Shown piece after piece: positions 1 to 64,000 of a stretch of DNA of 64,000 bases. Both the position numbers and the translations under genes were made by a program. The first letter of the stretch is position 1; the number at the start of each line of letters is the position of its first letter. The notes under the pieces are model-generated. The model was given only the letters and a program-made list of their open reading frames with translations. It was not told the origin of the DNA and searched no databases. Source of the stretch: Amphibalanus amphitrite (Eukaryota > Arthropoda > Thecostraca > Balanomorpha > Balanidae); assembly GCF_019059575.1 (NCBI RefSeq), contig NW_024883432.1, forward strand, positions 22,501-86,500. Reading direction: 5' to 3'.

Positions 1-1325
1 TGCTGCGCCACGTATGCCCCAGGATTGACGGCATTCGGCTCAACACTGGCCTCCGCCTGTCCCGCACTGGCACCTCCGGAACCTCCAGATGATGATCCTT
101 GACCGGCGCCTGTGGAGGCATCAGCCGCAATGCTGTTTCCTTGCGCCAAATCCAGGCTAGGGACGCCTCCAGATGTCAGGACGGCCTTGAACTCATTCAG
201 CTGATTGGCGAAGTCGGCACCCAGCTGTTGGGCGATCTCAGCGCCTCCTGCTCCAGAACTTCCAGATCCAGAACCTCCAGATCCTTGCTCAGCCCCTCCC
301 GATCCAGAGCCTCCTGATCCAGAACTTCCAGATCCAGAACCTCCAGATCCTTGTTCAGCTCCTCCCGATCCAGAACCTCCGGATCCATAGCCTCCACTTC
401 CGGAACCTCCAGATCCTTGTTCAGCTCCTCCCGATCCAGAGCCTCCGGATGCCAGGACGGCCTTGAACTCGTTCAGCTGATTGGCGAAGTCGGCACCCAG
501 CTGTTGGGCGATCTCAGCACCACTGCTGCCACCACTTGGTTCCACGGAGCCTCCAAAGCTGCCAGCGCCTGCCTCAGCTGAACCTCCAGATGAGCTGGCA
601 CCGCCAGATCCAGCGGAGCCACTAGACTGGCTGCCGCCGCTCGGCTCCACAGAACCTCCGTAGCTTCCAGCGCCTGCTTCAGCAGCACCCCCTGACTGGC
701 TGCCACCGCCCTGCTCAGCGGAGGAGCTCGAAGATCCAGCGCTGCCTCCAACACCAGCCGCCCCGCCCGTCGGCTCGCCGCCCATGTGCTCTCCTCCAAC
801 AACATCAGCGACTCGCTGTGTGCCCTCCGCCGAGTAGGCGTCGGCGGACCCACTGGACGACAGGTGGTTCGTCAGGTCAGATCCCGCTCCCGCTGAGCTG
901 AACGCCGTCAGGGCCGGGTCGCCAGAGGCCAGCAGCGCCTCGGCAGCCAGTCGCAGCTGCTCGGCCAGCTCAGGTCCCAGGTTGCTGAGGCCGGTGCCGA
1001 CCTCGCCGCCGGCCGAGGACGACGCTCCGCCGGACGCTCCTCCGGAGGAGCTGCTGGATGAGGTGGACGCCTGCAGTTCGTTCTGGAGTCCTCCCGAGGA
1101 GGAGGAGGCGCTGCCGCCGGAGGGCTCAGCGCTGGAGGCGGAGCCGGCTTCGGACACCGGCGGCGGGAACGCCACCGAGTTGGGGACCGATGGCGGGACG
1201 ATGAACAGCGGTGACTGTTCCAGGGCGTTTGGGTCGGCCGGGCCCGCCGGCGACAGCGGCGAAGGTAGAATGGGCAGCCGCCATTGGGGAGCAGCGTGTG
1301 CTGCCAGCAGCACACCTAGCAATAC
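1..1325 (-). CDS. Exon 2 (partial) of a Gly/Ser-rich, silk-like secreted protein
   Basis: The frame is open on the minus strand from a good 3' splice site (pyrimidine-rich tract then CAG, just right of 1325) to the window edge, so the 3' end is missing. The first residues, VLLGVLLAAHAAPQW, are a signal-peptide core and cleavage region; joined in phase 0 to MRSLL from 6140-6154 they make a complete signal peptide. After a Pro-rich stretch of about 60 residues come Gly/Ser/Ala linkers (GSGGAEQGSGGSGSG and variants) separating helix-like modules. Two modules, at about 450-525 and 185-260, both read EIAQQLGADFANQLNEF; a third, diverged one (ELAEQLRLAAEALLASG) lies at about 925-975. GSYGGSVEPSGGS also occurs twice. 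No Cys is visible. The layout of flexible Gly-rich linkers plus short helices resembles silks, adhesives and other extracellular fibrous proteins, but I recognise no named family. An extracellular structural role is inference. Confidence 0.75.
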
Positions 1326-2510
1326 CTGGCGGAGAGAGACGGGGACGGGGCCGTCACTGGCGGCGAACTCGGGAGAGGATGTGGCTCAGGGGCGAAGTGC
1401 GGGCCCTTTGAGTAAGAAATCGAGCAACTGAATGCACCCATACTAAGGTTATTTCAGCGTGAGGTGCTATTGATGGGCAGTAGAAACGTCAAAGTGAAGT
1501 AGGGACTGGTGTTTGTTGATGAGATGTTTTTAAGACGTCTTGAAATTCCGCAGTGTGTTGTACCTACGGTTGCCTGCGAAGACTCGTTTTGCTAAGCTGA
1601 CTGGTTCATACATAACGACTGCCTTGCTATTTCATAGTTATTACGCTGTAGAAGGAGCGGTATCTATATATTTTTGAGCTTCCGAATGAAGTCTGTTGGA
1701 ACCTGAACCCCCGGTATCGTTACGAAATGTCAGAAGTCGCAAGATTGTTATTGATATCCAGACATCATAAATCAATACGTTCCAAGCTAAACAGGTGAAT
1801 GGCCACTGGATTACCATCATCTTCTATAATGATGCGGCCTTCCAATCAAGCTATCGTGGCGCGCTTATTTTCCCAGCCAGAAATCTTTCTTGTAAAGTTA
1901 TTGTGTAAACACAAGCTTGGTAGATTTCAGAAACACACTGGAAGCTCTTTACAAGTGAGAAGGCGTTGAATGGAAGCAACTTTCTCTAGCACAGCAATAC
2001 ACTGGCTATATCTAACCATTACATTGAAACACATCCAACGTGCTGTCCAGAGACAGCGGCAAACGGGAAACAGGGTGACATTCAAGACAAATCACCATGC
2101 AGTGCACACATGTCCAATTTGTGATGTGTCCAACGTGTTGTTTGAACCAAACCAATCAACTTCACCAGCTGCGGACACATGTTGCAGCTCTGGATAACGT
2201 CTCTGTTATCAACTTTGAGGCGATTTAGTGGTCAGATGTTTTTCAAATGTTTAGTGCAAGAACCTGGGCCACACTAACAAGCTATGAAATGATTTTTCGA
2301 CGTTTTAATCAACCAAAGCCGGTTATAAACAAAGCCACTATTCCGTGAGGAAAGGCTCAGCAAGTCAATGACTTTTTAGGGTTAGACCATGACAGCCAGT
2401 TCCTAGTTATTTGTTAGGAAAAAAACTCGATAAGTAACGTAAGAATATGTAAGTACTGAATAAAAATCAATTATCTGATTATCAGCTATATGGGCTTAGG
2501 GTAGATTTAA

Positions 2511-3375
2511 CCCTCGCCCGTATAGGGGGTCGAACGGACCCCCCCTCGGTTTTTCGCGAATAACTCGCGTAAAAAGCGGCCGATCGCGACGAAACTTTCA
2601 GTACCCTCGCGTTAATCAATTTTACACCTACCCTGAAATTTTCATGACCCTGACCCTAATGACCTTTGACCTGTGACCTTCTTTTCGAGACCATGTTTGG
2701 CCGGAATCGCGATTCGGCGTATGTCGGCTCGCATTAGCCGCGCGTTTGCAGTCTTTTCGTGGTTTCAAGCGTTCAAACATGGGATATGATGTTGCTCCCA
2801 TGCATTAGGGTGGGTGTCAAGGTCACCGGAAGGTCAGGTCAGGTCATTGACCTTTGATGACCTTGGTTCACTTTTTCGAGTTTTAAATGTTTCTAGGCCA
2901 GTTTTCGGAGCTGAATTCGAATTTAGCAACCATACATTTACGAAGTAGTTTTGGCACCTTCGTAACATGTTACGAAGCTGTCAGAGGCGGCTGCCACCTA
3001 CTACGAATACCCTTACTGGTTGACCTGACCTGACCTGACCCGACCTGGCCTAAATGCATGAAGACATCATCTGTGATAAAAACTAACATGATATTCGTGA
3101 TCAGCACCCCGAAAAACCCCATAGCAGCCACGCTTTACGACTTTCTAACAGGTCCCGATTTCCCCGACTTTTGGGTCATTGACCTGACCTGGAAGGCAAC
3201 CGATGACCTAGGACCTTAAAATTGGGTATCATCGGCTTCCTCTCGTCACGGGCAACACGCTCGTTTTTTTCCGCGAAGCTCTAGCTCGATCAGGGGCGAA
3301 ACGGCAAGGGGGGGTCCAACGGACCCCCCCCCCCTTATACGTTCGCGGCTGGAAAAACACCAATACGGGCGAGGG
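2511..3375 (+). mobile_element. Non-autonomous piggyBac-like element, family A, copy 1
   Basis: The element is 865 bp and is flanked on both sides by TTAA (2507-2510 and 3376-3379). Its terminal inverted repeats begin CCCTCGCCCGTAT. A TTAA target and CCCT-type ends are the hallmarks of piggyBac. There is no transposase reading frame. Just inside each end lies a G-run/C-run hairpin around a TCRAACGGA core (near 2524-2546 and 3309-3335). The interior holds many AGGTCA/TGACCT motifs, including overlapping runs near 2831-2850 and 3020-3050. Confidence 0.8.
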
Positions 3376-3490
3376 TTAAATGTTTATGAAAGCATTAGAG
3401 CTTCGAGTGAGCAGTAACTTGAATTATGCGGTGCTATGCGGTGTTATAATGCGGAAAAAACGATTACTGTATCCGCTGACAAGTTTTTTA

Positions 3491-4348
3491 CCCTTACACT
3501 TATAGGGGGGGGGGGTGGAACGGACCCACTCGATTTTCGCGAATAACTAGCGCAAAAAGCGGCCGATCGCGACAAAACTTTCAGTAACCTCGAGTTGATC
3601 AATTTTACACCCACCATGAAAATTTCATGACCCTGACCCAAATGACCTTTGACCTGTGACCTGCTTTTCTAGACTGCATGGTTGGCTGGAATCGTGATTC
3701 AACGTATGTCGGCTCACATTATCTGCGCGTTTTGTGGACGTTCACACATGTGAAATGATGTTGGTCCCATGTACCATCGTGGGGGTCAAGGTCACGTAAA
3801 GGTCAGGTCAAGGTCATTTCACCTCGGTTCACTTTTTCGAGTTTCACATGTTTTTAGGGTAGTTTTTTAGCTGATTTCGAATTTGGCGCACATTTGAACA
3901 GTTACAAAGTAGTTTTGGTGCCCTCGTAACATGTTACGAAGCTGTCAGTGGTGGTTGACACCTATTATGGATACAGCCGGCAGGACGCCTATACTGACCT
4001 GACCTGACCCGACCTAGCTTAAATGCATGAAGGCATCATTGTGCTCAAAACTAGCATGAAATTCCTGATCAGCACCCCGTAAACCCCTCAACAGCCTAAC
4101 TTTACGGAGTTTTAACAGGTCCCGATTTCCCCGTCCTTTGTCCTTTTGGTCATTGACCTGGCTTGGAAGGTCAATCAGTGACCTAGGACCTTAAAATTGG
4201 GTATCATCGGCTTCCTCTCGTCCTGAGCAATACACTTATTCTTCCGCGAAGCTCTAGCTCGATCAGGGGCCGAACGGCAGGGGGTCCAACGTACTCCCCC
4301 CACCCCCTCATGCGTTAGACACTGGCAAAACACCAATACGGGCGAGGG
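3491..4348 (+). mobile_element. Non-autonomous piggyBac-like element, family A, copy 2
   Basis: This is a second, diverged copy in the same orientation as copy 1, 115 bp downstream of it. The right end (ATACGGGCGAGGG) is intact; the left end has drifted to CCCTTACACTTATAGGGG. The flanking target sites have decayed from TTAA (TTTA on the left, TTGA on the right). Internal order is the same as copy 1: G/C hairpin, TGACCTTTGACCTGTGACC block, GACCTGACC block, second hairpin. Confidence 0.75.
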
Positions 4349-4668
4349 TTGAAGTCCACTACAAGTTTTCTCGAGTTCTCGCTTCTCTAGTTCATCGTTT
4401 AGAGACAATGAAGTATTTATCCGTCAATAATGGATAGGTGCACCGGAAAACGATTCTTTAAAATGCAAAACTTACTTAAAACGCTCGGGTAAAAAATGGC
4501 AACTTAATTAGTTATTTAATGGTACCAATATTACGTAATTTACATAATGTTTATCAATAAAAGAAACACTTTTTGATGCCGCAAGAAACAGACTTGATGG
4601 GATTTTAATGTAAAGCAGAGCCGCAAAAGTAATTTGTTTTTTGTATTCAAATATCAAAGATAGCAAGA

Positions 4669-5371
4669 CGCCATGGCCTTTTTACGGAGCGAGCGAAGCG
4701 AGTGGAGTCTTTCCTTAGATTAACGGAAATTGCTGGGTATGAGCGGCCGGCCGGCCGGCCGGCCGTGCGGACGCTTTTGCGAGGCTTATATCTCAGCAAC
4801 CACTTGACCGATTTACATGCGGTAATTTTTGTAGGGTAGCTTCATTCCTTCTAGCAAGTATTGGACTATTCCTGATGCATGTGGGTGACCCCTTATGCAC
4901 GTGCCACGTGCAAAACGAAGAGGTGTCAGTTTTGTAATTGTTGCAATATCTCGGTAACTACTTGGCCGATTGCGCTGAAAGTTGGCATGTAGGTAGGCAC
5001 CCACTAGGCACTGCATATCCCTGTGCCAGAGTTGGGGTGCTGCTGCACGTGCGCACGTGCAGGGGTTGTTTCCAGATCTCGAGAACGGCTCGAATGATTG
5101 CGCTCAAATTTGGTACACAGTTAGGGACCGGTTAGTAGGGTGCCGTGCACAAGTCAGTTGGGACCCACTTTGCACGTGCGCACGTGCAGGGTGTCTCTTC
5201 CAGATCTTGAGAACGGCTGGGCCGATTGTGCTAAAATTTGGCACATCGCTAGAGACCGGTTAGCAGGGTGCCGTGCACAATTCAGTTGGAGATACCCCCT
5301 CGAAATTTCGCACGTGCAAGGCTCACCCTCTCGCTCGCTCCGTTAGTCGCCCCAAAAGGCGTTATACTGGT
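4669..5371. mobile_element. Inverted-ended element carrying a CACGTG-rich tandem repeat
   Basis: The left end reads about CGCC-TTTTT-ACGGAGCGAGCGA. The right end is its inverted match, TCGCTCGCTCCGTTAGTCGCC followed by GGCG. Exact borders and target duplication are unclear, so the superfamily is not assigned. A (GGCC)n run sits at 4743-4764. From about 4785 to 5325 there are four imperfect tandem units of roughly 130-150 bp, each with a variant of 'atctcgagaacggctgg' followed by 'ccgattgcgct', separated by palindromic GCACGTGCGCACGTGC stretches. Short open frames across it come from the repeat and are not genes. Confidence 0.55.
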
Positions 5372-6139
5372 GTCAATGGCGTTCATTGCTTAACGGAATA
5401 CAATCACGCTGCTCATTAAATAATGGCTGGTTATCATTCCAATATATAAGGCACTATTTGATCAGCTTGTACATATATATTATGTTTAGTCAGCATGCTT
5501 GGTATTTTGATGAGGTTATCGCCCTTAATTTAAAAGCAGGTTTAATTGAGTGAGCAGCGGAATTATGAAAAATGTTATAGTTATTGGCCTTCCCATATTG
5601 TACCTCAAAACTCTATGTACTTGTAGCTTTATGACAAGTGTCAACCATGACCAAAAAGGCAAGAAAAGCAAAATGCGAGATAACGTGACGGCAATGCCCA
5701 AAACTGGCGATCAATGAGTTGAATGAATGTATGTGTGCATCTAACTATGTATGTATACGTCATTACGTCCAAGAATGCATGGGTGAGAAAGTAGGTGTTA
5801 TGTGAATGGGCGATGGCGTTTTAAGGATATCAATTAAGTAGCCATTGACTAGGGTACAATTTATGATGTTCAGCTAGATTCGAAATCATGAGTGTCGCTT
5901 CGTCTCCATGCATAATCTGCTGGTAATTACCCTTTTTTTGCAAGTTGATGGCATTTGCATAATTCATGTGTACCGTGTTATGAATCCATAAGTAAATTTG
6001 TGTTGTATGTGTGTAGGTATATTATATCAACTGTAGGCGTATTATTTACGAATTGTGTTTCAACAGTCAATAAAATCATTCCACCACTAATCCACAATGC
6101 ACACACTGATGTTACTTCAGCTCGGTTTGCAGCACTCAC

Positions 6140-6154
6140 CAAAAGGCTCCTCAT
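6140..6154 (-). CDS. Exon 1 of the Gly/Ser-rich secreted protein (MRSLL)
   Basis: On the minus strand, ATG AGG AGC CTT TTG is followed directly by a strong donor, GTGAGTGC. Joined in phase 0 to the exon at 1325 it reads MRSLL-VLLGVLLAAHAAP, a textbook signal peptide (basic start, Leu-rich core, small residues before the cleavage site). A TATA box and an initiator lie just upstream at the expected spacing, with a leader of only about 23 nt. A very short first coding exon that splits the signal peptide is typical of arthropod cuticle and other secreted-protein genes. The pairing over 4.8 kb is inferred from frame, phase and promoter; no transcript is available here. Confidence 0.65.
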
Positions 6155-6174
6155 CCTGTGATGGTCCTGGTATC

Positions 6175-6207
6175 ACTGACGTGCCCTTCGTGCAGGGTGC
6201 CTTTATA
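6175..6207 (-). promoter_or_regulatory. Core promoter (TATA box plus initiator) of the Gly/Ser-rich gene
   Basis: On the minus strand TATAAAG occupies 6207-6201. An arthropod-type initiator, TCAGT, occupies 6179-6175, which puts its A (6177) 30 bp downstream of the first T of the TATA box. The predicted transcript starts at about 6177, and the ATG at 6154 follows 23 nt later. Confidence 0.65.
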
Positions 6208-8552
6208 CACTTTATCCTGTATCGTGTCCATCCATGGCCGGGCAACAAGCACACCGACCGCGGGCGCCACCGGCTCTGTGTGGGCAGAGCTTCTCGAAGA
6301 GTCGCACCACCATTGTGTGCACGATTTTTTCGTGTCCTTCCTTTTCCTGGTCGGTCCGATGCAGCCCGACTCAGGCAGAATCTAATTGCATGAAGTCTCC
6401 GTCCATAGCCGGCTGAAGCACGCGATCGACGCGGCCCGGGTCGCAGGCAGCTCTCAGTAGTTTCCTGCGGTCAGTGCGCTAAATGTCTGGGGGGATCAGT
6501 TAGATATCAGGTGGTGCGTTCTTTGAAAAAAGCGCACGTGCTGCGAGTTACGCAAACGTGCAAACCTTTCACCGGTGACTTATTTGGCTCGTGGCACGCA
6601 TGAGCTGCTCGTCAGAAACTCAGACTTCATTAGGAAACGTGTGTGACTGTGTAGGGGAGACCAGGGCAAAACGGCCTACCTGACGTTTCTTACGATGCTG
6701 ACATTTTATTTGTAAACATAGAAAGCTTCTTTCTATGCCAAGGTGATCGCTATTAAGTTGGCTTTTGCTTAAACCTCGTTTCATTTCTAAAAGCGTTCAT
6801 ATATAGGTAGGAGATATTGGCAAAACTTTAAATCTATGCCTTTTGGCCACTTTGTCCCAGACCTCGGGGCAAATCGGTCACCGGCGATTTTCTTGCCCCA
6901 ATATGAGATACAGGATAGTTGCCTCATGTAGGAATGAAATTTTTGACGGTAAAATGTTTAAAAGAGGATGGATGTTTATTTTGCAATCGTTCACCTGTAG
7001 GTAAACAATACAAGAACATTCATGGAAAAACATTTTAAATTGCATTATTTGAGTAACTTATGTAACTGTAAAGTGGCCGGGATGAATGCATGACCATACA
7101 TTTCAATATCAAAAACGTTTCTAGTCCAAGTGAACGCAATTCATGGAATTAGGAGCTGTTCGCTCTGTCCAGTCCGCTTTGCCCCGCTCCTACCATCCGA
7201 GACAAAACATCTTCCAGCAATGTTATTAATAGGGCAAAACACATTGGAATTGGCAGAGGATATATGCGATAACCACTCATTGCAGAATGAGAACACTTGA
7301 ATAAACTTTCAAACGGTTATGGCCTGACATAGTATTTAAAAAGCGTAGAAATATTGGAACAAAAAAGAATAACCTGGGAAAACATGCACTTCTTCTTTCA
7401 CGGAAAAAAGGCAACGGGTCGGAAACTCCGTTCTGGCCCATTCGAACGACCGAGAGGAAGTATAATTGGCAGCCATAGACTGGAGCTGACGCCAGTTGTG
7501 CTGGGCTGAAACGAAGGGTGGCCGCTTTGCCCCGGTTGGCCGCTTTGCCCCGGGTGGCCGCTTTGCCCGGTCTCCCCCAACTGGTGCGTAGCATTTTGGT
7601 TTAAAATGATGGTGCCAGTTCTCCAAAGTCGCACAGAAGCATGTTGATAAGCTCCTGTAGATTACTTTCTTTTCACCCGAAAACTTTAATTACGAGTATA
7701 TGCTCTCAAAATGAAAAATATGAACAACTTGGATTGACGAGCCTTGCGCATGAATTGGTTGACCGTCATCATATCAATAGTCAAAGTCTGTCAACACAAC
7801 ACATTTTCCTTCTAATTTTCATATTATCGTTTGCATGAGAGGAATATGTTAGGACGGGACCGACATCAGCTGCGTGGTCATGTCTTTGAGATAGCTGAAG
7901 TTGTCATAGCACGTCAACGGAGTGAATATCATTTACCTAGTTACAGCGTTACACCAACTTGGCTAGCTCGAACATGGAGGATTGGCTGTTATCATGAGGT
8001 AAAGATGCGTGCGTGTCCTCGCATATGAGTTATGAACGTCAGGGAAAGCATTCCCCGGACGTCACAATTGGTCACAATATAACCTGCCCGGGATGCATGT
8101 ACTCTAGTTATTCATGTCGCATATGTCGTGAATCAAAGGCTGGCACATATTTTCCATGTACGGCAGCAGTCATCCGGCGATTGATCATGATGATAGTCTC
8201 GGTGACGTGCGGTGTTTTTCGGCTCTGTGGTAGCATTGCGTGACGAGCCCATGACGACTTACGTAACCTAGGACGTATTTCGGCGAGCTGCATATCTTTT
8301 ACCGGGCGACAGATGCCTTATGCTGCATTTTTAAACAGAGAAGGCATGCGGATTTCGAATAACCGTTTAATGCATGGTAATGTTCAAGCTAGTGTAGTTT
8401 TTATTCAACCGCAATTTATATTCATATTCAACAAAGAACGTTGCACGTCGTAGGTACCTGTCGATCAGAAACATCAAGTCAACATCAACATCAACATCAA
8501 CCTTTCGAGTTTCACGATCAATAAGTACCTATGGCTCTGGTCCCGGCCTGAT
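6208..8552. other. Intergenic spacer upstream of the Gly/Ser-rich gene
   Basis: Apart from the element at 6654-7577, this stretch shows only short unsupported frames. The first 250 bp upstream of the promoter are relatively GC-rich and may hold regulatory sites, but I recognise none. Confidence 0.4.
6654..7577. mobile_element. Inverted-ended element with GGGCAAANCGG repeats, superfamily unknown
   Basis: The left end GGGGAGACCAGGGCAAAACG and the right end (reverse complement GGGGGAGACCGGGCAAAGCG) are inverted repeats; length is about 924 bp. The motif GGGCAAANCGG recurs inside: three tandem 17-18-bp units at 7518-7570, and single copies near 6672, 6875 and 7170. No target duplication is clear and no transposase is visible. 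Open frames on the minus strand here (about 7277-7634) read through these repeats and are not supported as genes. Confidence 0.5.
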
Positions 8553-8556
8553 TTAA

Positions 8557-9693
8557 CCCGGCAGGCGGTGGGTCTCCCGGCCAACTTCCGCGCGGTGGGG
8601 GGGGGGACATTTTTTTGCCCCCCCCCGTATCTCCGAAACTACTAGACGGATCCGGAAAATTCAAACGGCGTTCGATAGCCCTCTCAAATTTGCAGAAGGA
8701 AACCAAATTTCATTGACCTCGGGGTCACCGATGACGGCACAGGTCAGGTCAAAGATAAAATGTTTCAACGTTCACGGGGCTTCTAGGGAAAGCGCTATAA
8801 CACCGAGTAAAACGCATTTTGTCGAAAATCAGCGATAGGGCGTCAGTTGTCTAGTACATATGGTGCTATTAGAGGTCACTGGTCATACCAGGTCAGGTCA
8901 CAGGTCAGGTCACCAAAGGTCACCAAGGGTCACCACATGAACCCAACTTTACTAAGGTTGTGCGATGCGTGTTTTATGGCCAGTTTTTCATTTCCAACTC
9001 AATGGTGTTGGTTATAAGACCATCAGGTACGGTTTAGGTCACTTTCTGGTGGAGGTCAGGTCAAGGTCAGGTCAAAAAGGTCAAATTTCAAAGTTGATAT
9101 TTTTGCATAAAATGAGTATTGATTCGATGCAGCTCGTCACGGGGAGTCTAACGGTAGTCTTTGTTTTGCGCTACGAGGTCTAGAATTGCTAAAAATTGAG
9201 TTTGAAAATTTGACGTCATCAATTTTGAACAGTTTTTTCGCTATAACTTGGCCAAAAAAGAGGTATAGAACTCAAATTTGGTATGTAGATAGAACGTGGT
9301 GGGGACTATCACATATATTCCTTTTTTTTCGAAATTAAAAAAAAACTTTTTGGATTTTTCGGCTATTATATTAAAAAAATCTATTTTTTTATTTTTGGGG
9401 GTCGAAATCCAAAAATTTAAAAAATCCGAGATGGTAGTTTTGCAGCCCTCCTAATTCTACACCTTTTATGTCTGAAACATTTTTCTATATCTCTAAAGCT
9501 GTAGGCCTGACAGCTCTTCCCATTAGCGGCCAACCTATCATAGCCTTTGGAAAAATGTTAGGTCACAATGTGCAATAGCTATTCACGGGAGGGTACTGAA
9601 AGTTTGGTGACGATCGGCGCAGCGGTTCTCGAGATATATCGAAAAAACTAAAGGGGGGGGGGGCAAAAAATGCCCCCCCCCCCGCCTGGAAGG
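8557..9693. mobile_element. Non-autonomous TTAA-flanked (piggyBac-like) element, family B
   Basis: TTAA lies on both sides (8553-8556 and 9694-9697). The ends are weak inverted repeats: CCCGGCAGGCGG at the left, and CCTTCCAGGCGG at the right read inward. Each end carries a long G-run/C-run palindrome (8595-8631 and 9651-9684). The middle (8727-9085) is packed with AGGTCA direct repeats, most densely at 8890-8934. There is no coding frame. The build matches family A, but the sequence is largely different. Confidence 0.65.
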
Positions 9694-10224
9694 TTAAAAA
9701 ACTTCGCAACATAGTTAATCATTTTATTACCATGACCTTTTGACTTGACCATATACAGCCTGGAAACAACATTGTAATTTAATGCTTAATAAGTGCCAAA
9801 ATGTGCGATATTTTGTTGCCGCAGCACGCTACATGTCGGTCAATGCATGTTTTGACCACGCACAGGGCAGACCTTATTTAAGAATAGCGTGTGCACTGCA
9901 ATGCGCACTGTGCAGCGTGCAATATGCATTACGGTCGTCCTTGCTAGACTATGAGCAAACACACATAACACTTGATCATGTTCGGTGTGCAATTGCAATG
10001 GCAATGTGTCATGACTTGACTTTCTAACCCAACTGACCAGAGTGACCGATTCGATGGCTGAAGGACAGAAGTCGCAAGTTCCCACCCTTCCGGGGGGTCC
10101 CTATTTATTGATATCAACTGATGAATGAGTCGGAAATCCGCGCCCTAAATCAAGTCACGTTTCATGTGTACGGTTTTATTCAAGGCCCTGGGTCGGGGCC
10201 TGGGTATGGATATATCTGCTTCTA

Positions 10225-10650
10225 CTATTGCGTCCCGGGTATAAATGGGTTCCGGTCCGACATCAGGTGCCGTGTAGACTGGATCAGGATCTAGTGTTGG
10301 ATTTTGGCTTTGTATGGGTCCAGGCTCTACCGTCGGGTCCCGTATATGAATGGGTCCGGATCCCACGTCAGGTCCCGTATATGGATGGGTCAGTCCTCTA
10401 CTGGGTCCTGGATGTGGGTTCGGGTTCGAGTTCCGGGTATGGGTGGATCCGAATCCTCCGGCGAGTTCCGGGTATAAATGAGTCCAGGATCTAACGTCGA
10501 GTCCCGGCAATCGGTGGGTCCGGATCCGATGTCAAATCGGGCCCTGGGCTGTTCGTCGGTTTCCAAGAATGGATGGATCCGGATCGTCCCTAATATGAAC
10601 AGGTTCGGATCCTACGTCGGGTCCCCAGGTATGGATGCGTCCGGATCTCG
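10225..10650. repeat. Degenerate minisatellite (GGGTCCGGATCC type)
   Basis: A unit of roughly 36-40 bp recurs about ten times with many changes; its core is ATGGGTCCGGATCC followed by a GTCGGGTCCCG-like half. Because the unit is close to a multiple of three, both strands show long open frames (10145-10510 minus reads GPDVGSGPIHIRDP-like repeats). These are repeat artefacts rather than genes. Confidence 0.65.
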
Positions 10651-13600
10651 GTTGCCGGTTTCAGCTGTCCAGCCGGCGGCGCCTGACAGCATTCCAGTCG
10701 GTCCTACCAGCCGGCGCCGTACGTGATCTGACGCAGTAGACAGTGGCGCGCTGCTGAATCCCCAATGAGACGGCTCGCTGACCGAATCCCTTCGGCAAGC
10801 TGCACGGCCGCGCGCGCCCACTTTCACCCATGTCCGACGGCCCAGCAGGGCCTATACGGAAGGTCTGCTGCTGAGGTGTGTATGTCAGGAAAACAGACCC
10901 GGGATCGTAAAACGAAGAACGAGCTCGCACAGTTGTCCTTGCCTGGCAATGGCTTTGTTCCGCTCTGTGTTGTCAGCGGAGCCTCAGTGAATGACCGGCT
11001 CAAGGCAGTGATAACATTGAAGCTATATCATGGCGGCGCTCCTGGTTCAGTTGCCATAACCAGCTAGCTTCGGTACCTACTAGTCAGGCTGTTGTGACTA
11101 GGATTGTATTCAGCATTAATGAAAATGTTGAGTGAACGCTTATCGCGCCCAAAGTTGAGGTAAATCCCCACTAAGCGTATGCAAATGTGTCCATGGTCCA
11201 GGTACAAAGTGGTACTTTCCGGTTTATTTTACTAGTGCATGGCGTCGAGACAATGCCGGTCGACGCTCGAGGAAAACGTGCGTCCTTCCGTCGTCGTATA
11301 TTCTGACCTACTAACTAATTTACGGCTTCGATGCATTTGGCGAAAATGACTACGGCAATCTTAAATCCATGCGTGATATGACATGTCAATGATAAGTCAA
11401 TCATTATTTCATGCAAACTATCAAAGGTATGCGCGTTGCAGTTGGATACAAAATGTCACAAAAATCACTGTTCAATGCTCAGTGGGTCACATGATGCACA
11501 TAACCATGAGCAACTTGCACTCGCGTGATGATGAAGGATATATCGGTTCAAAACAGCGTTTCATGGGAGTCGTTCACATTTGTTCGATAGCAACTCGGGA
11601 GCGACTTTGCCGGACCAACGTCGGTGCTCTTCGGTTTTGTGACGTCACCCAACAGATAAGTGACGTCACTAGACGACCTGGTGACGTGCCGTGACCCGAG
11701 AGACGATGTCAGTGGCCTCGTCTGACCACATTCCAGCGTTCGCCGACCACTTTCGCGACAGACGGATGATACCGAGACACCTGATCGTAGGGACATCGGA
11801 TTCCAGAGCTGCCCCTCCCCATGACGAAATCCGACCCGACCGGCCCAGCCCGTCCCAACCACCCCACCCCAGCCTGATGTAGCCCAGAGCAGTCCAGTTT
11901 CGATACTACCCGACTGTCGTCGTTCATTGCCGCCCAACGGTGTTATCGCCAGCGCTGTCTCATCTTACAACGTCAGAGCCCTTCGTGAATAATTCACGGT
12001 TATGTTCTGCACCGGAGCACCGCAGAAGCAAGGTGTCGGCGCCCCGCTGAGCACGGGCACGAAATATGACGGGCCACTTTCCAATCGGAAATATGTAGAC
12101 TGCCGAAAACGGACCGTTGGAACGTCGTGTCACAAGGAACACATTGGGAGTATTTCGCTGGTGACGGGGAGGAATCGGAACAGCACCAACGGATGTCTTC
12201 GTACCGATAGATCAGTGTCTGCCTCTACTATTCAGTGATTGACGCGATACAGCCGTCCAACAACGAGCCCTAACCAGGCCGAGTTAGCGAGAGTCGAGAG
12301 AGGCGTCTCGAATCATTGCAGTCGCGGTTTGCAAACGGGGTGACAATACGGAGGAGTCTGAGAGGAATAGGAATGACGTTGATAGCATCGCGTCGCGCTT
12401 TTGTCGGCGGTGGTGAGGAGGGAAGGAGGGGGTTCATTTGGTCGGAGTCGGCCAACCACGCTTAGTTCAGGAGCCAGCGCCGCGTGAGGGAATGGAAGAG
12501 TTATTTGAGCGCAGCCCTATTCAGTCGGTGTCACATGGCTCCTCCGGCTGGTCGGTGCCCCCCAGACAAGGATTTATCCGGACTGCGGTGGTCTGGAAGG
12601 GCGCCTATCGCAGCCGTGTGGCCGACCAAGCCTCGAGGGAAGGAGCAGTGTCTTATACTCTAACGCACAATGTCCTTGTGTGCTTAGTTCGGTGCGTTCT
12701 CAATCTCATATCCTTTCTGATGTTTCTTATAATTCTGACAATCAAATGAGCTAAATGAGCGGATGCCATCGCAGAAGCACGAAAGGGAAACATTAAAAAA
12801 ATCGGATTAAAGACGCAAAATTAAAAGATCAAAATGCTTTGTTTTTGTCATTCCATTAGGTAGCATTCAAGCTTCCCTTACTATATCCTTATGACATTGT
12901 CTACTCTTTGCATCTTTTGAGTTCCTTCTAAAGTAGGTACGGCTGTTTCAACCTGTGATATTTATAAGTCCACCTGTAACGACTACAAGCGAAAATCATA
13001 TGAATCAACGATTCAAGCGCGATGCATGCTGGAAAGTGGAAACACACTAAGCTAAAACGAGAATGCTTAGCTGACCAATTTTGTCAGGACAGATTGCGGT
13101 AAACGTAGCATTTTCATCACTGTTTCCAGGGAGCGAACGTTTACTTTCTAAAGTCAGCAGTATATGCTGGCACGCGATAAAGGTCTTTTTGCCTTTTCAG
13201 GCAATGATCAGTGCTCAGTCACTCCGAACTATCAAATCACTATTAAATCACACATCACTTCAAAAACGCAGACGTCAGATTGGAATGAACACTTCTACGC
13301 ACTGCTGATCCCCTTTCGTCTAAAGAACTTCAAGGTGGCTGACAAGAGAGATAGTCAATTGCCGAGCCATAATATTGAATGTGCTGTACTGAAGACGTGC
13401 CAACTTTTCAAGCATTCGTATGAAGACACAGATTGCAATCGTTAAACACAACGATCTTTAGCTAAACTACTCAAGACATTACCGTTGATTTCATTGAACA
13501 GTAGAAACCTAAAACAAACCTGAATTCTCGGAACATGAATTCCGACATTTATTCCTTACGGTGACAGAATTGCATTCAGCTTCAGGACTTGGCCGTCGGC

Positions 13601-15715
13601 CAAATTGGGTCACAAGCAGCTGGTGATAGACGTTCTTCATTATCGGGGCTGTTGACCGCTACACTGATGGACTGCGTGACTGTGGACACTGATTCCGAAA
13701 GCGATAAATCAACGGTCATGTCTGAACAATTGGTAACACTTGTAATATAGAACACTAACCCCACGATACGCGCCGTGCTTTGGCTATACACGACGTCTGC
13801 CGCGGGACACGCAATAGCGGATTTTTCAATAGTTTGTTCGTGCTTCACTTCCGAAGACCTTGCCGGCCGGCTGGTGTGAGCTGAGAATGACACGCAAGGC
13901 ACTGCCTGTGCCTACGTCATGAACGGAACCGCATAAAACTGCGCAACGGAACGCAAACCAACTGCCAAAGTATTCCACACAGGTAAACGCAACCACGTTT
14001 TGATGAACCACTGGAAACGGTGTGGATATGGAAAAAAGTTTTCAGAGGCGAGCGGTGAACGCGGTGTCCTACTTGGTCTTCTGAAGGCGCAGACAAGCGG
14101 CAAATTAGTCAACTGTGCTACCGATATGGAGCGAGACATTTCTCACTGACGGTCAGACAATCGTATCTCGGGACACCTCTCCATGCGCGGGTCACGAGCT
14201 CGCGGCGTTCCAAGCCGCCGCGCGGTGACTTCTAACGCACTCCTCTGCCTAAGTTGGACGAAGACGGAGAGCCGGGAGGGACCACCGCCGCGAAGGAACA
14301 ATAGCTACTCAGAGACCAGTAGACCGCCGCCGTTTTTCTGTCGCGGTGGAAAGCACGGAGCCGTGGCATCACACGGTTCCAAGCGGGGCCAGTCATGTCG
14401 CGCTGTGAGACAGAGAGAGGGTTCCCCAGGCTGAGGCGCGGTGAAAACGGCGAGTACCCAGTGCGAACATTCAGTCTCTGGCCTTGCATTGTAATGGATT
14501 CGCTGAATTTGTTTACTGTGGAGGAAATTCGATCTTCTGAAGTCTTAGTTCAGTTGCATTACGACGAGGATAATGTGTGTGCTTTAGTATCCGCCTCGTG
14601 TATTTTTGACACAATTCATATACTCATGGGTAAGCTAGCCAACGATGAAAGTGCGCCTCAAGAAAAGGAACATTATCAAGGCTGTCCTCGATCAAACATA
14701 TAGGTGCAAAATCGCGGATGCTGAGACACAGGTGTGAAGCCTTTTGTTATTGGCGTGTTTTTTTTTTTTAATTACCGGAACTTTTTGGATTTCTACCTCA
14801 TCTAAAGCATTCACACTCAGATGTAACGCAAAGCTTTGAGGCTTTTTTAAATCTTACCAATTTGTTTTCAGGGTGCTGCTCCATTTACACGAAATATGAG
14901 ATGAAATGGAAGTTTTCCACATAAGAACATATGATCCTGATCGTGAGAGTATAAGGTAACTTGAAAACACAAAACATAGATATAAAGTTCTACTCTCAAA
15001 TGTCAGACTAAATCCTTGGACGAAATAACATTGAGTCATTCCCATAGAATCATAGCAGCAGTTAAAAGTAAAAATAACAACTGGGGATCACTTACATTTT
15101 GACATTGGGTCTGGGACCCAGAAATATGGAAACAATGACGTCTTTCTCCATGAACTGAACACGACACGTTATCAGTTAGGTCCGGCTTCACGGAACAGAA
15201 AAAGACGCCCTTTGCTTGGAACGTTTCCTCTCTATGCGACAGTCTGGAGCTTTGGTGTGTCATTGAGTAAGCCATTACCAAACTATTCCTTATCCATATG
15301 TCATTACGTGCTCATTACGGTACGATGTGCTCTGCACCTGTGTAAATTTCTTAATGCGGTTACCGAAAAATTACAGCGGCACTGCATTTTCCCTCATGAC
15401 GGAAAATGCATCGGCGCTGGCGTCACCACATTGCTCCAAGAACTAAAGCGTACATCTCAGCAGTATTTATAGGGCTTCTTGAGACATTGGTTAACAAAGA
15501 GTAACTTGGGCTAGCACGGGGCTGGAATGCCCTATTAAGGTTGCCGATATAACATGCAAAACAAATTTATAACGTGATAGTTCAAGCACGTCACCAGAAA
15601 CGAAGTTATTCCTTCATGCAAATCGGTGTAAAATCATGTTGTCAAAAGGACACTGATGAAAGAGAAACGCATTCGCTACCAATTCGCTACCATTCGCTTT
15701 TTCACTTTCTCGTAT

Positions 15716-15846
15716 AATTCGTATTCGTTTCGGGCTACACTGAGGTAAAAAATTGTTAATTTTTTACAAACAATTTACAGATACAAACAATTACAAACAC
15801 ATACAAACAATTTTTACCTCAGTGTAGCCCGAAACGAATACGAATT
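15716..15846. repeat. Perfect 36-bp inverted repeat (mini foldback element)
   Basis: The arms at 15716-15751 and 15811-15846 are exact reverse complements (AATTCGTATTCGTTTCGGGC onward) and enclose a 59-bp AT-rich spacer containing repeated ACAAACAATT. The size suggests a very small foldback MITE or a recent palindromic insertion. No target duplication is certain. Confidence 0.75.
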
Positions 15847-16154
15847 ACTATCATTTACCTGAGGAAGATTAGAAATGACACTTCGTCGAGCATGTTATAA
15901 CTTACAACACCATGTGACTCGTCAACTGCCATTATTTGTGTTTATCATCGAGCTCAGAGGCGATGCATCTCGGGGCGCACAATAGCAGTCAAATCGATAG
16001 GACATTATAAAGATGCATTATGCGTGTAATCAACATACATGTACGTGTCGTAACGGGGACCGGGGTGTTGCAAAGGAATTCACACAAAATGCAGGATTCG
16101 ATAGCTCTAGCCACTAGGATCAGGCCATACATCGATATGTAAATGCATACATAT

Positions 16155-18079
16155 TAGGGTGGTCCTTATTTTCGAAAATCGTATTTGGATATCTTGCGCC
16201 CCTTCAATCGGTGCCGTTTAACGAAAAAACATGTCTGTCAAAATTTCAGATCCCTACTTCATTATTTACTGGTAGCTCAACACTCGTTCGTTCGTTCGTC
16301 CATGTTGGCTCAATGTCCGTTTCGTCGATCAATGTTCGTTCCCTCTTCCTCAGGTGTAACGATTGTCTACGACGCAAACTTCTTGGTACATGGTGTCCCC
16401 CAGTGATGAACCCCTTGGCTCCAAGTTCCCAGTAGCGGCGGAACACCTTCAATTAGGGGGGGGGGGCACTGCCGACTTTTGGTCCCATTCTTTCCCTGCA
16501 ACGCCCATAGGGCTAATGTTAAAATGACAAAATTAAAGGGGGTACGGTGCTCCGGTGCACCCCCCCTCCCCCCCACCGCCTATGCAATCTCCCATCCCGC
16601 GGCCAATCTCTCGCCTACTTCCTCCACCGCCACCACATCCTCTAGGAAACGGTCCGGGAAGCGGCCAACCGGACGTTAGAGAAAGTAGAGGAGTTCTGGG
16701 CCAGGGCTAGGATTCCCACTCAGCACAAGGGGTGAGCGTTCAAAATAGCGCCTTCCTTCTCGCCCAACGTGAGCCAGGGAGACGGGATAGAATGACAGAG
16801 GCAGGCATGGCGCTCCATTCCCAAGAAAAGAGGAAGAGGAGGAGGGATGACGCCGAAGAGAGGAAGAGGAGCAAGGCGTCGGAGTAGGCGCGGGCGGCAG
16901 CCGACCAAGTGGAGCTGGAAAGCATAACCTCGAGTAGCTCCGAATCGTCACCACTTCGCGGAGCCGTGAGACCTGGCCCCAGCATGGGTACAGCCACTCT
17001 GTCATCCCGAAAGCGTGGTCGAACCACGGCCATCACGCCGCAACTTTCCGCTTACGTCTAACGTCTGACGTGTGTCTGTGTGTGGGTGGGGGTGGGGGGG
17101 GGGGGGGGTCGGTTGGACCCCTCTGCCGTTTGGCTCCAGATCGCGCTAGAGCTTTGCGCAAAAAAAAAAGGAGCGTGTTGCCCGTGACGAGAGGAAGCCG
17201 ATGATATCCAATTTAAGGTCCTAGGTCATTGGTTGACCTTCCCGGTCAGGTCAATGACCCAATGGTCAGGAAAATCGGGACCTACAAGAGCTTCGTAAAG
17301 CGAAGCTATCATGTTTTTTGGGGTGCTGATCACGAATTTCATGCTAGTTTTGATCACATATGATGTCTTCATGCATTTAGACCAGGTCGGGTCAGGTCAG
17401 GTCAGGTCAACCATTAGGCGTCCTGCCGGCTACCCATAGTAGGTCTCAACTACCACTGATCGCGTCGTAACACGTTACAAAGGCACTAAAACTACTTCGT
17501 AAATGTTCAAATGGATGCTAAATTCGAAATCAGCCCGAAAAACTGCCCTAGAAACATGTATAACTCGGAAAAGTGACACGAGGTCATCATAGGTCAATGA
17601 CCTGACCTGACGTTCAGGTGACCTTGACACCCACCGTAATGCATGGGACGAACATCATTTCACATGTTTGGACGTTTATAATCGCAAAAAGACTAGAAAC
17701 GCGCGGATAATGAGAGCTGACAAACGCTGAATCGCGACTCCGGCCAAACATGGTCTCGAAAGATAGGTCACAGGTCAAAGGTCATTTGGGTCAGGGTCAT
17801 GAAATTTTCAGAGTAGGTATAAAATTAATCAACTCGAGGGCACTGAAAGTTTCGTCGCGATCGACCGCTTTTTCCGTGAGTTATTCGCGAAAACCCATGG
17901 GGGTCCATCCGACCCCCTACACATACGAGGGTTAATATGCATTGAGCCACCAAAAAGCATCCGCCGATTTCGCTCTTTTTGCTCTTTTTCCACGTTTCTA
18001 GACGAATGGCATCATTTCAGGGGGCGCAGGCGCGAAAAAATACAAATTAAAATTTTGTATGGAAATAAGGACCACCCTA
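16155..18079. mobile_element. hAT-type non-autonomous element with an inner piggyBac-like insertion
   Basis: Terminal inverted repeats TAGGGTGGTCCTTATTT are identical for 17 bp at both ends. They are flanked by a perfect 8-bp direct duplication, ATACATAT (16147-16154 and 18080-18087). The 8-bp duplication and TAGGG-type ends place it in the hAT superfamily. The family A copy at 17062-17931 is nested inside, so the hAT element was there first. The segment 16600-17040 gives a broken frame with a LEKVEEFWARARIPT-like stretch, which may be a remnant of a protein carried by the parent element. No intact transposase remains. Confidence 0.85.
17062..17931 (-). mobile_element. Non-autonomous piggyBac-like element, family A, copy 3 (inside the hAT element)
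   Basis: This is a reverse-oriented family A copy. The original left end at 17927-17931 (CCCTC when read on the minus strand) is followed by TTAA at 17932-17935. The opposite end is degraded (CTAA then CGTCTGACG at 17058-17070, next to a long G run at 17089-17108). It contains the usual GGTCAGGTCAGGTCAGGTCA run (17391-17410) and the TGACCTGTGACC block. Confidence 0.75.
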
Positions 18080-18410
18080 ATACATATTCATTCATTCAAG
18101 TGTTTTATGAACATATCGACCCGGATCAAGAAAACAGCATACTGATGGACTGAAATGCTACCAGTGGCTGTTTGTTGTGGTGAACAATTTCTGCACTAAT
18201 GAGTAGGCAAACAAGCAAGTCTGTTGGAATTGAATTATAATTACATTACATAAGGCACACGCTAATTTCATGTCAGCTACATATAACGAATCCGTTACAA
18301 TTAGGCTATGCTGAGTTTTCCGTACTTTGTAAATTTCCATGATGAATGATATGTTAGTATACCGCACGGTTTCCTTGCCTGCATGGTTTTGGTAAAACGA
18401 ACAAACAAAT

Positions 18411-18550
18411 TCTTATCAACTTCTACTGTACTTAGGTTGCTGCTCCTTTGCAGCACAAAGGTAGAGATATGTAGGTAGATTCTTATCAACTTCTACTGTA
18501 CTTAGGTTGCTGCTCCTTTGCAGCACAAAGGTAGAGATATGTAGGTAGAT
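18411..18550. repeat. Perfect 70-bp tandem duplication
   Basis: Bases 18411-18480 are repeated without change at 18481-18550; each copy starts TCTTATCAAC and ends GTAGGTAGAT. The perfect identity means a very recent duplication or an assembly slip. No gene is involved. Confidence 0.9.
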
Positions 18551-19353
18551 AGGTATAATGGGCTTCAATAAGATTACGTAATAAACAATAAACTAACCAG
18601 AATCTCTTTACATGGTGATAGTGGAGAGATAAAGATATGATGGTTTTCTATAACATTTTGTTAGAAGATCACGAGCGGAAGACTGCAAAGCAGTGTCAAG
18701 TGTCATCAACTGTCGAATAAATGCCAGGCCATTTATAACTCCGGCAAAGCTTCCATTCAAACCAGCCAACTACTACCAGGCATCCTGTGCTTGGTGGTTG
18801 AACAAACGTCAGGGTTGAACAACTCCGGCCATAGAGGAAGACAAACTCTATCGTCCAAAGCGGGAGATAAACTCCGTTTCTCCTAACAGGGAGACAAAAA
18901 CGCTCCGACGTCTTGACCCTACCGAAGAAATGGATGAGACAAATCGCGATCTGCCGAACACCTATAAACTGACCAGGTAGGATGGACAACTGGACACCAC
19001 ACGTGTGTGCCTTCCAACCCGTTACCGCTGAGCCGCCGGTGCAGCGGCCGGCCGCCGGTTTTCTCCACCCGTCCCGACCCGCCGCGGCCCGCCGTAGAGC
19101 CGAGCCGGCGAGTGGACCAGCCGTCGAGAGGGCCGGCCGCGCTGCTGACCTGACCGGGCCAGGTTTCACCGATGCAACGCGGAGCGACGACGGCGGCCGG
19201 CGAGTGGCAAACGTGAACGCGCGCTCGAACGCAGAGGAGGTGCCCGGCTGCGCTCCCTGACGAGCCCGACACACAGTGTGGCCAGTGAGAGTGCTGTGCG
19301 GAGGAGCAGCCGACTTTGGAGGTGCCGTGTGGCACCGATGCGACACCGCTAAC

Positions 19354-19374
19354 ATGAGGATGCTTCGATTTGTG
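19354..19374 (+). CDS. Probable exon 1 of the Pro-rich secreted giant (MRMLRFV)
   Basis: The sequence ATG AGG ATG CTT CGA TTT GTG is followed by a donor, GTCAGT. Joined in phase 0 to the acceptor at 24203 it reads MRMLRFV-IYGALALAVADHAAA, which has the basic start, hydrophobic core and small residues of a signal peptide. The segment just upstream (about 18990-19340) is GC-rich and CpG-rich, as expected for a 5' leader or promoter. The C at donor position +3 is not optimal, and no TATA box sits at the right distance, so another exon 1 cannot be excluded. The choice rests on frame, phase and signal-peptide fit. Confidence 0.55.
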
Positions 19375-22300
19375 GTCAGTACCGAAATCTCGCCTATGGT
19401 GTGGTTTGGGAGCACGTGGGTCTTGTGTTTTTCCCTGCTCAGTGTGACATCTTCACCAGAATTACGCATTATGCAACAGCGGTGCCACTGGAGACGGCTG
19501 AGCTCAACGCTATCACTGAGGAAACCAGTTCACCCGAGTGTCCTTGAGTGTAGCGGGGTTTCCCGTCTTACGTCGTCGGCAGGATGGAGTGGCGTTGCCA
19601 GTGACATTGAGATATAGCTCCACATACAAACACCCCTCCCTCTCCTGAGCGCCAAGGGAGTGAGTTATCGACCGAACTTCCTTCCCGGTACACAGAATGT
19701 ATTCAGTATGTAAATGAGGACGATTCACTGGTCAGTTAAATTACCGAGAGGATGTCGCGTGCCACAGCTCACTCTTCCACCGAAAGCCAATGTTTAGTCG
19801 ATGAATACAACCCTACTGGTCTGAGGAACCCGCAAACGGTCGCAATTTACAGGACAAAGCCACTACGGACAATTGGTCAGGTCGGAAACTCAATGCACAG
19901 TTGCACAGCCGTCCGTATCCGCAATGTTCGAAAGAATCGCGTGTCAGCCTGCATCTTTCTAGCGGCATTTTTGCCGTTAAATTGATGCGGAAAGGCTGAA
20001 CGAAAGACCCTCACTGCGGGTCCCTAATTAGGCTTTCTACTTTAACTGATGATTGCTCTTTGCCTCGTACAGCTTGGTCGTGACCGTCCAATCCATAAAC
20101 ATTGGCACCACTAAAGGTATTGAGCCGTGTCATGAAAAGGCTATTGAAAAGGTTCATTATCCAGTAATTGAGGATCGGTGCATTTAATTATACCATGGCC
20201 ATGAATTGATTAGTAAATGAGAATGCATTGCGTAGAGTTTTCTCTTCTAGAATCACTTTGAGGGAACAATAGCGTTGGAATTAAGCCCATTTTACGATCA
20301 TCTGTTTAAAAGGACGACGTTAGTGATAGTGGCACAAGACCATTGACTTCACAAACTTTATCGCAGAGTCCAGATAATCTGGCATTTAAAAAAAAAATTC
20401 ATTGCGGATAAGCTCAGTGCGGGACATTGCACAATAGATACACAACTAGTCCATTAGTCCCGAGTTGTTCAGTCAGACGTTCCGAATGACACAAGCCGGC
20501 TTCGAAACTAAATCTTGAGGAAACCCTAGCGTGGGCCATCCTTTTCCTTAACCACGCTCTCAGAGACATGTTTGAACGTTGAACCACTGAAAATGCGACA
20601 TTGGCGAACTGAAGCGAAGGCGACCAATTTGTACTATGAAGTCATTATTTCAAGGGTAATTATGGCCGCAGGATAACAGAGTTTAAACATCCTAACTAAT
20701 TGAAGATCCCTGAAAAAATTGTCTGGAATATTGTTCGGGAGTTAGTACGCAGCGAACGACAATGTTCATAGTTCCTACCTAAACAGGCAAACCAAACACG
20801 CAACTGTTTGATCTGCGACAGTGACTGGATTGTAGCGTTTGATACAGTTGGAGCTCGTCCGTACATGGGTTGCCATACATGCACGCAGGATGTGTTCTCT
20901 CTCGATCCCCACGATGCAAATTGCAAACCATTTTTGTTACATCTCTGAATGGGACACTGATTTTGCTTGTCTGCGGCACAAAATCCTGGGAAGTCCGTAT
21001 GTAAAACCACCTCAGCTTCTACTCAGCGATCCACTCACATTTAAATGTGAATACGAGCCCGGCCGTCCGGTGGTTTCGGCGTTTCGTTTGAAACCAGCCC
21101 GCCATCGCGCCCGGGGCACCACAGAAAAGCGCTGACCAAATGTAGAAATGCCCCTGATCGAGCTGGTCAAATGAGGCCGTATTCAGAATCCCGGTTAGAC
21201 CGAAATTGTCCACCATGGTGGTGCGACATAAAATCGAAATTGTCCCGAGAAACCGGCTACCGTTTGCTCCAGATTGAGGGTATTTCAAAGAAAACCTTCC
21301 GATGAGGATATTGACTATATAGTAGAGCTTAAAAATGTCTGGATAAAAGATAGCCACACCTTTCAACGCTCGCATTGTTCGTGAAAGAAAATGAACATAC
21401 GCAGGCATTCTTATTGACTTGTTCTGATGGTGGCAAAAGCTTATAGCCTTCTGGCGGTCAAAGAAAAATGCGAATACAGAATCAGCAGTTTACAGCTAGT
21501 CCAAACATATTTGAACATTTATGTTACCTCCCTTCATAAACATCACATAATGCACCGCTCCGCCGTCACTCATTCAGCCTGGCTTCCTTCCAAGCAAGAC
21601 CACGATGATCAGGTTTCTCTCACCCTAAAGTCATGCTCGGTATGCACGACCTCTGTAACCTGCCGCGGGCAGGTGCCGGACTGAGTAAACTATCGGCCCA
21701 TTTTTGGCCGTTGACAGCCCATCATTGCACCCATAAAAAGGTCGTAAAGGGGCGACCATTGAAAACCCACGGAAGAGATCATACCCTAACGTTCAATTTA
21801 GCGCGGTCGGCTGTTGCATGCCTGCATGACTGAAGGTATTGCGCTGAGGTTTGGTTAATGTCGAGAACGTTTCACCCGTTCCGTTGGGCTGTCATCAGCC
21901 ACGGTAGCGAGCATCGGTGAGTGTCCAAGAGTGTCCACGAGTGCACTCATGAGTGCCCATGAGTATCATGAGCGGAAATGCCTTCACGAGCACACTGTCC
22001 CTCCTAAAAGCAGACGCCTGTTTACTGATCGTGCTGATAGTGGTTTCACGCTTGCACAAGAGAGCTGACGTAGCCTCTGATTTGTCGATATAGGCTAAAG
22101 GTCTTATTGGCGAATTTCTTAAATGTGTTATTTATTCGTTTGTTTACCTGCCACCTCAGCTATCACAACGAGCCCAACCAACCGGAGCTCAGCCACAACA
22201 GAAATCAGTGACGAGACAGTCTCGGGACTGAAGCCAAGAGTGTGGATGGGGCCAAACCAGTGGGGCCGGTGCATGGCTGACCTGACCCACTTGCCAGCCC

Positions 22301-24202
22301 CGTGCAGTCACGTGACACGTGCTCAGCTGAGCAGAACATCAGTCGAAGCTGCGGGCTGGTGGCGCCGGCGGACCGGTCTTATAGTGAAACCAGTCGGCCC
22401 TCAGCCAGCGCAACATGTCACCGGTCGCGACACCGCACCGCGTAGTATCGGTGTCGTCGCGTTTGTAACAACGGCCCAGTATTCGCTGGGGTCGGGCGGT
22501 AGGCATTCATCATAACCGCCAATCATAAACTCAGTTCGACGGGTTGATTACAATGACCCTCCGATATCGAAGGCACGATCAGAGATGAAAAGGAGCGTGA
22601 TTTGGGCGCAGTCTCACACTTTCGCTCACGTTCTGGTCCGAGATGCTATCGTGATGAGCGTCGGTTATCCTGTTCAGGGGTCGGTTTCACTGACGCTTTA
22701 GTCGTCGCACGCAGACGCTGAGAAACAGGTTTACAGAAAATGCCACGTTTGGAGAAAAGTGACACTCTCTCCCGGTTTTCGACAGAGACTGGGTGCGATA
22801 ATGCGTCTGTGTGGATTACAGCTAAAATGGTACAAAATAAGCCACTGTTGGTAAACAGCCTGTCAGAACTATCGAGAGAGCCAATGAAATACGCCGCATT
22901 AATGTCGCTATTGAACCACGGATCGGTCCGTTTATTTAATAAACTATTCGGCTGAAAGCATTGTCGTTACCAAGCTATAACGGATATTACATCGTTATTT
23001 ACGTCAATGTGGGATTATATGGGACAGTTCAACAGATGATATTGCCATTTTGATGGGAAATTAACTCGAAAATTGCTTAGTGGGTCGCTCAGGCCATGTT
23101 ACACACATGAGTTCTAACAGCTCTTCGGACATTATTCAGCTATAATGACCAACTAAAGACATAATTCATATTATCATCGTCTTCAGCATAATCACTGGCA
23201 GATGCTCGCTGTGCTCATCTGGACAAGATTGCCGAACAGACCAGCTGGCTGATATATTGCCATAATAACCATGTTGACCAACATACAGCTGACCAGTAAT
23301 CAGTCACATACACAGCTTGAAAATCCCAACGATTTAGACACGGACGGTCGTGGTGACTTCACCCAGATATGTCATTGCATCTTTGCACGCAACTCATACC
23401 AAACTTGGCACAGACCCGTGCCTAGTTACATAGGTAACCTAGTCTCCAAGGCTTCACTAAAAACTTTACGGGAACATGTGTCTGCGATGCTGAACAACGC
23501 ACATTACGAATTACGATGCTAGGTCGAACGTGTTGCCCCGATCACCCTTTCCATTTACTAAACAAGCGACTCCACTCACATGAGTAGGCCACATTTTGGC
23601 TTGGTTTCCCTATATTCACATCGCTCCGTAAATAAAGATCCCAATTGAAACGGTACAATAGCACAATTTAACAGAACAAGTTGTGGACCTGGATGTCACA
23701 GGGAAAGGACGAAGTGACGTAGCGAAATACGTGTTTTGTGCCAACAGGATAAGCGAGTAGCACCTTTTCCTCGTATGGATTAAAATCGATGGGTAGAAAA
23801 ACATAATTGTTTCAACTGATAACGAGTCTGGAATGACGTAGTTATGCCATTTATTAGGCGAACCAAACGACCCATCCTGGAGCAGTAGGGATAAGAACTT
23901 CACGAGGGTCACAGGAAAGGGAACACCGCCGATCGTCTATCTTCGAAATGTCGAACTGAATGAGTTTTCCGATAGAATAATGGTATGATCACCGAGAGCG
24001 GCGAAACGCGCTATTGCCTCACGATATGCATCTTGCATATTGTATAGGATTTGTATTAATGCATTACCCAATATCAAGCATAAGTATTTGTTGTATAACA
24101 ATAAGCCTCTAAAATGAGTGACAACCGTCGTGCTGCAACAATCTCATTGACCAGGAAAGCACAAAAAACAGAGCCCTAACAGAGCCCTCTTTCTGTCTGC
24201 AG
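19375..24202 (+). other. Intron 1 of the Pro-rich secreted protein gene
   Basis: Length is 4,828 bp in phase 0, between GTCAGT at 19375 and the acceptor CCCTCTTTCTGTCTGCAG ending at 24202. No transposon ends are recognisable inside. Short frames (for example 21019-21408 minus, 22123-22515 plus) have no recognisable homology. Confidence 0.5.
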
Positions 24203-27200
24203 ATATACGGCGCACTAGCGCTGGCGGTAGCGGACCACGCAGCCGCCTTTGGAGCCGGACCCGGAGCCACCGTGCTACAGGAGGTGCAGGCCCCCGACCT
24301 CAGCGGACGAAACGACGGCTTCACACACAACCCCGGCAACACGTTCGTCGTATCAGCAGACCTGCGGCCCTCCGCCTCGCTCCTGCAGCCGCAGGAGCAG
24401 CGGCCGGTGTTCAACTTTCCCCCGCAACAGCAGCAGCAGCAGCAGCAGCAGGTGGTCAGCCGGCCACCACCGCCGCCGCCGCAGGCCGCACCTGCAGTCA
24501 GACCTCAGCCGGTCCCACAGCCGGCTCCGACCTTCCAGCCGCAGAACAACCAGCCACCGCAGAGACCGGCCCTACCGGCGAGTGATAAGCCAGTGTTGGA
24601 TCAGTCCACTGTAGATGTGCGGGAGATCAACCCTCCGTTCCTACAGCAATACAACGAGGATGGCACCGTGTACCAGCCTCCTCCGCCGCCACCCCCGCAG
24701 CCGCAGCAGAGGCCGCAGCCGCAGCAGCAGAGGCCGCGTCCGCAGCAGCCGTTCCGCCGTCCTCCGCCCGGATTCCGCCGACCTCCGCCACCGTTCGGCC
24801 GCCTTCCGCCGCCGCCTCGGCCGGGAGGACGTCCAGTGCGTCCCCGTCCGTCGGTCTTCCAGAACCCTCTTCAGCAGCTCCAGCAGCGCATCTTCGGCCG
24901 ACCACCTGCGCGCGCGGCTCCCAACCGCCGCCGTTTCCGGCGCGACCTCACCTCAGACGTGGATGTTGCAGACGAGATCCGCTCCGATGTGAAGCAGGAT
25001 CGTCTCGGAAAGTGGGAGATGGAGTACGCGATGCGGAAGGCTGCCGATCCTGCTTCCTTGAAGGACAACGAAGACATCCCTGCCTGGGCGCCTCTGAAGG
25101 AGGAGGCCCGCGCTCTGCTGGAGATGGCCTCACGGAGCGGGAGCCAGGGTCCGTCCGCGAACGGTGATCTGCCTATTACCATCACCGAGGTGACTGCCGA
25201 TAGCCCCGAGGAAGCCCGCATTCCCATCTCCGCCGGCGATGAGGTAGTGATCGTGCGCGTGCCTGAAGAGAGCCTGAACTCGGCGCCGCTCGCCATTGAG
25301 TCCTCTGGGCTGCTGCGCCGGTCTCGTCAGTTGCAAAGCGAGGTGACTGCCCGCCAAGGACGTGCCGCGGGCAGCACCGGCCGGGCGGACCAGCCGTGGT
25401 GGTCGCGCATCCCTCTACTGGGCAGCCTCATCTACCGCCCGCTGCCCGGCGAGGAGACTACCCCTGGCTACACTCCCTCCGGCGAGGCGACCGTGGCAGT
25501 GGTTACCGATCGGGCCGGCTACGACACAGAGACGGTGGTCTCACCGCTGTACGACCCCTATCTCTCCATCGACGGAAGCGGCCGGCCCTACTACCGCACC
25601 CCGACCCACGCAGAGCTCGCCCACTACGAGCACATTCCCGACATGGCCAAGCCGGTGCTGAACCCTACCGAAGATTTCGTTGTGCCCGATAACATCGAAG
25701 ATCCGTTCCGCGGCGGCTACGCGCCGTTCCGACCCGGGTACCAGTATGTGAACGCGCCCCATCTGCCAGCGCCGTACTACCCACCCGGAGATGTCAAGTA
25801 CCACCGCCGACAGCAGCTGTTCCCCAAGGAGATCAACTACCACGAGAGCACACAGAAGCGTAGCGACGACGGCACGAAGGTGGCGGCCCGGCAGGCAGAG
25901 ACGACTGTTCAGGCGGCGGAAGCTAAAAGTGATGCCGGATCCGGACTTGGGAAAGTTTTGGCTCAGGCCGCGCAAGATCGCGCCGGGGAACTCTCTATCA
26001 TCGACACTGGAGATCACTATGCCGTTATCAGCGGCGACATAAACAAGTTCGTCGACTTTGACGGCAAGGCAGGCGGTTCCACGAAGGCACGATCTCTGGC
26101 CGATCTGCTAAAGCTGGCTGGATCCTCTGACACATCTGCACCGCACTCACGCGTGAAGCGCCAGGCGAGTCTGTACCCTCTCCTCTCACCGGTCCAGCGT
26201 CGTCCGCAGCGCCGTCCCATCCAGCGCCGCGACGACGTAGGCCGCTTCCCTCATCGGGCGCCCACCTTCCGACCGCCGTGGGAAAGCGGTCGTCGGGTTT
26301 CGGTGCGCCCCCGCGGACCAAGACCTCTCCGACCGGTGTCCCAGCGTCCCAACACCCGCCAGCCAATCACCAGCTTCCAGCCGCCCGTCCCGCAGCCCAT
26401 CTTCGAGCAGCACGATCCAAGGCCCGTCTTCCACCAGTCGCACGAGAGGCCAGTTTTCGAGCAGCATGACGAGAGGCCGTTCGAGCAGCATAACGTGCAG
26501 CCTACCTTCGAACAGCCGCAGGAGAGTTTCGAGCAGTTTGACGCAAGACCTTCGTTCGAACAGCCCGCTGCACGCCCTGAGTTCGAGCATCACGAAGCTC
26601 GCCCGACGTTCCACGAACCGGATTCCCGCCCAGCCATTGAACAGCCTGGCAACGACATCATCACTGGTCCTCCAGCGCATTTCGGCGGCTTCCAACCAGT
26701 GACCCGACCCGCGCCTGACGCTGAATCCCAGCCGACTGACGGTCCCGTTATCCACGAACATATCCCCCACGGACAGCCTCGTCCGGTGGTCAGCCCGGTG
26801 CCTCATGACGTGCCTCGTCTCACGGTCGTCACCACCGTGCCAGCGCCCGTTCACACAGAGGCAGTGTTCGTGCGTCCGAGCCGACCAGTTCACCAGGAGG
26901 TCCACCAATCCACGCGGGTGGTGGAAGATCAGCAGTCGGTGCACCCTCAGCAGCAGTTCGCTGGCAGCGAGCAGCACCAGCAGGTCATTGTCAGCAGCAG
27001 CTTCAATAGCCAGCCATCTGTTTCGGAGAACCAGGTGACTGAGGAAGATAAACCTGCAGGATCCTGGGCTTCAGCAGCTCTGGCGGGTCTATCAGCTATT
27101 CTCGGAGGCTCGCAGGAGACCACCACCGAACCGGCTCCTACTGTTCCCACTCCTGATGCTGACAGTCACAGCTTTAAGCTGACACACCAGAACCAAGAGG

Positions 27201-29971
27201 AGGATAGTGCCATCAAGAACAAACATGTTGAAGTACCCAAAGTCGTCGGACAGAATGCCGATGACGAAGAAATTCACAAGGACGAACTGAAAGAAAAATC
27301 CACTGTCAAGGTTGTGAAGCGCTATCGTAAGCGACAGCGACGTCCCAGCCCTCAGCCTTCTGCTAGCAGCGTCTCCAGCCACAGGGGCACGTCCCACCAT
27401 AACGCTCCGACTGTTACCTACCGCAGGCGCAGGCCCTCTGCAATTCAAGCCCCGGCCAGCGATGACGATGCGGCTGAAACGAACGAGCCGGCGAAGCCAA
27501 CGGGTCCCAAACAACGCGTGACATTCGGCGCTAGGGTCCGACCGACGGCTGGTCAGCGCCGTCGACGACCGATCGCCCGCCGCCCAACTACATCGGAGCC
27601 TGAGCCAACGCCCACTCCCACGACGTCAACGACCCAGGAGCCTGTCACCGCGGAGGCTAGCCAGTCAGTGCGACGACCCGTGGTGCGCCTCCCGACGAGG
27701 AGCGAACGCGTCCAGGCCGCTGCCCCGAGCCCCGTGCGAGAGATCCCGGCACCACAGCCAGTTCCGACTTCACCGACCACCCAACCCACTCCGCGACCGA
27801 CTACGAGCAAGCCGCAGACCACTGCACCGCCGCAGGAACAGGAAGACACCCCGAGCACTGGAGGATTCAGACCCGTAGCGGGCGTGCCTCGTCATCGTTC
27901 CGTTCCGCCGACCCGCGGTCGGCCGCTCAGCCATCAGACGATCACCACGACAGTTGAGCCCAGCAATGTTGAGAACCTCCCTCAAAACACTAACAAGGAT
28001 GAGCCTAAAACCGACACAAAAACAAAGGGAGAGAAGGAAGAGAAGGTTGAGGATGTCCACAGCCAGTTGGAGAGCTACCTGAGCCGGTACGCCGAAAAGT
28101 ACGGCCTGGGTCTCGTGACGAGCAGCCCCAAGACACCGCGCCCTGCGCCCACTGACAAGCCGGCCGCGCCCGTCTCCGGCCTGCGTTGGGCGCACCTCGC
28201 TGCGCGATCTCGTAATCCTGCCGGAGACGATGTCGACGAGCTAGATGAATTCGTCACCGGCGAGCCGGACGGAGACGAGCGCGTCTCGGTCGGCAGTCAG
28301 TACTCGTACCGCGTCCAGCTGCCGCCCAGCCGACGCGTGCCGCCGGCCCTCAACAGCGTCCGGCTGCGGCCCAAGTCGAAGCTGGCGCAGCTGCTCGGCA
28401 GCTCGCCGCGCCTGAGGCCGAGCACGGCCAAGCCGACGATCCCTTGGCCGGCTGGTTACCAGCCGTTTACTGTGAGCAGCACCACACCACGGCCGGGCCG
28501 CTGGGCTGCGCGGCGGGAGCGGCTCACCACGCCGTCCCCCACCGCGGCGCCAGCGCCCACCACCGGACCCGCCTGGAGCAAGTACGCTGATGAGTTCACG
28601 ACCACCCGCCGGCCGACCACCGAGGCGCCGGCCACCAGCGCCTCTCGCTCGCGGCCTATCTTCATCCCGCCCATCAACAGGAAGCGGATCCGGCCGAGGC
28701 CGCTGACCCTGCTGCACGCTGGACCGCGGAGGGAGGAGACCACAACGACCACCTCCACCACGGCAGAGGAACCCATTGAAAAGACCGAGGGCCCGACCGA
28801 TGCGCCTGCTGTGACAATCCCTGCACCGCCACCCGTCACACAGGAGATTTCGCCCGAGCCGGCGACAACCGAAAACGTTGAGACCACGACCGACTCGGCG
28901 TTCGAGGACGAAGACCCGCTGGTCGCGTCCTCTGAGGAGCCGGTCGGAGAGTCATCGCTGTTTTCGGTCGTCTACAGCAAGGAGCGTCCTCACGTTCGGC
29001 CACCGCAGCCGGAGATCTTCAGCCGTCTGAACAAGTTCCTGGTTGAGCACGGCGAGCAGCCGCCGACCGCCCCAGCCACCGTCTCTGTGACTGTGGGAGC
29101 CTCTCCCATACAGGTCCCTGTCTCAGCTCCTGTGGAAGCTCCGGAGAACCAGAGTGGTTTCCAGGCCTCCGTCGAGGCCGTCCCCGTCCCTGTGGCGGTG
29201 ATTGACCAGGAGGTTCTTGAGGAGGCCGAGGAGGAAGCCGAGCCGGAGCAGCAGCCCCTGGTGACCCCGGATGGTGCCGTGATCGTGCGGGCGGTGCCGG
29301 CCGAGACCGATTCCAACGCCGGCGCCTGGGTGCCCACCATCCAGGCGGTGGAAGTGAGCCCAGAGGTGGTCGCCGTCGGTCCTCAGCCCGGCACGGTGGT
29401 GATCTACCCCGAGGACATGTCCCAAGAGGAACGTGAGCAGCACTGGCCCCAGTCCGCTCAGGAGGAGAAGGAGGAGGACGACTGGTTCGAGGAACCCGAC
29501 AGCGTTCACGACCTGGATCTCTCCCACGACGGTCTCGTGGAAGAGGTCGTCTACCTCGAAGATGCAGCCTCCGGCGCTGTGCTCGGCAAGGCGGCTCGTC
29601 TGGATGACGATGCCGCTCCCGAGGCGGAGTTCCTCGTTCCCGTCGTCACCGAAGCGCCGGTGGATGAAGAGGACGCGACTGAGGTAGAGGAGCTCGTGCA
29701 CGATCCGTACGGCGTGTTCTGGACCTCTCCCAGCGGAGCGACCAACGCCGAGCAGGCCGAGAGCCAGCAGCTGGCGGGTGCATTCGCCGCCGACGTCAAC
29801 GACGAGGCCGATGAGGCTGACGCCGTCGAAGTCGATAGCGCGACTGACGTGCCATCGGAGAGTAGCGCAGATGCCGAGACAGATGATCGGACTGTCAACC
29901 TGTGTCTGGATGGAAAGTGTATGTTTATTTATGAGCCGGGCAGGCAGGTGCGAGTGAGCGGTGATAACTAG
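24203..29971 (+). CDS. Exon 2 of a very large Pro/Gln/Arg-rich secreted protein
   Basis: After a strong acceptor the frame stays open for 1,922 codons to TAG. With exon 1 the protein has about 1,929 residues. Domains in rough order: end of signal peptide (IYGALALAVADHAAA); Gln/Pro runs (residues about 70-220); an Arg/Pro block ending RRRFRRD (about 250); a less repetitive, acidic and Tyr-containing part (about 255-640), including VPEESLNSAP and WWSRIPLLGSLIYRP; SRVKRQ (about 656); short FEQHDxRP repeats (about 739-830); KRYRKRQRR (about 1045); long Pro/Thr/Arg-rich stretches typical of O-glycosylated proteins; an acidic tail; and the only visible Cys pair, CLDGKC, about 25 residues before the end. 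RRFRRD and SRVKRQ fit proprotein-convertase cleavage. I recognise no named family. A matrix, cuticle or secreted-glue role is inference. Confidence 0.85.
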   Translation: MYGALALAVADHAAAFGAGPGATVLQEVQAPDLSGRNDGFTHNPGNTFVVSADLRPSASLLQPQEQRPVFNFPPQQQQQQQQQVVSRPPPPPPQAAPAVRPQPVPQPAPTFQPQNNQPPQRPALPASDKPVLDQSTVDVREINPPFLQQYNEDGTVYQPPPPPPPQPQQRPQPQQQRPRPQQPFRRPPPGFRRPPPPFGRLPPPPRPGGRPVRPRPSVFQNPLQQLQQRIFGRPPARAAPNRRRFRRDLTSDVDVADEIRSDVKQDRLGKWEMEYAMRKAADPASLKDNEDIPAWAPLKEEARALLEMASRSGSQGPSANGDLPITITEVTADSPEEARIPISAGDEVVIVRVPEESLNSAPLAIESSGLLRRSRQLQSEVTARQGRAAGSTGRADQPWWSRIPLLGSLIYRPLPGEETTPGYTPSGEATVAVVTDRAGYDTETVVSPLYDPYLSIDGSGRPYYRTPTHAELAHYEHIPDMAKPVLNPTEDFVVPDNIEDPFRGGYAPFRPGYQYVNAPHLPAPYYPPGDVKYHRRQQLFPKEINYHESTQKRSDDGTKVAARQAETTVQAAEAKSDAGSGLGKVLAQAAQDRAGELSIIDTGDHYAVISGDINKFVDFDGKAGGSTKARSLADLLKLAGSSDTSAPHSRVKRQASLYPLLSPVQRRPQRRPIQRRDDVGRFPHRAPTFRPPWESGRRVSVRPRGPRPLRPVSQRPNTRQPITSFQPPVPQPIFEQHDPRPVFHQSHERPVFEQHDERPFEQHNVQPTFEQPQESFEQFDARPSFEQPAARPEFEHHEARPTFHEPDSRPAIEQPGNDIITGPPAHFGGFQPVTRPAPDAESQPTDGPVIHEHIPHGQPRPVVSPVPHDVPRLTVVTTVPAPVHTEAVFVRPSRPVHQEVHQSTRVVEDQQSVHPQQQFAGSEQHQQVIVSSSFNSQPSVSENQVTEEDKPAGSWASAALAGLSAILGGSQETTTEPAPTVPTPDADSHSFKLTHQNQEEDSAIKNKHVEVPKVVGQNADDEEIHKDELKEKSTVKVVKRYRKRQRRPSPQPSASSVSSHRGTSHHNAPTVTYRRRRPSAIQAPASDDDAAETNEPAKPTGPKQRVTFGARVRPTAGQRRRRPIARRPTTSEPEPTPTPTTSTTQEPVTAEASQSVRRPVVRLPTRSERVQAAAPSPVREIPAPQPVPTSPTTQPTPRPTTSKPQTTAPPQEQEDTPSTGGFRPVAGVPRHRSVPPTRGRPLSHQTITTTVEPSNVENLPQNTNKDEPKTDTKTKGEKEEKVEDVHSQLESYLSRYAEKYGLGLVTSSPKTPRPAPTDKPAAPVSGLRWAHLAARSRNPAGDDVDELDEFVTGEPDGDERVSVGSQYSYRVQLPPSRRVPPALNSVRLRPKSKLAQLLGSSPRLRPSTAKPTIPWPAGYQPFTVSSTTPRPGRWAARRERLTTPSPTAAPAPTTGPAWSKYADEFTTTRRPTTEAPATSASRSRPIFIPPINRKRIRPRPLTLLHAGPRREETTTTTSTTAEEPIEKTEGPTDAPAVTIPAPPPVTQEISPEPATTENVETTTDSAFEDEDPLVASSEEPVGESSLFSVVYSKERPHVRPPQPEIFSRLNKFLVEHGEQPPTAPATVSVTVGASPIQVPVSAPVEAPENQSGFQASVEAVPVPVAVIDQEVLEEAEEEAEPEQQPLVTPDGAVIVRAVPAETDSNAGAWVPTIQAVEVSPEVVAVGPQPGTVVIYPEDMSQEEREQHWPQSAQEEKEEDDWFEEPDSVHDLDLSHDGLVEEVVYLEDAASGAVLGKAARLDDDAAPEAEFLVPVVTEAPVDEEDATEVEELVHDPYGVFWTSPSGATNAEQAESQQLAGAFAADVNDEADEADAVEVDSATDVPSESSADAETDDRTVNLCLDGKCMFIYEPGRQVRVSGDN

Positions 29972-31648
29972 AGGCGCGAGACGCGTCGGACGACCGCCCA
30001 CGTCTGTCTGAGGGTGGTCCAATGTGTGTCAGAGGTTAGTTCGATGTGTGAGTGTGCTTCTTCTGCCCCGAGCCGTGCTCTGTGGGTGGGCACCGCGAGT
30101 CTGGTGTGATGTCGAGCTGATAGTGTCTGAGGAGTGGCTTTTAGGCTTTGTTATTGTTGATGCCTTGGAAGGGTTGGGGATAAGACGCTGGGCGCTGTAA
30201 GAGTGATCACGAAGCTGTAAATGTTACAGTATATGCCAAACTGTTGCAAGCACTGAATGCTATTTGTTATTGACATTGTTTTAGCGAGCTACTCGCATTC
30301 CAGGGAGCAAAGGGGAACTTTGTGATTAAGACTTGTTACTTGTTATCTATTTATTAGGGCCATCTCAGCCGTATAGTTACATATCGTGTCGACACATGCC
30401 CTGTCTGTGCATGTGAAGGGGCTTCGGTGATCTGTTCCCGTGGCGAAATACCACGGTACATCACACCCTGATTGCTCACTATCCATCATGTGAAAGATGC
30501 CGAAATATACAACATAATGAAACAGACTCTCTGACGAACTTTGCATAGAGAAAATGAGGAAGGAACCAACAAGGAAATCGAAACCGCCGCTAGAGACCAC
30601 GCAATTTATCACACAAGCCAAACAAATGAGAGTTAGGCCATTATAACTCCGGGCATTGTTGCCAAGTGACGAGGTACCAAGGGCCGCAGAGCCGTATTTC
30701 CTGCATAAAGCGCTGCCGCAGCGAGCCGCCGCGCCGTCCCCACTCGCCGCGGTGACCCATCACCCCTCTCAGCGGGGGTTCGATCCCGACACGGCGCGCC
30801 ACTTTCTCCGCCGCCGCCGGAGTCCGCCGAGCCGGCCACGAGCACGGGTCTCCTCTCAATGCCGTCCCAGACGCGCGGGGCCGCACGGGGGGTTCAGACA
30901 CTTTCGCTGGCCGGCGCGCGCAGCCGCACGGCCGCGGAGAATACCGTACTTTACCGCTCCCCGGTGGTGCGCGCCCACGTCGCCGCCGGCACCGACCAGC
31001 TTTCAACACGCACCGTTCAAACTGATCGTCTCTGGGCCCGCGTGCCTGCCGTGCCGGGCGCGACTTTCCAGCCATTTCACATTCCCGGCTCCACCCGTTC
31101 CCAGTTTGATCAGCTGCAGTTGCGCTAGCTGCCCGCTGATTCGCCTCCGAGGGCCCGCGGGTCGATCCGTCCCGCAGATAAAACGCAGTAAACGTCTCAG
31201 ATGATCCTCCCGAGTTCGCGTTGCCTCCGGCGAGCGGGGAAGACTCGGCACTTAACATCCGAACAGCTCCTCGTGGCCGGCTGCCGAGACGACTTTCCTG
31301 CAGTTTGACCGCATTCCTGCATGGCGCCGAGCCGACAATGTTTTGCACGGGGAGCCCCGGGGGACGTATAGGCACCGGCGAAATCGAGCGCATAGCTGAG
31401 CGCGAGGGGCAGAGCCGAATTCCTTCGCTGTGGCCACTCTCTCGTTCAACTCGCGCTCCACTCCTTCGTAAATTTTGGCAGCCGACTGCTAGAGTCTGCT
31501 TTGGCTGTGGAGTTGGTAGTCAGAGACAGCCGTTGTGTGTAAGGAACTGTCTCGTCTACCACAAGACAAGGCTTTGCCTTGTGTTATCATCAACACACTA
31601 AAATCATGTGTAAAACACCTAATTCAAACGTTTCGCAACAGTCGCATA
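29972..31648. other. 3' flank of the Pro-rich gene and a GC-rich island
   Basis: No AATAAA is seen in the first few hundred bases after the stop, so the transcript end is undetermined. A GC-rich, CpG-rich island at about 30690-31450 gives long frames on both strands (30656-31204 plus, 30641-31393 minus). Without splice context or homology these look like composition effects; the island may be a promoter region. Confidence 0.4.
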
Positions 31649-31650
31649 TA

Positions 31651-33007
31651 CAGGGTGTCCCATAAGTTCGTTCTCACCTAAATTTTACGTTTTTATGCTT
31701 TCTTGCTTAAAGGCACGTTGACATTGGTTCGTAACTGAGCTTACATGGTTGCCATGGCTGGTAGAAATATGCTCCACGGTAGCTAATTTCTGTAGACAAA
31801 ATAGTTTTTGCTAGAGAGCCCGCTTCCTACAGAGACGGCTAGCGCCGCAACACAGAGGTCTCCGATACGGGTACGTCTCAGTATTTAGTCAGCACGTGAC
31901 CATTCGTGACGATTGAGGGTGATTGAGGCCTACCAGTCTGTAGCCAATATCCATCGCTAACTGGACGCACAGTCAGCAAGTGACGCCGATGATTTGTTGG
32001 GAGTCAATCACTGCAAGTTTATCCTCTTTCTAGCCAGCCCTCAGGAATGAGCCAAGTGGCCAAAACTGTGTGGCGCCAAAGTGGCCATCAAAAAGGTCAA
32101 AGGGTTAGAAAGTTGGTAAACAGACTTTTCAGGATGGATTACCAGCTGTCTAAGAGTGTTCTTTCGGGGTACATAACTCAAGGTGACTTAAGCTTTGCTT
32201 ACCGGAGGGCACAAAACAGTCAAAAACGTCTTAAAATGGCTAAACATGAGTTTCGTTATGCCTGAGGCTAAACAAAACTAGAGGGCTGATGACATCAACC
32301 AGGTCATCTGGACTAACTAGTCCACGTTCGAGATGAAACACCCGTCCAAACCCGAGAACAATCCCATAAGGGCGAAGGAGGAGGCCTTCATTTCGTCCCG
32401 TTATGTTCCTATGCAAAAGGCCCGGGTCACTGTGTTGTGGGGTTATAGGCGTTCTGGAGTTGATCAAGTTACAAGTGACAACCCAGAAACAGTTTTGGGA
32501 AGCAGAATGCTTTTCCAAGAACATCTAGGAGGAATTTCAGCCCTCAAGCTGAACTCGAACCGCGAGTATGAACACATTTATAGAGGAGAAAATGGCATCC
32601 GGGAGGTCGTAGGCCCATCTTCAGGCAAGACAGTGCATCAGTGCACAGGTCAAGCAAAGCTTAAAAGCGGTGCAAGGAGACTGTGACAGGCATTTGTGGC
32701 AAGATCACATGCCAGGCACCTCATCGGATCAAAATTTCATAAAAATTTGTTGGTTATGCTGAAGTTGAGGCTCGTCGAAGCGTAGCGCTGTTCCAGCCTC
32801 GAGGAGCTCACGGCGCATGTCAAGTCAGTCTGGGTTAACTTTAAGCCTGCTATGCAGCCAAACATGCCGGTTGGCATGCCGCAGCATGTATTCATGTGTT
32901 TGCCTATTAAATGGGGAGCACATTGAGGGGTCATAAATATACCAAAACGCAATGTACTCTGTTTCACATGCAAACATAATGTGAGAACGAACTTATGGGA
33001 CACCCTG
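31651..33007 (+). mobile_element. mariner-type DNA transposon, decayed
   Basis: The 27-bp terminal inverted repeats starting CAGGGTGTCCCATAAGTTCG are identical at both ends and are flanked by TA (31649-31650 and 33008-33009). Length is 1,357 bp, normal for mariner. Plus-strand remnants of a transposase include VIWTN-stop-STFEMK (around 32308-32338), where active relatives have IWTDE, and SSRYVPMQKARVTVLWG (around 32390-32445). The catalytic Asp in that motif is lost and several stops and frameshifts are present, so this copy cannot encode an active enzyme. The intact ends could still be mobilised by an enzyme made elsewhere. Confidence 0.8.
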
Positions 33008-33009
33008 TA

Positions 33010-36000
33010 CAATAGGCACACCCCAAACGATATCACAATAGACGTGGCAACATGAAACCAACTAGTTGTCATGATCTTACATAGGAAAAAGAATGAAATG
33101 ACGAAACACTTCCGGCTTTATCCAGCTTCTACTGGGCTTCCAGCGAATGTGCAACAGCTTGCTGCAACATTTCAGAATCACACTAGATCTTTCAAGCCAA
33201 TAACGATAAACAAGAGACGGCTTTTTCGACGTCGGCCCGAAACACGAAACAAACGGTGGAAATTTAGATGAACGGGGCGATAAACACTTGGACGACAGTC
33301 GGCGGCAAACACAGCGTCACTATGAACAAATTTATCGCATCTCTATGTTTCTAACCGACAGTGAAGCTAGAGTTATGTCCGATTACAATATATGATCACT
33401 GCCTGAACAAGACTTTAATAAACAGTGTGTGAACGGTCAGTGTCTGAGCAGCAAGGCGCATCATCCAGGTCATTATAAAAATGGAAAGCGAGTTTCGTGG
33501 GAAATGATGTCAGCAATCGGCATTTAGCCAACGCTGCATAATAAATCAATGATACGATTATCCCAACAACTGACCATCGCATTACTGAGTCGAGCGTGCC
33601 ATATACTTCTGAAATTCGTGCGACCGCTTAGCCAACCGCTCGGGAATAAAACGTTGGCGAGCATACAGTGCATTACGAACGTTCAATGCTTTACTTTCCA
33701 ATGGTGGTGGAATGTAGACTTAGGAGTGAGCCACCGTCGTTTGCAGGACCACTTGTCACGGAGGTGACCTAATCGCCGCTCTAAACGGTACTGCTTTATG
33801 GTACGGATTTAAGGATGACGACACACCACATGCCACACTTGCGTCCGTTTAGGGAAAGTGAAAACCTGTCAATGATCGCTCGAAGTTTGTTCTTAACGAG
33901 ACCTAGCTTATCATTCGCAATCTATCCATGATAAATATTCAGAGAAAAACGCCAATCCAGAAGCGTATCGAGTTTATTACAAATAATACCACATAATATA
34001 TCATGTATCGAGGCCACCGCATAGAACAGGGTGTGTTTAGGCAGCTGGATTGGCAGAGACCGCGCGGCGTCGGCCGACAGCCGGCCGCGGCTGCCCCCGG
34101 GCCGTGTCGGCTCACAGGCCGCCACTCGCGATAGATGCACAGCAGTTAGTGCGTTAGAACACCCGACCACACTCGGGCACCGACCTCACCCCACAGCGAC
34201 CGCCCTCCGTATAAAACCGGCCGACGACACTGGCGCCGCCCCGTGAGATAAGTAAAAAACTGCGGCCGGGCCCCCGGCGCGCCCCGCACCCCTGGGAGGA
34301 CCGCGCCGAGCCGGCCGCCACGCCCCAGACCGCACCACAGGGCCAGGACAGAGGACCGCCGCGCAACGGGCACCACAGTGTGCCGCAAGGCAGGACAGGC
34401 AGCCGGCGCCCGCGAGGCAGCCGGTGAGACAACGCCCGAGGCAGAGCCGTGAGACAACCCCAGCGCCGTGAGACAGCCGTCAGGTCAGGACTAAGAGATG
34501 ACGGCGTCGGAAAGGCCGTCAACGCAGCTCGTCACTCGCTCCCCGCTAAACGATCTTCCAGTCAAACGATGTAATAGTCGTCTGGATTACAGGATAACGG
34601 CAGGTCGGATCACCGCTTACCCGCGCTCCGTGCGTGGATGTAACGTTAATTCGGCGTGCGACGCACATGCCAAGACGAGAGGCAAACGTGATTTCTTGGT
34701 CACTAAAGACTCGCGCTCTTTCACCCCACACGCAGCCAGCTTCTAAGGTCTTCTAACGGGCTAGCTCTACCTTTTCACACCCGTATTTGGTCACCAACCA
34801 CACTAGACGTTTGCCCCATCCTTCAGCAGACTTTCCCTACCAGTACCCCGCTTGACCGGCAGTTCGCTGAACCAACATGATGCTCAACCTTGTCGTCACT
34901 CTGAACGCTCATAGCCGCCGACCGCTCGCGGAGACCCACTCAAAATTTCGCCCCACCAGTCGCCAGACTAAGAACGCGATATCAGACGTAGGGGAGGCAC
35001 AACTTCAAACCACCGAGCGCAAGACCCACAGCACTCCGCCATCCAGCGCATGGAGCAATCTTAGATCGAGATTCTTTTAGGCAGCCAATCAGACCCGTCC
35101 TGCCCAGCCCAGCTCGGCTGTGGTTTGATTAAATGGACCTCGCTCGCTCCCAGCCATCCCCACGCCCTTCCCGTCCCGAAACTGGCAATTATGAGTATAC
35201 GTGCATAGCGGCAACCGAACTGCGCTGCATTCGTAAGCGACTTTCTGAGGGTAGACGGCGGCGGCGGTGGCGGCGGCGAGCCGAGATAGACGCTCCGCTG
35301 CAAACCGCAGGCAAAGCACGCGCCGGGAACTGGCCGACGGTCGAGCATGCACCAGCCCGAAGAATCGTGCTCGGCTGGGGTGGTGTAGTAAATCGCACGC
35401 TGTCAATTTTAGAGAATCGGCCAGGCTCCACCGCCGCCGTCGTTATCCGAGCCCACTCTGCTGTTATTTCTTCATCGTTCGTTGGTGTTTTAAAACACAC
35501 AGTCGACCTCGTCGAACCCGTCGAACCGAACAGGACTTGGCCGGAATGGACAGCGGCCGTGTGAGTGAGACAGAGGCTCTGAGACGCCGTCAGAGGACAG
35601 CTGGCGGAGAGAGAGGGGCAGCAGGCGACGGGGAGAGCGGTGGCAATGAGCGGGGAGAGCGGGTACGTCACAGGGAGCTGCGCCGCTCGGTCCACCAGAA
35701 GCAGTGGCGTCAAAGAGCGTCCAGACCGGCCGCCGGGTCCACGCCGCCCACTGCTCCCTCCAGCTGTGAACAGAGACGGGAGGACTGTCAGAAAAAGCTG
35801 AACTGGGCACAATACAGCGCGTGTCGCCGTTCGAGCATGAGGCAGCATTATAAAACGGATCCAACGGATTGGTATGGCAGTGGTGTTGTATGATCGTTCA
35901 AGAATACTAAATATGAACTGATTGTATAGCATGTTCATTATTTTATTGTCTTGCAAAACAAAACAACATTTACCTAAACGGTACTATGCTTTTCGAGAAC

Positions 36001-36850
36001 ACTATCGGATTGCAGGAAACTGGAGACACCAAGTATTGTTCGGATTACAATGTCTTGGTCGTCTAATTCTTCTAGGCTGTGAATTTCTGATTGAAGCACA
36101 TATTTTCCTCAACTATGAATCCGGCTAACAACCAACTTTGCTGATTAGACTCGAAGGTAGCAAATTGTCCACATTCGAAACTCGAAGCCAAACGCTCTAC
36201 TTTCCTCTGCGTAGGTCACATTGTTTAGCAAGGCTGCCAGTACGAATAATCAATGGACGAAACATAAGACTAGCAAAGTGCACACTTTGCCATGTGTTAG
36301 GTCGGGGAGACGGGGACCAACTTCGACTTAAGAACATAGCATCGACGAAAAGGATTAGCACCACCACATACTAAAGTTTATCTTCCCCATAAAGCACCGA
36401 GGACATGGAACGCCATCAATTCGCACAACTGACACCTGTTTCAAACAAACTTGGCATCCCTTCCCATTCCCCAGCTACAAGCAGTTCACTAACCCCTGCT
36501 TACCCTTCTCGTACTCGACTCTCACGTCTTATGACGGCGAGCTCTGCTCACCATTCTCGTTCTTATCGACCCACCACCCTCGGGCGAGTCACTTGCCTCC
36601 TCCGCGCCGAGCGGCGGTCCCTGCTGTCCCTTCTCACTCCCCTCCCTCAGGCGATTCTCTCACCTCCTCCCCCTGCTCACCCTTCTCACATCCCTCCCTC
36701 GGTCTAGTTTCTCACCTCCTCCCCACCCGCGGCTCATGAGCCGGCGGCGGCGCCCCCTGCTCACCCTCTGACACCCCTCTGGTAAGTCTCTCACCTCCTC
36801 CACACCCGCGGCTCGTGAGCCGGCGGGGGACGGCCCCTTGCTCACCCTTC
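33010..36850. other. Region between the mariner copy and the BTBD10-like gene
   Basis: GC-rich patches at 34040-34520 and 35100-35800 give overlapping frames on both strands without recognisable families. TATAAAA at 34210-34216 in a GC-rich setting could be a core promoter, but no clear initiator or coding exon follows. The right part, about 35940-36850, is likely the 3' untranslated region of the BTBD10-like gene on the minus strand. Confidence 0.35.
35942..35947 (-). terminator. Candidate poly(A) signal of the BTBD10-like gene
   Basis: AATAAA reads on the minus strand about 900 nt after the stop codon at 36851-36853. It is a plausible end for the transcript, but no supporting downstream element is clear. 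Confidence 0.3.
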
Positions 36851-36905
36851 TCACCCCTCGGTCCAGTCTCTCACCTCCTCCCCGCCGGGCGGCTCGTGAG
36901 CAGGC
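36500..36905. repeat. Tandem repeat built from the end of the BTBD10-like last exon
   Basis: A segment whose minus strand reads GGCTCACGAGCCGCGGGTG then GAGGAGGTGAGAGA recurs at spacings of about 80, 79 and 52 bp (TCACCTCCTC on the plus strand at 36871, 36791, 36712 and 36660), with weaker units further left. The rightmost unit forms the last residues of the predicted protein. Each unit carries a donor-like GAGGAG-GTGAGA. Confidence 0.65.
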
Positions 36906-37015
36906 GGCGGCGGCGGCTCGACGCGCGGTGGCCCGTCAATGACCTCTGCCGGCCGGTCGATCGGAGGGTCAGCCGTCGCCTCTGCCAGGTCCGTCACCGA
37001 TTTGGACTTGAAACA
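36851..37015 (-). CDS. BTBD10: Last exon of a BTBD10/KCTD20-like protein
   Basis: The minus-strand acceptor CTTCTGTTGCAG opens a frame reading CFKSKSVTDLAEATADPP followed by a Pro/Glu-rich tail to a TGA at 36851-36853. This continues the upstream exon in phase 0 as HVDFQ-CFKSKSVTDLA, matching the vertebrate BTBD10/KCTD20 C-terminus as I recall it (HVDFQ-CVKSKSITNLA). The tail (PPRVEPPPPPAHEPPGGEE) is lineage-specific. A donor-like GTGAGA lies right after GGEE (36869-36874), so the exon may instead end at 36875 and splice onward; reading through gives only seven more residues. BTBD10 family proteins are cytoplasmic or nuclear regulators reported to act on Akt signalling by limiting its dephosphorylation. 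Confidence 0.75.
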   Translation of the reverse strand, partial: CFKSKSVTDLAEATADPPIDRPAEVIDGPPRVEPPPPPAHEPPGGEEVRDWTEG

Positions 37016-40000
37016 CTGCAACAGAAGGGAGGGAGCATGGTGTCAGACTTTTATCATGGGCGGTAGGTAACAGCTGTGTCAGGAGCGGATCGTTGGCGAA
37101 CAGCAGCGAAAACGGATCATGTTGCACGCGCTGTCACAACAGGCGTCAGACGACATATGTCAGACATGTTAACAGGACGCTGATGGCTTGAAAAGCAAAG
37201 CTGTGGTGATTTTGGTACATGCACCATGGTTTTAGATCGACAGGAATGTTTTTGGTCAACAGTTTCGCCCACCGAACAACAGGAAAATCGGTTGTCATCA
37301 CTTCGCCACAAGGGTCAAAACAACATACACCATCAAGATACCAACATCGAAAATAGCTACTGGTCGAAAACCTAAATTACTGACATGAATTGCCATCTAG
37401 ACAAAACATACCATATACTATTTAATAACGAACACATGTTGACGGAGAAAGAGTGGCTTATACTATCTTGCAACTGCGCATTCCTCGGCGTCATCGCTGA
37501 CCGATCGCGTGCTGCTTCATAACTCCTCGACCTACGGCGGCCACGACACAGCAAAAGGGGAGAAAGTTGCCCCTCCGCCCGATAGCGGGCGGCATGCATA
37601 TTAATAACGGGTTCCGCGGACCGACTCCGTCCTTCAATCATACACGCTGCAGCCGCCTCCAATAACAGGCTGCAACGTTCGGTCAGAGTGCGCCGCGCCC
37701 CTGCACCCACGCCAGCCAAGGCACCTGTAATGGGCCCACTCTGTCGATTGTTTGCATGATGCCCGTCTCCCCAAACTCGGTAACAATACACCATCGCCTG
37801 CTGTCCTCCACTCCGCGTTCGCCGCTCGCTAGCTCTGTCCCGACCTGCCGCACCTGCCCCTGAGTCGGCCGGTCAGCCTTCGCCGATCCACACGCCATGA
37901 ACGCTTCGGTCACGCGCGCCCAGCGCCGCCCAAAAACGGTTCAGCGGTTGGGCCGGTCATCTTTTTACCGTCCGACGGAGTGGTGACATGGCGTGGCACG
38001 AACAGGCTTCCAGACGGGTATAGACGGTGAAAACCGGGGCTTGTCGAGCACAGAACACATGGACGACAGTGTAGAAGGCGAAGTTAACATTGGAAATGCG
38101 AGCTCTTGCAGCACCACCTTAAAATGTTTGTGTCTATTCGAATATAATATGGGATCTGACCGCTTTAAGTTGGAGTCTGAATTCCTTTGAACCGAACGAG
38201 CCGTAAATCAAATAACCGCCTTCCACGATCAGCACACAGTAAACCAAGTAAATCAATATCATCTTCCAGCGGCAAATTTTGCATGACTGGCACCCGACGA
38301 CGCTCGAAGGCCACCCTTCACCAACGTCATATCCCGACGGATCCAAGACAGCAGCGGCAGCCATTTGCGCCAACTGACGGATTCCTGGCAACGGCGAGGC
38401 CGGCCGAACGGAAATTCGTGCAAAACATTTAGCATTTACCGCCAGTTTACGACCACTAGCGCTCAGCCGGTGCTGAGAAATCCTATTCGCGTCACTTGGT
38501 GAGATTGGGTCTGGGTTTCGGTGTCTCCTTCGCCGTCATCACATCCGTGCGGAGAACGGCGACGGTAGTCACAGCCAGCCGCGCTGAATTGTATATTCGC
38601 CCTTGGTCGAACAGTCAGCCACAATCCGTGGCAGGACAGAGAGCCAATAACTGGCGTTGAAATGTCTCACCGCAGTCAAAATATCGTCAGCTACCGTCCA
38701 AAATCCGACGGTCACATCGTTCCCCATCAGACTGTCTCGCAGCTACCCACCAGACTGTCACACTGGAGTCATCAGACCAGCAGTCACCCATCAGCCTCCA
38801 TTGCAGACTAGCTCAGACTATCAGCCACCGGCTCATCCGCGCAGGGTATCATCCTCAGCAGGCACTCGCCAGGCGCGAGCGGTCGACTTCGCGGCCGGAT
38901 GCCTTCCGTCGCCTGGCTGCGCCTGGCCAAAGCCTCGCTCGGCCTAATGAGACCCTGATGGATCTCTAACGGTGGCAGGGGCGCGGCGGCGGCAGTGGCG
39001 GCGGACGGCGGCAATCAATGACGCTCACGTGTCGTAGACGGCTCGACAGTTGTCGGGGGGACCTCGGCAGCCACAGCCGCCAAGAGACCATCCGGGGTCA
39101 CGAGAGTCTCAGGAGGATGTCGAGAAAAAGACGGGGACAGGAAAACGCATTGCGCGCAGGATAAAAATGTAGTAATGGGTGCAAAAAACATGAAGAATAG
39201 CACAACATCAAAGGCCACAAGGCTGCTAGAACACATATTGTCCAACCAATATTGAGTTGCCTGGCTCTTATATTACGAAACGCAGACGAATTTCAGTTCC
39301 TTCTTCAGCAGAACTGCCGGCGGCTGCAAAGGCTTTTAGTTTCCATAGTAACTGGATCGGGACAATAAGTTGAACGTTGAGAAAGGTACTTTGAAGGTGC
39401 TCTTAACGGGAATAACCCGATTTCAGCTAAGTGCCGTCTCTTTCTGAGAATTACTGCCGTCATACCAGCAAAGCGGGCGCGACGTCAGGTCGCCACACAC
39501 GGCGCTACTAGCATTATGATACAGTTAACAGTACTTTAGTATTTCAGAAACCTTACCGATGTGGCAGCGTAGGTTGAGTATTTAAAACGCTTTATCGGGC
39601 GTGATCATTGAGAAAACCATTAAAGATACAGAAGACACTATCAGCTCCGTCACCCGTCCCCATCCTGGCTCACACCGCTCGTTTCCTCAGACAGGACCGC
39701 AAAGATTCCCCATGAGGCTGGGGAGCGTATCGGGGTCGTTCGGCCGACAGCGTGCCCGCCCAGCCGTGAGGACCGCGGACCGTCACTGCCACTTTCTGTC
39801 ACTGCGCTGCGCCTCAGGGATGGTGGGGTTAGGGGGGGGGGGGGTAGATATCTCTGTCTTCGCTGACTGCGACTTGAAATTAAAGTTCAATACGTGAGTT
39901 TGGCATGGAAGTTTTAAAGTAAATTGAATGCAATAAAGTATTTGCCACTTTTTAGGCTTTCAGAATTCAGATTTATCAAAACGCTGAATTAAATTCCGTT

Positions 40001-42039
40001 TATTGATCGTAACACGCATGCCATCTTATCGGCAGCAAATCCCAGACATGTCATAAAACATGAACACGTGCTCAGCGTGTGGCTGTCATTCTACCACAAC
40101 TACACCACTCGTGACCACAACATGGTGACATGAGAAGAAAACCTGTAATCCGCCATCACATCAGAATTTCATTCACGTACTTTTTCAGCGGTTACTATTC
40201 CGAGTTACACCCGACAGCCTGATAGCTAACACCTGTCGTGTCCACTTGCTACAGCGCATCGAGGTTATCGTTAAACACGTATCGCAAGATAACCGAAAAA
40301 ATCGGTAGGAAGCTGGTCAATTGCATGCCGCGAGGCCTACAATCGGAATGAATGTTTGCTGGATGGCATTTCATGGTGATTGAAAAATAAGCCAGAGAAA
40401 TATCTTCCCATTAGACCATGGACTAAAGGCTTCTGGAATCAGTGCAGTTGTTCTTTACGGCTTAGTGATCGCACGAGATATCCATGTCTTGATGACCCAT
40501 TGTCCAGTGAAGCGGTGTTTATGTGTCTAAATATGTGTTGTTTGTGCTCCCAGCAAGGGCAAGCCATTACCAAACGGAACTACAGCCCACCCCGCCCCTT
40601 CCCCGGCTGTCTGGCTCCGACCCAGCCTCTTCCGTCGAGGAAGATCTGTAAAAAACTCCCTTTCTGACCAAGCAAAAAACGCCCGGTAAAAAAACAAACA
40701 AACAAGACAGCACGAATATCGGCGCTAGCCAATATCATGTGACGCCGACTTAGCGATAAGGAGTAGCGCCCATGGACACTACCCAATAGCTTACGACGGT
40801 ATCCAGGTAAACATCGCACCTCATGGCGTTCCACAAAACGCGCACATTTCGCTCATCAATGACGTGAGTGTGACCGTCCACAGCCGTGGCTGGCGGTACC
40901 ACCAGTGAGTAACCGCCTTCTCTGAGTACTCCGGATATGGATCGGCCTTCACAGGCCGTAAAACATTCACCCAGCTGCTGGCGTGGCGTGGCGTCCGACC
41001 ACAGACGGAGAGATTTTTGACGGAGCTCGACCGATGGATTTCCTTCTGAGTGGGCAGTGCGCAGCCGCACACAGCTGTAACGCGTATTACGAATGGCAGC
41101 TGTGACGCCACACACATCCGCTTTATTTCGTTTGGTTACGCAGAAACCTGTCACTCATGGCATGGTGGTGCGTCATGCAGCGTCATTCATCAGTTCTACG
41201 GCGCGTTACTTGCGTAATTGTGGTCGAATGTTCCAGCTAGATATTAATCTCTTTGCCCTCTCCTACCATGAACCGTAAATAGGATTGGCAGCGCGAAAAA
41301 GTGGTATGAGCTGACAGAAAGCGGAAAAATGCACCCAGTGAGTCTATCAAGCCCTTAAAATGCCAGAGGCTCATATTGTTTGTTGGAATTTTGGAGCGCT
41401 TTGACAACGAAGTCAAAAGTCATTACGCGTCCATCCAGGCAGACACTATTTGGATTTAGTTATTTTGCATACCACGTAAACTTTTCCAAACATCACACAT
41501 TCCAAATATATAAATTTAGAAAGTACGGGTCGCTCCGTCCATTCATCGCCCACCTCTCCCCTCTCACACCACCTACCACGCCCCAACCAGCCCCTCCCCA
41601 CCCCATCAGCCATCAGCGGGCAGCGGGCGCGTCAGCGGGCAGTGGGCGCGTCAGCCGATATCGGGGCCTCTCGGCGGTCCGGCGGGCCGACTAGTTAGTG
41701 GCGGCGGCCCACCTGCTAATTAGCTGACGTGCCGACGGACGGCCGGGCGCACACGCAGGCGGCGTGTCCGATTGGGTGGGCACGGCGCCCGGCACGGGCC
41801 TGCACGACCGACGCGGCCGCGAACACAGGGTGAGCACTGAGCAGGGAGGGAAGACAGCCAGAGACAGGGCCGGGCAGGGTGGATGAACGGGCGGGCAAGA
41901 CCGGCAGACAGCGGAGGGAAGGGCGTGGCAACGGCATGCAGCAGAGAGACAGTCTGAAATGAACAAGAGCCGGACGAACAGAGTTGTGGTGAGGGCCTGA
42001 TGAGGGCGGTAGACGAGAGGAAGGGAGTGAGAATATAGG

Positions 42040-42950
42040 AGATTCTTGTTTATTTGTTTATTTATTGGCATAGCGTCCACAGGCAAAGCCCCACTTACGG
42101 ATGCAGTCGCACACTGACAATAACAACCACTCACACACACTGGATGGAAATAAATATGAATGATAACACTGATCAAAATCCAAATAAATTAACAAGATGG
42201 CAAGAGCCTAAAAGTAAACCGACAGGCAACAGCCTAAGAATATAGAAGACATGAGCAAAAGCCTAAGAGAATACACAAGTATAGGCACCTGGCTAATGAG
42301 CGAGGCTAAAAGTATACTGACATGAGAAATCCCCTAAAAGTAAACAGCACAGGCAATAGCCTGAAATCCTAAAAGAGTGTAGGTATAAGCAAGAATGACA
42401 GTGGATGAAATAAAAAGACAAAAAAGACGAAAAATGAGCGTAGACAATGACAATGAGAATAAAACCGGTAACGGCTAATTGCTACATGAGGAGCTACATC
42501 AGTGACCTTAGGCTAAGTATGTTCCCTGGTCGTCAGCAAATTTGGCTATCTCCGACCTTAGCCTGCAGCTAGGCATAAAGAAATCGGCGTCGGGGCTGCT
42601 ATGGACAAGCGAGTTCACGTGCTGGGGAAGACGAATCAGAAATCCTCGCTTCACAGTGTCCACTCTTCCGCGCGGCACATGAAAAAGCTCGGGACGGCGC
42701 GTGCGACGGCCGGGTGCCGATAGAGAAAACATGGCCAAGATGTCGGGACAGTCCAAGCGACCACTGAACACGGAGCGCATGTAGTTGATGTCACACTGTG
42801 TGAATCGTGACCTCACTGATTCGCAGCCGAACAGTTTAAGCAGCGATGCATAGTCGAGTGAAGGGCACCTCGCCTGTGTCCGGGCGCCCAGCCACATGAG
42901 AAAACGGTGCTGTAGTCGCTCTAATCGGCGCAGGTGGGTGACAGCGGCAC
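42040..42950 (-). mobile_element. 5'-truncated non-LTR retrotransposon (LINE) 3' end
   Basis: The minus-strand frame at 42508 to about 42950 encodes the segment that follows the reverse transcriptase in Jockey/CR1/RTE-type LINEs (LERLQHRFLMWLGARTQ; then SVFSGRLDCPDILAMF; then LFHVPRGRVDTVKRGFLIRL). About 460 bp of untranslated region follow and end in AATAAATAAACAAATAAAC near 42040-42065, a typical short-repeat tail. The endonuclease and catalytic reverse transcriptase parts are missing, as usual for 5' truncation. It differs from the LINE at 55155-59081, so at least two LINE families are present. Confidence 0.75.
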
Positions 42951-44638
42951 CCGACTGCCTTTCTTTGGACCGGAAAGCAGAAACCTTCCTGCTACGGCTT
43001 TGCCAGAAACAAGAAGTGAGGAAGGAGAAACACAGTGGCATGAGGATGGTCCCGGAACAGCAGCCCATGATAATCGAACACGGATGATGTAAAAACAAGA
43101 TGTATCGATTCCGCGAAAACAACGAGGAAGATGCTTTTGTTGAACACGAAACCGTCTGAAGGCTATTGGGGCCAGCGAGGACATGACCAAAGTGAATGAT
43201 GGCTCTGCTTTACTAGGAAAAACGCATGTGTGAAATACATTCAACCAAATCACCTCACGTCTACAACATTCGTATTCATCTTCACAGCTAACGCTCCACC
43301 AGCGAACCCCAAGAATCCAATGGTGTTTCTCATCCTGATTCCCTGAAACACAGCCCCTGAAGTGGTGTTTCACTTCGCCGACTTTGTGAATCGCACGAAT
43401 AAACCAATGTTCTATGAATAGAGATGGCTCTCCAGACACCCCTACGTGTAGAAGGCCAGCCAAGTGTTCAAGGAATGAGCAGCGAACGTTTTACGGCACG
43501 AGAAGCGCTGTCGGACAGTACGCCGAACGAAGTTCTCCCGACAGTCGTCACTCGGCGCTAACTAGGAAAGCAGGTGCTAAACCTTTCTCCGAACACCGCT
43601 TCACCGTACTACTCCAAACTTATCCCTGAGGAAAGGGAACAAATGAGCTCAATATGCTTTTCTTAATTTCCCAGCGGAACTTACTCGCACGAAAGGCAGA
43701 ATCAGATGAAACATGCAATGGAGTGTCATCTAGAGTGTGCATAAGAAACAAAATAAGGAATAACAAATCACGAATAATGGAGTTCTAAGAGACGATACAC
43801 GAGGAACATCATTCGGCACTTTTCCAAGTAGGACAAATTTACGCATGCATATTCATGAGTCCGATGGAAAAGTGTGTGACTTACGACTAAATTACTACCA
43901 AGTACACTCAACAAGGCTGAGCAAGCAGGCAGCGATTATGTAGCGAAGCCAGTAACTTCGCTCGTAAAATTGACCGTTTCAATATCGGGGCGCAGTCTCG
44001 GCAGAAACAACGGAAGCTCTTAACCACAGCGGCACGCTGACACCGGAAGAGCAGGCGCGGAGACGGCAGAAGAAGTTTGGTGACAACTTTAGGTCGGCGG
44101 TCCGACGTGGAGAGGAAAACAAACTGCCCCCGGCGTCGAGTTCCTCGGGCGAAGAACACAACTTGGACAGCAGCAGCTAACAATGGTGGCTCTCCGGCCG
44201 TTAAACAGCGACTTTGGGAAACGACAGCGGTCCGCTGCTGCGACCGAGATCCAATTACGTGTGTAAAAACGGAACAAACGGCGACAGTCCGGCCGCAAAA
44301 ACAAACCACACCACCTCTGAAAGATGATACAGCCTCCACGAGGACCCGAGACACAGCATAATACCAGTGTTTGGAACAAAATAGAAACTGAAATTATTGA
44401 ATAGCTCGAACCGTATCCGGACAAATTGAACAATTTTTCTCATACCATAGAAAGTCACTTCTCTTCCCAAGACCATTAACCACTCAGAAAATTACGGTTA
44501 AGGTGAGAAAGGCGACGAATAATAAATGGCACCGATACTTCAGCTGCCTGATCTCACTGCCGAATATAATCGATACTATGCAAGCATGCTATATGTATTA
44601 TGTACCCTGACAATGATTAATAAAACCAGCAAAGGCAG

Positions 44639-44639
<1 letters not shown>

Positions 44640-44670
<31 letters not shown>

Positions 44671-44673
44671 CCA
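44640..44673. repeat. Poly(A) plus (CA)n simple repeat
   Basis: Seventeen A residues are followed directly by about eight CA units. This could be the tail of a retroposed copy or simple slippage. Confidence 0.85.
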
Positions 44674-46180
44674 GCAAAGTATTCTAAGACCCGACTATTC
44701 CCGTCTGTGTTCTCGGATGTGGCCGTCCCCTCAGCATTTCTCCTGTCCCCACCATACCCTTCTCGGCCGTGTCCCCAGCACCAGCGGCGTCCCGCTCCGG
44801 CCACCTGGTTCGCCTTATTGGTCCGCCGGCACCGTCTGATGACCCCGTATCGGCGCGCTGACGACGGCGGCACGTGCAGATGGCGGTCCGCCCGAGAGGG
44901 CGAGCGCGCGATATACCGACAGTCGAGGGGACACAGCTGGACCCGAGGAGACCCGGATGGAGAGGCCGGAACAGAGACGGCGGTGGTGTCAGATGAAACA
45001 CGAGTGACTGCGCTTAATGGCGAGTCATAAGGAGTTGTCGGGGATTATGTGAAAAGGAGAGCGGTGCTGGTAGTTAAACCTGTGAGATACGTAGAAAGGG
45101 AACGTTTTGTCGGGGATAGCTTTTCAGAAAGTTGGACATCTGGAGTTGCATATCTCAGCGGTAAAGACACGTTTGGAGAAGAAAATGAGGCGACAGATTC
45201 CGCTGAGTTTTCTCTGGCATTAGTAAATCATGCGAAATTGCCGGGTTCGCCGGAGCCCTGAGCTAGCCACTGGAAAATGTGGAATCTAGAGACACAAAAA
45301 TCCTCTCACAGAAGAACAGCTCTGCCGTCTGCTGTGATAAAATATTCAAATATTACCATTGTCTTGAGCCATGAAAGTTTGAAACGTCTGACATGGTTCC
45401 ATGAAGGAGGAATACTAGAAAATGATAGGGGCGCAGCAAGTGATGACTTGTGACGTGTAAACCAAAGTAAAAGAGATCAGAGATAGGAAAAAGGAACTAA
45501 AGGGAATACTTAAGGTAACTCAGACTGAAGCGGCATCGCCACAGCCTTCCCCGAAGAGCAGCCCAGTTCACCAGATGGCGTTTTCACTGGCAAACGTTAC
45601 CGGTAGATGGCAGACTTATCAGCGGGTCACCAGTTCGCAGCAGCCCCAGCCAGAGAACAGCGAGTGGCAACAATGAAGTTCTACGACCCATCCTATTGAA
45701 TCAAATTTCCAGGAATCACTTCTTACCAGGCGCGGCGACTAATTCTGTAAAATGGCGTGACCCGGACACAGCTACAGCGACTGGGCTTTAGCAGCCGAGT
45801 AAACTGACAGCAAATACCCAGACCTTTGTCCCATTATTTGCTCTCCCTCTCTTTGCATTGCTAGGAATCCGTTATTCAAAGCAAGCATTCAGTTCAACAG
45901 TGCTAACGCAAAAAAAAAACGAGTTGCAGAGGTCGCTGAAGGCAAAATGTGTAACTAGGCAATATCTCACCAGGATATGCGGGCACAAATGGAGAAATAC
46001 GTAGAAAGCACTCTTCGCGATAACCCGCTCAATGGTTGCGAGCCGTTTTCAAAGCCCCCAACTACAGCGGAAATACGAGGAACGCTGCAGACTAAAAACA
46101 CTGAATAGATGCATACATTAGCCCGTCCAGAGGCCTCCTGCATTCATTAACAAATTAGCCAGCAGAAGTGTTGCTGCCCG

Positions 46181-46228
46181 AAGCAGCAACGCTCCAGCAT
46201 CAGCAGAAGCAGCAACGCTCCAGCATCA
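46181..46228. repeat. 26-bp unit repeated twice
   Basis: AAGCAGCAACGCTCCAGCAT is repeated at a spacing of 26 bp with no visible change. Confidence 0.75.
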
Positions 46229-46962
46229 CCCAACCATCCCGGCCATCCAGTCCGTCCAATCGCTTCCCAGCATTATTGAGCCGTCATAAAACTCCTCCAG
46301 TGACAGTGTGAGATATCCAGTGCATGGAACCGTGTGTTGACCGAAAAATAGCTCACGATCGTCGGTGGGGTCAAAATATTTTCTCCCAGGTCCAATGGAA
46401 GCATCAGAGGCGGGCAATGGCGGTGCCGGAACAAAACACAAAAAGTCGGGTCGGTGGGTCCGTCGGTAGGTCAGAGGGTTGGTTTGCCTTGTCGGTATAA
46501 CAATTATGACAGCTAAGCAGACCGTGACCGACAACAGGAGACAGGAACAGCCGCGGGGAGGGGTCGGACAGGCACACGACAGATGCCCACAGAGCCGGTC
46601 GGAGAATGTCGGAAATTGGGACAGGTTGACAGCCGCGGGCCGACAACAACAGGTTCGACAAAAATACGGTCGGACGAAGTCGAGAAAAGAGTGAAGACCC
46701 TATGCGGAGCGGGGTTCCCAATTCCCATTTAGGAGGGCTTACTTTGCAATGTTGTGCACAACGCCAATCATCATACGTTGACAAAATCAGCCGCATATTG
46801 TCTGTAGGCTTAGTTTTAGCAATCTAGCACTGAGCCTCATCAACATCTGGGCCATTTAATAACCATCCCACACTCACACAAAGCACCCACACACACAAAC
46901 ACTCGACCACAACAGTCCTGCCATTAGAAGGCAGCCCGTTCTCAGGGCAGTGCCCTTCCGAG

Positions 46963-47397
46963 CAGTGCTGGAAATGAGGCCGTTTTCTGGTCCCGGCGTT
47001 TTATTCTCCGGGTGGGTTACCCCCATCTAGCGCTCAGCCTTTCGGGACCCACTCAGGGTCGCGGTTGTTTTCGCCGCTCGCCCCAGTCGAGATGCAAAGT
47101 TAATAGCCAAACGAAGCTTATTTAGGGCCAGCCAAACCAGCCTAGTCTGGAGTTACTGTTAAATGTATGCATATTGATGAAAGAAAAAGGTTTTGTAGAA
47201 TCGATTAATTTCGGAGTCGTATATTAAGATGCCCCAAATAAACTTCGTGGGACTATCAACTTTGCATCTCGAATGGGCCGAGCGGTGAAAAACAGCCGCG
47301 ACCCTGAGTGGGTCCCGAAAGGCTAAGCGCTAGATGGGGGTAACCCACCCGGAGAATAAAACGCCGGGACCAGAAAGCGGCCTCATTTCCAGCACTG
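46963..47397. mobile_element. Foldback hAT MITE (435 bp)
   Basis: Two arms of about 170 bp (46963-47132 and 47228-47397) are near-perfect inverted repeats beginning CAGTGCTGGAAATGAGGCCG. They are flanked by a perfect 8-bp duplication, CTTCCGAG (46955-46962 and 47398-47405). An 8-bp target duplication and CAGTG-type ends place it in the hAT superfamily. The arms differ at only a handful of positions, so it is fairly young. No coding capacity. Confidence 0.9.
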
Positions 47398-47851
47398 CTT
47401 CCGAGTCACCCCCGGTCGACTCTCTGGCGCCTAATTGTCCGCACAAACAGTGCCATTCGCTGCGAGTAGCGCTATAGATGGTCCAGCGCCGTGCATTGGA
47501 AGCAGCACAGCGTTCATTATTAACAGCACCAGGCAGACTGCAGAAACGTGACCAGAAAGACACTCATTGTCGGTCGGCTGATGGCAGCACGCACCACGTT
47601 TACGATTTAGTGCCATCAAATATGCATCAGACTAATGGGGGACGGTGGGTCGGCCGGCGCCGGGTACGGGGTTGGAGCCGAGGGTCGTTCAACTGTGTCG
47701 TGTGGGGAATATTGCGGAGGGCTCTACTGAAGGTGAATGTGAAACATGCACGACGAGTCAACTGACCGCAGCTTTGGGATATCGCGCAGCGTTCTAGATT
47801 CGTGGAATGTCACTACGGCTCAAGTGCCTCTATGAATTGAGAGGGCACCTA

Positions 47852-48469
<618 letters not shown>

Positions 48470-49457
48470 CTATAATTAGGATATAATTACGATGATACGA
48501 GGAGAATTACGATATCAAATATATCATGAAAAGCTGGTCACAGCTGGGCTTACTGAGCCATGTTCTCTTGAGAAATACTAAGTGCTACGCATTTCACTTC
48601 GGGTAAATAAGACATTTGACGAATCGGTACAGCGCTGCATTTATGACCAGCCATTAGACAGCGTGGAATAGTTGAATTTCTAAAGCGGCAGTGTTTCATA
48701 AATATTAGAGCGGACTCTCGTGCGGAAAGCTACCATGTAAAGGTTTGTGTTAGCTGGTGTACAAGACATCGACGTCGAATTCGTTTCTCTCAAGACAAGT
48801 TGGCAGCACGGAGGCACTTATCTCGATTAGTTCATTATTGGCAGCCGTTCAATCGACAACCAATTTACAAATGGAATGCTTTTCATTCTTCTGAATTCAA
48901 CAAACCGCCCCTAACCACCAGTTTGATGGTTCTTCAATTATGTCAAACAATAAATGAAGGATGGCAAGTTTGCTCAAACATTTAACAATCATTTCAAGCA
49001 GAAGTTATTTGTCTCGCACATAAGATTCAAAACACTCGAAGCAAAGCACTTCGCTGCTACAATAATCCTTCTCACAGCAACGCGATAGCGGGAGAACAAA
49101 TGATGCGTATCATACCAACAAAGGAAATTGCCACTGAATAACGACCGGGCCCGCTCTCTCGTATCTGGTGTTCCAATCAGAAGAAGTGTTTACGTTGTGC
49201 CCGCTCGGGTAGACAGCGGCCATTTCCATCTGCGCTACAGCCTGGTGGCCGATCAGCGTATTTACAAATTGCAACCGAGCTCCGCCGTAGGGTATTTTAT
49301 TTGCGCCGTAGTGTATTTCAGTTGGGGCATTTTCTACCATACAGCTGCCTGAGCTTGGGGTAATTACAATTTGTCGGCGACGTTAAAAAATGATGCACCT
49401 TTTTTCGCAGTATAGGTTATCGCATGTGCGTATTTTTGCCTTTTTGGTTGCGCTTTT

Positions 49458-51303
49458 CCCTCGCCCGTATAGGGGGAGGCGTTGAGCGGACCCCATCGGT
49501 TTTTCGTGAGTAACTCGCGTAAAAACCGTCCGATCGCGACGAAACTTTCAATACCCCCGATTTTATCAATTTTACTCCTACCCTGAAAATTTCATGACCC
49601 TGACCCAAATGACCTTTGACCTGTGACCTATTTCTCGAGACCATGTTTGGCCCGAATCGCGATTCGGCGATATGTCTGCTCGCATTAGCCGCGCGTTTGC
49701 AGTCTTTAAGTGGTTTCAAGCGTTGAAACATGTGATATGATGCTCGTCCCATGCATTAGGGTGGGTGTCACATGAAAGTCAGGTCAGCTCAATGACCTTT
49801 GATGACCCCGGTTCACTTTTTCGAGTTTAACATGTTTCTAGACTAGTTTTTGTTTAGCTGATTTCGAATTTAGCAACCATTTGAACATTACAGGGGTGTA
49901 ACGAAATTATCCGGACATCTTTCTTCCCGCTGTTATTAAAAAGCAACACATTCTGGTACTTTTTATTTTGACTGAGCATGTAGCCACCTTTCATAAAAAC
50001 ACAGTGGCGAATGTTTTGGAGCATTTCAGCCAATGGATTCTCCAGCAAACTGGCTTTGACGCGGACCAACGCCGTCTAAACCTGTGCCTGCGGTTGGGCG
50101 GTGCTTGTGGCGGGCGTCTCTTCAGTCACCTGCTGAACAAGAGCCCACAGGTTTTCAATTGAATTGGGATCGCGACTTTTTCCAAGTCATAAGCGTTAGC
50201 CCAGAATGATTGAAGGTTCTATCGGCATCACTTCCCGTTCTTTTAGGGACTTTTAAGTAGCGCGCCGCCCCGCATGAAGATAGCGTGGCTTGAATCAGGC
50301 ATCAGTGCGCGTTCAGAAACCGAGCCCTCCTATACCGTCTGGTTGAGCGCCTCCGACTATTCATTAGCCAGTATGTTTCTCCGGGGTAATACTTGACGTT
50401 GATGGTGGTATTATGTGACACTATGTCCTATTGGAGGATCGCTAGGCAACTGAACATGCTCCAGTTCTGGATATTGTCCGGATGTTTGACGGCGGCGAAG
50501 GCCAGCAAGTTCGAGCGGCTGGCCGCCCATACATGGCCGATTTGACGGTTCAAAGGATAAAACAGCTCGAACGGCTACCCATCCAACCAGACCACCTCAC
50601 CCTTATCATTCTTCATCCAGTGGACGCGATCCGGCGTGAGGCGAAAGGATGTGAACTGGTTGTTTTCCCGTCAGTTTCGTTGTCTTTTTCAGTTTGAAGG
50701 GCACTAGAACCAAGTTAAAGGGCGGGTAGCGGTAAACCATGATATGGGATCTCTTATTATCTGACTTGGTAAGAATTCGAGTCAATTTGCAGATTGATTG
50801 GTGCCGTTTCCTTGCCGCTATCCTGACAACTCTCCTCACCACTTGACAAAGGGCGGCTTTTGTGGTCGCGACCGGGCTGAGTCTGCCACCGAAGTCCCAG
50901 CTTATTACACCTCAGGCAGATGTGCAATTGGCTGCTGCTGATGTCTAGCTGCTGGCAGACCAGCTTCTGGCTCATGACGCCGTGGATGCCGCCATGCAAT
51001 TTTACCACGAAAGGAGAGATTGTATCCCTTTCTCGCAACTGCCTTGGACGACAACTACCATGTGAACCCGTCTGTGAATCGACTCCTACTCAGAGCAACA
51101 GTCACATGACAAGGTCAGGTCACTGCTGAGTTGAAAACCGATAGCAGAGGCACGTATTCATCCAATATTCCCACTTCTAACATCAGAAAGTATGAGGAAA
51201 CTGTGCAAACAGATATGGCAAAAAATAGATGTCCGGATAATTTCGTTACACCCTGTACTGAAGTAGTTTTAGTGCCTTCGTAACAAGTTACGAAGCTGTC
51301 AGA
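49458..51303 (+). mobile_element. Piggybac-like family A, copy 4, split by a Tc1 element and truncated
   Basis: The left end, CCCTCGCCCGTATAGGGGG, is well kept, but the target is TTTT instead of TTAA. Family A sequence runs to 49890, is interrupted by the Tc1 copy, and resumes at 51258 (AAGTAGTTTTAGTGCC) for only about 46 bp before ending abruptly near 51303. The right half is missing. Confidence 0.75.
49891..51255 (-). mobile_element. Tc1-type DNA transposon, decayed, inside family A copy 4
   Basis: The inverted ends CAGGGTGTAACGAAATTATC (28 bp; the left has one extra G) are flanked by TA on both sides (49889-49890, 51256-51257). Length is 1,365 bp. The minus strand keeps transposase pieces: an N-terminal helix-turn-helix region (ERDTISPFVVKLHGGIHGV, 50960-51030) followed by GRDHKSRPLSSGE, and near 50060-50200 a C-terminal DLNSIENLWALVQQV, which corresponds to the usual DLNPIENLW. 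Stops and frameshifts break it. The family is Tc1, because of TA target, size and the NPIENLW-like motif. Confidence 0.8.
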
Positions 51304-51454
51304 GAAAAAATAGCGTTCTGCCCCTCCAACTTTTGCTTATTTGTAGAACTTCGTTGCTTAGCAAACCACTATGTTGTTCGCATTGAGGAGCTTTGAAATG
51401 TCTGTGTAATTCAAAATATTAGTTCTGTAATTAAAAGAATTGATTCAGTGTTGC

Positions 51455-53630
51455 ACATAATCTAACTTAACAACCGAGCATTGCAGGTTTGACAGCTTTT
51501 TGCCCAACCAGCACCACCTTCCCTGGAAAAGCTCCACCCTTGCCTATGGGGCAAAACATAAGGGACAAAAACACAAAACAAGACAGATAAAAAACAAAAC
51601 AAAATGAACTCATTACCTAATGAAGTACAGTCTGGAGCAAAAACATAGGTAATAGGTATCTATGTCAAATTAGAATGAAAGATTAAAATCAACCTGACCA
51701 GGTCTTACAGTCTGACCTGATCCTAACCGCCTTACTTCACCTAACTTAACCCAATTCAACCTAACCTACCACAACACCTGCAGAAGTACCTTCCTGGAAA
51801 ATGATGCCTAGGGAGGTGTCCAATTGATTGGAATATTACCATGATTGCTTGTCAAAATGTGTGTCATCATGCTCTTGTTTGACAAGTGATGTATAATAAA
51901 TGTGACATTCAAAAATGGTCTCCTGACTTGAGTGACCAGAATATTCAAATGATCAGGGTACAATGCTGTGCATCATAGTGCACACTAATCATGCTGTTTT
52001 TGTGTAGGCCCTCTGTGCATTATTGTGTACACTGCCATGTGCACCTTAAGGAAAAAAAGTGACTGGTGGTACAAGAAAAGGGTTGCGCAACTGTGAAGTT
52101 CATGCCCTTGGTCTTGCTGGAGTCAAATGCCTATAGCTATAGCAGGATCAGTGAGGGCTGTAGACATGCTACATACACTGTGAATTGAAGATATTGGCAC
52201 AAAGTTCATCCATAATTACTATGCTTAACACCAAATGTAAGAAGCAACATAAATGCCCAGATGATACAGCTCTCTGGTCAACATCACACAAATTTATTGA
52301 CATACTTTGCAGGTACATATTTACATTAATAGCAAATACTTTCGATTTGATTCAATAACTAGGTGCTAGTAAGCTTGCATTTTTGTAGGTACAACAATGA
52401 ACATATATTTAATCATAAAAAAACTTTATCGTCGCATTCATCACATACCTTTTTACTGAACAAGTACATATCTACCATGCAATGATTCTAAATTTTGTCC
52501 GCAATCCACATATATCTCAACTGACACATTGAAATTGAAATAACATAATCTAACTTAACAACCGAGCATTGCAGGTTTGACAGCTTTTTGCCCAACCAGC
52601 ACCACCTTCCCTGGAAAAGCTCCACCCTTGCCTATGGGGCAAAACATAAGGGACAAAAACACAAAACAAGACAGATAAAAAACAAAACAAAATGAACTCA
52701 TTACCTAATGAAGTACAGTCTGGAGCAAAAACATAGGTAATAGGTATCTATGTCAAATTAGAATGAAAGATTAAAATCAACCTGACCAGGTCTTACAGTC
52801 TGACCTGATCCTAACCGCCTTACTTCACCTAACTTAACCCAATTCAACCTAACCTACCACAACACCTGCAGAAGTACCTTCCTGGAAAATGATGCCTAGG
52901 GAGGTGTCCAATTGATTGGAATATTACCATGATTGCTTGTCAAAATGTGTGTCATCATGCTCTTGTTTGACAAGTGATGTATAATAAATGTGACATTCAA
53001 AAATGGTCTCCTGACTTGAGTGACCAGAATATTCAAATGATCAGGGTACAATGCTGTGCATCATAGTGCACACTAATCATGCTGTTTTTGTGTAGGCCCT
53101 CTGTGCATTATTGTGTACACTGCCATGTGCACCTTAAGGAAAAAAAGTGACTGGTGGTACAAGAAAAGGGTTGCGCAACTGTGAAGTTCATGCCCTTGGT
53201 CTTGCTGGAGTCAAATGCCTATAGCTATAGCAGGATCAGTGAGGGCTGTAGACATGCTACATACACTGTGAATTGAAGATATTGGCACAAAGTTCATCCA
53301 TAATTACTATGCTTAACACCAAATGTAAGAAGCAACATAAATGCCCAGATGATACAGCTCTCTGGTCAACATCACACAAATTTATTGACATACTTTGCAG
53401 GTACATATTTACATTAATAGCAAATACTTTCGATTTGATTCAATAACTAGGTGCTAGTAAGCTTGCATTTTTGTAGGTACAACAATGAACATATATTTAA
53501 TCATAAAAAAACTTTATCGTCGCATTCATCACATACCTTTTTACTGAACAAGTACATATCTACCATGCAATGATTCTAAATTTTGTCCGCAATCCACATA
53601 TATCTCAACTGACACATTGAAATTGAAATA
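51455..53630. repeat. Perfect 1,088-bp tandem duplication
   Basis: Bases 51455-52542 recur at 52543-53630 with a constant offset of 1,088 bp. I found no substitution or indel at the places I compared along the whole length. Copy 1 begins ACATAATCTAACTTAACAAC, and copy 2 ends GACACATTGAAATTGAAATA. Either the duplication is very recent or the assembly placed the same sequence twice. Confidence 0.9.
51467..51543 (-). other. Terminal-exon-like frame, duplicated at 52555-52631
   Basis: On the minus strand a pyrimidine-rich acceptor (TTATGTTTTGCCCCATAG) opens a 25-codon frame reading KGGAFPGKVVLVGQKAVKPA then MLGC and a stop. Both copies of the duplication carry it. Its phase does not match the BTBD10-like exons, no companion exon was found, and I do not recognise the peptide, so it may be chance. 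Confidence 0.25.
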
Positions 53631-54355
53631 CCCTAGCAAAACCTAGAACTGTACAAAAGAAGAATGCAATGCTACAAGAACTATGAAGTTCTGAAGTTAT
53701 TCTCACATGCTCGAATGTTGAAACTCTACTTTTGTCGTCCATTTCCACATTTGATTGAGCCATCATATAGAACTGTTTTCACTCTTCAGTCGTAAGCTTT
53801 TGCACAAATCTTGAATTTTTACACATCATCTTGAACCATGCTCCAGTCTTTCCAACAAGGTACTATGGAACATCAAAGCAATTTTGATTTGTTACAACAG
53901 CTTCAGATCATGATAGGCTTGAAGTTTGTTACACGATTTGCCAGACAAACCTCTACAAAATGTGTATCAATTCCCAAACTAAGCAATTGATTATATCAGT
54001 ATTTGCAGTTTCCACACAATGTTTCATAATATTATTCGATTTTTATATCAAGAAACCCAAATAATCCACAAACTGTAATTGAAACACCCCCACTTCAAGA
54101 GTTCACAGCAATAACAATACAAGTTCAGAAGCAAATAAACATTGCGCCAGATTTCGTATGAAACGCGCCATCATCCTGAAGTTTCTACCACAGACGGTAG
54201 TTCAACCGCAGCCGTAGTGCGAAAACCCCTGCCCACCTTACCCCACGGCGGAGCTCGGTTGCAATTTGTAAATACGCGGCCGATCACCAACATCCACGCA
54301 CAATCCCTGGAGGGAGCGGCGAGCACATAGCCCGCGGGCGGGCCTCCCACTCACC

Positions 54356-54481
54356 CCCGGAGGGGAGGGGAGGGGAGGGGAGGGGAGGCGAGGGGAGGGG
54401 GTGGAGGCTCGTCCGTTCCCCGCAGGCCCCGCCTGTCGCCAACAGAGGAGCACAACACCTCCACGGGGGGGGGGGGGGGGG
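54356..54481. repeat. (AGGGG)n array and a 17-base G run
   Basis: About eight GGGGA units lie at 54356-54400, and a long G run at 54465-54481. Both could form G-quadruplexes and are prone to sequencing error. Confidence 0.85.
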
Positions 54482-55649
54482 CAGACAGTGGCACCGGCAG
54501 CCAGACAGGTATGGAACGGCCCAGTAACCTTACAACATGGCCAGGAAAATTAACATCTACGGGCAATCTGCAATATGTATGTTACAGGGAGTATGCGATT
54601 TCAGTTAGTTTGCAACGACCCTAGGGTGGTTGTAACCTCCCTGAACGATCAGTTTGTTTGCAACGACCCTAGGGACGTTACAAAATAACTGCTCGTTCCG
54701 GGACGTTGTAACGAAACTAGGGTCGTTGCAAACTCCCTAGTTAGTATGCAACGAACCTAGGGTTGTTACAAAATAACTAGGGAGTTTAAGAATTCATCGA
54801 GTCTCGTTTCACAGGAGGGCCGTTAACAATCTTTTCCAATGAAAATCTTGTTCAATCTAGTTCAGCTTAAGAGAAAAGGAGAACACAATTTGAACATTCA
54901 GCTAAGGAGTACATATATGTGGTGCCCGGGACAAGGTACTTACGTAACTGTGATAATTTTGGCTGCATTATATCGCCAGCATATGCTTACATGTAGAAAA
55001 TAGAGTTACTGGGGTAGGTGTGATGGATATCCGTCGCTATCCGTGTGCGGGTAATCCCTCACACTTTTAGGGGTGCGGGTCGGATAAAACCCCTCGTTTT
55101 TTTCGCGATTATCTCGCGCTAAAAGCGACCGATCGTGACGAAACTTTGAGTGCCACTACGGCGCGCCGGGTTGAGCGCTATACAGGCGAACCCCGGCCGC
55201 TCCGCGGTTTTTTAGCATTTTGAGCGGGAAAAACTTCGGTGTGATTGGAATCATGTGTTCTCAGTGTTCTACTACTTGCCCTGCATCTGCATTGACGTCA
55301 CCAGACCTGTGAGTGAACTGATCTGGATATTATTCATTGTTTAAAATTTTTGGTACCCGTCACCCGTGCTGCTGTCGTGAAGCCACCAGAAAATTCATCG
55401 TAGAGACGCAATCATTGTCAGTTGAAGATTGATGCATTTTTGAAAGACGCATCCAACGGTGTTATTTTTATGCGTCTATCTGCTCTCGCTTGCAAGAAAA
55501 TCGCCAATATCTGCAGGACTATTTCCTTTCCGACGCGGATGCTTTCAACGACTTCTCCGCCCTCTGCCAACCGTCCTCGGTTGTCATGGCGACCAACCCC
55601 TACCGGGACCGGCCGGCGCCTGGGACGCCGGTAGCCGGCTAAACGAACA

Positions 55650-57806
55650 ATGCCGGCCGACCCTTCCCCCCTGCCCCGGCGGCCCGCTCGGCGCGGCCGC
55701 CGCGCGGGCTGGCGCGCTCGGCGTGCGAGGGGACATGGGAGCAGCGGACAGCTGACTGCTTCCGGCACTGGGGCCCCGAACGGGTCTCGCCGTGTAGAGT
55801 GCCAAACACCGGCCAGCGACCACCGACGGGACGATCACAGTCACACTGCTGAATCTGCCAGACGTGCATACGACCGGGCACATCTGATGGCGGTGCGTGA
55901 CCGACTAAGCAACAACACCACTCGTGAAGTAGCCGAGACTATCCGGCGCAGTCTTCCCGCGTATCTCATCCGCTGTCTTAATCGATCACGCCCCCTCAGC
56001 CCTGCGGAAGCGGCATGTGGACCCCGCCCCGCATCGAGGACTCTCCAGTCCAGCCGGCCGACCGACCCGCCCAAATTGCTGATCGGCGCCCTAAATATTC
56101 AAAGTATCAAACCCAAACTTCAAGAGCTGACCTGCGAACTCGCTCGTCGCAACTACGACGTAATGCTGCTTTCCGAGACCTGGCTACGTCCGTCTACCCC
56201 GAAACGCCTCCTGGTCATTCCGGGCTACTCGCTCAGTCGTGTGGACCGCCCAGATGGCAGCGGTTATGGCGGCGTAGCCATCATCACTAAAAACAGTTTG
56301 ACGTCAATGACACTGAAGATCCCCGGCAGCGGGAGCTCCGAAAGCAAGCTGGAGTCGCAGTGGGCGCTGCTGAAGCTGGACAAGGGCCAACAGATAATCA
56401 TCTGCTCCCTTTATCGGCCACCCCGACACTCTGAGGCTGCCCTGCTCGCCGACTTCACGGACCTCGAGGCCCAGCTGCAGCGGGTCCTCATCGATTACCC
56501 CAGAGTTCCGTTCGTTCTCTGCGGGGACCTCAACTGTGACCTATTGAAGGGGCCGAGTTTCCGCGCGTCTCAACATCTGATCAGCTTCTTATCGAATTAT
56601 TCTTTAGATCAACTAGTAACAAATCCAACTTTTACCTCCGGCTCTCTATTGGATGTATGTATTGTTAACAAACGCGAACTTGTGTGTGACACCAGCGTTA
56701 ATTATTGTCACTTCAGTCCCCATAAAATCATCGACGTGATTATCAATGTGCCGAAAGTGCGTCAAAAGCCCGCCGTTATCTCATCTCGCTCTTTTAAGCG
56801 CCTAGATCACCCTGCACTGTATCACGACTTACTCGATGTCGACTGGGATTATGTTTTCTCTGCCGAAACTGTCAGTGACAAGTGGCATGCTTTCTTGTCG
56901 TTCTTCGTACCTGTCTTTGATGCCCATGCCCCAATCAAGCGTGTGTCTATCCGTAACCCGACCGCTCCTCCCGTCTCCGCCGCCACCCGTAACCTCATGT
57001 CTCAACGTCGCGCTGCGCTTCGCCATCTAGGCCGCAACTCGAGCGAATACAGAGACCTAAACCGCTCAGTCCGGGCGGCAGTGCGTCGAGACAGGCGAAT
57101 AGAGATACGGAGGGAAATTGGGGAGCGGGGCCCCAACAAAGTTTGGCAGTGCATCAGGTCAGTGGTAGCCGCGAAGAAGGACGGCCCAGACGTCCAGCCC
57201 GATCTATCTGCCGATGATTTAAATTCATTTTTTGTATCTGTCGGTCCTCGTGTCGCTGACGAGATCCGAGCCCAAAACACTCCCACCGATTTGGATGTGC
57301 GTCTCACCCGTGTCGGCGCATGCAGTTTTCAACTTCGTGAGATAACACTGGGGGAGCTCGAGCGGATTATTTTCAGCATGCGTAACTCGAGTGCCTGCGG
57401 CTCCGATAACGTCTGTGTCCGCATGCTGAAATTCGGATTCCCCGCTATTGGTGGTGTCATCCTGCATATTATCAATACCTGCTTAATCCAATCTGACATC
57501 CCCGATTCATGGAAACATTCCATAGTTCACCCTCTGTTCAAGTCTGGTAACCCTTCAGACCCCGCAAACTTCCGACCCATTTCCCTAGTTCCTGTAATCA
57601 TGAAAGTAGTTGAACGCATTGTCCATCAGCAGCTCTACGCCTACCTCTCCCATAATCACCTTCTGGCATCCTCCCAGCACGGCTTCCGCCCCCGGCACTC
57701 CACGGAAACCGCGTTGCTGTCTGTCACTGAACACATCCTGGCCGCCACTGATAGGGGGATTTGTCAATGCTATGCCTTCTCGATCTCAGTAAATGTTTCG
57801 ACGTGA
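55650..57806 (+). CDS. LINE endonuclease and N-terminal reverse transcriptase part
   Basis: The frame starts at a real ATG and runs 718 codons. Residues 1-140 are Arg/Pro-rich without a recognised domain. An APE-type endonuclease spans about 143-365: LLIGALNIQSI (Asn near 149), LLSETWLRP (Glu near 176), CGDLNCDLL (near 291), GSLLDVCIVN, and HFSPHK, where many families have SDH. The reverse transcriptase starts near 600 with NFRPISLVPVIMKVVERIV and QHGFRPRHSTETALL. After DRG near 57755 the frame slips by one base and ends with an unrelated tail (QCYAFSISVNVST), while the true continuation is in the frame of 57761-58897. A single lost G in a G run explains this and could also be a sequencing error. 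The enzyme nicks target DNA and copies its own RNA there. Confidence 0.9.
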   Translation: MPADPSPLPRRPARRGRRAGWRARRARGHGSSGQLTASGTGAPNGSRRVECQTPASDHRRDDHSHTAESARRAYDRAHLMAVRDRLSNNTTREVAETIRRSLPAYLIRCLNRSRPLSPAEAACGPRPASRTLQSSRPTDPPKLLIGALNIQSIKPKLQELTCELARRNYDVMLLSETWLRPSTPKRLLVIPGYSLSRVDRPDGSGYGGVAIITKNSLTSMTLKIPGSGSSESKLESQWALLKLDKGQQIIICSLYRPPRHSEAALLADFTDLEAQLQRVLIDYPRVPFVLCGDLNCDLLKGPSFRASQHLISFLSNYSLDQLVTNPTFTSGSLLDVCIVNKRELVCDTSVNYCHFSPHKIIDVIINVPKVRQKPAVISSRSFKRLDHPALYHDLLDVDWDYVFSAETVSDKWHAFLSFFVPVFDAHAPIKRVSIRNPTAPPVSAATRNLMSQRRAALRHLGRNSSEYRDLNRSVRAAVRRDRRIEIRREIGERGPNKVWQCIRSVVAAKKDGPDVQPDLSADDLNSFFVSVGPRVADEIRAQNTPTDLDVRLTRVGACSFQLREITLGELERIIFSMRNSSACGSDNVCVRMLKFGFPAIGGVILHIINTCLIQSDIPDSWKHSIVHPLFKSGNPSDPANFRPISLVPVIMKVVERIVHQQLYAYLSHNHLLASSQHGFRPRHSTETALLSVTEHILAATDRGICQCYAFSISVNVST

Positions 57807-58897
57807 TTGACCACGATCTTCTGATGCAAAAACTGATGTTACACGGCATTGAAATTTCCTGGTTCGCCGCCTATCTACATGGACACACTCAGAGCGTGTC
57901 TTTGAAAGATGTATCCGGACGTAGAGTGCTGTCTAGGCCTCTTTCTAATGCCATGGGTGTCTTCCAGGGCTCTGCGTTAGGGCCGCTTCTTTTCACCATT
58001 TTCTCTAACAACCTATCGCTATACGCGGGCGACGCAAAAGTGTTTCAGTATGCCGATGACACTCAAGTATTGGTTAGCGGTCCAGCTCGGGACCTCGAAG
58101 TTCTCATCTCGCGCATGGAGGACTCGCTCGCGTCTCTCAACGACTGGTTTTGCGCTAACGCCCTCAAAGTGAACGCAAGTAAAACACAGCTTATTGTATT
58201 TGGCACTCGTCAAAATCTTCGTAAATTACCAGACTTTAGAGTACCATTCCGCAACGCAGCGTTGCAACCGTGCGCACAAGTCGGGAACCTTGGCGTCACT
58301 TTTGACAGCACTATGTCATGGGACGCACACGTCTCTGAACTCTGCCGCCGGTGTACGGGACTGTTGATTGGTCTTTCACATGCGCGCCACTGTCTCCCAG
58401 ATGGCATCATTCGAACGCTCGTGACGGCACTCGTTGTATCGCGTATCCAGTACTGCCTTTCAGTTTATGGTAATGGGTCCCAAAAAAATTTCGATCGACT
58501 CCAAAAAATTCTTAACTTCGCCGCTAGAGTTATTTTCGGCCGCCGTAAATTTGACCATGTCTCCGACCTGCGAACAAAACTCGGGTGGTTGTCCCCGCGC
58601 GGTATGTCCGATTTCCACACCCTTGTCATCGCACACAAGGTCATACAGCGCCGTGAACCTGAGCAACTAGCAGCCCTATTCGTCGCTAATAGCGCTATCC
58701 GCGAGAGACCATCCAGGCAAGATCACTTCTTCCATCTTCCCCGTCCACGGCTGGAAACGGGCAAGCGGCGGTTTGGCTATCGAGCTGCAGCTCTGCTGAA
58801 CAGCCTGCCACCTCACCTGTCGCAGCTGCCTCCCGCCCGCTTCGCCCGCGCTGTTAAAGCCGCAATCGTGGACGATGAATCAGCACATCGTCGCTGA
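57761..58897 (+). CDS. LINE reverse transcriptase catalytic part and C-terminus
   Basis: This frame continues the preceding one after the slip. It contains motif A (LCLLDLSKCFDVIDHDLL, with the catalytic Asp), motif B (GVFQGSALGPLLFTIF) and motif C (FQYADDTQVLVSG, with the YADD pair, near residue 97). Next come the thumb and the C-terminal region (LVVSRIQYCLSVYGN, LQKILNFAARVIFGRRKF, HVSDLRTKLGWL), ending in a short basic tail. All catalytic residues are present. The start given is only where the open frame begins; the real protein is made with the upstream frame. About 180 bp of 3' untranslated sequence follow before the short AT-rich tail. Confidence 0.9.
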   Translation: MSMLCLLDLSKCFDVIDHDLLMQKLMLHGIEISWFAAYLHGHTQSVSLKDVSGRRVLSRPLSNAMGVFQGSALGPLLFTIFSNNLSLYAGDAKVFQYADDTQVLVSGPARDLEVLISRMEDSLASLNDWFCANALKVNASKTQLIVFGTRQNLRKLPDFRVPFRNAALQPCAQVGNLGVTFDSTMSWDAHVSELCRRCTGLLIGLSHARHCLPDGIIRTLVTALVVSRIQYCLSVYGNGSQKNFDRLQKILNFAARVIFGRRKFDHVSDLRTKLGWLSPRGMSDFHTLVIAHKVIQRREPEQLAALFVANSAIRERPSRQDHFFHLPRPRLETGKRRFGYRAAALLNSLPPHLSQLPPARFARAVKAAIVDDESAHRR

Positions 58898-59589
58898 CCA
58901 ATAGGATAGGGGTGGGTAAAAGCGATGAGGCTGTCCTGAGAGTGTTTTGTCCTTGTTTTGACGTGAGTGAATGTGCAACTGTTTTGAATGATTAGATTAG
59001 CAACCGCGGATACGGATTCTGAGCAGTAATCGCCACGCACTTTGTATGTGGATCGCTCTTAAATGTAAATACAATACAAATAGTGTCCTCGAACTTATCT
59101 ACGTTACTGGTTACACATTCCCTATACAGTACATGATCCTGAAACCAATGACCTTTGACCTTTGATCTGATTTCTGAGACCATGGCAGACCGAAATGATT
59201 TGCCGTTTATGTTAGCGCACACTACTCGTAAATTGCGTTTCCAGACTTCTATTGTGATTACATATAAACGTGCCAACATATCAACTGATGGTTGTCCCAT
59301 GCATCATGATGGGTTTCAAGTTGACTTGTCAGTTGTCGGCCAGGTCAAGGTCATTGACGTTTGGTGACTTCGGGTGACTGTTCCAAATTGTACGATTTTA
59401 AGGATTTTTTTAGCTTATTTCGAATCCAGCATTCGTTGAGACATTTGAGAAGCACGTATAGTTGTGGTGCCAATGCAACTTGCTACGAAGCTGTCGCTGG
59501 TGGTTTAGGTACAGCTGCTATAAATAGGTGGTGCGGGTGGGACGCCTATAACTACTTGACCCAAACTTACCCAAACCAGCCTAGCTTAA

Positions 59590-60571
59590 TCCTCGCCCCC
59601 TAGTTTTTTTCGCGATAGCTCCGAACACGCCAGCAACAGAGAGCTGAAACTAGGCATACCTGACCTTTAATTCAAGCCGGATCTTGTGACACCAACCAGA
59701 TTTTCAGGTCAGGTCAGGTTACTGACCTATGACGTCAAAGTGGACGGTCCTCAGATGCCGCAACTTCGCAACGCCCTCAGTCCCAGAGGAGCTTTTACAG
59801 GGGATGAAACTTACAGAACGTGCATCTCCTATGTAGAAGTCTCACAACTTGTACCTCTAGGATTGTTCCTAAAGATCACATGAGGTCAGGTCGGTCACGT
59901 GACCTCAACACTATAAGTCAATTGAGAAAAATGAAAACTGCTATTCTGGCGCCGGGAGCAATCTCAAACTATTGCAAGCACACGGATCGTGATTTCATGC
60001 ACTCCTTGCAAAAGTTAGATGCTTCAATTTTGCATTGTTGACGTTGCGTGATTATGACGTCACTAGGGTCATACGAGCTTTTCGTAAGTAACTCCCGATC
60101 AAACTGAGCTAGCGAGTCGGTCAAGCCACCAATGGACTGAGGAAGACCTGCCGAATCGAATAAAATGCAACATGACCTCTTTTGACCAATTTCACGACCT
60201 AGGGGTCTTTGACCTGACCTTGACCCGAGGTCAACACCTCAAGTTGACCTCATCCGAACAAAAAGTATACCATTCGACACGCCTGAGCAAGGCGAGCACG
60301 TTTATGCTAAAATCGCGCTCTGCAACTGTTTTTTTTTTAAGTTATTGATCAAAAACCGAACCCGTGTCTTGGGTCACATGACCCGACCTCAGAGGTCACC
60401 AGTTGACCTGAGACCTTAAAATCGGGTACTAGCTGCTGTGTCTCCTAACGGCACACACGCTCGTTTTTTCCGCGACGCTCTAAATCCAACGGGGGCGAAA
60501 AACGACGAGGCGGTCGTACCAGCCCTCCCCCCGGCCGGCGCGTATGTAGAAAACCAACAGGTCCTGCGGGG
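59590..60571 (+). mobile_element. TTAA-flanked element related to family A, copy 6
   Basis: TTAA is found on both sides (59586-59589 and 60572-60575). The right part (60410-60560) matches the family A 3' end: ACCTTAAAATCGGGTA, then CACGCTCGTTTTTTCCGCG. The left part is more like family B or is heavily diverged. It appears inserted in the TTAA of the CCTAGCTTAA stretch of copy 5. Terminal inverted repeats are weak. Confidence 0.5.
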
Positions 60572-60575
60572 TTAA

Positions 60576-61120
60576 CTCTCGCCCTTATTGGTGTTTTGCT
60601 AGCTGCAAACGCAAAAGGCGGGGCTAGGTTATTGGTTGACCTTCCAGGTCAGGCCAGTGACTCAAAAGTCGGGAAAATCGGGACCTATGACCTGTTAAAA
60701 CTTTGGAGAGTTAGTTGATACGACGTTTTTTGGGACGCTGATCACGAATTTCATGTTAGCTTTGATCACCGATGATGTCTTGATGCTTTTAGGCCAGGTC
60801 GGGTCAGGTCAGGTCAGGTCAACCAGTAGGCGTCTTGCTAGCTGTCCATAATAGGTGTCAACCAACACTGACAGCTTCGTGACATTGTAGGAAGGCGCCA
60901 AAATTACTTCGTAAATGTTCAAATGGGTGCTAAATTCGAAATCAGCTAAAAAAACTAGCCTAAAAATTTATGAGCCCAGAAGAAGTGAACTAAGGTCATC
61001 AAAGGTCAATGACCTTGACCTGACATTCACGTGACCTCGACACCCACCATAATGCATGGGACCACCATCATTTCACATGTTTGAACGTTTACGATCACAA
61101 AGACTGGAAACGAGCGGATA
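60576..61120 (-). mobile_element. Piggybac-like family A, copy 7, reversed and truncated
   Basis: It begins right at the TTAA shared with copy 6 (60572-60575) with CTCTCGCCCTTATTGGTG, the family A right end read in reverse. It contains GGTCGGGTCAGGTCAGGTCA (60799-60818) and the usual blocks, and stops at about 61120 in the middle of the family consensus, missing the other end. Confidence 0.7.
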
Positions 61121-62630
61121 CTGGCCGTTTTTACGAAGGGCTTCCTGGCGAATGTCCATCTAATTTGAACAAATCTTCACCAAATGTGCACCTAATCTGC
61201 ACAAAATGTGTACTATAGATGGCCGTCGTGAAATACTCCTGAGCTGAATGTTCAAATTTTGTTCCCCTTTTCTTTTTAAATGAGCTAGATTGAGCAAGAT
61301 TTTCATTGGACAAGATTGTTGACGGCCCTCCTGTGAAACGAGACTCGATGAATTCTTAAACTCCCTAGTTATTTTGTAACAACCCTAGGTTCGTTGCATA
61401 CTAACTAGGGAGGTTGCAACGACCCTAGTTTCGTTACAACGTCCCGGAATGAGCAGTTATTTTGTAACGTCCCTAGGGTCGTTGCAAACAAACTGATCGT
61501 TCAGGGAGGTTACAACCACCCTAGGGTCGTTGCAAACTAACTGAAATCGCATACTCCCTGTAACATGTATATTGTATAATATGACGTCTCAGGATCTCAT
61601 GTGTGAGAGTAACTAAAAGTGTCTGACGTTGCAACATAATCAAGCAACATGCCCGAAATTTCACAGCGGCTTTGGCTCGTAGGCGTGACTCCAATATTCG
61701 TCCAGCCTGAAGAATCCGCGGCACACACACAAGAACCTCGCCTTCCAAATGAGAGCGCGAGCCATCTGCCTAAGCACCACAAAGAAGCGCAATATCTTCG
61801 GCAACATATTGGAGGCTATCAGCCGGAAGACGGTTACGAAGCAATTTCTACAGGAAAAGAACACAATAATAAATCAAGCCGCGGCAAATCCTCCAGTAAA
61901 GGGCGGAGCAAGATAGCCACCGCCCCACAAATTTCTCCAGATTGAACAATCCCCAGAGAGCAAAGGTTTCTCAGCAACAGAAACAAAGACAGGCGAAAAG
62001 CCAGAACGATAGTTGGTGATGGCGTTGGTGCTTAATTTAAGCATTTTCCGGAACAACAAATGGTCCTACTCTACGATGTAGAAACCTCCGCTTGGTACCA
62101 AGCAAAAAAGCGTGGCATGCATCCCATCCGTCCGGTTAATATAATTATGACTTTATAAGCTAGGAAACTGTCGCACCACACAGCCTCCCTATCGAACACC
62201 GAACAAAAGACAATATCCCCAGTAGCGCCCATTCCAAGACGATCTAATCATAGACTAGCAGGCACGGATAGACAGTCCAAACTGAAACACCATCTAGGAA
62301 ATCCGCGGAAGGCAGCAATAACATAATTGTGCTGAGAAGCGATCCGGAAGGCTTCGTATCACCGACTTTTCAATGTTGTAAGTGATAGGGATTGGCGAAG
62401 TCGTCAGGCGGGATTTGAGATGGGAGCGTGGGCGGAAGATCGGCTCTGTTACTAAGAACTATTCCGTGGGATTAGGATATGACGTATTGATACTGATCCC
62501 GATGGGTCAGTAGTTACGTGAAGCACATCCATTACACGAAAGATCAGATATATTACAGAAATGAGGAAAGTCCCCGCTGAGATAATTATATCTCTGCCAC
62601 TGCCCATTACAATAGGAATCAGAAGCCCAC

Positions 62631-62695
62631 CTGTTTAACGACGTCTCTGTTCTCAATGTACTTGAAGAACCGATACAGAGCAGTCGACTTGAGCG
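62631..62695 (-). CDS. BTBD10: Internal exon of a BTBD10/KCTD20-like protein
   Basis: On the minus strand the acceptor TTTTCAG at 62696-62702 opens a 65-bp exon that starts with two bases completing a split codon, then reads LKSTALYRFFKYIENRDVVK plus Q, and ends at the donor GTGGGC. It joins in phase 0 to the exon at 48349 as [22 protein letters not shown], which matches the order in vertebrate BTBD10/KCTD20 (LYRFFKYIENRDVAK then VLKERGLKK, from memory). The upstream intron is phase 1. Exons for the BTB domain must lie beyond 64000. Confidence 0.88.
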
Positions 62696-64000
62696 CTGAA
62701 AATGACAAAAGACAGGGTTAATAACATATCATGAATAACACCTCCACAGTTTATAACACATCAGTTTCAGCCTATAGTCAATGCCAAATTATTCCGTTCA
62801 ATAGTCAAACCATTTGCTGTCAGCTTAGATGAACCCATGCGGCACATCCCTATGCAGCGCTCCCACCACCGGCGTATCCTTACAGCCCGGACCCCCTCCC
62901 TCCGGTATCCGGGTACCCTCCCGCGGTGTATCCGGGCTGTATCCACCCGGTAAGCTCATCAATACGGCTGCGTATTGGCACAAACTAATGATCATTTCGC
63001 TGCAGCCCCTCACGGCTCACCAGGCGACCTCGAGGCAATCAGCAACCACGCCACCGTCGGCGTGACGCTAGAACCCTCGGGAAATCAATTAACACGAATT
63101 AATACTGGGATGCGATGACAGAAAAGAAACAGGCTCGTCCTAAGGCGTAAATTATAATTAGAAGCATGTTGACAAGGCTTCGAGAGGCTCCCGGCGCAAT
63201 CAAAAACAAGATCAAGGTATGGAATTGATGTAGAAATAGGACACAACTCTATAAATTTTGTAATGAAACGGAGATGTCTCGCACAGGTGAGCTAAGTGCC
63301 AATCAGGGGAGTTATGCAAAACTTTTGAAGGCATTTTGTCCTAAATTTGGACCAGGTTCGCATGCACGCGCAAAGGTGTCCTAGGTCTTGGCGCATGGAA
63401 ATAAATCACCTGCTGGGCGCGCAGCGACAGGTCATTTCCTGCGGTATCGGTCTACCCGTTGGAGAGTTATTGAAATCGAAACTATTCATCAGGCTGACCC
63501 AAAACGACACACAGGTGCCGCTGGAGTCCAAAGTACATAATACAGATGGGTAAAATCACTGGAAGTGATTTTGGTTCACCCAACAAAGAAGAAAAGCGAT
63601 TGTAAACTGGATAGCCTGATGAGTGTTGAGTACATACCAATTTCTAAAGAGCCTTCCAGGCTATATCATCAGGTACCATAAAATATCTTTTTTTCGTTAG
63701 TAAAAACAAGTTGACCCGCCTCTCATACATATAAAGGGGTTATTCTAGTGATGAGAATAATATATCATCTCCTTTTGCTCGTATCCACAGGCAAACACTA
63801 TCCAAAAGTCCACTTTCAATCTGCCGCGATTCATCGCGATAGCCGAGAAACATAAATCACCACGATTGAAAATCTCAGGGAAGGTATCTTCGATTTATGA
63901 CCTCTTAAGCGATTGATTCAACATATTTATCAACGTCGAGCTTCATTATGGATGACATATTCTCTCCACGAGTGCGAACGTGGCACAATGTCCTCATATC
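62696..64000 (-). other. Upstream intron of the BTBD10-like gene, to the window edge
   Basis: No further BTBD10-like exon was found. The short plus-strand frames (62829-63065, 63347-63553) are unsupported. A donor-like AGCAG-GTGATT on the minus strand near 63410 has no recognisable coding sequence behind it. Confidence 0.45.

Follow-up and report, generated by a model that had tools for sequence, protein, structure and literature searches.

In the parts of the published accounts drawn on here, TATA and INR elements are present in 93% of the Anopheles CPR (R&R) genes, and 86% of those that contain introns have one within the signal peptide (PMC2259329), and the phase-0 introns of Drosophila signal-peptide genes peak at position 5, with 38 of 88 such genes encoding cuticle constituents and 46 of 88 being unannotated (PMC1626468). 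A moth silk gene, that of the fibroin heavy chain (FibH), combines a first exon of 10 residues with a giant second one, and in Yponomeuta the protein is Gly-rich with a pI of 4.0 and the intron is 340 bp long (PMC9684489). In barnacles, the Gly/Ser-rich cement proteins (GSrCPs) are reported to be low-complexity proteins with silk-like repeats, abundant in Gly, Ala, Ser, and Thr (>10% each in AaCP43-like bands), with pI values of 6.4-11.5 and a stated preference for SS-type motifs (PMC5099703, in the sections cited). Because secretion of adhesive proteins has been proposed from the basal epithelium that also contributes to the cuticle (PMC8371367, likewise in the sections cited), cuticle and cement are not cleanly separable.

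Here, we analyzed a 64,000-nucleotide stretch of the Amphibalanus amphitrite genome (hereafter the window), which lies at C1935:22501-86500 in an 807.6-Mb assembly and carries two head-to-head genes (Table 1). A previous sequence-only reading had proposed for both a tiny first coding exon, a phase-0 first intron of about 4.8 kb, and one very long exon, and this structure was confirmed at the sequence level. The intron was also said to lie within the signal peptide, and the joined N-termini (MRSLLVLLGVLLAAHAAPQW for the left gene and MRMLRFVIYGALALAVADHAAAFGAG for the right gene) indeed read as signal peptides by eye. Exon 2 of the left gene starts at 1325 after the acceptor CCGCCAG and runs out of the window into sequence reading N, and the end of the gene lies past the window. 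Its first exon, MRSLL, ranked first among 26 left candidates (haplotype-conserved, phase-0, and at most 15 codons; ordered by donor score and then hydrophobicity). The TCAGT motif upstream of it is what we take to be the arthropod initiator motif.

Exon 2 of the right gene begins after the acceptor CTGCAG, giving a product of 1,929 aa (7 + 1,922), and its open frame, at 1,949 codons, is far longer than chance would give, the longest among 200 first-order Markov simulations being 459 codons. By the same scoring, MRMLRFV ties for first place with its own internal start, MLRFV, among 25 right candidates. The right exon 1 is less certain than the left one because its donor is weak (GTGGTCAGT, matching the consensus at 6 of 9 places) and neither TATA nor TCAGT was found within 300 nt upstream. 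An antisense frame at 18696-19529 (277 codons) was rejected as a gene, the longest antisense run in the other haplotype being 174 codons in 1,100 bp.

Table 1. Features of the two head-to-head genes (positions are those of the window)
Feature	Position	Strand	Details
TATAAA box, left gene	6202..6207	-	first base 6207, 53 nt upstream of ATG
TCAGT initiator-like motif, left gene	6175..6179	-	first base 6179, 28 nt past TATA first base
Left gene coding exon 1 (MRSLL)	6140..6154	-	ATG AGG AGC CTT TTG; donor GTGAGT
Left gene intron 1, phase 0	1326..6139	-	4,814 bp (other haplotype: 3,589 bp)
Left gene exon 2	1..1325	-	441 codons visible; signal-peptide core followed by Gly/Ser/Ala-rich sequence containing helix-like modules
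Right gene coding exon 1 (MRMLRFV)	19354..19374	+	ATGAGGATGCTTCGATTTGTG; donor GTCAGT
Right gene intron 1, phase 0	19375..24202	+	4,828 bp (other haplotype: 4,841 bp)
Right gene exon 2	24203..29971	+	1,922 codons + stop; rich in Pro, with a Pro/Arg stretch, F[EH]Q repeats, and an acidic C-terminal part
Pro/Arg-rich cationic stretch	24710..24943	+	exon-2 residues 170-247, net charge +20, ends at convertase-type site RRRFRR

A second contig (C817) carries what reads as the other haplotype of the window region, and both genes are kept there. The TATA box, TCAGT motif, exon 1, and donor of the left gene are identical in both haplotypes, and both first exons lie unchanged within conserved blocks. 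The haplotypes differ just once between 19104 and the right donor, compared with 4.2% divergence in the right intron (200 differences, 19376-24150). Over the 440 codons of the left exon 2 that align between haplotypes, 20 differences are synonymous and 5 are non-synonymous (pN/pS 0.10, binomial p 1e-7), and the right exon 2 shows 34 synonymous and 3 non-synonymous differences, all in the first 334 codons, which the estimate covers (pN/pS 0.03, p 2e-17). Both contigs are 100% identical beyond 25,204 (25,205-31,652 and 33,008-36,783, the end of the compared sequence), so selection is unreadable over the remaining 1,588 right codons, which are identical and uninformative; an estimate of purifying selection over the whole right exon (37 differences in 1,921 codons) was dropped for this reason. 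As yardsticks, gene pairs taken as haplotypes by assumption gave pN/pS values of 0.19 for AaCP43-1, 0.34 for a giant cuticle gene of the same genome, and 0.00 and 0.14 for two arginine kinase pairs, and non-synonymous changes were absent from six pairs of 60-codon RR domains, two of which lacked any change.

The identical stretches (25205-31652 and 33008-36783) sit in a region that differs by ~4% before them and by 7% at 47.4-48.0 kb, and the complete identity would reflect either shared recent ancestry or an assembly effect. At 31651-33007, the window contains a ~1.36 kb element with 27-bp inverted ends (CAGGGTGTCCCATAAGTTCGTTCTCAC), flanked by TA and absent from C817, where its flanks are identical. 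At least 39 other near-full-length copies of this element, with 98-99% identity, were found among the 40 scored of 939 candidates; it looks young and non-autonomous and is presumably of the Tc1/mariner type. At 55635-58897 lies a non-LTR retrotransposon whose endonuclease and reverse transcriptase domains are divided between two frames. The other haplotype contains a 144-bp satellite (L016 1204-5772 and 8460-8780; ~23 copies, then 9 apparently in the opposite orientation) and a long open retroelement frame of 1,611 codons (C817:288585-293417), which we take to be a BEL/Pao element and which has no counterpart at the matching place in the window.

The sequence-only reading recognised neither protein family, in agreement with our searches: Pfam returned no family over the cut-off for either product (the window part of the left one), and the PDB search returned no meaningful relative of either. 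The R&R consensus (PF00379) was not detected at E<=1 in either product, the left one being represented by its window part. A DUF3198 match in the left product (E 0.0074; 16.5 bits, where the cut-off is 28.7) was treated as chance, and the 12 PDB rows for this product (E 0.055-0.94) are mostly engineered fusions and antibody chains and are probably Gly/Ser-linker matches. The AlphaFold models of both products were too poor to serve as fold-search queries. Within the limits of the search tool, no second copy of either gene was found in the genome (for the right gene, as judged by two pieces). All three rows obtained with the left product (E<=0.001) fall in the two haplotype copies; the first 177 residues of its exon 2 gave 16 rows at E<=10, comprising the two copies and 14 others (E 0.098-9.7) taken as chance; and exon-2 residues 258-666 and 1563-1922 of the right product matched just the two haplotype copies at E<=1.

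The layout of the two genes was compared with that of cuticle genes in the same genome. A search of the genome with PF00379 listed 150 matches, from which 30 loci were extracted, and every one of these was read. In 18 loci, the signal-peptide core is immediately preceded by an AG acceptor in phase 0; three of the 18 (L034, L041, and L042) have an in-frame Met at most 12 residues upstream and may also be read as unsplit. The signal peptide is uninterrupted in seven loci, nothing was recognised in three, and the R&R domain lies deep within a giant Gly/Ser-rich exon in the other two, where a separate reading of the exon start also showed an acceptor followed by GLLLMLCTAGSVTG or GLLLVLCAAGSVTG. 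Hence, the signal peptide is apparently split in 20 of the 30 loci (18 plus the two giant-exon loci), many of which are non-independent haplotype or tandem copies, the 18 split loci forming nine pairs. An MKL exon followed by a good donor was found in six of these pairs, each time with a TATA box at a distance of 60-82 nt upstream (-53 in the left gene), and TCAGT was seen in one of the six; one pair has an MFL exon without TATA, and in two no such exon was found within 1.5 kb. The giant cuticle gene (C204:159503-159721 and C37:141445-141663; L046, L047, L065, and L066) carries its R&R domain in a Gly/Ser-rich frame of 1,569-1,594 codons that starts within the signal peptide.

Both genes of the window thus share with CPR genes the tiny first coding exon and the phase-0 signal-peptide intron, a common rather than a defining trait, and the left gene also has the TATA box and initiator motif in common with them. 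They differ in that the R&R domain is missing from the right product and from the readable left part, and in that their introns are much longer than the first introns of the cuticle genes (209-505 bp in the six MKL pairs and 1,293 bp in one pair). The left intron follows codon 5 and the right one codon 7, positions that lie close to the Drosophila peak without coinciding with it exactly. With FibH, both genes share a short signal-peptide exon and one very long low-complexity exon (the left exon having been read in part), and a long exon behind a signal-peptide intron is by itself no evidence for silk or a special locus. Since two-thirds of the cuticle loci read here appear to be split likewise, as are many insect cuticle genes, any inference from the shared build is weak, and the layout is an everyday one for arthropod cuticle genes, not the mark of a special locus.

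The left product is Gly/Ser-rich, as had been proposed. Its window part (441 residues) contains 24% G, 21% S, and 16% A and no Cys, and in the other haplotype (630 residues, signal-peptide core trimmed) it contains 29% G, 22% S, 14% A, 2.1% T, and 0.3% K, again with no Cys and with a pI of 4.05; Gly, Ser, and Ala make up 65% of it. In being Gly-rich with a pI of ~4, it is like Yponomeuta FibH as described in the part of PMC9684489 cited, from which it differs in being Ser-rich and, in its readable part, much shorter; the likeness noted here is one of composition and layout. The giant RR protein of the same genome is likewise Gly/Ser-rich, acidic, and Cys-free (19% G, 21% S, 7% T, 0.5% K, and pI 4.05 in 603 readable aa of C204), and its exon starts in the same manner, whereas AaCP43-1, as read here, contains 15% G, 16% S, 11.6% T, and 8% K and has a pI of 9.3. 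The left product is nearer in composition to the giant RR protein than to AaCP43-1, these two being the only proteins compared. Its GS and SG dipeptides are in excess (z ~6) and SS is not (z 0.1); the SS dipeptide is undiscriminating because its excess is missing in AaCP43-1 (z -0.1) and present in the RR protein (z 3.7). The proposed helical modules found partial support: AlphaFold without an alignment draws helices at both EIAQQLGADFANQLNEFKAVL copies with pLDDT near 70, in a model that is poor as a whole (mean 44.9). Cuticle or matrix material is the likeliest class for this protein.

A different identity for the left product, as an undescribed GSrCP or a larval adhesive component, seems rather unlikely. 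A. amphitrite is a model species for adhesion, and the known GSrCPs of this species (the AaCP43, AaCP19, and AaCP57 families) are, in the sections of PMC5099703 cited, Gly/Ser-rich and of low complexity like the left product, whose combined share of Gly, Ser, and Ala also favors this reading. However, the left product is acidic and poor in Thr and Lys by comparison with AaCP43-1, the GSrCP sequence used here, and with Thr at 2.1% it does not have Gly, Ser, Ala, and Thr all abundant. The gene structure differs as well. The published AaCP43 forward primer (PMC5099703) matches exactly on two contigs and nowhere else at <=1 mismatch, and both loci also contain the reverse primer, with open frames of 448 and 441 aa, so that the genome is that of A. 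amphitrite or of something extremely close to it. The AaCP43-1 gene consists of one open frame, and its signal peptide is not split. Moreover, six peptides of the two products were absent from the literature texts searched.

The right product had been described as Pro/Gln/Arg-rich, and its composition proved broader (13.8% P, 9.4% A, 8.3% V, 8.0% E, 8.0% R, and 6.7% Q) and unlike that of the giant RR protein. The convertase-type sites noted earlier are in excess: there are five R-X-[KR]-R sites against 1.27 +/- 1.10 expected from 2,000 shuffles, and 29 [KR]R pairs against 16.1 +/- 3.6. Cys occurs twice in the protein, at exon-2 residues 1901 and 1906, and there is a single N-glycosylation motif. 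Seven F[EH]Q repeats have their starts within residues 734-785, the C-terminal part is strongly acidic, and the AlphaFold model of the protein is poor (mean pLDDT 38.3). On present sequence comparisons, it appears to be an orphan with excess convertase-type sites. One could regard it as a precursor from which convertases release the Pro/Arg stretch as a cationic peptide (antimicrobial or polyanion-binding), a reading that we consider improbable. The stretch has 24 P and 20 R in 78 residues, it ends at a convertase-type site of the kind found in excess, and exon-2 residues 165-334 show no amino-acid change between haplotypes. Against this, basic runs are scattered along much of the protein, the resemblance of the stretch to proline-rich antimicrobial peptides is putative, and a PDB sequence search with it gave no match at E<=10. 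A literature search for a crustacean proline-rich peptide with furin gave no paper.

The two genes had also been taken together as a locus for secreted structural material. The products are probably secreted and probably structural, but a single functional locus is unsupported, the layout being common and the proteins showing no similarity (best blastp E 2.1 unfiltered and 5.8 filtered). It is very unlikely that they form one co-regulated locus or are duplicates with a shared first exon and intron, as their head-to-head order, identical phase-0 signal-peptide split, and near-equal introns in the window haplotype might suggest. The near-equal length (4,814/4,828) is not a shared trait, since it is 3,589 versus 4,841 bp in the other haplotype. 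The promoters are of different types, with TATA and TCAGT in the left gene and neither in the right, and a bidirectional promoter was rejected because the ATGs are too distant (13.2 kb, and 20.7 kb in the other haplotype). Two strong DNA matches link the left intron with sequence at 17.5-17.9 kb, which precedes the right exon 1, but they belong to a repeat that also occurs elsewhere in the window; paralogy and a shared intron or promoter were rejected. Each gene seems to be a real one with a secreted product, and the two are unrelated. As a very improbable reading, the right gene may encode a polyprotein-like matrix precursor of an apparently new kind, from which convertases free a cationic Pro/Arg peptide and long acidic C-terminal segments that drive coacervation by charge pairing with the acidic silk-like left product at the cuticle or base.

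We favor, with a probability of about 0.5, two ordinary and independent secreted ECM genes, the left one encoding a silk-like cuticle component and the right one a convertase-cut Pro-rich matrix protein. The left product, acidic, Cys-free, and Lys-poor, would alternate short helix-like modules with flexible Gly-Ser runs and would most likely be a silk-like filler or elastic part of the cuticle, which the epidermis would secrete and which would assemble together with chitin or further cuticle proteins. The 1,929-aa right product would be secreted, Pro-rich, and probably mostly disordered; it is likely to be cut at several convertase sites in the secretory pathway, and its cleaved basic and acidic segments may then assemble in the matrix. 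For both proteins, we infer secretion, tissue, disorder, cleavage, and material function from these features, and a role in the cuticle or a cuticle-associated matrix seems most likely for the left product and less sure for the right. A. amphitrite serves as a fouling model, and these two probably secreted orphans, whose gene models were compared with a second haplotype, are added candidates for barnacle cuticle or attachment material.
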